Notes under the pieces: model-generated
The model's database searches: none
Told to the model about the DNA's origin: nothing
Seen by the model: the letters and a program-made list of their open reading frames with translations, nothing else
Position numbers and translations under genes: made by a program
DNA from: Hexactinellida sp. DTS-2022
Taxonomy: Eukaryota > Porifera > Hexactinellida
Reading direction: 5' to 3'
Length of the DNA stretch: 64,000 nucleotides
Assembly: GCA_028753945.1 (NCBI GenBank)
Contig: JAPNXP010000001.1
Location: forward strand, 17,350,501-17,414,500
In this document: piece after piece, positions 1 through 64,000 of the stretch
How positions within the stretch are numbered: position 1 is the first letter of the stretch
Layout: every line of letters starts with the position of its first letter

Positions 1-710
1 CAAATATTTTCGATAAACCAATATTACCGTTGGACTCCCAAAATATGATTTCCTGTCTGAAAATGATACATTTCATATGTATAAAGTTAAGTAATCTCGA
101 GATTTTAACAAAATTACCATATATGGAAGGGTGTGAAAATCGCATAACTTACATTCCACAAATATTTTCGATAAACCAATTATCAACAATTGATTGTGGT
201 TCACAGTTGCTTCAATCATTAGCCTTTATTGCAGGCTATACTGTCCATCAGTACCTGAACGAACAAAACCGTGTCATATCTGTCTACATATGTTAACAGT
301 TGATAAAGAATTTCTCCTTGATTTAGACCTGGACTCCTAGTATAAACTTCTGCAGCTAACGGACCGTGGCGGACTTAAATATCCATCTGAGCCAGTTTTG
401 AATTCCATATTTGTTATATGGAAGACCTTTAGTGCCATCGAAAACAATAAAGAGCTGATGGCGAAGCTTGTAAGTGGACCTTCTAGAATATTTATTACTA
501 GTTGAACTCACGTTGATGTATTCGGAAGATAGTGATAATCGTGATCCAAGTATTTGAAAGTCTACTTGAATTAGCTGTGGTGTGTTTAGTTGGAACATCT
601 TATCGAATCTCGTCTTTACTGCAGCGAATTGCTTTCTTGCAAACAAAGTTAAGAATTATAACTCGCTGGTTCTTTCAAAAAGTATAGAAAGCGTAAATTT
701 AAGAAATTCT
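1..710 (+). pseudogene. P-element (THAP9-type) transposase relic, 3' part
   Basis: Broken frames on the plus strand carry, in the right order, pieces typical of the C-terminal half of P-element/THAP9 transposases: FIAGYTVHQYL near 210-260, then, one frame over, CHICLHMLTVDKEF near 275-320, then TDRGGLKYPSEPVLNSI near 358-410, closed by a stop near 503. The AGY, C-x2-C, DKEF and DRGGLKYPS blocks are what I rely on. At least two frameshifts and several stops make it non-coding. The element is cut by the left window edge, so its 5' part is not visible. Basis: motif recognition; no alignment was run. Confidence 0.6.
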
Positions 711-1116
711 CTTAATTATGTGTCTACTTATTTGTATTTACCATGATTTGTATTACTCTGTTATTCTTATTTCTATTATGTAGTTAAGTGTGTCGTGTGT
801 CACTGCTAGAGCCAGAGAGAGAAAGAGGAGAGAGGAAAGAAAGCAAATAATTGTGTATTATTTACTGTATATTAATATTAGAAATTGTACTGTTTGTGTT
901 TATTATTACTATTAAATTATGAAAATCCAATCACCGTTCTCATTACAGCTAATATTAATCACGGGCTAGCACTGCTGAGTTATGTTTACGACCTAGAGAC
1001 CCATAAAGAACTTCGTAGTTCAATATAGAAAACATTAAAAAATTAAAATTTCCCATCTTCTTGTGCATCCCTGGTATATCTACTGTCAGGCCATATATAG
1101 AGTAGGCTATGCGTAA
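711..1116. other. Intergenic, no gene seen
   Basis: AT-rich sequence with a short purine-rich (GA) tract near 810-845. No supported gene, hairpin or repeat end was found here. Confidence 0.5.
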
Positions 1117-1683
1117 TCCCATTAATTGTCTTAGTAATAGGAAGCCAATATAGGTGTAATAAATAAACAATGCATCAGAGAAGTTGCCTACTCGAGTGCA
1201 TTCTTGTTAACCAAACAAATCAGATCACCCACATAGTGCTAAGAATAATATGATACATTTGAACTAATAACTTTCGTTAACTACTCTTACTTGAATTGTT
1301 TGCAATAGAACACAATCGAAAATCGATTTTGCACTTTGCTATACCTGTGTTGGTACGATACACTATTTATGGTTGATTAGTGTAGGGACTAATTAATTAA
1401 CTGTGTCACAATCAGAAGAAAAGATGGGAATTCGTGAACTGCTATCAGGTGTAGAAATTTAGTATACGTCTAATGCTTTGAATTTTCTACAAATCGGAGC
1501 TAAATTGGGAAGCTAGTACAAAATATCTGTTTTTCGCAACTGTGACGTCATAATCCCGTTATTTTGTTTCAAAAACCAATAGATCGTTGTCGCAGTACAA
1601 AATTACCCCTGTATACAAATTTTCCGCTTTCTGGGACTCGTAGTCTTTCCAATTAATTCTGGACAAACAAACAAACACACAAA
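1117..1683 (-). repeat. Helentron-like repeat unit, partial (interrupted by hAT)
   Basis: This stretch matches the block at 29,865-30,420 and 31,140-31,740 nearly base for base: a start like GGAAGCCAATATAGGTGTAA, a middle with TGACGTCATAATCC, and an end with GGACAAACAAACAAACAC. It is interrupted at 1684 by a hAT element and resumes at 3172, ending near 3213 with ACAACAATTCCTC. Assignment to Helentrons is inference from the simple-sequence-rich end (TATATTAAAAGC... followed by GT/TG runs). Confidence 0.55.
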
Positions 1684-3163
1684 CAGTAGCGGATTTACCA
1701 TAGGGCTGCTCGGGCTAAAGCCCTAGGCCCACTTCATTATTAGGCCCAGTTTAGGTCAACTTGGCCTGGAAATGGGATTGATTTGGGAGTAGAAACTAGT
1801 TTCCTCCGAAAGAACTTCAAAATATAATGAATAGTTTGCTTGAGCTAAACCCGAAGTTTCAATAAAATTTTAGAAACACCAGATACTTAAGTACTTCGTG
1901 AGATTTTTCTCAATAAAAGTTATCTATCCATATATTAAAAGCACAATTGTTGTCTGCTTTTGTGTGTGTTAATCTAGAATTATTAGGGAAGACAATATGC
2001 TCTAGAAAAATACAAATTGGCATGCAGGGGTAATTTTAGACGTTCACAACGATGAATTGGTCCTAACGTCTTCTAAACGAAATATCGGCATTCTGAAGTC
2101 ATAAAAGCGCATAACCTCAACCTTCCATACGGGCACCCTCATTGATGTATAGTCAAACTAAATATGTACTCATTTACTAATAATCACTTTTAATGATAAA
2201 AATATGGACAATAAACTTTCTGAGATGCGGGGAAATTCCCAGTTACGGGCACCCTTCGTTAAGAGTGGCCGGATATGGGAGTTTTGAGTGTATTTGGGAA
2301 TAACTCATTAATCTTTGTCTGAATCGACCACAATTTTAGATTACAAGGCCCCATAAAATGAAGCACACGTTACGATTTATGGGATTATAGCCTCACGTAG
2401 GAACTAATTCGGATTTTACTCCTACTATTTCTATTCAGTCGACACAAATTTGTCACATTATACTGTATTGCATTTCTCTTCAAAATTTTACAATTTTCAG
2501 TTTTATCTGCCCAGGTATTATCAAAAACGTACCTAAAACTGCTTCCTCATTGATCAAATTGTGTTTTGGAGATTTAATCTTCACCTACATTTTACCCGAG
2601 ATTGCATACTTTGATTAATCCAGTTTGGCAGTCTACTTCTATTGGTGATTTATTTTTGCCTACGTCATTCACATAATTATGCATGATATTACTATCAAAG
2701 ATATCCAACGATTTACCCTCCTATATCTTCTGCATTGTAAATGACATATTGATCCAACAATTTATTGTCAGGAGGAAAATCTTGATATTAAATTGCATTT
2801 TAATTAATAAATTGAATTACATTGACTCCCAAATTGCGACAAACAGATCTGAATTAAATTAAGTAAGTGCAATTTACAATTCACAGGCTAAACTTATTTA
2901 TTATGAGTGATCTTTTGAGGTTGGTAAGGTCGCGAAGCGTCCGTTAATTGTGTTTTGTAGTCTAACACGAACGAAAAAAGGACACGATGCGACCTAGACC
3001 GAGGAACTGGTTTATATTAATAGTAATTTTGTTAGAAAAAGTGTTATTTCATTGTTTCTGTTAAATATGTAAAGTAGAGACTATGATTGGAAAAATAAAG
3101 CATATACAAATAGGCCCAAAAATACAAAAGCCCTAGGCCCACAACACCCTAAATCCGGCACTG
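1684..3163. mobile_element. hAT non-autonomous element with 8-bp TSD
   Basis: Flanked by a perfect 8-bp direct repeat CACACAAA (1676-1683 and 3164-3171). The left end CAGTAGCGGATTTACC and right end CTAAATCCGGCACTG form an imperfect terminal inverted repeat, followed on both sides by GGGCC/CCCTAGGCCC blocks. TIR type and TSD length fit hAT. The interior holds no transposase and itself contains another Helentron-like repeat (1930-3010). A relative with the same terminal sequence lies at 60,948-61,249. The TSD is partly low-complexity (CA-rich), which weakens it slightly. Confidence 0.75.
1930..3010 (+). repeat. Helentron-like repeat nested in hAT element
   Basis: Begins TATATTAAAAGCACAATTG and includes GGCATGCAGGGGTAATTTTA, both shared with the units at 31,872 and 32,300. 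Near the other end it carries GGTCGCGAAGCGTCCG, a decayed form of the GC-rich hairpin block at 33,210-33,320. It therefore represents an older copy of the same family, carried inside the hAT element. Confidence 0.5.
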
Positions 3164-3214
3164 CACACAAACAAACAAACAAACAAACAAACACACAACA
3201 ATTCCTCTTTTTAG

Positions 3215-4112
3215 TGTGCTTCTTCTAGTAAAAAACGTTATAGTAGGGTCCTACTATAGTTTATACTATAAGTGCACACATACCATAACTTGTTATTTAG
3301 TGGCGTGGCTTCAATACGCCTACCTACGGCAGAGTACTTTGTACTGGGTAATGCATAGATGTACTTTGGGGGTATTGAATTTACCTCTGTCGGGCTTCCG
3401 GCCGGCCGGCCGTACGCGATGGCCTGACTAAACCATTGGTGATAGAGATTTAACATTTGGGCAGGAGATATAGAATTTCCTGGAGATGATCACCTCGAAG
3501 CCCGATTTCCCAATTTCGCTTTTGTTTGTCAATTATATCGAAATTTGTGTTCTGGTCCAGTAACTCTTTAATAATTCGAATTATCTATTGAAATTATAGA
3601 GGTTGTATTCTCTTAAGGATGTTCTTTCTATATATCTATTAAAATTATTAGGTCGCTAATAAATTCTACGTTTTATTAATAAACGATTATTTACATAAAT
3701 CAACGATCTTCTCCATATTGTAATTACTCTATAGTATACTCAATACAATAGAACATATTACATAAGCCTACTATCTGCTAGATAATGACTGTTATTGATT
3801 GGTTTGTAAGTGAATATGTGTTTCATACAAGTGCAATTAAAACACTAAGGAAGTTGGAATATTTTACAATTTGATGATGATGTCAATTCTATTATTCTAA
3901 ATAGTAACGTAAATACTAACTAGCAAGTATTCCTAATTTCTATTTGTAATAATTAATCTTTAATTTGAAGTCTTCACAATTCAAACATTAATTAAATTGT
4001 ATTACACTAAGATGAAATGTAATTTGAATATTGAAATTCTAATTAAATTAAACATTGGGGAAGTGTAATCAAAAGGAGCACACTCCCATCCCGTCTGTGA
4101 GGGTTTTTTTTT
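3215..4112 (+). mobile_element. Dispersed element, copy 1 (inverted partner at 8418)
   Basis: Matches the reverse complement of 8418-9236 over nearly its whole length, including the GGCCGGCCGGCC block (near 3403-3414) and the CACTCCCATCCCGTCTGTGA end. Weak terminal inverted similarity (AGTGTGCTTCTTCTAG versus AGTGTGCTCCTTTTGA) suggests a non-autonomous DNA transposon. No coding capacity was seen. The two copies flank the RBR gene at 5440-6261 in inverted orientation. Confidence 0.65.
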
Positions 4113-5439
4113 AGTCTAATCACAATTAATTAACGTGTATACAGTTTACTAGCTAATTTTGTTCTACAAACACCAATGAACTAGTATATATATTAAGTTT
4201 GAAAATTTTCTGGGGGCTTGCCCCGACCGCCTTATAAGTTGCTCGCTACGCTGGCTTTTTTTATTGGGCAACCCCTTTTGAACATTTCTGGGTCCACAGT
4301 GATTCTTAAACGTATAGTAAGGCTATAAGTCAATTAATTTAATACGAAAAAACAATTTTCTCTTTTAGATGCGGCCGGTAATGTTATGTCCTTACCTAAA
4401 TGTGGCCGGTATGCTGCAAAAGTTTGCGAACCCCTGCACTAAACTCTTCACCATTATGGAGCTATTTGAAGAAAATATCCTATTAAACTTATTTAGGATC
4501 TCATTTAGGAATTATAATAGCTGGCCGCTAGCCTATGTACAAATGACCGTGTATAGAGTAACATTTAGCAGATTCCACTATTCAGTATGTAGGTAGCAGA
4601 TCACAACCTTATTGAGCTGTGGCCGCCTAAGCAGTATATTTAAGCTGATCAACTGCACTACGCGCGTTCTCACAACTTATTCTCGAGCCTTCGGCCCTCG
4701 CGTGTATTTACAACAATTTGATTACTTAATTAGATTAGACAAATTTGTTACTTCAGAAAGATAGTAAATAGCTCAAACTTTTAGACTAAATCATAATAAT
4801 ATATGCTCATGATTCTCGGTAAATTAATATGTTAATTCTTGCTAGAAAAGTCATTGATACGAAAATTATTCTTAACTGACAGATATATCTTTTTTCGCGT
4901 TTATGAGTAGCAAATCTGAAATCTAATTGATTAATTAATCAAAAGTTTGGAAATGAGGATTTTATAAGGTGGAATGAAAGGTTTTAGTTTAACTTTTACT
5001 AAATAGACTATTTATGCGATTAATGGGACTATTAAAGTACTAACTTTAGAGGGTAAATTTTATTAGTAAAATGTATTGACCCAGAATTATTTGTGTTTAT
5101 TTTTCCAGCCAATTAAATTGCAGTCTCAGTTAGGCTTTCTATAATGCATACTTAACAGCTGATAGTTTTGTCACCTTTTGAGAGGGAAGATATGAATATT
5201 TTTCTTAGATATTAGAACTTATTCCTAAAAAGCATTATTACCCATCCCCCTGCCAAATTTCTAGCCTGTAGCTCTTACCAGTTCCTCAATCAATTCTGAA
5301 CAAACAAACAAAAAAATCATTGTGATTTAATATATAAGATAAAATGACAAAACAAAAAAACACTATAATCTAGTAGATTGGTTTCTTATATAAAAGTTCT
5401 GAACTAAAATAATAATAACATAGAAAAGAGTAAAAACGT
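4113..5439. repeat. Intergenic with a decayed Helentron-like copy
   Basis: No gene supported. A diverged match to the Helentron-like family lies near 5220-5320 (antisense wording GAACAAACAAAC, preceded by a GGTAAGAGCTACAGG-type block). A GC-richer patch at 4205-4260 and another near 4670-4705 (CGAGCCTTCGGCCCTCGCG, related to the hairpin block at 29,160) look like repeat debris. Confidence 0.35.
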
Positions 5440-6261
5440 CTAATTCTTTAATTTGGTTTGGATCGGAGCTGGAATGCAAGTTATTGCTGTATATGTTCTA
5501 CCACGACACACCAAACTTCCTCCTTCTGTTCTAGCTAAACAAATAAAACAAAAAGATATTTTGCATCTGATGCACTTCATTTCATTACAACCATCCTTGT
5601 GTTCTATAACAGTAAAGCAATTGGGACAAGCTCTGAAGGCTGGAACAGATATAACTATACCTTTCTGATCTTTGAAATCCTTCTTCGGAGATTTCCTTAG
5701 TTGCTCTATTTCAACTCTTTTGCAGTCCTGATTCCCACAAATCTGGTGATTACCTGGATTGCTCCACTTTCTCAGACAGTACCAACAGAAGAAATATTCC
5801 TTCTTCTGCTTCTTGGTGCAGATAGTGCAGTGTACTTGAGGATTGTCTGTTCTCTGTCGTTGACAATAGCTCTGACAACTGGGGCACTGCTGGATATCTT
5901 GACTCTCACAGAAGTTCACAGAGATGGCTGCTTCTATGAATTGTTTCTCTTCCCAGTCTGGCAGTCCAAATTTAATAATATCATCTATCTTGATAATAGC
6001 TGGACAAGAAGCGCAATTAATTTCAAACTTCAAGTGTTTGATTTGCTCCCAAGTATGAATGAGAATATCATCTGGACACATTAAATGACCACATTGCATT
6101 TTCAGTCCGCTATCGTCTCTACAGACACAACACTCGCCTTTCTTGTGTGGGAATGAGACAGTCCTTGTTTCGTCTCTGAACATGAAATATGTAGCTCCGC
6201 GCCTGACTTCACATACATCTATGCCTCGCTTCTCTAAAGCGCAGATAGAAGCTGCACACAT
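5440..6261 (-). CDS. RBR-type (RING1-IBR-RING2) E3 ubiquitin ligase
   Basis: A 273-residue single-exon protein starting at an ATG. RING1 spans about C44-C86, IBR about C126-C180, RING2 about C212-C241. RING2 contains the pattern ACPNCFTVIEHKDGCNEMKC, placing the thioester-forming cysteine of RBR ligases at C225, so it is predicted to be catalytically competent. RBR ligases take ubiquitin from an E2 onto this cysteine before passing it to a substrate. In RING1 the sixth zinc ligand is Asp65 (motif CGHLMCPDD) instead of Cys. There are no ariadne, UBA or TM segments, so it is a bare RBR core. It shares the RTVSFPH lead-in and C-terminal PAPIQTKL tail with the gene at 10,254-11,081, so the two are paralogues. 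It lies just downstream of a ubiquitin-like gene on the same strand. Confidence 0.9.
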   Translation of the reverse strand: MCAASICALEKRGIDVCEVRRGATYFMFRDETRTVSFPHKKGECCVCRDDSGLKMQCGHLMCPDDILIHTWEQIKHLKFEINCASCPAIIKIDDIIKFGLPDWEEKQFIEAAISVNFCESQDIQQCPSCQSYCQRQRTDNPQVHCTICTKKQKKEYFFCWYCLRKWSNPGNHQICGNQDCKRVEIEQLRKSPKKDFKDQKGIVISVPAFRACPNCFTVIEHKDGCNEMKCIRCKISFCFICLARTEGGSLVCRGRTYTAITCIPAPIQTKLKN

Positions 6262-6837
6262 TTCCTTATTAAGAAAGTGGAGGTGAATTGAAATTGAAAT
6301 TGAAAGCGGAATATCTCATAACTAAAACACAGGGCGTAAAAGGGTGGGTAGAGAATTTTTTGGAGAAATTTTCGACAAGTTATTATGTTTTAGCTTGAGC
6401 TAAGTAGCATAATACGTGTATTAATTATAATAGCTAGTAATACGTTCAGTTGCTCACGTAAATATGTCCTTAGTTTCAGAAGATATTCTCTAATCGAAAA
6501 TATACCATTAATCTATAAAAAATATACGATATCGTAATCATTGTTATGCACTTATGCTACTTGCCTGAAATTCCATTTCAAGCCACAGTGTAGACGATTC
6601 CAAATAAAAATTATGTTAGAAATCCATAGATCTATGTTAATGTAAAAAAATATTTAGAGAGATCAGGAATTTTGAAATTTTAGACAAATCATATTGGTAT
6701 AAGTTTAAATAATAGAAATAATATAATTGGTAAACAAACATAGATAATACCGAAGCTATTCAAGATAATAAAAAATATTTAAGGGGTAATATGACATTAT
6801 TCCTTACTCACGCAGGTAGAATTCATTTTCATAGCTA
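6262..6837. other. Intergenic between Ubl1 and RBR1, no feature seen
   Basis: AT-rich spacer separating the 3' end of the ubiquitin-like gene from the RBR start codon on the same strand. It should contain the RBR promoter, but I see no convincing TATA box. Confidence 0.4.
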
Positions 6838-9660
6838 TTAATTAGTAATACCGCCAGGTAATCTAACAACTAGCATAATGTTAGAACCTCCACAGATACC
6901 ATAGTCATTGATGGTCATAGCTTTTCCATTCTTTTTAGTTTCAAGATCCTTATTGGTGAAGATGAGCCTCTGGTTCTCAACCTCAATCCCACACTTCTCA
7001 AACACCTGAGTTTTCAATTGGAGCACAGTATAAGTCTAGAAGATGTAGATGTGCTATATAGTTTTCTTTTCATGGAATGTAACAATATCAATTATGAGAA
7101 TATCTGTAATGATATTCTATACAAGTAAAACATAATCCAATTTGAGCTCGTTCCAGTTAAAATTTGGACTGATTAATGAGTGTCTCCCTTTTTGTGACAC
7201 GAAACAAAATTGCTAAACTTGAGGAGAGCTTAAATAATAGTGAACACTCAAAAGTCCACCAAAATCTTAGGGGGTGTAAGAGTGCTGATATAATAATAAT
7301 TTGAAAATTTCATTGGCATTTATTAAATTTTAAGAAATTTAATTCCAAATTAGTGCTGAGTATTAATAGTGTACATTTTTCACAGATTTAATCGAGTATA
7401 GGATGGTAAGACTTTTTAATATGTATAGTCATCATTATAATTTCTTACTTCACTTCACAATAATATCAATAATACGTATAACCAAGGTTGCACAGAAAAG
7501 TTATATTCGGTTGACCTATACGTGTATCATTTCGGTTCAGTATTGGTTGGAGCGGTCCTTTAAATTTAATAATGCTTCGTATGTAGCATGTACCTCAATT
7601 AAATATGTACTGTTCTTCATGACTTGTGATTGAAAACAGAATTTATTAAGGCAAATACTACTTGGATTAAAAATAAGTATTACTTAGTAATAATTTTGTT
7701 GGTTAGTTAACATAATTTAGAATGAATATATCTATACTAGTAAACTCGATTGTCGTGTGTTTGTTTCATCTTTGTCCGTATTTCATCAAAGTGATTGGGA
7801 AATATAACCGCATTTATAATTGAGATAGAGACTAAATTATAGCGTACATTATATAAAAACAAGTTTATTGAACACTAATTTCGCATTTACAATTTTATAA
7901 TATGAATATTTATTGTTGTTTACAAAAGTAGGTAAACAAAAAATTACTGAAAATTCAAAATGAACCTAGAGAGGGAACGCTGCATTAGGTCGAATTCTGA
8001 TGTTGTCGATAGATCGAAAATAGCATGTTGTCGATAGATCGAATTTACTTTAGCTATGTTGTCGATAAATCGAATTTATTTTATGGGCTTCCTTTGGTAT
8101 ACCAAAAGGAAGCCCATAAATAAATTCGATCTATCGACAACATAGCTAAAGTAAATTCGATCTATCGACAACATAACTAAAGTAAATTCGATCTATCGAC
8201 AACATGCTATTTTCGATCTATCGACAACATCAGAATTCGACCTAATGCATGCGCCCCCCTAGAGACTAACTTCCATTGACCTCGGTAGGAAATAAAGTGA
8301 TCGCTACGTACCATTGAATATTGATCTGGAATAGTATCTTACATTTAAAACTATACATACAGTCACGAGGACATTAAGAGGATAGAGATAATCCCCCTAA
8401 TATAGCAAACCGAGAACAAAAAAAAAACCCTCACAGACGGGATGGGAGTGTGCTCCTTTTGATTGCACTTCCCGATTTAACTAGAATTTCAATATTCAAA
8501 TTACATTTCATTTTAGTGTAATATAAATTAATCAATGTTTGAATTGTGAAGACTTCAAATGTTTAAATTAATTAAAGATTAATTATTACAAATAGAATTA
8601 GGAATACGTGTAGTATTTACGTTACTATTTGAATAATAGAATTCATTATTTGACATCATCAACAACTTGTAAAATGTTCTAACTTCCAAGTGTTTTCATT
8701 GCACTTGTATGAAACACATATTCACTTACAAACCAATTAATAACAGTCATTATCTAGCAGATAGTAGGTTTATGTAATACTATGTTCTATAAGCTATAGT
8801 ATTCAGTATAGAGTAATTACAATATGGAGAAGATGGCTGATTTATATAAATAATCGTTAATAAAACCTAGAGTTGGTTAACGACCTATTCATTTTAATTG
8901 ATAAATAGAAAGAACATCCTTAGGAGAATGCAACCTCTATAATTTCAATTGATAATTCGAATTATTAAAGAGTCACTGGACCAGAATACAAATTTCGATA
9001 TAACTGATGAACAAAAGCGAAATTGAGAATTCGGGCTTCGAGGTGATCATCTTCAGGGAATTCTATATCTCCTGTCCAAATTTTAAATCTCTATCACCAA
9101 TGGTTTAGTCAGGCCATCGCGTACGGCCGGCCGGCCGGAAGTCCGACAGAGATAAATTCAATACTGTGCACTTATAGTATAAAACTATAGTAGGACCCTA
9201 CTATAACGTTTTTTACTAGAAGAAGCACACTAAAAATTAAAAATAAGTCAGAAGACATTTAAGTAGTTATATTTTCATGTAGAAGCAACTTGGCTTCCCT
9301 GTAAACATTTTCCCAAAAGATGTTGAATCCAAATTATGTTTTCTCACACTAGACTTTGTATTTAAGCATCAATTAACGATAATCAAAATGTAATGCAAAG
9401 AAATTGAGAAACACATTAATCTTAATGTTCCTCTATCGAAGGTCCAAGCAAGATTATGAAAGTAACAATTAATTGAATTATGACTATTCAGATCCCCAGG
9501 CCCCATTTGCCTTTCTTTCCTAATGATATTAGGAGACTTAATTCCAAAAGATTTCAAGCTATATGACAAAGATTAAATATGATCTCACCTTCATTTGAGT
9601 CTTTGGGATATTTATACTTTTCACTTTTCCTTCAAGTCCAAGAATATATATGGTGTCCAT
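6838..9660 (-). CDS. Ubiquitin-like modifier 1, two exons, C-terminal RLPGG
   Basis: Exon 1 is 9589-9660 (24 codons, MDTIYILGLEGK...), exon 2 is 6838-7035, joined by a 2.55-kb GT-AG intron at phase 0. The 89-residue product aligns end to end with ubiquitin by eye: a first beta hairpin, a helix region, QRLIF at the position of ubiquitin QRLIF, then DYGI and LVVRLPGG at the place of ubiquitin LHLVLRLRGG. Three residues (ITN) follow the diglycine, so a protease would have to expose it, as for ubiquitin and SUMO precursors. Identity outside these blocks is low, so it is neither ubiquitin nor an obvious NEDD8/SUMO. The intron is swollen by repeats, including a foldback palindrome and an 0.8-kb element; its paralogue at 12,827-13,250 has an intron of only 139 bp. 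Confidence 0.85.
7730..7981 (+). repeat. Dispersed repeat (Helentron-like family 1) in Ubl1 intron
   Basis: Starts TAAACTCGATTGTCGTGTG and continues with an ACCGCATTTATAATTGAGA block and a GTTTACAAAAGTAGGTAAAC block. The same order occurs at 11,106-11,390 and, more diverged, 17,370-17,900. The family is defined by these three copies; class assignment is inference. Confidence 0.5.
7982..8249. repeat. Near-perfect foldback palindrome in Ubl1 intron
   Basis: The sequence reads the same on both strands around the centre GGTATACC near 8100. Each arm carries TGTTGTCGATAGATCGAA repeats about 36-38 bp apart, three on the left and four on the right, so the right arm has one extra unit. It begins GCATTAGGTCGAATTC and ends GAATTCGACCTAATGC. 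As RNA in the intron of Ubl1 it would form a long stable hairpin. Confidence 0.85.
8418..9236 (-). mobile_element. Dispersed element, copy 2, in Ubl1 intron
   Basis: Reverse-complement copy of 3215-4112, inserted in the intron of ubiquitin-like gene 1. The GGCCGGCCGGCC block is near 9125-9136. Differences are scattered substitutions and small indels, so the copies are not recent. Confidence 0.65.
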
Positions 9661-10253
9661 CTCTAATTTAGTATAATCTGATGCTGGATAATAATTAGTA
9701 AATAAACTTCCCTTTCCCTATGCCTAACTACCCGTATTACACATAGATATGTTAATTATATCATATTTAATAGCTCTTATGGTCGTATAGCAAATGATTA
9801 TTTATGTAATAAGTATATATAACCAAATACTGTGCAAAATGAGGTTCTTATATGATTGATAAAAAATATTTATTCAAAGATTATCCAGAGGATACGGGGC
9901 TGTCAAACGTTATGTATCATTTTTGGGAGATTACACGACGCCCTGCCCATTTTACGCTTTTCGACCATTTTTGTAATACAAAAAGGATGCCTGTCACACA
10001 TTTGTTACCTCCCCTCCATCTTGGACAAGTTAGGTAACTTTTGAAAGACCCATATGCGCTTACTGGAATATTGACCTTAGAAAATTCAGAACTTATTTTT
10101 GATAGTTAATGGAATTTATATTTAATCGAAATAAACGAGAGATAATAATCAATAGGTTAAGGTACACATTATCTAAGACCTAAAAATAATTGAGAGTATA
10201 ATGTACAAGTAAGATAGAATAAACGTAATACGAACTAAAGCATCAAATTGGGT
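9661..10253. other. Intergenic between RBR2 and Ubl1
   Basis: No gene supported. The stretch 9890-10,020 is relatively GC-rich and open in two frames for about 60 codons, but with no recognisable motif. Confidence 0.35.
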
Positions 10254-11081
10254 TTAACTTAACTTTGTCTGTATGGGAGCAGGAACACATTTGATTCCAG
10301 TCTGATTATAGCTCACACTCTTACAAGAGAGACTCCCATCATTTGCTTTGATTAGACAAATAAAGCAAAAATCAGTTTTGCAATTACAACATGTCATTCT
10401 GTTGCATCTAATTGTATGTTCTATTAGAGTATAACATAATTTGTTGGGACAAGCTCTCCATTTAGGAATAGAAACAGTTTTCCCATTATGATCAGTAAAA
10501 TTTTTCATAGGAGAGCTCATCAACGTTTCAACACTTTCTTCCATACATTTAGAATTGCCACAAATGTTATGATTTCCTTTATTCTTCCATTCTTCCATAC
10601 AATACCAGCAAAACATGAAATAGTTTCCTCCATTTTTCGGGCAAATAGAACAATGAATTTGAGATGTATTAGAGTTTGGTCTTGAACATAATGTGTGACA
10701 TTGTGGACATTCTTTGATATCTTGACTCTCATAGAAGTTTGTTGCTATTGCTGTTGTTAGGAACTGTTCTTCCTCAAGAGTAGGGAGGCCAAATTTAATA
10801 ATATCCTCTGTAGGAATAATATAATCACACCCTGTGCAACAAATATCATACTTCATCAGCTGAACCTGCTGCCAAGCACTGTCAAGAATGTCATCTGGAC
10901 ACATGTAATGTCCACACTTCAACTTTATCCCGCTATTATCCCCACAGGTGTTACATTCACCATTGGAATGGGGGAATGAGACAGTTCTTGTTTGGTCTCG
11001 ATATTTAACAAAGAGCATCTGATAGCGTCTAGCCTCAGTAAATAGAACATCTCTGATTTCAAAAGGAGTTTTTTCTGCCAT
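10254..11081 (-). CDS. RBR-type E3 ubiquitin ligase, paralogue 2
   Basis: A 275-residue single-exon protein starting MAEKTPFEIRD. Order RING1 (about C43-C85), IBR (about C125-C179), RING2 (about C211-C242). The predicted catalytic cysteine is C226 within EHTIRCNRMTC. RING1 again has Asp64 in the sixth ligand position (CGHYMCPDD). RING2 has two extra residues in its first knuckle (CPNKLC where the paralogue has CPNC). It shares the QTRTVSFPH lead-in and PAPIQTKL tail with the gene at 5440-6261, and the MAEK start with the IBR-less gene at 37,565. It lies between the two ubiquitin-like genes on the same strand, consistent with duplication of a Ubl-RBR pair. Confidence 0.9.
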   Translation of the reverse strand: MAEKTPFEIRDVLFTEARRYQMLFVKYRDQTRTVSFPHSNGECNTCGDNSGIKLKCGHYMCPDDILDSAWQQVQLMKYDICCTGCDYIIPTEDIIKFGLPTLEEEQFLTTAIATNFYESQDIKECPQCHTLCSRPNSNTSQIHCSICPKNGGNYFMFCWYCMEEWKNKGNHNICGNSKCMEESVETLMSSPMKNFTDHNGKTVSIPKWRACPNKLCYTLIEHTIRCNRMTCCNCKTDFCFICLIKANDGSLSCKSVSYNQTGIKCVPAPIQTKLS

Positions 11082-11105
11082 TTAGGTAATAATTTATAAT
11101 CTACA

Positions 11106-11124
11106 TATATTATAAACTCGATTG

Positions 11125-11195
<71 letters not shown>

Positions 11196-12075
11196 TTTGT
11201 CCACTTGAATTAAAGTGATCGGGGAATAGAAACCAAATTTATAATTGAGTAAACAAGTATTTTAAAGTTAATCCGAATTTGGTATGTATTAAATTAAATT
11301 ATAAATTCATCATATTAATATTTAATGATGTTGTTTACAAAAATAGGCAAACAAATTAATGAAAATTCAATATGAAACTGGAGGGTAATTTCCGCTGGGT
11401 ATTATAGGTAACCAATTATGCTGAACACGAATTTTATAATGGCTGAAACGAATATTTGATATGCAACGAAATGAATCGTTTTCTAAACGAAGGAATATTA
11501 GAATATTCGTACGTTCTGATTATTAACATTATATCAAATTCAAGATTCAAAATACAGTGGAAAATAACTTTTTGTTATTGTAGCAAATTGTTAAATCATA
11601 GTTACAAAGTGCATTAACATAAAAATAGACACTCAACAGGTAGGAATTGATATTTACGATCTATCCAACTATAAAAAATAATGTTGTTGTCCAAAAGTAG
11701 TAAACGAATATTTGTTTCAGTTTAATATTCGTTCAAACAAACATTCTTTCGAAACGAACAAATATTCGTTCAATCACTTCGAACGAATATTCGAATAATC
11801 GAATATTTGGTTTCAGCCATAAATTTCACATTTGCAGATTTTAATACGAACCTTTATTGCTGTTTATCACAAAAACAGGCAGACAGATTATTCAAAATTT
11901 CAAATGAACCTAGAGGCTACCTAGCAACGGATATTATAAGTCAACACGATACTGAATACGAATTTAAATTCTGCAGGTTTCTGATATTAACATTAGTTGT
12001 TGTGTTGCTAACGTTAAGGTAAACGGATTTTTTAATATTCAAAATGAACCTATAGACTAGCTTACAAATATATTT
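11106..12075 (+). repeat. Helentron-like family 1 repeat with (GT)n microsatellite
   Basis: Begins TATAAACTCGATTGTTGTGT and runs into a pure GT dinucleotide tract at about 11,124-11,191, then TTTGTTTGTCC and the same ACCAAATTTATAATTGAG and TGTTTACAAAAATAGGC blocks as at 7730. From 11,700 to 11,810 it carries repeated ATTCGAATATTCG-type words, and blocks of the element recur near 11,820-12,070, suggesting internal duplication. Confidence 0.5.
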
Positions 12076-12229
12076 GATAAGGTAAACAAGTTTGCTGATT
12101 ACAAATTCCTTTTTTTTTTTTCAAATTATAATATTACATACCTGCTATAGTTTGGACAAAAAATAGTGATTGTGAGTAATACCTAAAATGACTCACCCTC
12201 TAAATGTAGGTTTTTTTATTGTGTAAAAT

Positions 12230-12420
12230 TACAGTACCTATTCAAGCGTACAGGGATTCTATACAGTCTATATAATTCAATGTTTTCTCCTTTCCAAAGT
12301 GATTAATTTGATTTATGTCAACCTTAAAAAAGAAATAACATGATAGTATTTCTTTCCATGCATTCCACATTAACGACATAATGCAATGTCTTGGTTAATG
12401 TAATTCCTCTTAGTATAAGT
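12230..12420. repeat. Dispersed repeat shared with 24,770-24,930
   Basis: ACAGTCTATATAATTCAAT, AAGTGATTAATT and GATTTATGTCAA blocks occur in the same order and spacing at 24,785-24,840. Unclassified; no terminal structure could be fixed. Confidence 0.5.
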
Positions 12421-12826
12421 GTACACGGTGTTCCTAGGCAAGCAAGCGCAGCGAGTGAGAAAAACTTTTGGGGTGTCCAGGGATTAGGGCCAATGTATAG
12501 GGGAAATTGGAGCCTCGTACAGGGATATGATTCAAATAAGTTTGCAGGTATGCTAATATGAAGATTTATTTTTGTGATTTACTATTGAAAGAATTGAGAT
12601 CGCGCATCAGTCGAGACGAAGGGCTCGGTGATAAATAAACTACTAAATAAATCTGTAAGACCCCGTCCAATTGGAAACATTGGATTGACTAAATAGAATG
12701 TTCATAGACGTATAGTAATATATCAGGCTAAGTTTTGTATAACATTGTATAGAATTAAAATGAAAAAATAATTAAGTGTATTGCAAAAAATATTAATTTT
12801 GTTAGGAATACAGTAGATTATATGAA

Positions 12827-13250
12827 CTATTGATAACTAGAAATAATGCGATTACCACCTGGGAGGCGTACTACTAGAACTATGTTAGACCCAGAATGGA
12901 TACCATAATGTGAAAACGTCATCACCTGACCATTTCGAGTATCTTCTAATTCTTTGGAAGAGTAGAGTAGACGCTGTTCATGAGCATCTACACCGGTACA
13001 AGTTTTGACTTTAACTCTAAGATCCGATATTTTGAAATTCTAAGGATTTAGTTAATTTCAAGTACTAATAGGTGAATTATTTTATTCAAATAGAAAGAAT
13101 TAATGCATTTTGTAAAAATAATTCAGATTAAATATATTTACATATTGATTATTGATTAGTAAAAGAATTATCAGTTACCCCGAGTTTTATGCTCTCAATA
13201 TGAATTGTTCTTGATTTTCCTTCAAATCCCATAATGAAGATATTATCCAT
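12827..13250 (-). CDS. Ubiquitin-like modifier 2, two exons, C-terminal RLPGG
   Basis: Exon 1 is 13,179-13,250 (24 codons, MDNIFIMGFEGK...), exon 2 is 12,827-13,039; the 139-bp intron has GT-AG borders at phase 0. The 94-residue product has the ubiquitin layout: beta hairpin, helix region, EQRLLYSSKELED matching the ubiquitin QRLIFAGKQLED segment, and LVVRLPGG at the ubiquitin C-terminal LRLRGG site, followed by an eight-residue tail (NRIISSYQ) that would have to be removed. Exon 1 has exactly the same length and phase as exon 1 of the gene at 6838-9660, so the two are duplicates. Both lie next to RBR genes on the same strand. Confidence 0.87.
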
Positions 13251-13825
13251 TAATCGAAAATCTAATTCAGGAATTTGGCAAAAGCAAACATCGGAAAAAA
13301 ATCTTAACAGCACAACTATATTCAAGAAAACCAATAATTGTTAACCTGAGTTCAATGAAATAGTAACAATAGTGTTAGTAGTAGTGAAATGAGTAGAATT
13401 CATACGTAGTAAGTATTTCATCATACCTCAGTAACAGTACGTACGTGTTTTGGAAGTAAATGGGTCTATAAGATTATTGTGGTTAGGATGTTTTTCAGAT
13501 ATCAAGATCAAAAACATTATTGATACTAACAGATACTTTCAGTGATCAGCTTAATCGAACATTTTCAATGAAAGATTGCACAAGTCAGTGTAAGTTAATA
13601 AATGAGAATGTGAATATATTGAGATTGCAATAAATAAATAAATAAATTTAAGAATTACGCATATTAATTACCGTTTGCGATCGATAAGTGATAGACTAAT
13701 ACATGTCAAACACATACCTCCCAAGTTTGAGATTGTCAATGCGGGTCACCAACCCCTCACTACATAGATTCGAAGGGATGTGGACTCGTTTTGGAGATTA
13801 GTTAGGACTCTTATATACAGTGTAT
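13251..13825. other. Intergenic upstream of Ubl2, no gene seen
   Basis: AT-rich sequence that should contain the Ubl2 promoter; no clear TATA box or other site was recognised. Confidence 0.4.
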
Positions 13826-14010
13826 TATACAGCCATTTATAAATACGCTCCTAATCCTGGCCTGATGCAATTTTCATACGCCTAAATCACAAATTAATGT
13901 TACGGTATAGGAGAAGATTCCAAATTTTTTCGCTCCTAATTCAAAATTTCCAATAAATCATACTCCAAAAGGAGTGTCTCGCGCTCCTGTATAAATTCCT
14001 GCTTATATAC
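13826..14010 (+). mobile_element. Dispersed MITE-like repeat, copy 1 of 3
   Basis: The block from TACGCTCCTAATCCTGG to GTCTCGCGCTCCTG recurs at 43,035-43,200 and 62,945-63,100 with the same internal CCTAAATCACAAATTAATGT wording. The ends (TACGCTCC ... GGAGCGTCTCGCGCTCC) are partly inverted. No TSD was fixed. Confidence 0.55.
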
Positions 14011-14021
14011 TTGTTATGAGA

Positions 14022-14340
14022 TGAGGCCACGTACTAGTATGAAGACTAGACGCTCTAGCTGACCCCATCCCATAGGGATGTCATGTGTGTGGTTTCGTCC
14101 CATTCCAGGGACTCATCAGGAGGGTAACCCTCGACCACCATGCGTACTGCCGCACCTCTCGCTCCAGCCCGTGGCTCCTGCGAGTGCCGTACTTCCCATG
14201 TATCCATAGTCCTAGACTATGGTTACCAGTCGTACTGCCGGACTATCTACAGACTACTCATGTAGTGTCCCGTACTTCCACTTAGTGCCTTTCCCAAGGA
14301 CACTACTCCTGAAGGCTCTAGGTGATACTCGTCACATACT
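14022..14340 (+). repeat. SINE-like GC-rich repeat, copy 1
   Basis: Contains GAGGCCACGTACTAGTATGA, then GGTTTCGTCCCATTCC and ACTCATCAGGAGGGTAACCC. The core ACTCATCAGGAGGG occurs at five places in the window (also 15,488, inverted near 25,215, 36,618 and 61,317). GGTTTCGTCCC resembles a weak pol III B box, so a SINE is plausible but not shown. Confidence 0.5.
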
Positions 14341-15451
14341 TAAAATTAGATTGGTAAAGTCATTTTGACATATTTATGTTAGTTTCTATAGGAAAAAGAC
14401 AAGTTTTACTACCTATTTACTGAATAAGATTAACTAAAATTAACAAAAAGGGAACTATTTAGGTGTTTTAAGCGTGTTAGTCTTAATACTGATCTGATTT
14501 TAGAGAATTGTGCTCCAGAAAATTATTTTTTCCAATGCGGGTTTTTCCAGGACCTTCGCGGGTCAGCGGGTTTCGATGCTCAAATGCGGGTCACTTGGGA
14601 GCTATGCAAACAACGAGTATAAAAATGTTTCAATGCTCATCTGAAACTCTTATATAGCTAAGTTATTTGATTATATACGTCTGGTAACTTTTACTGGCTG
14701 TTTATACTACTTTGAAATGACTGTAAATTAATTACTATAGTTATAAATTAAAAAATATTCTGATTTTATGTCATTTTAACCAATATCCGTTGAGTGGCAT
14801 AAGTGTATCTGCCACTTTCCACTTGTGACACAAGTGGGAATGTGCCTGGCTGTATCTAAGGATAAAATAATCATAAGATTTGAAATTATACACTTGGAGT
14901 ATTTCGACCATGTGGAATTCAAATCAGCAATCAGAAATTTAATGTCATAATGATCAGAATTTATATATTTAACGAGCTCTTCGGTCTCGATCGCTTTGCG
15001 ACGGATCGGTACTACGCACCTCAAGTTAAGTCGCTGTTGGGTCGAGGAGGGATAAATGAATTGAAGGCAATATGTAATCCTGAGATCAAATAATTATAAA
15101 GCTCCATAGTATACATATTATGGAAGAGAAGCTTATATTTGTAATTGTGTAGGTAAACTAGATCTAAAGTCTCCAACAAATAATTTAATTAATCACGAAT
15201 AATGTACACTTCAGTTTCTGACGTTTTTTTAAGCTAATCAATTTATATCGTATAAATAATAATTTAATGAGAATATTAGTAATTTGAAAAAATAATCACA
15301 TAATATTAGAAGTTGGGATCACTAATTGAGGTAATTATAAGATCTGGCACAACTGCACACTAATTAAGACAGAGTATTGGGGAAATCAAGGTCATTTAAA
15401 ATCAAAGGGGGGTTGCAACCCCCCTGTAATAAACTCAATACTGATCTGTAG
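14341..15451. other. Intergenic, no gene seen
   Basis: AT-rich. Around 14,980-15,020 there is a short block (CTCTTCGGTCTCGATCGCT) related to the hairpin block of the 29-kb repeat. A 20-bp hairpin (GGGGGGTTGCAACCCCCC) lies at about 15,404-15,423. Confidence 0.35.
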
Positions 15452-15690
15452 ACTAGTCGACCGTACCGCTACTAGTGGGGTTTCGTTCCATTATAGGAAC
15501 TCATCAGGAGGGTAAACCTCGACCCCATAACTCCCATCACGTCTGTGGGTGGTCACGATTATTGCCACGGTGTCTCCTTAACGACCGCTCGTGCCTCCTG
15601 CCGGTATAGTAGTCCCAGACTACTGCCGGCCCCGATACTACACAAACCTAGATCCACCACTGCTGGGTCACAGTATTATACCAAGGATAT
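15452..15690 (+). repeat. SINE-like GC-rich repeat, copy 2
   Basis: Shares GGGGTTTCGTTCC and ACTCATCAGGAGGGTAAAC with the copies at 14,090 and 36,600, then continues with its own CGTCTGTGGGTGGTCACG block, which is found inverted at about 25,168-25,190 (CGTGACCACCCAGTCACGG). Confidence 0.5.
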
Positions 15691-16417
15691 CAAATTTGAA
15701 CTAGCCCACTATATTAGTCGACGCAGCAATATCGGGTTAGATTGTACAGGAATATATCTACACTTAGAAACAAGAAACATTGTATATCTACGTATACTAC
15801 ATTGGTATGTCTTGTCGATAGAGTGTAGAGAATGTAGTAGACTCCATTCTAATTGAGAAGATTCCTTAATGATTCATTTTATTACTGTGCCGACTATACT
15901 ACGTACAGTGGATTCTGATTATAAGCTAGGTGAACAGTTTTTAACCGAAAATTGCTTGTTAAGAAGTATTGACATACGATTTGATAAAATGGAAACACAG
16001 GGATATGTTGCACCGGTTGCATTAGTGCAATTAGATGTGCTGTAGAACATCGTTAATATGTACACCAAGGGACTGGCATAATGAGTTCCGAAATTCGCCT
16101 AGCAGGTATAATTTGTATTGAAAAGGTTTTGAATTAGGCTAGAACAGTGAATCCGTATAATAAGTTCATTTTGTAGGAACTAATTTTTCTAATGAGAATA
16201 GTAAATTCCTCCTTTAATAGTTAACTTGTATAATCAAAACTAAATTTTAAATGGTTGATCATAATGTCTTCAAACAGACTAATAGTCATTGCTTGTATAT
16301 AGCTATAGGCTATAGCAGCTTGTGGGTCACCATGTTAATAACGGGAATGTTATAAATTAATTAATGTAACATTAGTATAAATCAAGGTAGTCTAGCAGTA
16401 CATCACTCATTAGAATC
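15691..16417. other. Intergenic, no gene seen
   Basis: AT-rich sequence without a supported gene or repeat end. Confidence 0.35.
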
Positions 16418-16657
16418 TATATTACTAGTTGCTGCCTAGCAATATAGCAGAACTAATAATAGAGAGGATTGAACTCATTCTACTATTCAACAATAGCACA
16501 GTAGTTAGAAAGTAGAAAGAGAATCGATTTCTTGTCAAGTGAAACTTCTCGCTTCTATTTAGACTTTTGTGCTCAACTGAATACACTTCCAATGCAATAT
16601 TCAATGCAAGCGTCTGTGCTGGAAATACTTTAGTAGCTGCTTAGCAACTCACACAAG

Positions 16658-16665
16658 TATAAATA
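16658..16665 (+). promoter_or_regulatory. TATA box of locus A
   Basis: TATAAATA within AAGTATAAATAGGGAACAC, 100 bp upstream of the start codon at 16,758. The same element occurs at the same distance in the inverted copy and upstream of the frame at 20,421, so three copies conserve it. Confidence 0.65.
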
Positions 16666-16757
16666 GGGAACACATTAGAGTGAAATAACTCGATCAGAAT
16701 ACAACTACACTCTTCTCTCCTTTTTTCTCAAACAACAACCTACTCCACTAAAGCAAA

Positions 16758-16886
16758 ATGAAATTCTTCATTAACAACAAAAGCTCTCTCGATGACGACA
16801 AGCACTTTATCGATGACGACAAGCACTCTCTCGATGACGACAAGATCTCTGTAGATGACGACAAGATCTCTATAGTGACAGTATGA
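16758..16886 (+). CDS. Small Asp-Asp-Asp-Lys repeat peptide, locus A
   Basis: A 42-codon frame, MKFFINNK followed by four 7-residue-spaced DDDK units (SSLDDDK, HFIDDDK, HSLDDDK, ISVDDDK) and ISIVTV. It sits at a plausible distance below a TATA box, with an A-rich context before the ATG. No signal peptide is evident and I do not recognise a family. The frame ends within GACAGTATGA, and GTATG could equally be a 5' splice site (the homologous spot in the copy at 20,421 reads ACTGTATG), so this may be a first exon. The twin copy is at 18,717-18,845. Too short to call a gene with confidence. Confidence 0.45.
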   Translation: MKFFINNKSSLDDDKHFIDDDKHSLDDDKISVDDDKISIVTV

Positions 16887-17369
16887 AGTCCAGAGGTGGA
16901 GTCTAGATCTCACCACTCTTTTGATGCTCGAATTGTTCCCTGACACCTATTCCATCTACAGCTTAACTTCTTGCCATTAACACCATTTGTTAGATTGTAT
17001 TCTTGATCACAGTTCTGACTCTATTTGTTCAACCAATTAAATTCTACTTCTCTAAATTTCTCTCAAATTAATATAGCAACACGGGACACTTTGTATACGT
17101 TAATATAATACTGATGGAACGAATATTTTAGGATAACATAATTAAAATGATGTATAAGGGACTAATCATCATAAGTGTCCATTAGATGGGAGGTGTAATC
17201 TGTCCCCAATCTCTGGAAAGATGAGAAAAGAGTTTATTTCGCCCCTCACCCTAATAAATTTGTTTATTTCAACAAGTTATAGTAATTACAACGTTGTATA
17301 TAAAGCCTATGAACCGGGAAGTTTAAGAACTCTGATTCGTATCTGTATTACTTAAGTATTTAAAACCCG

Positions 17370-17910
17370 ATTTTTCTTTGTGTGCTTGTTTTCCCGGATT
17401 GTATTAAAGTTCTATAGAGGAATAGAAACCGCATTTATAAATGAGAAAGATACTAACTCCAAATGAAATTGCAAATGAAGTTCCAGTGCTCGTCAAATTA
17501 GGTGGTTTGGTGGCATTAGCTACCAAAAATCTATCTTAAGCCAGCAAATTTTAACTTTGGTGGCTTAACTAATCCACCATTAATTGTGCAATTATTTGAC
17601 TTTGTGTTGGTTATATTGTTCGTTGCTTTATTGGTTATGAATATTAGTGTTCGTTCACGGCATCATCAGAAGTTTGTCAAGCCATCAGTGGTTTGTTAAA
17701 CCAGCCGTTGATTATTCTTTAGAAGTGAAAAGAGTCAGGTTTTAAAAGTGAGGTGGTGGCTTAATTAGCCACTATCAAAATTTATTTTGTCGAGCACTAA
17801 AATGAAAAATAAATTGGATACGAATTTCCAAAATTTATAATATTATATTTATTCTTTGTTTACAATATAAGTGAATAGACTTAAAAGGAAACTAGAGTCT
17901 AGCTTCCAAC
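17370..17910 (+). repeat. Helentron-like family 1, diverged copy
   Basis: GTTTTCCCGGATTGTATTAAAG and the ACCGCATTTATAAATGAGA block resemble 7750-7830. A foreign GC-neutral segment (about 17,480-17,800, with repeated GGTGGC/GCCACC words such as GGTGGTTTGGTGGCATTAGC) is inserted, and the family resumes with TATTCTTTGTTTACAAT near 17,850. The insert has inverted GGTGGC/GCCACC ends. Confidence 0.4.
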
Positions 17911-17975
17911 GCGAAATATAAGCAAATAATTGTGCTGATTTCGAATGCTACATTTGAATACCCTCTAATTACGTA

Positions 17976-18152
17976 CAGTCAACTCCCGTTATTACGAAGT
18001 GCTTGGGACCTGTAAATTTATTTCGTTGTATCCGGAAATTCATCATAAGCGGATAATAATTAATGCATTTGAAATGTTAGTGGGGAAAGTATCAATTTTA
18101 TCATAAGCGAGTAAGTCGTTATATCTGAATTCGCTATTACGGGAATTCACTG
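17976..18152. mobile_element. pogo/Tigger-like MITE at TA site
   Basis: Starts CAGTCAACTCCCGTTATTAC and ends GTAATAGCGAATTC...; the right end reads TACGGGAATTCACTG, giving an inverted repeat with the left. TA dinucleotides flank both sides (17,974-75; 18,153-54). One of about ten such elements in the window. Confidence 0.7.
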
Positions 18153-18716
18153 TATACTACATTTAAAAAGCTCAAATTACTTATAATATTTATTGTTGAC
18201 CAAATAGTTAAACAAGTTTGTGGAATCTTATCATTCACTTAGAGATTTGCTACTCATTTATTATTATACAGAATGATTAGTCCAAGGTTGCAATTGAACA
18301 AAGATATTTTCGGGTAAGCGGAATGCTATTTAGTGAATAATTGATAACGGTTGCAAACCTAGAATTTAGTATATAACCGAATGTCTGGGATTCGGTAAGA
18401 ATCTATTTATGAATACTGACAATCGGTTCAAGGGGTTTCAGCTTTGTATTTGTAACAGTATATACGAAATCTTAAAAATTCAGTTAATTAGTATTATATT
18501 ATTGTATAAGAAGAGTCCCGTGTTGCTATATTAAAGTGAGATGAATTTAGAGAAGTAGAATTTAATTGGTACAACAAATAGAGTCAGAACTGTTGATCAA
18601 GAATACAATCTAACAAATGGTGTTAATGGCAAATTGTTAAGCTGTAGATGGAATAGGTGTCAGGGAACAATTGGAGCATCAAAAGAGTGGTGAGATCTAG
18701 ACTCCACCTCTGGACT

Positions 18717-18845
18717 TCATACTGTCACTATAGAGATCTTGTCGTCATCTACAGAGATCTTGTCGTCATCGAGAGAGTGCTTGTCGTCATCGATAAAGTG
18801 CTTGTCGTCATCGAGAGAGCTTTTGTTGTTCATGAAGAATTTCAT
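18717..18845 (-). CDS. Small Asp-Asp-Asp-Lys repeat peptide, locus B
   Basis: Inverted twin of the frame at 16,758-16,886. The 42 codons differ at one residue near the start (MKFFMNN against MKFFINN), while the four DDDK units are unchanged. Start codon, TATA distance and end are the same. Retention of the frame in both arms may only reflect recent duplication or gene conversion. Confidence 0.45.
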   Translation of the reverse strand: MKFFMNNKSSLDDDKHFIDDDKHSLDDDKISVDDDKISIVTV

Positions 18846-18937
18846 TTTGCTTTAGTGGAGTAGGTTGTTGTTTGAGAAGAAAGGAGAGAAGAGTGTAGTT
18901 GTATTCTGATTGAGTTATTTCACTCTAAAGTGTTCCC

Positions 18938-18945
18938 TATTTATA
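18938..18945 (-). promoter_or_regulatory. TATA box of locus B
   Basis: TATAAATA on the minus strand, in the same context (AAGTATAAATAGGGAACAC) and at the same distance from the start codon as in locus A. Confidence 0.65.
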
Positions 18946-19183
18946 CTTGTGTGAGTTGCTAAGCAGCTACTAAAGTATTTCCAGCACAGACGCTTGCATT
19001 GAATACTGCATTGGAAGTGAATTCACCAGTTGAGCTCGAAAGTATAAATAGAAGCGAGAAGCTTCACTTGATAAGAAACCGATTCTCATTCTACTTTCTA
19101 ACTACTGTGCTATTGTTGAATAGTAGAATGAGTTCAATCCTCTCTATTATTAGTTCTGCTATTTTGCTATCCAGCAACTAGTG

Positions 19184-19707
19184 ATAGAGAGAAGATGTAA
19201 CGTATACTAACAAAATATTTACAAATGTCTGACTTTACTAATTTAAAAAATGATCATTATTGACAATTTTGAAGTTGATTGCAAGTAATGACCTTTCTGG
19301 ACGTGTTTTGCATGATCATGTAATTTTTGACAAAATTATGTTCCAATTTAACCAATTCTTCATAATTAAGTTTATGTGTATAAACTCGATTAACATAATG
19401 GTATTTGGCATATCTTCATTTTTATTAATCAATAACATTGACAAATTAGAATTATAATATACTAAGTTGAAATGCATTCATACTACATAAACCACGTTTT
19501 ACAAGATGATATTACTAACATATGTATTCATCAGGGGCGTAGCACGGCTCTGCAAAACATTTGAAAGTTCCCGGCCAAAACTGGACCCCTTATATAATAT
19601 AGATACAGACTCATACAGTAAATTAAAACAGGTCAGACCCAATCGGACCGCGTACTATGCATATGTTCAGATACATACTATGTATACGGTATCTGTTTTA
19701 TGGCATA
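19184..19707. other. Intergenic, no gene seen
   Basis: AT-rich. A solitary hAT-like end (CAGGGGCGTAGCACGGCTC) is visible at 19,532-19,550, but its partner was not found. Confidence 0.35.
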
Positions 19708-19862
19708 CAGTGGAGTTGCTAAATTGGCAACTCCCCTATTAGCAAAATTACTTTATCAGCAACCGCTTTCAGATCCCAAGCGTGATAATACTGTTAATCT
19801 CATTCTCTATTAGCAACCAAATTTAGTGCCAAACACGGGTTCCTATTAAGCGTAATCCACTG
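19708..19862. mobile_element. pogo/Tigger-like MITE
   Basis: Left end CAGTGGAGTTGCTAA; right end AGCGTAATCCACTG. Flanked by TA on the left and CA on the right, so the target duplication has decayed or the right end is one base off. Confidence 0.55.
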
Positions 19863-20179
19863 CACTTTCATTAATTTGAACACAGTTATTACGAAATTCT
19901 GGTTAAGAAGTGCATATATTCGGTTTCCTTCATCGATTATAATATTTAGTTACACAAATCAGTAAACTTAGAAATTTAGATGATTCCTTTATATTCATAC
20001 GGATTGTTTTGGTTCATAAATGCTCACACTAATGAGACTGTCGTAGACATACTCGGTGTTACATACCTTCAATTGGGCTCAATTACCTAGTTGCAGTCAA
20101 GTCGTTGGCATTTTCCTTGTTGTTAATGACTTAACAGCCTTTATCACTATTTCTGCTCAACACATTTAGCAGTTATAGC

Positions 20180-20420
20180 AATAGAGGTAATTGAATTCAT
20201 TTTGCTATTCAATTAGAGCACAGTAGTTGGAAAGTAGAATGAAATTGTCAAGTGAAGCATTCTCTCTTATTTATACTTTTTGAGTTTAGCTTGTCAACTG
20301 CTGAAAGTAATTGAGTAGCAAAATCGAAAAGTATAAATAGGAATAATTTTGAATAAATTCACTAATTAAGATTGGACTTCACTTCAATACTCTTCACTCA
20401 ACAGAACTCTACTACACAAA
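20180..20420 (+). promoter_or_regulatory. Third, diverged promoter copy related to DDDK loci
   Basis: The order GAATTCATTTTGCTATTCAA, GAGCACAGTAGTTGGAAAGTA, TTGTCAAGTGAAGC and AAAGTATAAATAGG matches the upstream arm of the DDDK loci, with TATAAATA at 20,332-20,339. The leader down to ACACAAA-ATG also matches in style. Confidence 0.5.
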
Positions 20421-20516
20421 ATGATGATGATCGGCCAATTCTACAATGTTTCTTGTCGCTACTGTATGTTGGATTTCATAATAGGACAAGGACAGGGGAG
20501 TCCATCTGACATCTGA
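20421..20516 (+). CDS. Short frame downstream of the third promoter copy
   Basis: A 31-codon frame starting MMMIGQFYNVSCRYC. It does not encode the DDDK repeat. The ACTGTATG inside it aligns with ACAGTATG at the end of the DDDK frames, a possible shared 5' splice site. Weak candidate. Confidence 0.25.
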   Translation: MMMIGQFYNVSCRYCMLDFIIGQGQGSPSDI

Positions 20517-21332
20517 TTCGCCATCTTACTGCAAACCTACGTTCAATTTCTAGATTCAAGTCAAGACAACCTGATCTACAACCTTATTAAAACACTTAAA
20601 GTCTAAATTAAATTACAGTTAGAGTATTACTATTAATCTATTCAACTGTATTTCTTTGTTTAACAAATAAATGTACTACCCTTCTAATGCTTATACATAT
20701 ATAATCATATTATATACAGGGATAAGTGAAATATAGGGGTGATTTTTCTCCAGGTCTTGATAATCTAAAAGTATCAATTAATTCCCAATTTAAATCAGTG
20801 GTCATTCCTAAACTTAAAAGTAAGCTTAAGTTCAAAATTGGACCCCTTATTTTAAAATATCGATACCAATTCTAGTAGAGTGCAAAAAGACATTCCCTTG
20901 TTGAATTTGGACGTCGAAATTAGGCATTAAGCTCACTAGGTAAGTTTTGCTAATCTCCATTGCATACAAATATTAAGTTTTTAATGTAAGGATAAATTGC
21001 TAATAAGTATTTGGCTAGTGAAATTGATAATGTGAATACACTAATGTAAAATTTCACAACTGTTTCCATAGGCGTAGGCTCCGGTAGGGGCCGTAGGGCC
21101 ATGGTCCTACCAATAATTGTCTTTTCTCCATAGATGCTAACACAATTATATAATTATTGCCAAGATGGCCCTACCCAGTGGCGGCGGAAGCATTTCGATG
21201 TATGTGCGAGCACTCCTCATTTAGGTCCAGATTTTCTTAAAATACTATCATGTGCCAAAATCATTTGTAAATAAAAAATAGGCACAAGTTATAGCTGACT
21301 AAGTCACTATTAATATAGTTATTCAGAATTTA
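20517..21332. other. Intergenic, no gene seen
   Basis: AT-rich. Solitary hAT-like ends occur at 21,072 (CATAGGCGTAGGCTCCGG) and 21,176 (CAGTGGCGGCGGAAGC); full elements could not be delimited. Confidence 0.35.
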
Positions 21333-21499
21333 CAGTATACACCGCTTAATAGAGTCACATCGGGAGTCGGGACTAGGCAATTTTGATGCGATTAACCGGA
21401 ATATTTTAACACAATTTATATGTTTCAATTTCTAGCCAAGTGACTCGATTAGTGAGGTTGATCCGATTAACCAGTTGCTCTAATAAGCGGAGTCTACTG
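21333..21499. mobile_element. pogo/Tigger-like MITE at TA site
   Basis: Left CAGTATACACCGCTTAATAG, right CTAATAAGCGGAGTCTACTG, with internal GATTAACCGG and GATTAACCAG words. TA flanks both sides. Closely related in style to 54,998-55,181. Confidence 0.7.
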
Positions 21500-22257
21500 T
21501 ATCTACAGTATAGTATAGTGGCCCAGTTCTAATCTTACTGCCTTTATATTAGAAAGTTTCTCCGTAGCAGGTGCCCTGGCCACACCTGTATACATTTAGG
21601 GCTGAAACTTGGCATGTAGGTTCGGAGTGACCGTCTAATTTGCACCTGAGATTGCGATTTTTGATCAAATAATTTTAACACCTATTTAAGCTAATTATGG
21701 CTTTTAACATGAAATATTTAATAGTGAACTTGATAGGATTTACATATTTGGATAGAGAATTTAATTCTACACTTTTTGGCAAATCACAAATGTTCAATTT
21801 GGCCTAGGTTTGTGCATAATTGGGGTGACAATCTCCTCACACTTCAGATTCAGTAAAACTGTTAAATATAATTCTATTGTTTCAACTTGTAATAAATTTA
21901 TTGATTTAACTTGTTAAATCTTTCAATATTGTTTCAACTTGAGATAACTACATGTATATTGATTAACTTGTGAATTCGAGCTGGGTTATATTCAATCGCA
22001 GAAATACTATACAATAGATTGAAGCAAATTAAATTAATTAAAAAAGGAATTTGTTGAATTTACTCAACTCACCGTGGATAACATTGCTAAAAAAATTAAC
22101 TATTAATAGAATATATTATCTACATATAATTAATGAACGCCATTAAACTCAAGATGGTTTAAGTTAGAAACAAGCTTCCAATTTACCAATCGTTCCTTGT
22201 AGCTCGTGACCACTAGACAAATGTGTCATAACATCCTGACGTGATGGTTACATGGCG
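21500..22257. other. Intergenic, no gene seen
   Basis: AT-rich sequence. No supported gene or bounded repeat. Confidence 0.35.
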
Positions 22258-22394
22258 AAAAAATCCCAAATTGCAGCTGTACCTAAAGCATGTTCCTTTA
22301 GAGGCACTATTCAATTTACCAATCAGTAGCCAGCAAAAGATAGTGCCTCCAAAGGGAAATGCGTCGGCACAGCTGCAATTTTGGATTTTTTTTA
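22258..22394. mobile_element. Stem-loop MITE, family M1
   Basis: Left arm AAAAAATCCCAAATTGCAGC then GTTCCTTTAGAGGCACTAT; right arm ATAGTGCCTCCAAAGGGAAA then GGCACAGCTGCAATTTTGG. The arms pair over about 55 nt with a 25-nt loop. Relatives: 36,711-36,835, 36,924-37,055, 41,127-41,213 and 62,590-62,695. Confidence 0.65.
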
Positions 22395-22592
22395 TGCATA
22401 GAACTGTTAAGGGTGTCCGGTTAAGTGAGGTGCCCAAATCTGAAAGGTCCGGATCTGTGGAGGTTTGAGTATACTTTGCTTTAGTGAATCCAATAATTAA
22501 GATTGTAAAATTTCAGCATCCTGCACTATTTTATTTTTGAAATATTCCTGCATTCTACAATATCTCATTGTGGTATTTCAAATATATATATA

Positions 22593-22776
22593 TAGTGGAG
22601 TCTCCGAATAACGGACACATTGGAGGCATTGATTTTGTCCGTTGTAGAGAGATGTCCGCTTCTCGGTGCTGGTCCTTAACTATTACATTTATAGAAAATT
22701 CATTCCGTTCAACGAGGTTGTGCGTTGTGGAGGGGTTGTCCACTTCTCGGAGTGTCCGTTTTGGGAGACTCTACTG
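22593..22776. mobile_element. pogo/Tigger-like MITE
   Basis: Left TAGTGGAGTCTCCGAATAAC, right TTTTGGGAGACTCTACTG, with internal GTCCGTTG/ACGGACA words. Same style as 53,253-53,437. TA-rich flanks. Confidence 0.65.
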
Positions 22777-23184
22777 TATATCTATAGGACTGTCACGAAA
22801 ATGTCCATGACAGAGTCCATGGAAAAGTCCATGGAATTTTAGTCCCGCGAACCAATTTTTTCGGGGTAAATTTTTCGGAGTATTTTATTTGTTTGTATGT
22901 TGAGATGATCGAAGAAAGCGGACGGTTTCTAAATCTGATTTTTGATAAATAGGGATAACTTTTGGCATCCGACAACAAGTCAAGGTTTCCACTCGAATTT
23001 CTTACACCTTGCCAAGTTTTGACGTCATTGTCACATTTTGTGAATCATGAAAAATACTAATGAATACTAATCCGCTTCATATTTACTCACGACTACAAAA
23101 ATTTGTAAACCAAAAGGTTCCTCCTGGCTCTTTGTACTATATTCCACAAGTTGGATATCAATATGTAGTTAAACAGTTAGAAAC
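22777..23184. repeat. Dispersed repeat shared with 53,440-53,660 and 60,600-60,800
   Basis: AATCTGATTTTTGATAAATA, GACAACAAGTCAAGGTTTCC and TTTTGACGTCATTGTCACAT occur in the same order in the other two places. A preceding block has repeated TCCATGG words. Class unknown. Confidence 0.45.
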
Positions 23185-23708
23185 TTAGATAATTCAAAAG
23201 GTTGTGGACTTGATAACATTGGACCGAAATTAATACAACTATCTGCTTCTGTCATAGCAAGACCAATTACAAAAATCCTTTACATCAGTATTGATACAGG
23301 GGTATTCCCCACGGCTTGGAAGGAGGCTAGAATAACATATCTTCATAAAGGGGGAAATACAACAGACAAGTCAAATTATAGGCCTATCTCTGTGCTTCCA
23401 ACTTTTTCCAAAATAATTGAAAGACATGTACATAATTTTATTCTATCATTCTTCGATTCATATTGCATCATATCTATAATCAATCATGGTTTAAAAAAAA
23501 GCATAACTGTGAAACAGCCCTGCTAAAAGTAACTCAAAAATTGGTATGATAGCTTAAATAATCAAGAATCTGTGGGAATTGTGGCTTTAGATTTTAGTAA
23601 AACTTTGATTTAGTATCATATGAGCTTTTGTTGGGAAAGTGAAAAATCTTTTTCTTCTCCCCAAACGCCCATAAATGGATGAATAGTTACTTGAAATACC
23701 GTACTCAA

Positions 23709-24149
23709 CAGGGTTGCCGTGGGACGGGAATTTTCATTCCCATTCCCATCCCATTCCCACGGATTTTCCCATGGGAATTCCCACGGGTTTTCCCATGGGA
23801 ATTCCCACGGGTTTTCCCACGGGAATTCCCACGGGTTTTCCCATGGGAATTCCCATGTGGGAATCCTATGTGGTTTTCACATGGCAAATCCCCCGTCGAA
23901 ATCCTATTGGATTCTTTATATGATCTACTTTTGATTTTGATGGCTTCACAAATGATGGGAAAACCTGTGGGAATTCCCATGGGAATCCATAAGGAATTTC
24001 AAGATTCCCATATGGGAATCCCGTGGGAATTCCCATGGGAAAACCTGTGAGAATTCCCATGGGAAAACCTGTGGGAATTCCCATAGGATAAATACGATTC
24101 CCATTCCCATCCCATTCCCATGGGAATTCCCATTCCCACGGCAACCCTG
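23709..24149. mobile_element. hAT-type foldback MITE with 24-bp minisatellite arms
   Basis: Perfect 8-bp TSD GTACTCAA at 23,701-23,708 and 24,150-24,157. TIRs CAGGGTTGCCGTGGGA and TCCCACGGCAACCCTG. Inside, the left arm is a tandem array of about 24-bp units (GGGAATTCCCACGGGTTTTC) and the right arm is the same type of array reversed, so the element folds back. Removing it rejoins the reverse transcriptase frame around SYLKYRTQ, confirming the insertion. Confidence 0.9.
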
Positions 24150-24319
24150 GTACTCAAAGAGTTGCCTATTGAAATAAGCTTTCAAATACTAGTATCGTCA
24201 GATGTGGAGTTCCCCAGGTTGAGGGTTCCATTTTAGGCCCTATACTCTTCATTATCTTTTTCAATGCATTTTTCTGTCAGTAGCCAATTCAGAATTAAAT
24301 TTATACGCTGATGATTGTA

Positions 24320-24476
24320 CAGTGGATGCCGGTTATAAGAACATCATTGGGAACTGCACTTAATGTGCTTAGAACCGATATGTTCCTATATATGGAATAT
24401 GGCACCCGTTTTCCAACATAGTGTTCTTATACCGATATGTTCTTATAACCGTTGTGCTTATATCCGACATCTACTG
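24320..24476. mobile_element. pogo/Tigger-like MITE inside the LINE relic
   Basis: Left CAGTGGATGCCGGTTATAAG, right CTTATATCCGACATCTACTG, TA on both sides. It sits two codons after the YADD motif, and RT-like sequence continues on the far side. Confidence 0.8.
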
Positions 24477-24754
24477 TATTGTACATTTTTCGGGTACTAG
24501 TCAAGTCAAATACGTCAATACCATTTTGAATAAGGATGTTGGCTATATTACTGAATGGTGCCATAATATTTTAATAATAATATGGTGATTAATACTAAGA
24601 AATCATGTTCCATGTTGTGAGTACCGCTCAGAGGCTAGCTCACCAGGATATAAATCTAAAACATTGATCCTAGCAAATGCTACAGGAAAAAACTACTAGC
24701 CATAGTCAAAGGTAAAAGTCCTTATTTGGGTTGTAAATTGTAATACAGTTGATT

Positions 24755-24930
24755 ACAAGGGTTACAAGGGATTAATTCCCTGTACAGTCTATATAATTCA
24801 ATAATTTCTTCTTTCCTAAGTGATTAATTGATTTATGTCAAACAGACTCAAACTTAATAAGAATAAATAACATGATCGTATAACTTGCCATGCATTCTGC
24901 ATTAACCACATACATAATATAATAATACTT
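24755..24930. repeat. Dispersed repeat shared with 12,230-12,420
   Basis: Partner of the copy at 12,230; shares ACAGTCTATATAATTCAAT and the following blocks. Confidence 0.5.
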
Positions 24931-25059
24931 TAGTATGTGTGGGTCGTTTTGAACTAAAGATAACTTATTAAATCGAATTTAATAGCATCAATAGATCAGA
25001 GCATTGAAATATCAACAAAATATTTACCAGGCAGGACATTGGCCCCATATGCCCCCCCC

Positions 25060-25241
25060 GTGGCGACGTCACTGTGCCAAATATATAAATAGTGTAGTAT
25101 CGCGTCCGGCGCCTAGTGGAGCTAGGTATATGCCGGCAGGAGCGCACTCGTATAGAGTGTGGCAATAAGGAAGCGTGACCACCCAGTCACGGGGTCGAGG
25201 GTCACCCTCCTGATGAGTACCTGAGATGGTACGAAACCCCA
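25060..25241 (-). repeat. SINE-like GC-rich repeat, copy 3 (inverted)
   Basis: Reads, on the minus strand, GGGTTTCGTACCATCTCAGG then ACTCATCAGGAGGGTGACCC and GTGACTGGGTGGTCACGC, matching copy 2 at 15,452. Confidence 0.5.
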
Positions 25242-25249
25242 CTAGTCAT

Positions 25250-25392
25250 AGGCGTAGCACGCGGTCCGGCTGGTCCGGCCATGGCCGGACCAGTTTTAAT
25301 TTATTCTACTATATTATATAGGACGGTCCGGTTTTGGCCGGACCATTTTAACTGTTTGGCCGGAGATATTTCATAGCCGTGCGACGCCCGTG
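25250..25392. mobile_element. hAT-like MITE, CTAGTCAT direct repeat
   Basis: CTAGTCAT occurs at 25,242-25,249 and 25,393-25,400. Ends read CATAGGCGTAGCACG and CGTGCGACGCCCGTG. If the TIR begins at CAT, the duplication shrinks to CTAGT, so the boundary is uncertain by three bases. The interior is GGTCCGG/CCGGACC-rich. Confidence 0.55.
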
Positions 25393-25425
25393 CTAGTCAT
25401 TCTGGTTGGCTAGGCTACAGTTGTA

Positions 25426-25503
25426 CTGTCACGCCAAAATTGGTCCGGGTCAAATGTGGTCCGGCCGGACCACTTTTGACCCGGACCAATTTTGGCGTGA
25501 CAG
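25426..25503. mobile_element. Almost fully palindromic MITE at TA
   Basis: Begins CTGTCACGCCAAAATTGGTC and ends as its reverse complement, centred on GGTCCGGCCGGACC. Only one or two positions break the palindrome. TA lies on both sides. It abuts the foldback element at 25,506, sharing its left TA. Confidence 0.8.
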
Positions 25504-25505
25504 TA

Positions 25506-26028
25506 CCACTTGGTCGAAATTACTTCACCGTATTGTCTAATAGGCAAAATATGCCAAAACTTTGAACGCATGTAAAATGTTCAATTTCGCTTCTTCAAAC
25601 AAATTGCTGTGACTACCCATTTAGGACTTATTTTACATAAAATATCTCAGAATCAATTATGGAATGTTACCACGTTCCTCTGTTGCCTTGGAAACGTGAA
25701 TTCAATGATTGAGGTAATATCTCGAGTAGGAATATAGTCACAGCTTAGTCAATGGATCCAATCGATAGCCCGTCCTTAACTTCCTATTCAATGATAATAC
25801 ATTTCGATGCTCTATCTCCGACCAATTTTCTGAGAATTGTGATTATTGCAATATACATTCAAATGATTATACACATTTGACATTTTGCATAAAATTGTAA
25901 AATAACTCCTAGATGGGTTAGTCACAGCAATTTGTTTGAAAAATCGAAATTGAACATTTTACATGCGTTCAAAGTTTTGGCATATTTTGCCTATTAGACA
26001 ATACGGTGAAGTCATTTCGACCAAGTGG
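25506..26028. mobile_element. Foldback DNA element with ~130-bp TIRs at TA
   Basis: Left TIR CCACTTGGTCGAAATTACTT..., right TIR ...ATTTCGACCAAGTGG, matching over about 130 bp with few mismatches. TA on both sides (25,504-05, 26,029-30). The central part (about 25,650-25,830, with TTGCCTTGGAAACGTGA) recurs at 40,829-41,010, so the family has other members. Confidence 0.8.
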
Positions 26029-26293
26029 TACCCCAAAAATATGCGTCTTGTACATGACCACCTTTATAAAAAACAATTACATAAGTAGAAGCACCCTGGA
26101 TTACTTATATCGAAGAATAATTGCATTGCATATATTTAGTTGACTATACTAGTTCATCCATGGTCCAAGTCCATTCAACCGCGGCATTGCCTTAGAGTAT
26201 CGAATGCTATGTCTCTACTTATAAAAACTTGACGGAGTTCTTGAAATTCTCTTAATTTTAAGGACATACTTATACCGTATTGCTTCGAATAAA

Positions 26294-26979
26294 CTAATCT
26301 CCCACTGCAAATTCAGACTTAAATTCTGGTTGAATTTCTATAATCTTTTCTATCACAGCTTTATACAGAGATTCAGATTTCCTACTCATCAATAGATGGA
26401 GGCAAGAGAAAAATTGTGAAAATAGAAAATAATTGATAAAATATTTTTGGTATACCATAGAATGTAGCGTCAAAATTAATACTCTTGGCCTCTTTAAGAT
26501 TGGCAACCATTAAGTTTGATATAAAAATAACAGCAGTCAGCAGTGCCTTCCTTTTCAGGGATGACACGCAACCTCTAATAAAATCTAGAAAACGTGATTG
26601 CATAATTACCTCTATGAAGTCCTCTGGTATTTTTGGTAAAGTAGGTAGGATAGTTTTTCTACGTTTAACCATCGTATTCCATACATGACGATATGATACT
26701 GTGGCTCCCGTAGGCTCGCAGCTAGTTTTTTTAATCAAAGACCTCTCTCAAATTGAGCGTATAATTCTCTGCAGCCCGTTTCAACTTATTTTTAAATTCG
26801 ATGGATTCTGACTTGTAGTTTTCCTGAGTATAATTGTGCTCCAATTTGATAATCAATAGATTACTTGTATCTGCAATAATTGCTTTGCCAGGGAAATAAA
26901 ATGGATGTGTCCTCCATAGAGTGCAACACAAGTATCTAGCCTTCCGTAAATTTGAGTTGATGTGTCTCTGTAACCCTGA
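26294..26979 (-). pseudogene. FLYWCH-MULE transposase relic
   Basis: On the minus strand an exon after an AG acceptor (near 26,980) encodes a FLYWCH-like zinc finger segment (RYLCCTLWRTHPFYFPGK...LEHNY) followed by NYTLNLREVFD. A frameshift at the A-run near 26,727-26,735 leads to SYRHVWNTMVKRRKTILP and NFDATFYGIPKIFYQLFSIF, which has the first catalytic Asp block of MULE transposases (DATF...FYQL). A second shift near 26,400 leads to LMSRKSESLYKAVIEKIIEI and FAVGD. The block order is right, but three frames are needed, so it is dead and 3'-truncated. Confidence 0.75.
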
Positions 26980-27245
26980 GAAATGTAATTAAAATATCCA
27001 AGTTTTTAGCCCTCAATTAAAGAAAATTCCATAATAAGAAGTGAAAGTAAATAACGGAAAACCCCAACAAGATGCATGTATAAATATCATTATTTCACTC
27101 GCAGATATAAGCATAACAATTTCTATCAAGATCTCCACGGAGGTCACAAGTCACATTCACATTCCAAAATTGAAATTTTAGCGTATGTGATGATAAATTA
27201 TGAAGTGAAGATTGAAGACACATTACTTTTCTGATCAAAGTTCTA
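26980..27245. other. Intergenic, no gene seen
   Basis: No feature recognised. Confidence 0.35.
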
Positions 27246-27412
27246 CAGGTAAACCTCTAAAAGCGGTACCTCTGAAATACGACAACCTCCGAGATACGGC
27301 ACAAACCATACTCCCGATTGACTTTCCAATATAAATAATGCATGTGGGGGCAACCTCCGAATATCCAGACATGCGCTGCTCCCAAAAGTGTCGCATTTCG
27401 GAGGTTTACCTG
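27246..27412. mobile_element. pogo/Tigger-like MITE at TA site
   Basis: Left CAGGTAAACCTCTAAAAGCG, right GCATTTCGGAGGTTTACCTG, TA flanks on both sides. Internal TCTGAAATACGACAACCTCC wording resembles the other members of this class. Confidence 0.75.
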
Positions 27413-27629
27413 TATATTGATTTTCTGATCAAAATTCTACATCAATTCTAATCAAAGTAAACTGTTACGTTTATAATTTAGTCTTGTTAGCAAAATTTCT
27501 ACTGAGTTACTATAGTTTCCCAAATAAAAGAATCTACTTGAAGAGTATACAAGTAAACTATGTATCTACAAGGTATCATTTCCTATAAACGAAGCTACTT
27601 AAAGAAAGCTGAAAAAGGATTTGATAAAA

Positions 27630-28970
27630 ATGTGTATTTCAAAAAGTTTAACTGAAGTTTATGTGTTCTATGTCTGTATGCTTTTAACATTCAGTTTCTT
27701 CGCAACTTCATACATACAATCATATACATCACCCATCGAAGATTCTACAATTGGAAAAGGAATTTTTACAGTAACAACGTATGCACTGTTCGTGACGGCA
27801 TCATATGTCGGAGCTACTATCAGCTGTTTGCTTGTGGGTCCAATAAGTGAGTGGTTAGGTATCAAGTCCACGATTTTACTATTCTCTCCGCTTAGCATAT
27901 TTGGTGGAGTGTTACTGATAGTGGCATATGACTCAATTAGCATGATAGTAGGACGTTTGCTGATTGGTTTATACATTGGAGTACCTGTGTCTCTAGTCCC
28001 TGTCTATATATCGGAAATAGTACCAGCTGACAAGAAGAAGTTCTATGGATCCATATTGAGTTTGGCAATTCGAGGTGGAATTCTGTTGAGTTATACTCTG
28101 GGAATATGGATAGGATACCGATGGTTGGCGTGTATCTACCTGATGATGATTGTATTCATAATTTCCAATCTGTTTTTCATACCTGAGAGCCCCAAATGGT
28201 TAAGCAATAAAGGATGGATAAATAAAGCTAATCGAGCTAGTGAATGCTTCCATGGACTGACTTACGGTGTTTGTGATCCAAATGTCACAGAATCTAGTCC
28301 AAATGAATCCATCAACTTAATTGACAACAAGATGAATTTGAGAAATGGAATCTCCCTATACTTTACATGGCCAATATTCAGACCTCTGTTGATATGTGCT
28401 AGCATACAAGTGTATAAAGTTATTTGTGGATATATGTTATTACTTTGCTATTCAGCTCATGTTCTAGAAAAGGGTTTTAATGTGAATCCCAACATTATTA
28501 TTTGCATATTCCCAATATTCCAACTGATAGGAAGCATAATATTCATTTGCATAATTCACAGAGTCAGTTGGAAGAAACTATTGTTGCTCACAACATTAGT
28601 TCAGATGATATCTCTCGGATTATTGGCACTATCATTTTACCTTTTAATTCACAAATTCCATTGTGTCCATCATGGTGTGAAGACTGTTTTATGTCAACTC
28701 TTGCAGTTCCTTCCACTACCACTTGTTGCTACTTTCGCAATGGGACACTCTATGGGTTGGGGATCAATATCCTGGTGGCTGTATGGTCAGATCCTACACA
28801 CGCACTACATTCGTGTATCAGCTAGTATTGTAACTCTGTTTACCTATATTGCAGAATGCTTCAATCAACTTATTGCTCCAATAATTGTTGAGTATTGGGG
28901 ATCTGATGTTGCATTCTTCCTTTGCTCCCTAGTTTGCCTTTCTGCTTTGCCTCTTCAGTATTATTACTGA
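27630..28970 (+). CDS. MFS sugar-transporter-like membrane protein
   Basis: A 446-residue intronless protein. The upstream in-frame TTG at 27,621 is not used as a start; ATG is at 27,630. About twelve hydrophobic segments. Family marks of the sugar porters: GRLLIGLYIGVPVSLVPVYI then SEIVP after TM4, and PESPKWL after TM6. The usual Q-QLSG-N sugar-contacting motif of TM7 is not present: the corresponding stretch reads QVYKVICGYMLLLCYSAHVL. Substrate is therefore uncertain. The GLUT C-terminal PESK/ETKG motif is also absent and the protein ends at LQYYY. It is the only clear host gene on the plus strand and is not obviously linked to its neighbours. Confidence 0.8.
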   Translation: MCISKSLTEVYVFYVCMLLTFSFFATSYIQSYTSPIEDSTIGKGIFTVTTYALFVTASYVGATISCLLVGPISEWLGIKSTILLFSPLSIFGGVLLIVAYDSISMIVGRLLIGLYIGVPVSLVPVYISEIVPADKKKFYGSILSLAIRGGILLSYTLGIWIGYRWLACIYLMMIVFIISNLFFIPESPKWLSNKGWINKANRASECFHGLTYGVCDPNVTESSPNESINLIDNKMNLRNGISLYFTWPIFRPLLICASIQVYKVICGYMLLLCYSAHVLEKGFNVNPNIIICIFPIFQLIGSIIFICIIHRVSWKKLLLLTTLVQMISLGLLALSFYLLIHKFHCVHHGVKTVLCQLLQFLPLPLVATFAMGHSMGWGSISWWLYGQILHTHYIRVSASIVTLFTYIAECFNQLIAPIIVEYWGSDVAFFLCSLVCLSALPLQYYY

Positions 28971-29156
28971 ATGAATTTATATGACTATTCGTATAAGTAA
29001 ATTTCAATGCCAATCCTTATCATACCTATGTTGTTTAACGTTGATTGTTATTAGTTTAATCGTTTGTTTATCAGGTTCATTTTATTGTAATAGTATGTTA
29101 ATTGAATACTTTTGTAAAGTATTATAAAGTCTAGTTCTCAAAATGTACTTTCGCAG

Positions 29157-30443
29157 TATACGAGCCCTTCGGTCTCGGTCACTTCGCGACGGATCACTCT
29201 CTCACAAAGGTCGCTTCGCGACCTTTGTTCGTTCGTGTTAGGCACTACGCGATGCAATTAACGGCCGCTTCGCGGCTTTTCCCTCCTCTAAAAGGCAGTA
29301 ATATTAATAATAAATAAGTTAACCTGTGGCTAGTATATTACACACACTACTTAACGCGCGCTTAAATTCATTCTGGGTTGTGATTCGTTAATGTAATCTG
29401 TTTGGGAAATGATGTGTTATGTATGTTATTCTCATTACTTATTAGTTTTTAATTATTAGTTAATAATATATGATATTGGCTCAAAGATTCTTAATTAAGG
29501 TAGCTCATTTCAGCTCCATTAAAAGGTTAGCTTGTTAGCTCAAATAGATTGAAACCCGTGGCTGATAAATTATAGGCAATTATTTATTTCAGTATATTGC
29601 ATTGTAAAGTAATTTACTTAGCCTGGATTTAATCTCTGCATAATAATGATTTAAAGATGAGAATAAGACCGCTTCGTGGTCTTATTCTCACCATTAAACC
29701 ATTATTATGCAGAGGTTAAATCCAGGGTTGTAAAATATTTGATTTAATTGATAGTAATAATAAACATATTAATCTCATAATTAGACAGATCCTAAATCCT
29801 TGATGAATCAACTACATAATTAATTTCATAATTTCAGTATAGGTAAGAAATTACGTAATTCCATTCATTGTCTTATTAATAGGAAGCCAATATAGGTGTA
29901 ATAAATAAACAATGCATCAGAAAAGTTAACTACTCGAGTGCATTCTTGTTAACCAAACAAATTAGATCACCCACATAGTGCTAAGAATAATATGATACAT
30001 TTTAAATAATAACTTTCGTTAATCATTACTTAAATTGTTTGCAATAGAAAAAGTCGAAAATCGATTTTGCACTTTGCCATACCTGTGTTGGTACGATACA
30101 CTATTTATGGTTGATTAGTGTAGGGACTAATTAATTAACTGTGTCACAATCAGAAGAAAAAATGGGAATTCGTGAACTGCTATCAGGTGTAGAAATTTAG
30201 TGTACGTCTAATGCTTTAAATTTTCTACAAATCGGAACAAAATTGGGAAGCAAGTACAAAATATCTGTTTTTCGAAACTGTGACGTCATGATCCCGTTAT
30301 TTTGTTTCAAAAACCAATAGATCGTTGTCGCAGTACAAAATTACCCCTGTATACAAATTTTAAGCTTTCTGGGACTCGTAGTCTTTCCAATCAATTACGG
30401 ACAAACATCCCCACAAACAAACACACAACAATTCCGCTTTTAA
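29157..30443 (+). repeat. 1.29-kb repeat unit, copy A
   Basis: Starts TATACGAGCCCTTCGGTCTC. First unit of a tandem pair (period 1287 bp). Contains GC-rich mini-hairpins (GGTCGCTTCGCGACC near 29,208; GGCCGCTTCGCGGC near 29,262), a long stem-loop at 29,634-29,727, and ends ACAACAATTCCGCTTTTAAT. Helentron-like nature is inferred from the end sequence; no Rep/helicase frame is present. Confidence 0.8.
29634..29727. repeat. Long stem-loop in copy A
   Basis: GATTTAATCTCTGCATAATA pairs with the downstream TATTATGCAGAGGTTAAATC; the apex is AAGACCGCTTCGTGGTCTT. Arm length about 45 nt. Repeated at 30,912-31,005 in copy B. Confidence 0.8.
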
Positions 30444-31695
30444 TATACGAGCCCTTCGATCTCGGTCGCTTCGCGACGGATCACTCTCTCACAAAGGTCG
30501 CTTCGCGACCTTTGTTTGTTCGTGTTAGGCTCTACGCGATGCAATTAACGGCCGCTTCGCGGCCTTTCCCTCCTCTAAGACAGTAATATTAATAATAAAT
30601 AAGTTAACCTGTGGCTAGTATATTACACACACTACTTACCGCGCGCTTAAATTCATTCTGGGTTGTGATTCGTTAATGTAATCTGTTTGGGAAATGATGT
30701 GTTATGTATGTTATTCTCATTACTTCTTAGTTATTAATTATTAGTTAATAATATATGATATTGGCTCAATAATTCTTAATTAAGGTAGCTCATTTCAGCT
30801 CATTAAAAGGTTAGCTTGTTAGCTCAAATAAATTGAAACCCGTGGCTGATAAATTATACGCAATTATTTATTTCAGTATATTATATTGTAAAGTAATTTA
30901 CTTGGCTGGATATAATCTCTGCATAATAATGGTTTAAAGATGAGAATAAGACCGCTTCGCGGTCTTATTCTCACCATTAAACCATTATTATGCAGAGGTT
31001 AAATCCAGGGTTGTAAAATATTTGATTTAATTGATAGTAATAATAAACATATCAATCTCATAATTGGACAGATCCTAAATCCTTGATGAATCAACTACTT
31101 AATTAATTTCATAATTTCAGTATAGGTTAGAAATTACGTAATTCCATTCATTGTCTTATTAATAGGAAGCCAATATAGGTGTAATAAATAAACAATGCAT
31201 CAGAGAAGTTAACTACTCGAGTGCATTCTTGTTAACCAAACAAATCAGATCACCCACATAGTGCTAAGAATAATATAATACATTTTAACTAATAACTTTC
31301 ATTAATCACTCTTACTTGAATTGTTTGCAATAGAACACAATCGAAAATCGATTTTGCACTTTGCTATACCAGTGTTGGTACGATGCACTATTTATGGCTG
31401 ATTAGTGCAGGGACTAATTAATTAACTGTGTCACAAATAGAAGTAAAATGGGATTTCGTGAACTGCTATCAGGTGTAGAAATTTAGTATACGTCTAATGA
31501 TTTGAATTTTCTACAGATCGGAGCAAAATTGGGAATCTAGTACAAAATATCTGTTTTTCGCAACTGTGACGTCATAATCCAGTTATTTTGTTTCAAAAAC
31601 CAATAGATCGTTGTCACAGTACAAAATTACCCCTGTTTACAAATTTTGAGCATTCTGGGACTCGTAGTCTTTCCAATCAATTACGGACAAACATC

Positions 31696-31728
<33 letters not shown>

Positions 31729-31746
31729 CAATTCCGCTTTTAATAT
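30444..31746 (+). repeat. 1.29-kb repeat unit, copy B (tandem)
   Basis: Direct repeat of copy A with few differences. It ends in a pure (CA)n tract at about 31,698-31,726 before ACAATTCCGCTTTTAATATA. Confidence 0.8.
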
Positions 31747-31871
31747 ACAGATAGATTATTATGCTCATACATAGCCTACTACAGTCATAATGAAATTGAG
31801 ATAGTGATAATGGTGGGGACATGAGATTTTTGGCAATATTATCACTATATCCAATAAATCAGTATCTATCT

Positions 31872-33322
31872 GTATATTAAAAGCGGAATTGTTGTGTGTT
31901 TGTGTGTGTGTTAGGATGTTTGTCCAGAATTAATTGGAAAGACTACAAGTCCCAGAAAGCTGAAAATTTGTATACAGGGGTAATTTTGTACTGCGACAAC
32001 GATCTATTGGTTTTTAAACAAAATAACGGGATAATGACGTCACAGTTTCGAATAACATTATTTTGTACTAGCTTCCCAATTTTGCTCCGATTTGTGGAAA
32101 ATTCAATGCATTAGACGTACACTAAATTTCTACACCTGATAGCAGTTCACGAATTCCCATTTTTCTTCTGATTGTGACACAGTTAATTAATTAGTCCCTG
32201 CACTAATCAACCATAAATAGTGTATCGTACCAACACAGGTATAGCAAAGTGCAAGTGTGTGTTTGTCCAGAATTAATAGGAAAGACTACGAGTCCTAGAA
32301 AGCTGAAAATTGGCATGCAGGGGTAATTTTACAAGCTGACAACGATCTATTGGTTTTCTAAGCGAAATAACGGGATTATGACGTCATAAACGCACATATT
32401 TGGGACACACATACTCTTTCAGTTTTTATTCGATTCGCCCACAATTTTAGATGATAACACAACATACAATGTGACACACGTATACCGATTTATTGGAATG
32501 TCTCTAGAAATTTTTATAATTTTCGCTTTTAATCTGAGCCAGGCAATAACAAAAATGTAACCTCCAATTGCTGCATCATTGCACATATTGAAGTTTGATG
32601 ATTTAATCTTCACCTATATTGGCTTCCTATAATAAGACTATCAATGGAATTACGTAATTTCTAACCAAGGATTTCTACTAGAAATGAATTAAGGATTTAA
32701 CGATGATATTTATTATGTTAATTATTGCTATCAATTAAATTAAATAACTCACTAACCCAGCTCCTGCAAAATGAATTGTTTATGGGGAGATGTATAAACG
32801 TTTATTACTACTATCAATTGAATCAAATATTTTGCGACCCTGAATCTACCATTATAATGCAGAGATTTAATCCAGAGTTAGTCAATTACTTTGCAATACA
32901 ATTTACTGAAATAAATTAATTGCGTATAATTTTATTAATTTACCAACCACAGGTTTCAATTTATTTGAGCTAACAAGCTAACCTTTTAATATAGCTGATC
33001 GAGCTACTCTTAATTAAGAATTATTGACTTATTAATTAACTTATATAATTAATAACAAATATGTAATGAGAATAACATACATGGGATAATTTCCCAAACA
33101 AATTTCATTAACTAATCACTGCCCAGAACAATTTAGGATGCCGTTAAGTAATAGTGTGTAATTCACTAGCACAGGTTAACTCATTTATTATTTTTATGAG
33201 GAGGGAAAGGCCGCAAAGCGGCCGTTAATTGTGTAGTGCTTACACGAAGGAACAAAGGTCGCGAAGCGACCTTTGTGAGAGAGTGATCCGTCGCGAAGCG
33301 ACCGAGACCGAAGGGCTCGTAT
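31872..33322 (-). repeat. 1.29-kb repeat unit, copy C (inverted, with nested insertion)
   Basis: Begins TATATTAAAAGCGGAATTGT and ends CCGAGACCGAAGGGCTCGTA, i.e. the reverse of copies A and B. A second, older terminus-like segment (GTTTGTCCAGAATTAATAGG with GGCATGCAGGGG) is nested at about 32,254-32,610. The hairpin words are inverted (GGTCGCGAAGCGACC near 33,263). Confidence 0.75.
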
Positions 33323-34451
33323 TCATTATATCACTACATCCACTGTATTACTGCATCTAATATATGACTGTATACATTGTCAATACTTATATTCTCTTAA
33401 GTATAATCAAATTCCTTATCGAATTCAACTAGTAACGATATTTATACTGTCTAATAAGAATTATGGGGAAGGTCAAAGATCCAACATTCTTGTATAATAT
33501 GCTACAAATTGTCACAATATCCAATATTGATATCACTATAACCAATAAAATTTGTATGGGATTTGCTCGGGGACCACCTGAAGCTCTCTCAGGATAATTA
33601 TATAATCTCCTAGGCCATATAAAATAAATAACTTGTTTATTATCCCCGTCCAAAAATTTTTAACCCTCCGTCCGAATATATTTTATTCAGGGAATGAAAG
33701 GTACACGAACAGAATGAATAAACTCGATTCAATTCATTTCATATTAACGCACGTTCAGTTCGTTCACGTTCACGTTCACCTCCGAACTTCAACACCACCA
33801 GCGTTCGTTCAGTTATTTCGTTCGTTCGTTCAGTTCAGATGAGTTGGTGGTGGTTATTAGGTATGACAAGCAGGTATGAGTAGTGATCTATTTATATTTA
33901 CTTTTCTAGTGATATATTTATATTCTACGTATGGATTAATGATTGAAATTGATGGATACAATATTATATGGTAATGCGGAAACCTCCAAGTTTATCTGGG
34001 CTAGAATTCGGTGATAAATTTGGCTAGTACGTATTATAGTTCGGTGATTAATCTATGGACTGGTTCTTAACCATTTTAGGTATTCGCACTCCTTGATATT
34101 CCAAAATTAACTCTCGCACCCCTTTAATTTTAATGACTCTTAAGCTGTTACTTTTTTTCGCACCACCAAAAGTATCCCGCAAGCCTGATTAAGAGACTTG
34201 TTCTAGTCTGTGCGGATGTAACCTGGGGTATAAACAGGCTAACTCAGATTATACCCGAGTATATTTTCGGGAGCTAATCTGGACTACTACACCGGAATAA
34301 CCATGGGATAGATGGGAGTCCCTAGATTTTGGCCCATGTGAACTTTAGGGTCATCTCATCAATAATTTCTCTATGCCTTCTTACATATTTTTAATTCTTT
34401 AAGATAGTTGACGCGATATATTTGAATAGTAGAATAAAAGTAGGCAAATTT
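33323..34451. other. Intergenic, no gene seen
   Basis: AT-rich. A CGTTCA-type short tandem (GTTCGTTCACGTTCACGTTC) is at about 33,755-33,780. No gene supported. Confidence 0.4.
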
Positions 34452-35201
34452 CTAAGAAATACATGGGCACAATCTTTTAAGACAAATTAATATCCTTCGA
34501 ATTCTGGTTTGGTTGGTTGTTGATACACTTTCTATTTTCTGCGAGTCTTGTCCACTAAGTTGAATACTTTCCTTACCGTGAACATGCGTAATCTCAGGAT
34601 ATATTTTGTTTTTGTAAAGCATTTCGCCTTGATGGATGGATAGGGGATCCCGTATGCAATCATTCTCAGTAGTGTGTGTCTCAAGTATCTGTCGCATATT
34701 GAGGATGCGATTGGGGAAAAATAAAAGAAAGCTTGCACTTGTGCGATTAAACACCATACTCTCTCGTGCTAGTCTTCTCCTCTCGCTGTCACTAGTAGCA
34801 ATGCTACCAATAGTATCAGTAGTCTCATGCATAAAGTCATATACCCCACGTAGCACTGCAGTCACTGAGTAAGCCGGTTTCCATTCTTCGGGATGGAAGT
34901 CACTCAAACTGAAACAAATCCTTTCATTCACTTTGAATCTCCCATTTGGAGTTAAAAACAAGATCTTTGGAGGTCCAAACGGAAACGTAGGAGGGAATAC
35001 AAGTCTGCCATGATACACACCGAACTGGTAGGGAGTACCTTCTCTACCGTGGATAACGAAATGCCAGTCTAACATATCATCCTCATTCAGTGCTACCTCT
35101 ATACCAGGGACAGGATCAGAATCCAGAAGCTTCTTATCACGACTCAATCTTTTAGTGGCTCGAGCTAGGAAATACTGATGTATATGCTCATCATCAGTCA
35201 T
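34452..35201 (-). CDS. UBE2J2/Ubc6-like E2 ubiquitin-conjugating enzyme
   Basis: A 249-residue intronless protein. The UBC fold covers about residues 8-165. FPPTFPFGPPKILFLTPNGR and VNERICFSLSDFHPEEWKP mark the UBE2J family: the active-site cysteine is C96 in a RIC-F-S-L-S-D-F-HP context, matching RLCLSITDFHP of UBE2J2, with no HPN motif. UBE2J enzymes are ER membrane-anchored through a C-terminal TM helix and act in ERAD. Here the C-terminus has no TM helix and instead ends in a basic, Cys-rich stretch (RIRRILICLKRLCPCIS) that could be lipidated, so the location is uncertain. It lies between two RBR-type genes on the same strand and is a candidate partner for them. Confidence 0.88.
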   Translation of the reverse strand: MTDDEHIHQYFLARATKRLSRDKKLLDSDPVPGIEVALNEDDMLDWHFVIHGREGTPYQFGVYHGRLVFPPTFPFGPPKILFLTPNGRFKVNERICFSLSDFHPEEWKPAYSVTAVLRGVYDFMHETTDTIGSIATSDSERRRLARESMVFNRTSASFLLFFPNRILNMRQILETHTTENDCIRDPLSIHQGEMLYKNKIYPEITHVHGKESIQLSGQDSQKIESVSTTNQTRIRRILICLKRLCPCIS

Positions 35202-35309
35202 TCGAAAATATTCTAGAAATTGTAATCCAAGCCAAAACTGTGCATTATACTACTGCAGTATATACTAAACGTATTACGTATATTATATTATATCGCTAAA
35301 TACGCGAAT

Positions 35310-35813
35310 CAATAGCGGCGCCAGGATTTCCAGCAGGGGGGCACACTTATTTTAGAATTTTTTGATTAAGGATTATCACAACACAATTTCATGTTTACAT
35401 ACCGTAGTAATTTTAAGAGATCGGGTTATAAATCATTGTGATGAGTAGCTACCACTTGTAGATCTACGATTTGATAACTGGGCGAATTGGACAACAATGT
35501 CTTCCAAGTCTCTATCTTGGAAGTTATTTATCAAATTTAGAGATTCTATCAAATTTATAGTAATACAGGAGCTACTGCAGAGGAGGGAATTTTCAATCGT
35601 TAAGGCGGTGAATCTAAGCATGCTTAAATATTTCAAAATTTGAATAATTAATAAATCTTTAAATTTGAAAAAAGGTAAATAGATAATACAGGGAACATAA
35701 ATGGAATTCGAACACAACCTCATACAAGGCCGGCTTCGTATGAGGATGATATTCTATTGCATATCTAGGGGGGATGGATCCCCCCTGTTTCATGCCTCTG
35801 TCCCTAATTCGTC
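35310..35813 (-). pseudogene. hAT-type element relic with dimerisation-domain fragment
   Basis: The left boundary TAGCGGCGCCAGGATTT matches the TIR of the MITE at 39,654. Inside, on the minus strand (about 35,433-35,640), a frame reads LRFTALTIENSL ... DRDLEDIVVQFAQ, resembling the C-terminal hAT dimerisation block (LxxLAxLSIExxL...DxxIxxFA) of hAT/ZMYM-type transposases. The right boundary near 35,813 (CCCCCCTGTTTCATGCCTCTG) is diverged and no clear TSD was seen. Probably a decayed autonomous relative of the MITE. Confidence 0.4.
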
Positions 35814-36524
35814 GCGTCAGGCCGAGTTATATCGACGGGTACAGTCGATATCAGTCTAATGCAGTGTTCATATTATTATAAATGTATTTAACATATTGCT
35901 TTGTTATGCCATTGATAATATTTTTTAGTTATGTTTGACTTGCTGATCGGCGGTCGGCAGGAGGGCGGATAATGAAATTGGTGACCACTGACCAGTTCCA
36001 TCGTTGAAAAATACAGAGGGTCCACTTCCCATGCTCCAACATTAAAATTGAGAACATATTTGGGACAAATTTATTACAGAAGTGGGACAACAGAATATTA
36101 TCTAACTCTAATTTTCCATAAATCTTACTATCTACATAAATAGGGATATCTAAATTCAATACCAAACTACAGTAAAACGTGTCAATAATGGTCACCTGTC
36201 TACAATCCCCATATTAAAATCAACCTGTGAATAGCGGTCACCTGTACATAGCTCCTATTTTTGGCCAATACTTGGATTTGGGTTGTCGGTAATAGAACTA
36301 AACATATTCAACAGAAGACCAAACTTAAAAACTTCCACTTTGTGTCCTGGATAAATTTATAAAATCTAAAGTTGTTTTAAGCATGTCAGAAATAACCTGA
36401 CTAAAAGCAGAATTATATTCTATTATTGGAAAGCAGTTGGGAAAATGCTGGCACGGATACAACTTAATTTTTCAAATCTTTGAAATGGCTTTCTCTTTAC
36501 CAGTGGCAGCACAAATTGGATATT
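35814..36524. other. Intergenic; truncated pogo-like MITE at 36,170-36,260
   Basis: CAGTAAAACGTGTCAATAAT starts a MITE-like block with AACCTGTGAATAGCGGTCAC, the wording also found in 43,667-43,799. The right end is missing. Nothing else supported. Confidence 0.4.
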
Positions 36525-36660
36525 GTCATGAGATGAGGCCACGCACTAGTATGAGGACTAGGCGTTGTGGGCGACCTCAACTCATGGGACGTCATGTGAG
36601 TGGTTTCGTCCCATTGCAGGGACTCATCAGGAGGGTAACCCTCGACCACCAATCTCACAA
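36525..36660 (+). repeat. SINE-like GC-rich repeat, copy 4
   Basis: ATGAGATGAGGCCACGCACT, GGTTTCGTCCCATTGC and ACTCATCAGGAGGGTAACCC match copy 1 (14,022) almost exactly. The copy ends after CTCGACCACCA. Confidence 0.6.
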
Positions 36661-36710
36661 CAATATTTGAATTCAGCGCACTCGATAACTCAAATAAATA
36701 AAAATAAATA

Positions 36711-37150
36711 AAAATTACATCTCTGCCGACAGCATGTTCCTTTAAAGGCACTATAGATATATTTTGGTGGCTGTTTGATTGTTAGTGCCTCCAAATAAAT
36801 ATAATGTCGGCACAGATGTTATTTTAGATTTTTCTCTTGTCATCATAACTATAAAGGTGTTAAACCTTCTCAGGAAGGTGTTTCGGAAGGTAACAACCTT
36901 GGTGTGTTGGAAGTATCTACGGATAAAAAAATCTAAAATTACATCTGTACCGACCACGTTCCTTGGAGGCACTATCTTTTGGTGATTGTTTGTTTGATAG
37001 TGCCTCCAAAAGAACATGCTGTTGGCACAGATGTAATTTTAGATTTTTTCCGTCACGTCATCATCACTATAAAGGTGTTTAGCCATTTCAGTTTGGTGTT
37101 TCGGAAGGTAACGACCCATATTGTGTTGGAAGTTCCGTTTTAGCTTTTTA
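36711..37150. repeat. Two stem-loop M1 MITEs in a ~219-bp tandem arrangement
   Basis: Hairpins at 36,711-36,835 and 36,924-37,055, each with GGAGGCACTAT/ATAGTGCCTCC arms and ending ATTTTAGATTTTT. Each is followed by the same tail (CATCATNACTATAAAGGTGT ... GGTGTTTCGGAAGGTAACNA), so the module is duplicated with a period of about 219 bp. Confidence 0.65.
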
Positions 37151-37564
37151 TAAATGACAACCAACCCTTTTAACAAATCATGGATCGTCCCTGTCACATA
37201 ATCACTAAGTATATAGTAATAATATACCAACGCTGATCTTTTTGTCCAATACGATATAAATGCTGACTCTGATACATTGTTGGAAAAGTAATATCAACAT
37301 GTACAACTTCTTATTGAAGGTAGTTTGGCACCAGGTGATCATGGGAGTGCTAAGCACCCCCTGCACCCACAAATTTACACCACTGCAGGTGGGAATATAC
37401 TGAATGAGCAATAGGTTCAACAGTTAATGGTATATTTGGTGAGACCCTCCTCCTATGACACATACCGTTAAATGAACAAAAAATATCTTATTATATTTGC
37501 AAGAATATAATCTCTAATGAACAACATTTAAATCAAAACATACTAATTAATCCACACTCAGCTA
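37151..37564. other. Intergenic downstream of the IBR-less RING gene
   Basis: No gene or bounded repeat seen. Confidence 0.35.
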
Positions 37565-38200
37565 TCATAGAATTTGCTTGCAAGCAGCTTCACATTTAAA
37601 AGCAGTCATAGTAGTTGGACACGAGATTTCTTCAGTCCTGATCATAAGGCAGATAAAGCAGAAGCTACTCCTACAACTAGCACATGTCATCTTGTAGCAT
37701 CCAATAGTGTGCTCTACCATAGTACTACACGATGGACATGCTCGCAAGGCAGGAATCTCAAGTTTATTATTCTCAGAATCAAATATCTCTTTCAATGGAG
37801 AAGCTTGCAGGACCTGGTTAATTTGATAGGATATGTCAAGTGGGGCATTTAAACTCTCTTCGAGATTCACCAACAAAAAATTTTCCAGCCAGACTTTCTC
37901 AATTTCGGATACCTCTCCCAATTCCATTATTTTCTGAGTTGATAATTTAACCTTACATAAGGGGCAAGAAAAACTATGTTCTCCTCGGACTACCTGTTCC
38001 CATGTATAGTATATAATGCAATCAGCACACAGGAAGTGTGTGCATTGTAAAGTTCTTCCTGTCTCATCAAAGCAAATAGAACAATCTCCATCCTTCAGTA
38101 TGAGATCAGTGTGACTCTTCTTCCTGTGTTGAGAGAAATATTTTGAAGCATCATTGGGAGAATTGAAAAATAGTTCACTGCCTTGTATCTTCTCTGCCAT
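37565..38200 (-). CDS. RING1-RING2 protein lacking IBR (RBR paralogue 3)
   Basis: A 211-residue intronless protein starting MAEKIQGSELFF. RING1 is C40-C82 and keeps the usual Cys at the sixth ligand (CTHFLCADC). RING2 is about C155-C184, with ACPSCSTMVEHTIGCYKMTC placing the predicted catalytic cysteine at C168. Between them, where the paralogues at 5440 and 10,254 carry an IBR of about 55 residues with eight Cys/His ligands, there is only a Cys-free linker (about residues 83-153). The flanking helices still align (IMELGEV...EEIEKVWL-type and SPLKEIFD against SPKKDFKD). So IBR appears cleanly lost, not merely diverged. The IBR normally helps hold the E2-ubiquitin conjugate, so activity is uncertain. 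Confidence 0.85.
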   Translation of the reverse strand: MAEKIQGSELFFNSPNDASKYFSQHRKKSHTDLILKDGDCSICFDETGRTLQCTHFLCADCIIYYTWEQVVRGEHSFSCPLCKVKLSTQKIMELGEVSEIEKVWLENFLLVNLEESLNAPLDISYQINQVLQASPLKEIFDSENNKLEIPALRACPSCSTMVEHTIGCYKMTCASCRSSFCFICLMIRTEEISCPTTMTAFKCEAACKQIL

Positions 38201-38406
38201 TTTTGATAGAAATACGATTGTATGTGGGTAATTAATACTTAGTCCTTTCTATTAAGTTCAGGTAACCATAGATAAGAGGTTGGCTAATATATAGCAAATA
38301 TATGTACTATTATTCATTGGTATGAACAAGTTAAACAGTAAGTCCATATAATTGAAGGCTTGCTTATCCTTTGAAGGATAAAACGAGGAAGTGAAAACCT
38401 CTAAAC

Positions 38407-38950
38407 CAGTGTTTACCTGCGGGGGACCACAGATATTTTCGGGGGGCCATTAGAATTTAAATGCTTTTTGAATTTTCAATGAGTTTGGTATTAGTTTTTA
38501 AAGCTAGAGTCAGCTTTCATTTGAACGAATCTATTAATTACAAAAATTCGTAACCGTGTCAACAATAAAGAACGTGGTGACCTTAGATTGCGCAGTAGCT
38601 TGGCAAGTGGAACTAGGGCAATTTTTTTTGTCTCTCAAATCAGTTTTGAAGTACTTTCACGCTCTTCAGTATAACCTAAAACCTAGAAATCTGTAGTTTT
38701 GTGGTTAACTACGAATTAAAGCCACTGTGGATTGTTGTTGACAGAAAATTAATATAATATGGAGAAGTTGGTAAGCTCGCATCAGCCACATATCCCAATG
38801 ATTTCTGAATTCATTATGTAGAATCTTGAATTAATTAACGGATTAAATCGTTGGATGATTATATGTATTTAAAATATTATTGAATTCAGGGTGGGTGGCA
38901 TACATGGGGGCATGCAGGGGAAACGGACAACAAAGGTTTGAGAAACCCTG
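38407..38950. mobile_element. hAT non-autonomous element with 8-bp TSD
   Basis: Perfect TSD CTCTAAAC at 38,399-38,406 and 38,951-38,958. Ends CAGTGTTTACCTGCGGGGGA and GGTTTGAGAAACCCTG. The interior has no transposase. It lies upstream of the IBR-less RING gene. Confidence 0.85.
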
Positions 38951-38958
38951 CTCTAAAC

Positions 38959-39653
38959 AAGCTTAATCAACATTATGTATGTTATGCAAACTTATGAGCG
39001 AAAAAAAGGATAAGGGATCAAGCTAAATATAATAAGTAGGCGCAACAACAGATAAATTCGTTAGATCTTTTAAGATGTGCAAATATACATCAAAACAAAT
39101 TAATGTAATAAATACATTAAATGACAAAATAGAAGAATCTACTCGTTAGAACTACAAATGGGTCATTAATGGACGATCGGTGATGCGTTATGGGTTCAAA
39201 TATTTGGTTATCAATGAATAGTTCTCCTTTCTTGAAAACCGAGTCACTAATTATATTAAGCCATGTAAATAGTATTTGAGAGAACTGACCTGACATTGAA
39301 GACATTTTGACAATCCTACATATCTCGTTTTATCAACTCATTACGTCAGACGTTCATGCGATTCATATTATTATCATCATTCAATTAATATAATTTAAAA
39401 AATATTGAGTTAATTGAACATTATATGTAATAATCTTCGTGTCTGAGTTCTCTATTATCATTTCTATTATACATTATTGTGTATACGTAATTGTCCGTAA
39501 TTTCACAAAACAATCAATTATAAACAGAATTAGCACTCATATTTTTGCTAGTGCTTAATGAACCAATTCGTATAAAATGTAATTAGTTTACTGACTCTCC
39601 TAACAACAAGTATTATCCTATGGAATCTACATTGTTATATGGTTAGTGTGGAA
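38959..39653. other. Intergenic, no gene seen
   Basis: A 62-codon open frame (39,117-39,305, minus) starts MSSMSGQFSQILFTWL but shows no recognised motif or good splice site, so it is not called. Confidence 0.35.
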
Positions 39654-39755
39654 TAGAGGCGGCACCAGGATTTTAGGCATGTTGGGGGGTAGATGAATTT
39701 CAGGAGGAACGCTGTATGAGGATGTTATGCCCCCCTCCCCCTGGCGGCGCCTCTG
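39654..39755. mobile_element. Short hAT MITE, TSD 7/8
   Basis: Left TAGAGGCGGCACCAGGATTT, right CCCCCTGGCGGCGCCTCTG. Flanks GTGTGGAA (39,646-53) and GTGTGCAA (39,756-63) match at 7 of 8. Shares its TIR and a GTATGAGGATG segment with the relic at 35,310-35,813, so it is probably an internal-deletion derivative of that family. Confidence 0.75.
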
Positions 39756-40079
39756 GTGTGCAACTGATCCAAACAATCAGAGGTGTTGCTAATCAGATCA
39801 CTTACATAGTGTTAAATTAATGAATAATATGACACACTTTAGCTAACAGGTATAGTCAATAAATGTTTAATAAAAACTGATAATTTTCGAAAAGATGTTC
39901 CACCATGTGTTGCAAAAGTTACCATAGCATATAATAGTGCAGGCTCCCTATATTTAGCTTATAAAACAAATATACCCTTGTCGCTATGATAAAAACAGAC
40001 TATAATTATCAGGAGTTAGTGATAGGGATATTCATATGCACTTATACAGTTCTTCCTGAACGTGTTCATTGCACAACTG

Positions 40080-40545
40080 TCGGACAAGTATACCGAGGTT
40101 AAGCAGAAGGCAAACCAGCTCTACGGCTGCAGAAGCTGTGCTTTGATGTGCAGACAGAGACCACCTCGGTTCTGTCTGCCCTGATATAAGCAAGCAGAAA
40201 TACAAACTGGGACAGAAGCGGGTATCTCCGGAGGAAATGCTGAAATACTACAGCTCAGCTGATCCCCTTAGCTTGAATGAAGCGGAAAAAGACTCTGTCC
40301 ATTAATACAAACAGTTTCCCTAATGCCTACTTTGAATATCAAACCGGTAGATGAAAGCAGAACTTCTGATCCGAAAGATCAAATTCGAGATCTCTTGCCA
40401 CGCTGGAAAGAAGATATTAAATCGCTACAGGAGATCAACCAGTCATTATTGAGAAAGTTAGAGACCTAAACTCTAAGATGAATAGTATCAGGCAGTCGAC
40501 AGTAGATAGAATCACTGCTATCGCACAGACACTATCTAAACTTTA
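40080..40545 (+). pseudogene. Decayed coding-like segment, unrecognised
   Basis: GC content rises and protein-like text appears, shifting between frames: SKQKYKLGQKRVSPEEMLKY then IKPVDESRTSDPKDQIRDLL and KEDIKSLQEINQSLLRKLE, finishing SIRQSTVDRITAIAQTLSKL before a stop near 40,545. It is followed at once by a TTTG tandem (40,556-40,594), like the 3' tail of some retroposed sequences. The last part looks coiled-coil. I do not recognise the family. Confidence 0.4.
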
Positions 40546-40555
40546 AATTTAGATT

Positions 40556-40594
40556 GTTTGTTTGTTTGTTTGTTTGTTTGTTTGTTTGTTTGTA
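40556..40594. repeat. (TTTG)n microsatellite
   Basis: Uninterrupted GTTT tetranucleotide run directly after the decayed segment. Confidence 0.9.
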
Positions 40595-40828
40595 TGTTTC
40601 TCATTTATCTAACAATGTTGTACGTTATTTTTTAGCAAAATATCTTTTAAATAATTTGCTGAAATTCTCATAATATAGAGTATAGACTATAGATGGAACA
40701 TAGCATTCTATACATTAGGCAATGGCAGTCACTCAATTTTCTAGACCAGAGATTGGCTAGTACATTCAACTAAATACATCCGATTCAATTATTTTCGGAA
40801 GACCCATTATAAAAAATTAGAAATTAAA

Positions 40829-41010
40829 ATTGGAGATGTTACCACATTCCTCAGTTGCCTTGGAAACGTGATTTCAATGCTTGAGGTCATATCTCGAGAA
40901 GGAATATAGCCTTGTAACTGGTTCCAATTGATAGCCCATCCTCAATTTCCTATTCAATGATAATATATTTCGATGCTCTATCTCAAGCCATTTTTTGCGC
41001 ATAATATGTC
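40829..41010. repeat. Second copy of the foldback-element core
   Basis: GTTACCACATTCCTCAGTTG, CCTTGGAAACGTGATTTCAA and ATTTCGATGCTCTATCTC align with 25,655-25,825 inside the foldback element. The long TIRs are not present here. Confidence 0.6.
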
Positions 41011-41126
41011 TAACCAATTTTATGATCATAATTATTTAAAAATGGTTGGAGATAGAGGAACCGAAATGTATTATCATAATATACAATAATCAAAATATCT
41101 AAATCAAAGCTTGTGCAGACACCATT

Positions 41127-41213
41127 TTCTCATGGAGCCATGGAGGCACTATCAATGCCTCCAAAAGAAAATGCTGTCGACACAGATGTAATTTTAGATT
41201 TTTTTCTCTTGTT
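41127..41213. mobile_element. Stem-loop M1 MITE, deleted copy
   Basis: ATGGAGGCACTATCAATGCC and TGCCTCCAAAAGAAAATGCT then CACAGATGTAATTTTAGATT; the left arm is shortened compared with 36,924-37,055. Confidence 0.55.
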
Positions 41214-41560
41214 TGAGACTTCATAGTCTTTATTTCTCTTAGTAAGAGATCCTCAAATATACAAATTAACAAAATATACCATCATACTAATTACATATTT
41301 GCCTCTACTCTACACTCCCAAATATGTATTTATCCAAAGTATGTCAAAATTCGAAAGAAATAATTAAACATAGTATTACTTGTCAACAAAAATTAACGAG
41401 GTTCGTAACAATTAAACCTAAATTCAATAAAACACAGTTAAAACAACATGACTGCCTCTTTGTACGGATGCAGTGTGTCCATGTATCCCTGGTTATGTAC
41501 TATATTAACAAATTTTTAACAAGAGAAGTATAACACACGATAATCAGTAGTGGTCAGTCG

Positions 41561-42955
41561 TCACACAGTGATAGGCCTCCTGCCTTCAAGCATATAAATG
41601 CCCTCCATACGTAGAGTCCCGTACCACTTAACACAGCCATTAAGAGAGAAGTTCAACAACAGATTCCTGCTCTGATCCATCGTATACGCAATATCCCCTC
41701 CGCCCAGAAGCTCTATACGAGCCCCAGCAGCCGCTACGAAGGGACCTGTCAGTGTAACAGAGCCTGTACCTAGTGTCCTCTCTGATATGAACACATACAC
41801 TGCATGTGTGCTCGTGTTAGTTGTGTAGAACACATTGGGAACATGCGAATCGTTCTGTCTCTTCCAGGGACTGCTCCCGTATATTCCCTCTCCGTTAGCA
41901 CCCAGCCACGCCCCCATATCAAGCAAGAGACGCTGGAAATACTTATCAATAGTACCGTCATGACTTGGTCCCAGATTAACCAGTATGTTCCCCCCGTAAG
42001 CCACGGTCTGTATAATCTCGCGTATCAGCTCTTCACTAGAGAACAGCTCATACAACTCGCTGTTCCTTCTGTAGCCCCAGGAGTACTTGTCTAGGGTCAT
42101 CGCATTCTCCCACTTATGCTTCTGTAATGTGTCCGGCTTATACCTGTCGCTGCAGGTGTAGTACCCCCCGTGCTTGCAGAGGCTGGCGCTCCCCCATCTG
42201 TCGTTAACAACCACACTGGAGTTAACTGGACTCTCGTTGTACAGCCAGGCTAGGAACTCGCGGCTACGCCAATACTCAGCCGCGGCACTCCAGTCCCCGT
42301 CCGACCAGATTAGCTCGGGTTCGTATCTGGTGACAATGTCCATAAGCTGGGGCCACATGACGTCATCTACGTATTGGCTAGTTGAGAAGTTGTTAGCCTG
42401 GTCCCTCAGGAACAGTGGGTGGAACCATTCGTACAGGGAATAGTAGAGACCGAACTTAACCTTGTTTCGCTTCCGCAGAGCAGTCGCCAGCTCCCCCAGC
42501 AGGTCCCTATTGGGTCCCACAGATGCGGAGTTCCAATTCCAGCTCTCAGCTGACGGCCAGTTGCAGAACCCCTCGTGATGCTTGCTGGTCACTACGTAAT
42601 AGCGGGCGCCAGAGCTCTCTATTAGCTCTGCCCACGCGTCGGCGTCGAACAACTCGGCTCTGAAAGAAGTAACGAAATCCTCGTACTGGAAACCGGGCCG
42701 ATAGTTATCTGCCATAAACTGTTTGTATTTCCCCTGATTCGATTCCAGCAGATCCCAGAACCACTCGCCACTCGCCTGTGACACCTTGGGATCCCCCCAG
42801 CTGGGCACTGAGTACACACCCCAGTGCATCATGAGTCCCACCTTGGCACTGTCGTACCACCCAGGGAGCTCACGCGAGTCCAGGGACTCCCAGGTAGGTT
42901 TGTATTGGGACAGACATATAGGGAGACACAGGGCGATAATAATGATTGTATTCAT
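41561..42955 (-). CDS. Alpha-L-fucosidase, GH29, secreted/lysosomal
   Basis: A 464-residue intronless protein, normal length for animal FUCA enzymes. Signal peptide MNTIIIIALCLPICLS. Then YKPTWESLDSRELPGWYDSA and KVGLMMHWGVYSVPSWG, the GH29 entry block; TSKHHEGFCNW (substrate pocket); and PELIWSDGDW with the catalytic nucleophile predicted at D219. The enzyme hydrolyses alpha-L-fucose from glycoconjugates in the lysosome or outside the cell. NFS/NDS/NTS-type N-glycosylation sites occur. The gene is much GC-richer than its surroundings and has no introns, unlike most animal FUCA1 genes, so retroposition or transfer is possible but not shown. Its C-terminal domain looks complete. Confidence 0.93.
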   Translation of the reverse strand: MNTIIIIALCLPICLSQYKPTWESLDSRELPGWYDSAKVGLMMHWGVYSVPSWGDPKVSQASGEWFWDLLESNQGKYKQFMADNYRPGFQYEDFVTSFRAELFDADAWAELIESSGARYYVVTSKHHEGFCNWPSAESWNWNSASVGPNRDLLGELATALRKRNKVKFGLYYSLYEWFHPLFLRDQANNFSTSQYVDDVMWPQLMDIVTRYEPELIWSDGDWSAAAEYWRSREFLAWLYNESPVNSSVVVNDRWGSASLCKHGGYYTCSDRYKPDTLQKHKWENAMTLDKYSWGYRRNSELYELFSSEELIREIIQTVAYGGNILVNLGPSHDGTIDKYFQRLLLDMGAWLGANGEGIYGSSPWKRQNDSHVPNVFYTTNTSTHAVYVFISERTLGTGSVTLTGPFVAAAGARIELLGGGDIAYTMDQSRNLLLNFSLNGCVKWYGTLRMEGIYMLEGRRPITV

Positions 42956-43019
42956 TAGCCTATGTATGTATTTTAATAAATTAATGGTGTTCCGTGACCT
43001 TCGATATACAAGGCCCGGT

Positions 43020-43205
43020 ATATTATACAGCCATTTGTAAATACGCTCCTAATCCTGGTCTGATCCAATTTTCATACGCCTAAATCACAAATTAATGTTA
43101 CGGTATATGAGAAGATTCCAATTTTTCTCGCTCCTAATTGATTTTTTTCCTAAAAATCATACTCAAAAAGGAGCGTCTCGCGCTCCTGGGTAATTCCCTG
43201 ATAAT
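43020..43205 (+). mobile_element. Dispersed MITE-like repeat, copy 2 of 3
   Basis: Matches 13,826-14,010: TACGCTCCTAATCCTGG ... GGAGCGTCTCGCGCTCCTG. Lies about 65 bp upstream of the fucosidase start codon. Confidence 0.6.
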
Positions 43206-43470
43206 TTTTCTGGACCATGGATTACTTAAAGTCCATTGATAAATAGGTTATTTATATTTATCTCCATAACTAGTAATCATAGACGTCATAAATGGTGTTC
43301 TTACAGATATTTTGGGAAATTTAATGATAACTTTTCGTACTTCGATATAACTGAATAAGATCTATGGGAGCATGTTGCCATCTAATTCTAAGAATAAAAT
43401 CACCTTAAAAAGATTTTAAAGTCGGTACCGCTTTAATTATGAAGTTACCGGATATGAGACACATTTCCGG

Positions 43471-43638
43471 TGTAAGCGCGTTATGGGGACCCCAGCGTTT
43501 TAGGGCGCATGTCCCTAAATCGCTGGCGTTTTGGGCCCCCTGGGTTTTAAACACTAGCGAAATGGGGACGGGATCCTTAAAACGCTAGGGCTTTAGGGAC
43601 GGGGCGCCTAAACGCTGGGATCCCCAAACGCGCTTACA
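43471..43638. mobile_element. GC-rich MITE, TIR TGTAAGCGCG
   Basis: Left TGTAAGCGCGTTATGGGGAC then CCCAGCGTTTTAGG, right CCTAAACGCTGGGATCCCC then CGCGCTTACA. The interior has several further CGCTGG/CCAGCG words and folds into a stable structure. No clear TSD. Confidence 0.65.
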
Positions 43639-43666
43639 CAGGCATTATAATTCCATTACTTGAATA

Positions 43667-43799
43667 CACTAGAACCTGCTACAATTGTCACGTAAATCGG
43701 TCCCAAAATGACTCCGCATATTATAACCAACCTGTGGATAGCGGGCACCTGATATCTTTGGCTAATCCCCTAGGCAGCCGTTATTCACAGGTTCCACTG
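43667..43799. mobile_element. pogo/Tigger-like MITE
   Basis: Left CACTAGAACCTGCTACAATT, right CCGTTATTCACAGGTTCCACTG, TA flanks. The ends match as an inverted repeat of the AGAACCTGC/ACAGGTTCCACT type. Confidence 0.6.
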
Positions 43800-44149
43800 T
43801 ATTAATATACAATTAACAAATTTGTGGAACAGATAATGAGAAAATAGTTGAATACAGAAATTATTCTATAGAAATATGAAATAAATATGAAAATAGTATG
43901 AACTATCAATTGAGAACATTAAGAAAAACAAAATTACAAATAATTGAGATAAATTGAGGATTCGGACAGTTATTCAATTGAAAGGAGTGAAAGCATAAAT
44001 TAGATAAACTTAGTTTACATTGACAATTATATAAGGGATACACCATATGGATACATGGTCCTTATCCCAAGTATATAATTAGACAGGCATAGATCTGTAA
44101 CAGATTGTTAGAGAGATACAAGTGTTCATGTTTGTATTAACCAGTGACA
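43800..44149. other. Intergenic, no gene seen
   Basis: AT-rich spacer downstream of the caspase-fold gene. Confidence 0.4.
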
Positions 44150-45487
44150 TCACATGTGAGTGCTCCCATTGACAGGAATAGCAACATCATTGTATCTCTT
44201 GTATTGATTGCCAAACCTCTGTGAACGCTTCTTAATACGGATTCTATTCTTCCAAAATTTCCCGGTCCTGATCTGTCGTTTTTTGGGTGTGTAAGAATAT
44301 TCGTGAGATACTGGTTGATAGTTTGAATTATATCTCCTGTGCTGATAATACGTATGGTGGTAGTGTTTGTAATAGTGTTGTTTGTGTGAGTTATCCATTC
44401 TTTTACAACCATAGTGCTTCTTATAGCGGGGAGTTAATGGGATCTTCCCTTTGCTTCGGACAGGAGTCCCAGAAGACTGAGCATTATGGCAGCTAGCGGG
44501 AGGCTCAGTGTCCTGAGAAGAGTAATGCTGTGTGCTAAGATTATATCTCTGCTGTACTGGGTAAGCGCGAGTAGTGAGAGAGAGACCTGAATAGTTGGAT
44601 AGAGTCTCGGAGATATCCTGTTCCAAATCCTGTTCCTCGTGACAGCACTCTTGTGTGGGCTGTAGCAGGTATAGACGGGACCGCATTCGGTATCTCCCGA
44701 ACAAACAGACACAGGGAAGTCTGCGTTTATTAGACTTTATCTGAGATTGTAGTTCTATCATTCGATGAAAGAACTCTCTTAAGAAGGTAGCGAGATCAGT
44801 AGCACAGCTCTGGTGCGTATGTGTCAGCTCACACAGAGCGGTGGAACTACGGTATTCAGTTTGTAGCGCAGCTATTCCGAACTCGTAGATGTAGAAGGAT
44901 AGGAGATTCATGTTAGTAGAGGTAGTAGGGCCCTTCCATTGAATCCCCCCTGTGTGTATAGCTGATGTCACAGGTATCAAGTCAATAGCACCAGTACGGT
45001 CTATAGAGCTATCGTAATACTTAAAGTATAGGAATAGCTTAGGCTTGCCTCTAAGCATAACACAGTACTCCTCATTGAAGAATTGTTCGATATTACCATC
45101 GCTAATGCTATGTCCGTTAGACAGCCGAGTATAAGCATTACTCCCTTTAGCAATAACTCCAATGAAACACAGACTATCCTCTGCTAGTATCCTAGCATCC
45201 CATAGAGTATCCTGTGTTCCCGTCTTGTCTGACTTAGGATTTGTTATCGCAGAGAGTGCGTACCTCAATTCTACAGGCGTGTGGATGTGTATACGGTTGA
45301 TACGTAGATTCAGTCCTCTGAAGAATGTCTCCATATGCTGGATGTTATCCTGTAGTCCGTGAGGAGGCGTGTCCTGGTCCGTACACACTAGGATAATAGC
45401 AGGGCCTGATGAATAGTTAGGACCCTTTCTGCTAATTGGATAGTGCGTTGTAGGGAACCGAGTGCAGGTACATGTTGATTTAGCCAT
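44150..45487 (-). CDS. Caspase-fold pseudo-protease with His/Tyr-rich tail
   Basis: A 445-residue intronless protein. Residues about 27-160 match a caspase p20 subunit: GPAIILVCTDQDTPPHGLQD..METFFRGL, LCFIGVIAKG, and the strand GKPKLFLYFKYYDS. In active caspases the last two read LSHG (His) and GKPKLFFIQACRG (Cys). Here the His position is Lys114 and the Cys position is Tyr157, so both catalytic residues are gone. A p10-like part follows (about residues 165-300, with IPVTSA, NLLSFYIYEF and LREFFHRMIELQSQ). The C-terminal 140 residues are basic and rich in His, Tyr and Arg, with no family I recognise. There is no DED or CARD. Such pseudo-caspases (c-FLIP in vertebrates) regulate active ones; that role here is inference. 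The start lies 175 bp from the KDZ transposon end. Confidence 0.75.
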   Translation of the reverse strand: MAKSTCTCTRFPTTHYPISRKGPNYSSGPAIILVCTDQDTPPHGLQDNIQHMETFFRGLNLRINRIHIHTPVELRYALSAITNPKSDKTGTQDTLWDARILAEDSLCFIGVIAKGSNAYTRLSNGHSISDGNIEQFFNEEYCVMLRGKPKLFLYFKYYDSSIDRTGAIDLIPVTSAIHTGGIQWKGPTTSTNMNLLSFYIYEFGIAALQTEYRSSTALCELTHTHQSCATDLATFLREFFHRMIELQSQIKSNKRRLPCVCLFGRYRMRSRLYLLQPTQECCHEEQDLEQDISETLSNYSGLSLTTRAYPVQQRYNLSTQHYSSQDTEPPASCHNAQSSGTPVRSKGKIPLTPRYKKHYGCKRMDNSHKQHYYKHYHHTYYQHRRYNSNYQPVSHEYSYTPKKRQIRTGKFWKNRIRIKKRSQRFGNQYKRYNDVAIPVNGSTHM

Positions 45488-45654
45488 GATGCAGTAATTA
45501 TATAGGCTAATTGTAAATAATGGAACATGCTATGTGAAGGAATATGTAAATGTGGATAGCAAATACGGGATTAGTGAGGAAAGGTTTCTTCCCGTAATGT
45601 ATGTTAGTATACTCGCAAATACACATTTGAGGAAATAATGCGCAATTTATAGTA

Positions 45655-45662
45655 GGGAAATA
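45655..45662. mobile_element. KDZ transposon target-site duplication, left
   Basis: GGGAAATA, repeated exactly at 51,599-51,606 on the other side of the element. Confidence 0.8.
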
Positions 45663-45673
45663 CATATATTTAA

Positions 45674-45806
45674 AAGTACCTGGCGCATGCGCTAAAAGTA
45701 CCTGGCGCATGCGCTACTAGTACCTGGCGCATGCGCTAAAAGTACCTGGCGCATGCGCTACTAGTACCTGGCGCATGCGCTAAAAGTACCTGGCGCATGC
45801 GCTACT
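45674..45806. repeat. KDZ left subterminal repeat array (6 units)
   Basis: Six copies of AGTACCTGGCGCATGCGCT, about 22 bp apart, with spacers AAA and ACT alternating. The GCGCATGCGC core is a perfect palindrome. Likely transposase binding sites. Confidence 0.9.
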
Positions 45807-45914
45807 CGTGTGACGCAACATCCGTATATGAGGTGTGTTTAATTAAATAGGCTTTCGTTTTAAATAATAAATATTGAGTACTGGGCACTATCTGAATAAT
45901 TAACTAAACAGTTA

Positions 45915-45992
45915 CAGTGAACTCCCTTTGTAACGAAGTCGGCTATAACGAAATGGATATCTGAAGCACTTCGTTATAACGAGAGTTTACTG
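45915..45992. mobile_element. 78-bp pogo-like MITE inside the KDZ element
   Basis: Left CAGTGAACTCCCTTTGTAAC, right CGTTATAACGAGAGTTTACTG, TA on both sides. It ends 23 bp before the Ulp1 start codon, so it probably forms part of its leader or promoter. Confidence 0.75.
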
Positions 45993-46015
45993 TATATAAT
46001 TTACAAGTAGCTAAA

Positions 46016-47796
46016 ATGCCTCGAATGACAAAATCGAACGCTCGTGAGATGTTGTCCTCTACTCTCAAGCAATTCCGGTCCATAACAGGAGAAAGTATAG
46101 GAGTGGTACATACATGGAGAGGAAAACTAGCTACCATAGGGCCAGAGAAATTTCAACAGCTCGTACATTCTCTGAAAGATGACGTTTCGAAGTCCATAGT
46201 TGGTAAACACATCGAACCGTGCCATGACAAGCTATCTGATGACCAACGAATAATCGATCTTATCTGGGGAGATCTGGACATAGTCAATGTACCAACCCTT
46301 CGAAAGCTTGTCTCGTGGATTACGAAAGATTCGATTGGTGAGTTGTCATTTATTTATTAAATAACGGAACTAAAACGAATATTATCCCCGAATGTATGCT
46401 TAGTGTGACTCGACATCCTATAATTAGGGAAAAACAGTGCTTTTTGGAAGGACGATTCCCTAAAACCATCATTTTGGCCAAACGACGTGGAATATAAGAA
46501 TATCAAGCTCTGCAATAGAGAGTCTCTATGTAAAATTATCAAGTGTTACAAAGATAGTAGAAACCGCGATAACGTTCGAGAGCAATCTCATAGTAGTCCA
46601 AAGACGATTCCTCACGCAACTAAAAGGCGTAGAACATCTTCAGAAGCGTTCTCTAGTAAAAATCCCAGGATATCTCCAGAAACCAGATTTGAGGATCAAC
46701 AAACACACTCAGCAGAGACTACTCATCCTCAGTGTTCATCTGCCAAAGCGATCCCGGTATCCGATATCGATACTAGTAGTAACGGATCTTTCTTTCCAGA
46801 ATTAAAACAGATCGAAATCTCTTCTTACACAGACCCTACTTTCCCTGTACCTACACCCAGCTTAGCCACGCTTTTGGGTACGATACCGTTGAGCCCCATT
46901 TTTGAATTTACACCGATAGTCACCCGAAAAGACAAATCACAATCCCTACATGAGCTGTCAACTGGAAATACATTCCTAACTGATACGTGTATTAATGCAT
47001 TTTGTGTAAGTTGATTAGCAACAGATATAGTTATGATATTTACGATGTAAATTATATAGGATCTCTTGAAGAATACTTATCCCCATGTACAGGGCCTTCA
47101 GGATACAATTCTTTCCAAAGTAAGTAATTAAGATAAAGTTTACTACTTAATTAGGCCAACACTCGTCTCATAGCAGCCTAATTTATTTTAAGATTTCTAT
47201 TTTAGAACCGGCAATTCGTCAGAGCTCCCCGTCCAAGCATGCAAATACACCATGACGGGGCACTTCATTGGGTGTGCTCCAGTGTTGATATTGAAGGGAA
47301 TGTCAGTCTTTATGACTCAATGATGACAAGCAGAACAAGTGAAGAGTTGGATGTACAGTTATCTCTCCTCTATGGGAGCAGTTCTGGAGAACTAAAAGTT
47401 ACTTTTGTATCTATTCAACAACAAAGAGGAGGTGCAGACTGCGGATTGTTTGCAGCTGCAGTCTGTCTGGCAATTGCAAACGGAGATGATCCAGCCCTTG
47501 TTCGCTGGAAACAAAATAGAATGAGGTCGCACCTAAGTGATTGCTTCAATAACGAAGTATTAACACCCTTCCCGACCACAGAAAGCAAGATACTTCGATC
47601 TAAAATGTGCACCCTTTTAAGATCAGAATTTAAGATTAAGTTATGGTGTCTCTGTAACCTACCATCTTATGCATTTGCTAACATGGTAGAGTGCCCTAAA
47701 TGCCTTAATTGGTATCATAAACCATGTGTAGGATTCGTAGACGTAAGCGAGGATGTAGAGTTTTTTCTTGCCCCCCCTGTAGCCCTCGAAATGTAA
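46016..47796 (+). CDS. KDZ-associated Ulp1 (C48) protease, PHD finger frameshifted
   Basis: Four exons with GT-AG borders and matching phases: 46,016-46,337, 46,428-47,005, 47,060-47,119, 47,206-47,796 (516 codons). The N-terminal part has NVPTLRKLVSWITKD and SFWPNDVEYKNI blocks usual before Ulp1 domains in transposons. The protease runs from LTDTCINAF across TYPHVQGLQ to the catalytic set: His341 (LHWV), Asp357 (LYDSM), Gln393, Cys399 (ADCG). The C-terminus starts a PHD finger (WCLCNLP..ECPKCLNWYH), but the final Cys pair is read out of frame: the bases near 47,772-47,790 spell CPPC one frame over, after a run of six T. So one indel has cost the PHD its last zinc ligands while the protease stays open. 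Confidence 0.82.
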
Positions 47797-47879
47797 CTTC
47801 ATTGACTGAATAACTGTTACCACATTACATTTTTACACACTATTAATATTTATTGTATTCAAATATAAATTTATATTTA

Positions 47880-50800
47880 TTAAACTTTTGGTTTACTAGA
47901 ATTAAAACAAGCCAGGAAATATCTTGTCGTGAAAAAGACGTTTTCGACACGCATATATGCAATCTGAGTTGAAATCCTTCTAAGTGAAGAGAATAATTGT
48001 TCACAAACTTGTGAGTTAATTTTCTTCATCTCTTCTGTGTGAATATTTCTCATTGAGTAGGACGGACAACACTTGTGATTTGTTGAGTGAAAACGATCGA
48101 TGAGAAAGGTAGTCTTCATAAATAACTTTGGATCTCTATAAAGAAGAGAGAAAGGTAATTCCTACAATTTTGAAATAGACTGCAAATAATTTCAGTCAGT
48201 GAGCTAAACACTGAGGTAATACAAATTACCTTTTCATACATGTATTATGTAAGTTGCAAGCGTTATCATATATTATCACTTTCGGCTGCACTTTGAATAT
48301 TCTGAGTAGTAGGTTATAAACTAATACAGTAGATTCATGTTTTCTAAGAATCTGAAATCCGTAGCAAACTCTATGTTGGCAGGTGATAGCCATCAGTCCT
48401 GGAGAAAACTTGTGATGCTTTGGAAATCTTTTTGAACAGTTATCCACCGACTCGACGGTTGCATTCTCGTACACTGGTATCCTGTGGAAAACATATAAAA
48501 TATTACAGTATATACTATGTAGTCACATTTTAACAAGAGGATTACTAGTAGACTTACTTGTAGTTTTTATCAAAAGCCGGGAAGTAATTGTAGTACTCAT
48601 TACTATCGGGACAGAATTCAACTAGCTTTCGGGTTGGTTTTCTGGATAGGGAATCGATTTGAGTCATTATTTTCTTCAATAATGAGGCAACAACTGGGTC
48701 TAACGTGACATATCCGGTTATGTCTATGGATGGTTGTATTGACTTGATCAAACACTCAAGCGTATACATTTTTTGATAGATCAGGTTTAAGGATTCTTCC
48801 TTGGCCGATCCCCCATCAGACAGGTGAACTATAGTTTTTCTCTCGCTTGCATCCAAAATAGAGAATTGAAACAATCCTGTTATCGGCTCGTTACGACACA
48901 GAAGTTGTATCACTTTCCTAACCTTCTCATGATTTTCACTTATTGTCACCCAGTTATCCAACTTTGAAGAAGTGGAAGTTATGTAGTCACAAAACGTATC
49001 ATGAATGTTTACCAGTTCATTGAAATTATCTTCTGCTAGGCCTTGCAGGCTGTAGTTTAAGAAAATTTTTCGAAGGGTTGAATCATGAATAAATACTCTG
49101 TCAGAGATTGCAATCATAGAATATTTTTGTTCGTAGTCTTCTGTTTCAATAACTTCTGGTAGTGATCTCATGGTTCCCATAGCTATTCCATCTAGAATTA
49201 CTATTTTTGGCTGCAGCTTACATTGGGGGCAGGTGTAAAGTGAGGGGTAATCAAGGTCAACCAATCTTAAATATGCGTTCCAGGCATGATAAACTATGTG
49301 ATACTTGAAGGTACTCTTTCTTCCCATTCGTTGAAGCTTCCGATTTTTAGCACTAATTAAACATACGTATAATATAGGATAAATTTAGATAATATTGGCA
49401 TTACAGTAGTTCTCGCTAGGTACGTAATTGATCTAATTAGTACTTACAATCTGATAAAATATGTTATTTTATATTCTCGAAGGGGTACATCTTAAGTTCA
49501 GTTAATAGAGATGTACTGTATACTCAAACACAGGCTATTTTTTAAGGTTGAGACCTTGATGTAACTCAGCGCGGCCTTGGTATAACTCAACACTGCACAG
49601 GCCCAGGACGACCCAAATCGTGGTGTAACTCCAAAAAATACTGGTGCAAAATTTACAGCAAGATCGGCCTTAAAAAAAACCCTGCTCAAACATATACATT
49701 ATCTGGAATAGATACGATGGATACGTACACTAACCTCAAGTATCCGTACAGAGTATTCCTTGACATCGTCATGAGCTCACTATAATCGTATAATAAGCTA
49801 TAATGAATGAAGTACTTGTTGTTGATATTTAAGAGTAAATAATTATTTCCTTCGTAGACTGCTAGGCACTTACAAGGACCTTCACATATCGAGCTGTACA
49901 CTAAATGATAAATTATATGTAATATGAAATAACGAGAATTTTCTTATTCAAAAATTAAATAGAGATAGCTATTAAAGTAGCATCCTACCTTTGTGTTCCT
50001 TGAGTTCAATTACATCATTCTCTGTATATATAACTATTCCAGTGTTTTCCAATTTAAGTTGGTCCTCTCCGTTGAAAATATAACCGTGCTTGCAGTAGTT
50101 TTTTTCAGGCATTAGATGAGTTGGTAGATGGATACCTTCGGAAAGCTGTTTGTCATAATTGGAGCAAAGAGTTTCATCAAGATTCATTGGTATTTGATTA
50201 GACGTTACCACAGTGTATTCAATCCGTCGTTGATTTTTCATCGATAGGTCATGTCCAGTCATAGCTAGGATATTTGATAGCTTAGGTTGTTGTTTACATT
50301 TACCAATACAAGAATTGCAGAACCAATTACCACTTCTTGAAGTATAGTTATGAAGAGTATCAAGTGCTGAGATAAATATATTCGTAGGATTGACTAGAAA
50401 ATAGACTATTTCATCAAGTTTGTTGGCCTCACACACTTTCAAGCACTTCATCTGTGAACATTGGACAAAAGCTTGATAGTGAAGACAATCATTTTTGTCA
50501 CAGCAAGAGCAAAATTGAAGTTCTGTATCAATAACAAGGCTTTTTCTTTTGAATACCAGTTTTCCTATAAGTTATTGCATTACCCATAGATACAAATAAC
50601 TTTTGTATTTATGGGTAATGCAGACTAACTAGACCAATAGTATAATAGTTTTAAGGAGCAATATATTTACTGATCAATATTTTTCACATGTGATTAGTTT
50701 GTAACTTTGTATGCAGTAAATAATATTAGTTTTCATGTAACTGGTCGTCCTTACATTGTATATTTAACTTGGATACAGCGATTAAATATAAACAAAGTAA

Positions 50801-51177
50801 TATAAAGGCATACCTTGTGAATGTTCGAAATCCGTTATTATAACATATTTACTGTCCTCTAATTGACACAGTTGAGACTCCTCAATTAAGATTCTTACAT
50901 ACTGTTCAATAGTAGAAAGTTCTATTTCTTTAATAAGTTCTGAGTAATCCTCATTTTCATCGCACGCTATAAAAAATAGTATTTCACAACAAATATAATT
51001 TATATAAATAGAACACTTACTTTGTGATACGTTGAATTCTGAAATAATTAAGGGTTCCTCTGCAAATTGCACTCTCCTTACATCCTCTGTCAGAAAAGTG
51101 ATGTCTTCTTCCTCTGCTTTTCTTTTTTTGTTTTTCGAATTCAGAGACATCATTGAGGAAGTGAAGTATTCTGCCAT
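47880..51177 (-). CDS. KDZ transposase, seven exons, DDE residues present
   Basis: Exons (transcript order): 51,021-51,177; 50,814-50,966; 49,989-50,564; 49,735-49,900; 48,558-49,352; 48,230-48,481; 47,880-48,135. All introns are GT-AG and phases match throughout, giving 784 uninterrupted codons. Features in order: a charged N-terminus with KKRKAEEED; Cys-rich clusters (FCSCCDKNDC..CSQMKCLKVC, WFCNSCIGKC); CEGPCKCLAVYEG and INNKYFIHYSLLYDY, the domain before the catalytic core; YTCPQCKLQPKIVILDG with predicted catalytic Asp405; AITCQHRVCYGF and VIIYDNACNL with Asp688; DRFHSTNHKCC and NSQVCEQLFSSLRR with Glu745. This Asp-Asp-Glu layout with CPxC just before the first Asp is the KDZ signature. 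No stop or shift was found, so the enzyme may be functional. Confidence 0.85.
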
Positions 51178-51426
51178 TATAATATAAGTGTTTGAGAACT
51201 TGATTTGCAAAACAAATTAAGGAACGACAAAAACTTTTTATAGTTTTAAATTCGAAACCAAATTATGCATACATTCCAATTAGTAATATTGGTAAATAAC
51301 GGGTAACCAGACAAACAATTAATATGATTTGTAGTTAAAATATTTGAACATTCCATTTAAACATACTATTCACATTGGAAACGGTCACATTTCATAGGAA
51401 TGTTGCCTATACGTATTAAATGTAAT

Positions 51427-51591
51427 AGTAGTAGTAGCGCATGCGCCAGGTACTAGTAGCGCATGCGCCAGGTACTAGTAGCGCATGCGCCAGGTACTAG
51501 TAGCGCATGCGCCAGGTACTAGTAGCGCATGCGCCAGGTACTAGTAGCGCATGCGCCAGGTACTTTTAGCGCATGCGCCAGGTACTTTTAA
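51427..51591. repeat. KDZ right subterminal repeat array (7 units)
   Basis: Seven copies of AGCGCATGCGCCAGGTACT, 22 bp apart, inverted relative to the left array. Most spacers read AGT, and the two outermost read TTT, so the outer two units match the left end best. Confidence 0.9.
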
Positions 51592-51598
51592 ATAGCTC

Positions 51599-51606
51599 GG
51601 GAAATA
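51599..51606. mobile_element. KDZ transposon target-site duplication, right
   Basis: GGGAAATA, identical to 45,655-45,662. Confidence 0.8.
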
Positions 51607-51789
51607 GGCACAGTGATTTTTAAAAGGAAAGTTTGATAACTAAAATTATTCTGCAGATTTTTCTATTATTTTGTATAAATTAAAATAGGTACATTTGACA
51701 CAGAATTTGGTGAATAAAATATGTTCTATGAAGAATCGCTTTCCATATAAAATAATAAATATACAATATATAAAATGTATACAACAAAT

Positions 51790-52635
51790 TCAAAAAAATT
51801 GTAAACAATGTCGATCTCTATTAGACGTTAGAATAATTCTTCCTTTCCTGTCCATCGTAACAGCACTGGGCAATTGAATATCATTGAAGATTACACGCAC
51901 CAAAGTCCCGTCTCGACGGAATATATGAATACAGTGCGCTCCCCTATCAGTGATAATAATGTTATTATGAGAGTCAAGCGTCAGACATGTGGGGATGCTA
52001 ACCTGTCTCCAGTCCCTAGCTATGTACGTGTTTAGCAGCTGGAGCTCATAGGAGTATTCGTGTATGCAGGGGTTGTCATAGGTCAGTATAACAATGTCAT
52101 TATCAGTAAGGCACACTGAGATAGGTAGGAATAAGCCTAGAATCTCATCTACTATGGGTGAATAGTTTGAGAAAATCAACACTTTGTTTTTACAGTAGTC
52201 ACATACGTACAGTTCTTCACAAGTTTTGTCAATAGCAATGCCGTAAGCACAGCGAAATTCCCCCATACACTTTCCCGGGAAAGACCAGGCTGTTATCAAA
52301 TCTCCCTCTATAGTAAACATAAGCATACAAGCAGTGCTGCCATTGGATTTCCCATCCTGACTGACTGTAACACGATTCTTAGATATAACAATGTTATGCG
52401 GATTGTTCATTCTCACACTTTCTGATGAATTATGTCCGAACACGAAAAGAGGTACTCCCGCACTGCTAAACACCTGAACGCGATTATTCTTAGAGTCGCA
52501 CACATATATATTATCGCTAATGCAATCTGTTGTAACTCCGCAGGGCTTTTGAAGATTACCAATACCCACACCCGAGTCGCATAGACTTAGAATAGGGCAT
52601 GACCTGTCCTTGTATTCTCCCACCTTCCCTGACAT
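51790..52635 (-). CDS. NHL-repeat beta-propeller protein
   Basis: A 281-residue intronless protein. Repeated NHL units are visible: LQKPCGVTTDCISDNIYVCD then SKNNRVQVFSSAGVP; FRCAYGIAIDKTCEELYVCD then YCKNKVLIFS; IPTCLTLDSHNNIIITDRGA then HCIHIFRRDGTL; and a closing LPSAVTMDRKGRIILTSNRD then HCLQFF that would complete the last blade with the N-terminal strand. About six blades, as in the C-terminal propellers of TRIM-NHL proteins, where the fold binds RNA or protein. There is no RING, B-box or coiled coil in this frame, so it is a free-standing propeller unless upstream exons were missed. Its 3' end is 190 bp from the KDZ element. Confidence 0.82.
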   Translation of the reverse strand: MSGKVGEYKDRSCPILSLCDSGVGIGNLQKPCGVTTDCISDNIYVCDSKNNRVQVFSSAGVPLFVFGHNSSESVRMNNPHNIVISKNRVTVSQDGKSNGSTACMLMFTIEGDLITAWSFPGKCMGEFRCAYGIAIDKTCEELYVCDYCKNKVLIFSNYSPIVDEILGLFLPISVCLTDNDIVILTYDNPCIHEYSYELQLLNTYIARDWRQVSIPTCLTLDSHNNIIITDRGAHCIHIFRRDGTLVRVIFNDIQLPSAVTMDRKGRIILTSNRDRHCLQFF

Positions 52636-53252
52636 TTTAATCTCAGATGCTATTCACTATCTTTGGAAATATTATATGAGTAAGAAATTAAAATATAGTA
52701 CGTATATGTAACTTTAAATATAAAATTTATGATAAACATCCATTTTACTGTGGAAAAATCATTATAACTCATTTACCTATATGTCTAAATAAGTTTCAAA
52801 ACACTTCAGAATTACAGACTTTCTGATGAATCTCATTAGAAATTACTATTTTAATACCTAAAAATCCAAAATATGTGTCTCAAAATGGATTAACGCACTT
52901 ATTCCTTCCCAATCAAAATATTTTCCTCACAGGGTCGTTCAAATGTTATGTAGAGCAAAATTTCCCGATATTTAGATACCCCCCCCCCCCCCCCCGAGGT
53001 CACGTAAATTTATTATTTTCTAATAAAAAAGACGACACCACAGGCACCCCCTTGAAAATGTTACGTAACGTTTGAACGGATATATATGTTGTAATGTACA
53101 AGGTGATATGTATGGGCGTCGATTGGGGCAATATATATAATCGACATTTTGAACACCCATTAACAGTATTTAGGGAGCGAAATCATTATTGTTTATTTGA
53201 ATGTGTTTTCTATACTATTAAAACACAAGATGAATATATATACTAGTATATA
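52636..53252. repeat. Intergenic with poly-C tract
   Basis: A run of 16-17 C at about 52,980-52,996. Otherwise AT-rich, no gene seen. Confidence 0.5.
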
Positions 53253-53437
53253 CAGTGGAGCCTCCCATAACGGACACTCCAAATAGCGACAAACCTCTAA
53301 ATAACGGACAACCCTCGTGGCACGGATTTATTTAATTAGCATATGTCTAATAGAAAGCAACCTCTAAATAGCGGACAACCTCTAAATAACGGACAACGGT
53401 TCCGGTCCAAGGTGTCCGTTGTTCAGAGGCTCTACTG
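53253..53437. mobile_element. pogo/Tigger-like MITE at TA site
   Basis: Left CAGTGGAGCCTCCCATAACG, right TGTTCAGAGGCTCTACTG, with internal AATAACGGACAAC units repeated three times. TA on both sides. Confidence 0.75.
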
Positions 53438-53660
53438 TATTTGTTTATGTATGCCAAGTTTATTGAAGAAACTGGACGGTTTCCAAATCTGATTTTGGCA
53501 AACAGGGATATCTTTTGGCGCTCTACAACAAGTTCAGGTATCCAATACAAATTTTCTATTCCTCGCCAAGCTATGACTAAATTCTCACATTTTGAGAAGC
53601 GTGAAAAGTCACTTAAGGCTCGACCCACACCTTCAGGACGGAGGCCCAGAACATTGATTA
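53438..53660. repeat. Dispersed repeat (relative of 22,900-23,060 and 60,600-60,800)
   Basis: GGTTTCCAAATCTGATTTTG, TACAACAAGTTCAGG and CTCACATTTTGAGAAGCGTG in the family order. The stretch is followed by GGCTCGACCCACACCTTC, which recurs inverted at 54,490. Confidence 0.45.
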
Positions 53661-54457
53661 ATTGTATATGATTGCATTTTCCGCATGGTCTATAGATGGA
53701 GTTTATTCACAGAAATTTTCATCCCGAAATTCCAAATACTTTAGGAAATATACCACCTTGCGCCACTTTGAGCCACTGACGTAATACAAAATTTGGTCGG
53801 GATTTCGTCACATTTTATAGCGGAATTATCTAATTTTTATTGCTAAATACTACATAACTTAAGATTAAACCACTGCATAATACTTAGTTAACATTGTTAT
53901 ATAACCACTATTTAAGATTCCTACTGAATGGAGTGTATATATATAGTTAAACTGTAATATAATATAAATAATCAATTATTTTTCTCCAAACTCCAAACCT
54001 ACACATGCCACCACCTGTTTTTAGAAAAATTCTTAAATGTATTTAGTAATTTTAGACTTCAGACATATAAATCATACATAGATCAAGGACTGCTAGCAGT
54101 TATGTTATTCACAATAAATAAAATTAATTGTTGTAAGTGTTTGAATCAGAAAAATGCAGAATAATCATTGAAATTTGATTAGTTTCAATTTGAAACATTA
54201 CTGAACAATATTGTGAATACTATTTCACATCTCCGTGCTAGCAGCTCTTTGTTAGCATACATAGATTATATCAAAATGGTAAACAACTATTAATCATCAA
54301 TAAATTTTTTTTAATTTGGGTGGTTAAAAAATCATCGGGTATAGGAATTTAATATTACGCAATATGGAACTATAATCAATCACTTGAGTGAATATTATTC
54401 GAATTCAATTCTGATTGCGGATTTATTAGCAGTATAGATAGGGCTAAAACTGATATA
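53661..54457. other. Intergenic, no gene seen
   Basis: AT-rich sequence with no supported gene or bounded repeat. Confidence 0.4.
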
Positions 54458-54534
54458 TGTTTGGATTTGATAGGGACATTATTAGTGAAGGTGTGGGTCG
54501 AGCCTTAATCACGGATAATTCGCACCCTCTAAGA

Positions 54535-54668
54535 CAGCGATTCCCAACCTTTTTCAACCGTGGACCCCCTATAGTAAATATTAGACATTCTGTGGACCCC
54601 CTCTCATTGTCCGTAATACATCCTGTGGACCCCCAAGGGGTCCATGGACCCCAGGTTGGGAACCACTG
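54535..54668. mobile_element. hAT MITE with 8-bp TSD CTCTAAGA
   Basis: Perfect TSD at 54,527-54,534 and 54,669-54,676. Ends CAGCGATTCCCAACCTTTTT and CCAGGTTGGGAACCACTG, the CAGTGGTTCCCAACCT type common among animal hAT MITEs. The interior is GTGGACCCC-rich. Confidence 0.92.
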
Positions 54669-54997
54669 CTCTAAGAGATAAAAATCTGAAAATTTAATAG
54701 AACATGTACATTTATGAAGCGAACATGTTGATCACACCAGATTATTAATGAAAATGCTTATATAGAGCTGAGCTTTGTAGAGTTCAGATTTTTTCCCATA
54801 CTAAAAGCCCAGGATTACTTTCTAAAGGTCAATTTCAAAGTTAAGGGAAAACTGACCTTTCTCAGTGCCTGAATACACATACTGAAAAACTGAACTCTAT
54901 TAGAGCTGAGCTCTATATAAGCAATTTCATTATTAATATGCTTACTCGTTATCGAATGATGACGTAATTATTCAAATTTCATTATTAAATTTGACTA

Positions 54998-55181
54998 CAG
55001 TCGACTCCGCTTAATAGTGCCACCTCGGGACCAGGTTGTTTTGACCCGATTAAGCGGAGAAACCGATTAACCGAAAATATTGTAAGCCAAACTTCAATTC
55101 TGTCCTATAAATCCTGTAAAAATTTGAACGATTAAGCGGAGAAACCGATTAACCGGTGGCTCTTTTAAGCGGAGTTGACTG
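54998..55181. mobile_element. pogo/Tigger-like MITE at TA site
   Basis: Left CAGTCGACTCCGCTTAATAG, right CTTTTAAGCGGAGTTGACTG, internal GCGGAGAAACCGATTAACCG twice. TA flanks. Confidence 0.8.
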
Positions 55182-55398
55182 TATTAGGCCTATTAATGAT
55201 AGAACTAGCGCGATTCGCTTGCTAGGTCGTTTCGCGGCAGAACACAAGCACACATCAACCGCTTTGCGGTTGGTGTGTGGTTTATAGTTCGGACATTAAT
55301 TATATAGCATAAATAGGCATAAGTTAGCCAAATTAAATAATGTGAAATTTTAATAATTACGTCATAGTAAGCATATTAATAATCTGGTGTGATCAACA

Positions 55399-55583
55399 CA
55401 AGGTTTCATCCAGGCGTATGCAGCGCGCCTGGAGGCGCGTGAATTTGGAAGGAAACATTTCTAGGCGCGCGAAAATCGATAGATGCTTCCATAGACGTAA
55501 TCCAAAATGAGTAATTTAGGCGTGTGCGAGCGAGCTCAAACTAAATCTAGGCGCGCGGGAAATTATGTCTGGATGAAAGCCTG
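55399..55583. mobile_element. hAT-like MITE with 8-bp TSD GATCAACA
   Basis: Perfect TSD at 55,391-55,398 and 55,584-55,591. Ends CAAGGTTTCATCCAGGCG and GTCTGGATGAAAGCCTG. The interior has several GGCGCGC/GCGCGCC words. Confidence 0.88.
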
Positions 55584-55720
55584 GATCAACATGTTCGCTT
55601 TATAAATGTACATGTTCTATTAAATTTTCAGATTTTTATCTCTTAGAGAGTGCGAATTATGCGTGATTAAGTGACTTCTCACGCTTCTCAAAATGTGAGA
55701 ATTAAGTAATAACTTGGCGA

Positions 55721-56040
55721 GAGGATACATAAAGGTTTGTGTTTTAATAGTGTAGATAGATATGTGGTTGTGTACTGCCGCGAAGCGCCTAGTTTAAATT
55801 AATTTGTTTGCCCATTTTTGTAAACAATGACAATAATATGTATATTATAAATTAGTAAATGAAAAATTCGTGTTTTAAAAGATTCAATTTTGATATTAGA
55901 TGGGAGGATACTCTATGAACCACTTTAATTGAGTTCATAACCCTGGCATAGTGATAAGCATCCATGTAACTTACCACCTCTTTTGGGTGCATCTTGTTCA
56001 AGAGGAGCACAAGGGGGAGAAGAGCCCTCAGTGGCTAAAC
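55721..56040. other. Intergenic; possible 3' exon of the proline-rich gene
   Basis: On the minus strand a TTTAG acceptor-like site follows the frame's stop region, and an open stretch (EGSSPPCAPLEQDAPKR) leads to a good donor, GGTG/GTAAGT, near 55,975. It may be an alternative exon of the gene at 56,041-58,275. Not proven. Confidence 0.3.
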
Positions 56041-58275
56041 TTATACTTCTGGAAGAGCTCCCAGATATGGCATTGGTAGTGGTGGTAGAGGGCCACTAGG
56101 TAAAGGTGGCATTGGTGGTGGTGCTAGAGGGCTCTTTGGTAAAGGTGGCATAAGTGGAGCTGGTAGAACCCCATTTGATAGAAGTGCCATAGGTGGAGGT
56201 GCTAGAGCCCCATTTGATAGAAGTGGCATTGGTGGAGGTGCTAGAGCCCCATTTGATAGAAGTGGCATTGGTGGAGGTGCTAGAGCCCCATTTGATAGAA
56301 GTGGCATTGGTGGAGGTGCTAGAGCCCCACTAGATAAAAGTGGCATTGGTGGAGGTGCTAGAGCCCCATTTGATAGAAGTGGCATTGGTGGAGGTGCTAG
56401 AGCCCCACTAGATAAAAGTGGCATTGGTGGAGGTGCTAGAGCCCCATTTGATAGAAGTGGCATTGGTGGAGGTAGAGCACCACTTGGTCGAGGTACCATT
56501 GGTGGTGGTGGTAGAGCCCCACTAGTTAGAGGTGGCATTGGTGGAGGTGGTAGAGCACCACTAGTTAGAAGTGGCATTTGTGGAACTGGTAGATCTCCAC
56601 TTAATATATGTGGCATTGGTAGTGGTAGAGGTGGCATTGGTAGTGGTAGAGCCCCGCTAGGGAGATATGACATTGGTGGAACTTGTAGATCCCAATTTGG
56701 TACAGATGACATTGGTGGTGCTAGAGCCCCACTTGATATGTGTGGCATTGGTAGTTGTAGAGGTGGCATTGGTGGTGGTAGAACTCCACTTGGTACATAT
56801 GACATTGGTAGTGATAGAGCCCCGCTATGTAGAGGTGGAATTGGTGGTCTTAGAGCTCCACTTGATAGATATGGCATTTGTGGAGCTGGTAGAACTTCAC
56901 TTGATAATAGATATGGCATTTGTGGAGCTGGTATATCCCCACTTGATAGGTATGGCATTTGTGGAGCTGGTAGAACTCCACTTGATAGGTATGGCATTTG
57001 TGGAGCTGGTATAGCCCCACTTGATAGGTATGGCATTTGTGGAGCTGGTATAGCCCCACTTGATAGGTATGGCATTTGTGGAGCTGGTATATCCCCACTT
57101 GATAGGTATGGCATTTGTGGAGCTGGTAGATCCCCACTTGATAAGTATGGAATTTGTGGAGCTGGTATAGCCCCACTTGATAGGTATGGAATTTGTGGAG
57201 CTGGTAGATCCCCACTTGATAAGTATGGAATTTGTGGAGCTGGTATAGCCCCACTTGATAGGTATGGAATTTGTGGAGCTGGTATATCCCCACTTGATAG
57301 GTATGGCATTTGTGGAGCTGGTAGATCCCCACTTGATAGGTATGGCATTTGTGGAGCTGGTAGATCCCCACTTGATAAGTATGGAATTTGTGGAGCTGGT
57401 ATAGCCCCACTTGATAGGTATGGAATTTGTGGAGCTGGTATAGCCCCACTTGATAGGTATGGAATTTGTGGAGCTGGTAGAACCCCACTTGATAGGTATG
57501 GCATTTGTGGAGCTGGTATAGCCCCACTTGATAGGTATGGCATTTGTGGAGCTGGTAGAACCCCACTTGATAGGTATGGCATTTGTGGAGCTGGTAGATC
57601 CCCACTTGATAAGTATGGAATTTGTGGAGCTGGTATAGCCCCACTTGATAGGTATGGAATTTGTGGAGCTGGTATAGCCCCACTTGATAGGTATGGAATT
57701 TGTGGAGCTGGTATAGCCCCACTTGATAGGTATGGCATTTGTGGAGCTGGTAGAACCCCACTTGATAGGTATGGCATTTGTGGAGCTGGTAGAACCCCAC
57801 TTGATAGGTATGGCATTTGTAGTGGTATATCCCTACTTAGTAGAGGTGGAATTGGTGGTGGTAGAACTCCACTTGGTAGAGGTAGCATTGGCATAATTGG
57901 TAGAGCTTCCAGAAATGGCATCTGCGGAGGAGCTCCCATAAGTGGAATCGGCATCATAGGTGGAGATGGTAGAGACTCAATTGGTAGAAGTGGCATTTCC
58001 ATCGTTGATTGAAGAGATTCTACCCGCTCGCCGTCACAGTTATCATCACACTCATCGTTAATTTGTGAGATTTTTATCGAAGAATTCCTAGTTTCCAGTA
58101 TATTCACAAGAGACTCTTCTAGATTTAATTTTTCCTTAGTTTCAACGTGATTTAATTCTAAACCCGAACTATCATCATAAATCTGTTTAGAGTACTCAAT
58201 TTCTTCAGATTCAACTCCTTCCACATTCAGAATATCTCCCTCGGACTTTAGCATCGGTTCATCTAACGATGACAA
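56041..58275 (-). CDS. Proline-rich protein built on a 13-residue coding minisatellite
   Basis: Open for 744 codons; the first codon in the frame is TTG, and the first ATG is at 58,254 (MLKSEGDILN), unless an upstream exon joins at the frame's start. The N-terminal 100 residues are acidic (VEGVESEEIEYSK, NDECDDNCDGE). The rest is proline-rich and repetitive: about two dozen 39-bp units encode QMPYLSSGALPAP variants (M/I, V/A/D, L/I at fixed spots), then looser PPPMPLLSNGALA units of the same length. There is no signal peptide or known domain. Poly-Pro segments of this kind can bind SH3, WW or profilin, or form structural/coat material; no specific role can be read. The repeat keeps both opposite-strand frames open too, but composition and the unique N-terminus favour this one. 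Confidence 0.6.
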   Translation of the reverse strand: MSSLDEPMLKSEGDILNVEGVESEEIEYSKQIYDDSSGLELNHVETKEKLNLEESLVNILETRNSSIKISQINDECDDNCDGERVESLQSTMEMPLLPIESLPSPPMMPIPLMGAPPQMPFLEALPIMPMLPLPSGVLPPPIPPLLSRDIPLQMPYLSSGVLPAPQMPYLSSGVLPAPQMPYLSSGAIPAPQIPYLSSGAIPAPQIPYLSSGAIPAPQIPYLSSGDLPAPQMPYLSSGVLPAPQMPYLSSGAIPAPQMPYLSSGVLPAPQIPYLSSGAIPAPQIPYLSSGAIPAPQIPYLSSGDLPAPQMPYLSSGDLPAPQMPYLSSGDIPAPQIPYLSSGAIPAPQIPYLSSGDLPAPQIPYLSSGAIPAPQIPYLSSGDLPAPQMPYLSSGDIPAPQMPYLSSGAIPAPQMPYLSSGAIPAPQMPYLSSGVLPAPQMPYLSSGDIPAPQMPYLLSSEVLPAPQMPYLSSGALRPPIPPLHSGALSLPMSYVPSGVLPPPMPPLQLPMPHISSGALAPPMSSVPNWDLQVPPMSYLPSGALPLPMPPLPLPMPHILSGDLPVPQMPLLTSGALPPPPMPPLTSGALPPPPMVPRPSGALPPPMPLLSNGALAPPPMPLLSSGALAPPPMPLLSNGALAPPPMPLLSSGALAPPPMPLLSNGALAPPPMPLLSNGALAPPPMPLLSNGALAPPPMALLSNGVLPAPLMPPLPKSPLAPPPMPPLPSGPLPPLPMPYLGALPEV
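56850..57810. repeat. 39-bp minisatellite array
   Basis: About 24 units of the type GGTATGGCATTTGTGGAGCT then GGTATAGCCCCACTTGATA, nearly identical, with a few alternating variants (GGCATT/GGAATT; ATAGCC/AGATCC/AGAACC). Unit length is a multiple of three with no stop in several frames. Confidence 0.92.
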
Positions 58276-58682
58276 ATACTTAAACGTAATATTTGAACTG
58301 ACTAAGGGAAGTTAAGAACTGATATAACTAATATAAACAATGAGCGAATGCTAAAATTTTGGATGAGAATAATGAAGAATCGATCAAAATATTGAACTAA
58401 CATTTGATCTTGAGGAGAAAGCAAGGAAAAGAGAAGTAGTATTCTAATGAATGCAACTGTTTGTGAAATACGGCTATTCAAAATAGGATACATAATCGTT
58501 TGATTTTCGATATTATTGAAATTAATAATGAGAATCAAGTGGTGGATATTATGATATTTAAAACGAAAGATAAGATTGAGAATAATATGAGTCGCTTCTC
58601 AATTGGATGTTTAGTTGTTTAAGCTAGCTTAACATTTAGAAATGACAATGGAAATAAAGTATATTATGATTAATTAATTTTT
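58276..58682. other. Intergenic, no gene seen
   Basis: AT-rich sequence upstream of the proline-rich gene; may hold its first exon or promoter, not identified. Confidence 0.35.
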
Positions 58683-58824
58683 CGGTCACTGGAAAATTTG
58701 GCCCCGAAAAATGTTCCCGGTGACCAATAATCCATGGAAAAATGGTTCTAGGACCATTTCCACGTAAAATTTGGTCCCCTTGGGCCCCTGACCAATTTTT
58801 CTGGGATCAATTTTCCAGTGACCG
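58683..58824. mobile_element. MITE with TIR CGGTCACTGGAAAATT
   Basis: Left CGGTCACTGGAAAATTTGG, right AATTTTCCAGTGACCG; internal GGTCCCC/CCATGG words fold on themselves. No clear TSD. Confidence 0.65.
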
Positions 58825-58928
58825 GCCTTTTCAGGTACTGGTACACGTCTTCTATCGGATCTTTCTTCCGTCAAATTGATTTTAATTAATTATTGAATAA
58901 TTAAATAAACATAAACCTCAGAGGAACC

Positions 58929-59715
58929 ATGGCCTACTTAATATACGGCTATATATGTCGCCGAGAAGGCCATAAAACAAAGAGGCCAGTTTCTAATTTT
59001 AATTCTAGGATAAACTATGCCTCCTATTGTTGTTATTTGGGTTGTATATGGGGTAATCAACCATTGCGAGTCCATTAGAACCACTTTTGAGAATCTCAGA
59101 TTTGTGGTTAGGCTATTTAGGAGCCATTCAATGATGACACCACAAATGTACAAAAATATACAATTCGAGTCTAAAGAACCACAAGAAAATGAAATAATTA
59201 GCTAATATACTTAGAATACATTTTCCGAATATATAATGAGAATGAATATTTATAAACCAGCAATTATATACGGTTTATGGACGAAAATAGTAAGTTGTAA
59301 TTCGGATAATACTTGTATTTTAGCATGTGGTTGCTTTATAATTTAATTTTTTTTTATAATGTCGCCATTTAGTGATTTAGTAGCCTTTGGGGTATGAAAT
59401 ATATATCCCTATTTTAGTATTCCTATTATAAAATTATTAGAAAGTAGTTAGTAACTGAAATTTATGATATTTGAAAAAATTTTCATTTTACCAAAATTGT
59501 TACCGTCATCATTAAATGGCGCCTAAATAGCTTAACCACAAATCTGAGATTCTCAAAAGTGGTTCTAATGGACTCGCAATGGTTGATTACCCCATATACA
59601 ACCCAAATAACAACAATAGGAGGCATAGTTTATCCTAGAATTAAAATTAGAAACTGGCCTCTTTGTTTTATGGCCTTCTCGGCGACATATATAGCCGTAT
59701 ATTAAGTAGGCCATG
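58929..59715. mobile_element. Foldback element with ~215-bp arms
   Basis: 58,929-59,140 and about 59,500-59,715 are near-perfect inverted copies (GGCCTACTTAATATACGG at the outer ends; CAAATCTGAGATTCTCAAAA near the inner ends). The loop of about 360 bp is AT-rich and non-coding. Confidence 0.85.
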
Positions 59716-59880
59716 AGTAGACCCTATGTATGCTTTTTTTGAGGTACTTTTGAAACCTGAGTAGTCCTCTGTTTTTTTTATTGCTAATGAAAACAAATAA
59801 GTCTGACAGATTGGGGGGGGGTCCTAGGACCCTCAGGACCCCCCCTCCCTACGCCACTGGACCAAGCCGAGACACTAAGA
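59716..59880. repeat. G-run hairpin and solitary hAT-like end
   Basis: GGGGGGGGGGTCCTAGGACC followed by CAGGACCCCCCC forms a hairpin near 59,812-59,848. It is followed by CTACGCCACTG, a hAT-style right end whose partner was not found. Confidence 0.4.
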
Positions 59881-60219
59881 GCATTAATTAAGGAGAAACT
59901 TCTTTTGGCCACGAATGAAACACGAAATCCAGGCGTTTTTGCCGCGGTTGTATCTTTTGCCAGAAAGTAAAAAGGAAAGTAATCGGTCGCGAACCTATAC
60001 AGTCAACGTCGATTGGGATGGGAAGGCCTACCTGGCGAAGCAATTGTAATGGATATCGAAACTTTAGCATGGTCCGATATCCCAGACAATGGTTATAGAT
60101 ACGTGCTATTAATTGTAGACCTGTATACTCGGTATGTAGAATTACAACCGCTCAAAGATCAAGAAACGGAGACCGTGCGTAGGGCCTTCCAGCAAGCTTG
60201 GGACTGTCACGAAAATTAA
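59881..60219 (+). pseudogene. LTR-retrotransposon integrase fragment
   Basis: From about 60,049 the plus strand reads as the start of an integrase catalytic core: a first Asp in VMDIE, then the GYRYVLLIVDLYTRYVEL block. The frame runs out at 60,219 and no LTR, GAG or RT is near. Upstream (59,881-60,010) is interrupted by stops. A short dead fragment, probably Ty3/gypsy-like. Confidence 0.6.
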
Positions 60220-60947
60220 CGAAATATTTGATTCGTGTTGTTTTTGGTACGACCAATCCAAAAACAACACGGAAAATATTTGTGGCAGAGCCATTAAACA
60301 ATCTTACTATATAGATGGATGCAATATGTGACTAATTATAGGAATAGTGTAATTATCATATTCCACTGTAACCATAGAACCACATACGCATGTCATAGGT
60401 TGTGACACATTCCACAACTCTAATTCAGTTGCTAACAAGGAATATTATTATGCACGTAGTTTAATACAGAGAATTCTACATGGTAATACCTTAGCAGCAA
60501 TTATGTGTATCAAACTGTGTGTGCTATTAGACTTATAGGCTATAAGCATAGACTCCTTTAGATAAGGACTGGAACGTCGCGATCTCGGGGTTTTAACTTG
60601 AGTCTGAGAGGCTCCAATTTTAAAATTGAAAAAGCATTAGGTTTCCGGTTTCCAAAAATGATTTTTGGCATATAGGGGTAACTTTAGGCACCCGCCAACA
60701 AGTTGAGGTTTCCACTCAAAATTTCTCACACCTCGACAAGTTATGACGTCATTGTCACATTTCGAGAACTGTGAAAATTCACTTCATTGCACATAATTCG
60801 CGCCATCTAAGAATAACTTATAAAAATCTCAAAAATTAATAGAATATGCACATTAATGATGCGAACACGTTGGTCACACCAGATTGCCATCATGTGCTAA
60901 TGAGTTAGCACATACAGTGTATGTTATGAAAACACTACTAGTATGAC
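60220..60947. repeat. Intergenic with dispersed repeat (60,600-60,930)
   Basis: CCGCCAACAAGTTGAGGTTT and AGTTATGACGTCATTGTCAC match 22,960-23,030. Then AATAGAATATGCACATTAAT and ACACGTTGGTCACACCAGAT match the arm of the 54.5-kb foldback. No gene seen. Confidence 0.45.
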
Positions 60948-61249
60948 TACTGCCGGATTTACCATTAGGCTAAGTAGGCTATAGCCTTAGGGCCACACCA
61001 GGTGACGGACACTTATGAAGTGTCGCTCTTTGAGATTGAAAAGCTTAAAATTTCTTCTATATACGTATTTAAAATATATTTGTCATATTCGAAACTAAAC
61101 AAAATATTAACAGAGACCCCTGCACTATACAATATGGCATTTTTTAGTTTGTTAAACAATTGAATTTGGGGACTCGAACAATGTCAGTCATGTTTCGGGC
61201 CACTTGTGTGGTTCAGCCTTTGGGCCACGCAAGGGTAAATCAGGCCCTG
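60948..61249. mobile_element. hAT MITE, TSD 7/8, same family as 1684-3163
   Basis: Left TACTGCCGGATTTACC, right GGTAAATCAGGCCCTG. Flanks AGTATGAC (60,940-47) and AGTATGAG (61,250-57). The CGGATTTACC terminus and adjoining TAGGCTAAG/GGCCAC words link it to the element at 1684. Confidence 0.78.
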
Positions 61250-61254
61250 AGTAT

Positions 61255-61480
61255 GAGATTGTAGCCTGTGGTCCCAACGCATAGATGCTATGAGAGTGGT
61301 ATCCTCACATATCAGGACTCATCAGGAGGGCAACCTTGACAACCATGGTATGCCGTAGATACCATGTTACCTATACCGTACTGTCCGTGTGTCCCTCCAC
61401 ACGAGACGAGTCGTATGCCAGACTCAGTCTTCATGCTGGGAGAGGCTTCATACCACCGCACTAGCCAGGTAGCCATAGCT
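61255..61480 (+). repeat. SINE-like GC-rich repeat, copy 5
   Basis: ACTCATCAGGAGGGCAACC at 61,317 with related but diverged flanks; starts right after the hAT MITE's target duplication. Confidence 0.45.
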
Positions 61481-61544
61481 GTATATATTGTGGTTATGTA
61501 TGCATGTCATGGTTGACTCCAGGGATTGTAGCGCTACTGACACC

Positions 61545-61934
61545 CAGTGTTCCCTCTAAGCCTTTTGACCGGCCGGCTGGCCGGTCAAAACGCCAATTTA
61601 ATCACCCAGCAGCCGGTCAAATGGACTCTGCAGCCGCTTATAATGACTTCCAAAATGTCTTTTTCACCCCTCAAAATCGAAAGCAAGACCATTTACCGGG
61701 ATGGGGAATGGTTCCTATTTAATTTGAAGGTTGCGTGTCGTATGTCGGCATAGTAAAAGCACGCCTTTTACAGTTTTTAGCGTGAGAGCGTCATATACCC
61801 CCGTATTGTATTAATGTGTTGAAAAAGTGTCGTATTCTCCAGCCGTTTATTGTACTTTTTGAAATTTATCAGTCGATGAAGCTGGCACGAGGCCCGTCGA
61901 ATGAGACCCATAACTCGGCTTAGGGGGAACGCTG
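61545..61934. mobile_element. hAT MITE with 8-bp TSD CTGACACC
   Basis: Perfect TSD at 61,537-61,544 and 61,935-61,942. Ends CAGTGTTCCCTCTAAGCC and GGCTTAGGGGGAACGCTG. The interior starts with GACCGGCCGGCTGGCCGGTC, a strong hairpin. Confidence 0.9.
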
Positions 61935-62317
61935 CTGACACCTATGATAGTTCGGTTTGTACAAGGCCATGAATGGGCACTAGTGTATGGAGATGTGCAT
62001 GCTAACGGAGACTTTTGGATTATCCCTCTCTTGTCTGTATCCATAGTCACAACTGTTATTCCTATCGTAGGTCTGTTGACTCTCTCTAAAGTCGGTGTTT
62101 GCTTGCTGTTCCTGTTGACTGGCACCTCAGTAACGAGGATTTCAAGTATGACGACATATATTTCACCTCTCAGAATACCAGAGAGATATTCAAGCTGCTC
62201 CTGCTGTTCCTGTTGATAGTTAGTTAATACAAGCTGCTCGTCCGCACTCCGTAGGTTCTTACAACTTGCACTCGGGCCTTCGTCCATCGCTTGTATTCCA
62301 AACACATGCCTTTTCAA
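61847..62317 (-). CDS. Hypothetical frame truncated by the hAT MITE
   Basis: A 156-codon frame starting MKRHVFGIQAMDEG, with a Gln/Glu-rich patch (NYQQEQQEQLEYL). Its last ~30 codons are supplied by the hAT MITE; without the insertion the frame would run about a dozen codons into the left flank and stop. No family recognised. The moderately higher GC of 61,940-62,300 is the only other support. Confidence 0.3.
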   Translation of the reverse strand: MKRHVFGIQAMDEGPSASCKNLRSADEQLVLTNYQQEQQEQLEYLSGILRGEIYVVILEILVTEVPVNRNSKQTPTLERVNRPTIGITVVTMDTDKRGIIQKSPLACTSPYTSAHSWPCTNRTIIGVSSVPPKPSYGSHSTGLVPASSTDKFQKVQ

Positions 62318-62934
62318 AAATAATTCCGGTTGGATTTAATTAAATTCTGTGGAACCTGAAAGTAGGTTCGTAAAAGTTCGTAATTTTGAACGTAACTTTT
62401 CTAGACATCCGAAAATCGAGAGATACTACAAAAGTATCATTTCAAATTGAGTAATTTCGGCACATGGCTGAGCTCATACTGAATCTAGGTACGAAGAAAA
62501 ATTTGTCGGGTATGATGTAAAGAAACATTAAAGTATATCACAACATCACGTTTTTGCCATTTTGTAATACAAAAAATATAAAATTATACCTGTTCCGGGA
62601 ACAGATTCTTTGGAGGTACAATATTTCGTTGGTTGATTAATAGAGTTTAAGAAAGAAAATGCTATCGGCACAGCTTTAATTTTAGATTTTCTCTACAATA
62701 CAATTCGATACAATTTTTGTTGTATTGATTGGAGAGTTCGTAAATATTTCTACCAACCTAAACTAGTTTATTAATGTCAAATACACTTTGTAACTGATTA
62801 AATTATTGTAGCATTTACAAAACGAGTGTTTCAATGTATTTTTTTGGAATTAGATTTAATCGTTTGCCATCTCAAGGATCGTATATTCGAAAATGCATTC
62901 GTTGCATTTCGAATAATCGTTTCATCAAGTGCCA
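62318..62934. mobile_element. Intergenic with stem-loop M1 MITE copy (62,590-62,695)
   Basis: TTCTTTGGAGGTACAATATT and AAAATGCTATCGGCACAGCT then TTTAATTTTAGATTTT mark a diverged M1 copy. Nothing else supported. Confidence 0.45.
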
Positions 62935-63105
62935 TTTGGAAAAACGCTCCTAATCTTGGTCTGATATAATTTTTAAACACCTAAATTACAAATTAATGTT
63001 ACAGTTTAGTAGAGGATTCCCAATTTTCCCATTCCTAATTAAATCTTTTCCTAAATCATACTCCAATAGGAGCGTCTCGCGCTCCTGGATAATTCCCTGA
63101 TTTCA
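62935..63105 (+). mobile_element. Dispersed MITE-like repeat, copy 3 of 3
   Basis: ACGCTCCTAATCTTGGTCTG, CTAAATTACAAATTAATGTT and GGAGCGTCTCGCGCTCCTGG match 13,826-14,010 and 43,020-43,205. Confidence 0.6.
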
Positions 63106-64000
63106 TTTCGAATATTCGTTTCATCATTAATTTAATAACGTTAAGATGGAGGGACTTCTATTAAGATTTACTGTATACATATTCTGACTAATAAGGAGAT
63201 TATTTTGTTTTCTTGTACTCATTTAACTAATTTCTGGATATTAGTCCTTCTATGTTATCGAATCCTTTCAAAATGTTATATTGATCATTTGGGTAATTGG
63301 GAAAAGAACGAGCAACTTCTGAAATATTCAAATAACAACGCAAACATTGGGTAAGCTGACTGTATATCATGGTCAGGCAGTATAATCCATTTCTCAATTT
63401 AATGTTAGGCATTCATGATAAACACCGAGTGAGCGAAATGTTAGAAATAAAATCTGACAATCAGGGGATTTAGCTGTCATATGTTTGAAATTATTGATGT
63501 ATTAATTGATAATTGATCTGGTAGCAAAACTTTGCAATTTTTCTTTCAAACGAATAATGCCCCTAATTGATTGCACAAAGGAATCGAATTAAGAGCGCTC
63601 ATTTTATGACGACGGAAGCTGACTACAATTGAAATTTAGGTTCGCTCCGCTTTCCAAGTTTTCAGAAGCGATTAATGCTCTGCCTATTCACAGAGAAACA
63701 GCTGTTATATTAACTTCAGATCCCACACATGAGCTCTTGTGACTAACGTCGCTGTTACAAATAATAACAATTGGGTTAGAACTGGATTTGTATCGAGCTA
63801 TGGGAAGTGCTACCAATTGTCATGCTGCTAGTTAGAGTTAACGAGTTGATGATAATATTGCGCTTATACGGTTTTGGTTCTATCAAATAGGTTCTTTCTA
63901 ATAGCCCAAAAATAAGTCCAATCCATCCAATATATAGATTGGATTGTGAGGTGATACAGTAGCATTAACGTATGCTTATTCCAGTGATTGTTTTAGAGTA
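63106..64000. other. No gene seen to window end
   Basis: AT-rich. A 61-codon minus-strand frame (63,227-63,412, starting MPNIKLRNG) has no recognised motif and is not called. Confidence 0.35.

Follow-up and report, generated by a model that had tools for sequence, protein, structure and literature searches.

Comparison with described ubiquitin-like systems

The ubiquitylation operon of the archaeon Caldiarchaeum subterraneum encodes a ubiquitin-like (Ubl) precursor with a nine-residue tail after the diglycine, adjoining E2 and small RING E3 genes, its own E1 and a neighbouring Rpn11 protease (PMC5654768). The glass-sponge array described here is similar in that short-tailed Ubl precursors adjoin E2 and E3 genes, but its E1 genes lie elsewhere, its E3s are RBR ligases, and the genome has introns. 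In Parkin and HOIL-1, Ubl and RBR domains form a single chain; the sponge array holds the same two domain kinds together, and its RBR model matches both folds, but Ubl and RBR are in separate frames and the Ubl has a diglycine end.

ISG15, FAT10 and NEDD8 have a ubiquitin-like fold and end in GG after trimming, as the sponge Ubls would, and the sponge has UBA6, the E1 of FAT10; the RLPGG end of the sponge Ubls differs from the ISG15, FAT10 and NEDD8 type, and none of these three is known to be gene-paired with its own ligase. Animal Ubl modifiers and ligases are usually scattered across the genome, and the adjacency of Ubl and ligase genes, in some cases with an E2, is unusual for an animal and, from the sequence, suggests a private protein-tagging system. 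Finding the enzymes that serve a new modifier is difficult; in this genome, gene order itself couples the two, and does so repeatedly. The paired genes make modifier-RBR specificity directly testable, and recent duplicates let the birth of a modifier pathway be traced.

Gene organization of the window

The window is a stretch of 64,000 nucleotides (G000:C1:17350501-17414500) in a genome of 112 Mb and 18 contigs. All six genes that a preliminary description placed between positions 5,440 and 38,200 are present on the minus strand with the same ends. In order of transcription they are an IBR-less RING1-RING2 paralogue of the RBRs (37565..38200), a UBE2J2-like E2 (34452..35201), Ubl-A, RBR-A (10254..11081; 275 aa, a single exon with an in-frame stop immediately 5' of the ATG), Ubl-B, and RBR-B (5440..6261; 273 aa, single exon). 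Each Ubl gene has two exons, the 24-residue first exon being predicted by similarity: Ubl-A is encoded at 13179..13250 (donor GGG/GTAACT) and 12827..13039, and Ubl-B at 9589..9660 (donor AAG/GTGAGA) and 6838..7035. The RLPGG motif reported as the end of both proteins is present in each but is not terminal, as NRIISSYQ (Ubl-A) or ITN (Ubl-B) precedes the stop.

Four type III hammerhead ribozymes (14087-14140, 15475-15528, 25189-25242 and 36598-36651) score above the Rfam cut-off, and a plus-strand gene of the sugar transporter family (27603-28970) lies amid the array genes. Further along, a Ulp1/PHD-like frame (47206-47796; both Pfam matches under cut-off) is probably a mobile element, since it has at least 150 dispersed matches across the genome.

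Extent and pairing of the array on contig C1

The window genes form the end of a larger array at C1:17.178-17.388 Mb, best read as tandem Ubl-RBR pairs, some then followed by a UBE2J2-like E2; the inventory rests on the stretches of array DNA that were read. RBR relatives in the array lie at C1:17.181, 17.257, 17.274, 17.289, 17.302 (broken frame), 17.323, 17.334, 17.356 and 17.361 Mb, and others outside it at 12.80, 13.38 and 13.41 Mb on the same contig, giving twelve copies when the IBR-less gene (17.388 Mb) and a degraded match on C6 are omitted. The IBR model has at least 25 matches in the genome, at least 21 loci by our own grouping, and the RBR clustering goes beyond chance because the twelve loci of this family are all on C1.

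A same-strand Ubl lies upstream of 11 of the 12 RBR copies, at 0.6-2.1 kb in nine pairs and at 4.9 and 10 kb in two broken-looking pairs. One of these joins a Ubl with its first Met replaced (C1:17307886) to the RBR with the broken frame (C1:17302210-17303027), and the other a Ubl without GG (C1:13399616) to an RBR without the RING2 catalytic Cys (C1:13410021). No upstream Ubl was found for the RBR at C1:17323349 within the stretch read to the next RBR, and a twelfth Ubl (C1:17314369) is unpaired and cut short of LPGG. The Ubl at C1:17258665 has no in-frame ATG at its expected exon 1; its RBR looks intact. Over ten pairs, a set that excludes unpaired genes and the pair with the broken frame, Ubl and RBR distance matrices agree closely (Mantel r 0.925, p 5e-5), and they still do when two recent copies are dropped (r 0.856, p 8e-4). 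Pairing and co-divergence together strongly support the earlier suggestion that a Ubl-RBR pair has been duplicated.

Tandem duplication would by itself account for the clustering, with RBRs that use ordinary ubiquitin and Ubls that serve something unrelated, and other Ubl arrays do occur away from these RBRs. Such passive duplication is distinctly unlikely, since Ubl and RBR have also stayed together at C1:12.80 and 13.38 Mb and, judged by shared contigs, in other assemblies; that both members look broken in 2 of the 11 pairs points the same way and is only suggestive.

Relatives in other assemblies

The named relatives among the protein matches listed are all from the glass sponge Oopsacas minuta, where a Ubl (LOD99_3633) and an RBR (LOD99_3634) have consecutive tags on contigs of identical size, and contig 75650 carries two Ubls and two RBRs. 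Counted by contig, with contigs told apart by printed size, a family RBR is also present on seven of the nine contigs with a family Ubl (14 Ubl proteins judged family members of 29 matches; 53 RBR proteins), and one contig of 1,739,404 bases has 12 RBR matches. Scattered relatives in related genomes would have spoken against a linked set of genes; at contig level, linkage is what is found. Clustering and pairing are real and recur in related assemblies.

Ubl genes

The window Ubls match Pfam PF00240 above cut-off, and O. minuta Ubl P0055 is predicted to have a ubiquitin (beta-grasp) fold (pLDDT 86, with a low-confidence tail), its best structural matches being ubiquitin. The Ubls have the form expected of a conjugated modifier, an own frame with a GG end and a short tail: in 10 of the 12 copies in this genome the diglycine is followed by a stop 1-8 codons on, and relatives elsewhere have GG in 13 of 14, with tails of 1-6 residues. 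O. minuta P0054 ends in LPGDT, without GG. Equivalents of ubiquitin R42, K48, I61, V70, R72, L73, G75 and G76 are invariant in the seven aligned Ubls (of eight complete and twelve in total); the R74 position is Pro in most, and Gln or Tyr in copies k and b.

The Ubls could instead be unconjugated and act in trans on their paired RBRs, as a detached Parkin or HOIL-1 Ubl, with the RBRs transferring ordinary ubiquitin. One-to-one pairing and co-divergence are as this regulator would predict, and by eye on the alignment the Ubl keeps ubiquitin's hydrophobic patch. We consider it unlikely, as a docking domain would have no use for a diglycine, yet 10 of 12 copies here and 13 of 14 elsewhere retain one, and the R72 and L73 equivalents are invariant.

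RBR ligases

RBR-A and RBR-B have RING1, IBR and RING2 in order, with the RING2 catalytic Cys (alignment of 28 and fold search), as expected of RBR ligases. In the third gene, the IBR cysteines are absent between RING1 and RING2, and no second copy of this gene was found. By eye, most copies of the alignment have Asp in place of Cys as the sixth zinc ligand of RING1. The predicted structure of RBR-A (pLDDT 88, pTM 0.85) has ARIH2, RNF216, HHARI, Parkin, HOIP and HOIL-1 as best Foldseek matches, and matches 1-49 of the 50 listed are RBR ligases; TM scores are mostly 0.2-0.35, low values that we put down to a probable difference in domain arrangement.

In recent copies, the paired genes change at different rates. 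For Ubl exon 2, dN/dS between close copies is 0.06-0.25, one pair being without any amino-acid change, and copy a is nearly unchanged relative to copies c and d (0.06-0.07); the RBRs of a, c and d and the unpaired copy are faster, at 0.38-0.61. A slow Ubl beside a fast RBR fits ligases that diversify around a single modifier, and it fits relaxed constraint too.

Two genes or one

A further reading makes Ubl and RBR exons of one Parkin-like gene, at least as a splice isoform. The pairs remain together, and O. minuta model P0008 joins Ubl and RBR in 399 aa. The second glycine is GGT, a possible phase-1 splice donor, in 10 of 10 GG-bearing copies; copies b, h and i have another phase-1 donor one codon before it (scores -0.2, 1.8 and 2.2), and phase-1 acceptors lie near the start of all ten RBRs tested. 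The GGT donors score low (-5.6 to 0.9 in nine pairs tested), in contrast to seven of ten exon-1 donors (2.3 to 7.8); the other three exon-1 donors are themselves weak (-4.5), which makes the use of weak donors possible.

The stop codons argue against fusion. In a fused gene the frame after GG would run on as intron for about 15 codons on average, but the stop comes within eight codons in all ten GG-bearing copies here and within six in the 13 relatives elsewhere. For a set of 20 sequences that includes near-duplicates, the summed tail length falls below the run-on expectation with P about 3e-7; for this genome's seven families alone, P is 0.003. Most RBRs start with MA or MCA; separate frames with stops are found in all intact pairs, and O. 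minuta has four Ubls and three of the four RBRs found as separate gene models, P0008 being the one fused model. We regard this Parkin-like reading as very unlikely.

For O. minuta, gene prediction used Braker and Augustus with mapped RNA reads, and any gene shorter than 100 aa that had null transcript coverage was discarded (PMC10280926). At 87-92 aa, the four Ubl models fall below this length and, having been retained, probably had RNA reads; such reads fit a free or a joined message alike, and a joined message would equally give this coverage.

E2 and E1 genes

The window E2 has a UBC domain and, by eye, the catalytic-Cys motif, and its best solved-structure match is UBE2J2 (E 5.4e-47). Array copies differ from UBE2J2 as extra paralogues, and by eye no membrane anchor is seen at the end of the window copy; copy C1:17332523, in contrast, has a hydrophobic stretch at its end. 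The canonical UBE2J2 is likely the copy at C11:13114061, and we take the gene at C1:4.65 Mb to be UBE2J1-like. Three of the four array E2 relatives (C1:17255709, C1:17332523 and the window copy) sit on the same strand 3' of an RBR-family gene, by about 1.0, 1.2 and 2.4 kb; the fourth, C1:17200118, has no RBR match nearby. An E2 follows only 3 of 13 RBR-family genes. UBA1 and UBA6 are encoded in the genome, and the E1 model PF10585 has matches on C13 and C15 only and none in the array, so the cluster lacks the E1 of a prokaryote-type operon.

Proposed modifier pathway

The best reading, though not a proven one, and one that we hold with middling confidence, is a lineage-specific modifier with its own linked E2 and RBR. 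At gene level, each Ubl is encoded as a short-tailed precursor. A protease would cut this precursor back to RLPGG, and charging would fall to UBA1 or UBA6. The modifier would then move to the UBE2J2-like E2 and on to the RING2 cysteine of the paired RBR, which would transfer it to substrates. Pairs would duplicate as units, each ligase thereby retaining its matching modifier. That the parts may act jointly as a modifier with its own ligases, as the preliminary description proposed from domains, order and strand, is compatible with the retention of the diglycine, of the ubiquitin contact residues and of the catalytic cysteines; the role in stress or immunity that it raised would be speculative. 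Counted against the modifier reading are the mostly Pro residue at R74, the unpaired RBR (C1:17323349), the ATG-less Ubl (C1:17258665), the few RBR-family genes with an E2 after them, an array without an E1 match, neighbour gaps of 0.6-2.4 kb, and the weak GGT donor in all ten GG-bearing copies.

A broader form of this modifier pathway, which we think doubtful, is a multi-channel private Ubl code of glass sponges, in which operon-like cassettes of modifier, RBR and sometimes E2 are ligase-matched and possibly expressed from trans-spliced shared transcripts. The glass sponge A. vastus adds a leader of about 37 bp by trans-splicing, and 4% of its long reads were predicted to carry one (PMC10282587). 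Shared transcripts for the array genes are speculation, and the gaps between neighbours are long for one shared transcript.

Other repeated frames

A second array (G000:C12:5929336-5941187; L016, L017, L020, L022, L025, L064 and L065) has single-exon Ubl frames, several of which join a Ubl with an LPGG or similar end to about 150 residues with cysteine pairs. At G000:C4:5700690-5707246, frames of 382-881 aa contain many tandem ubiquitin-family repeats. Within the window, a proline-rich repeat frame of 756 codons lies on the minus strand (56041-58311), and the opposite strand also has long open frames.
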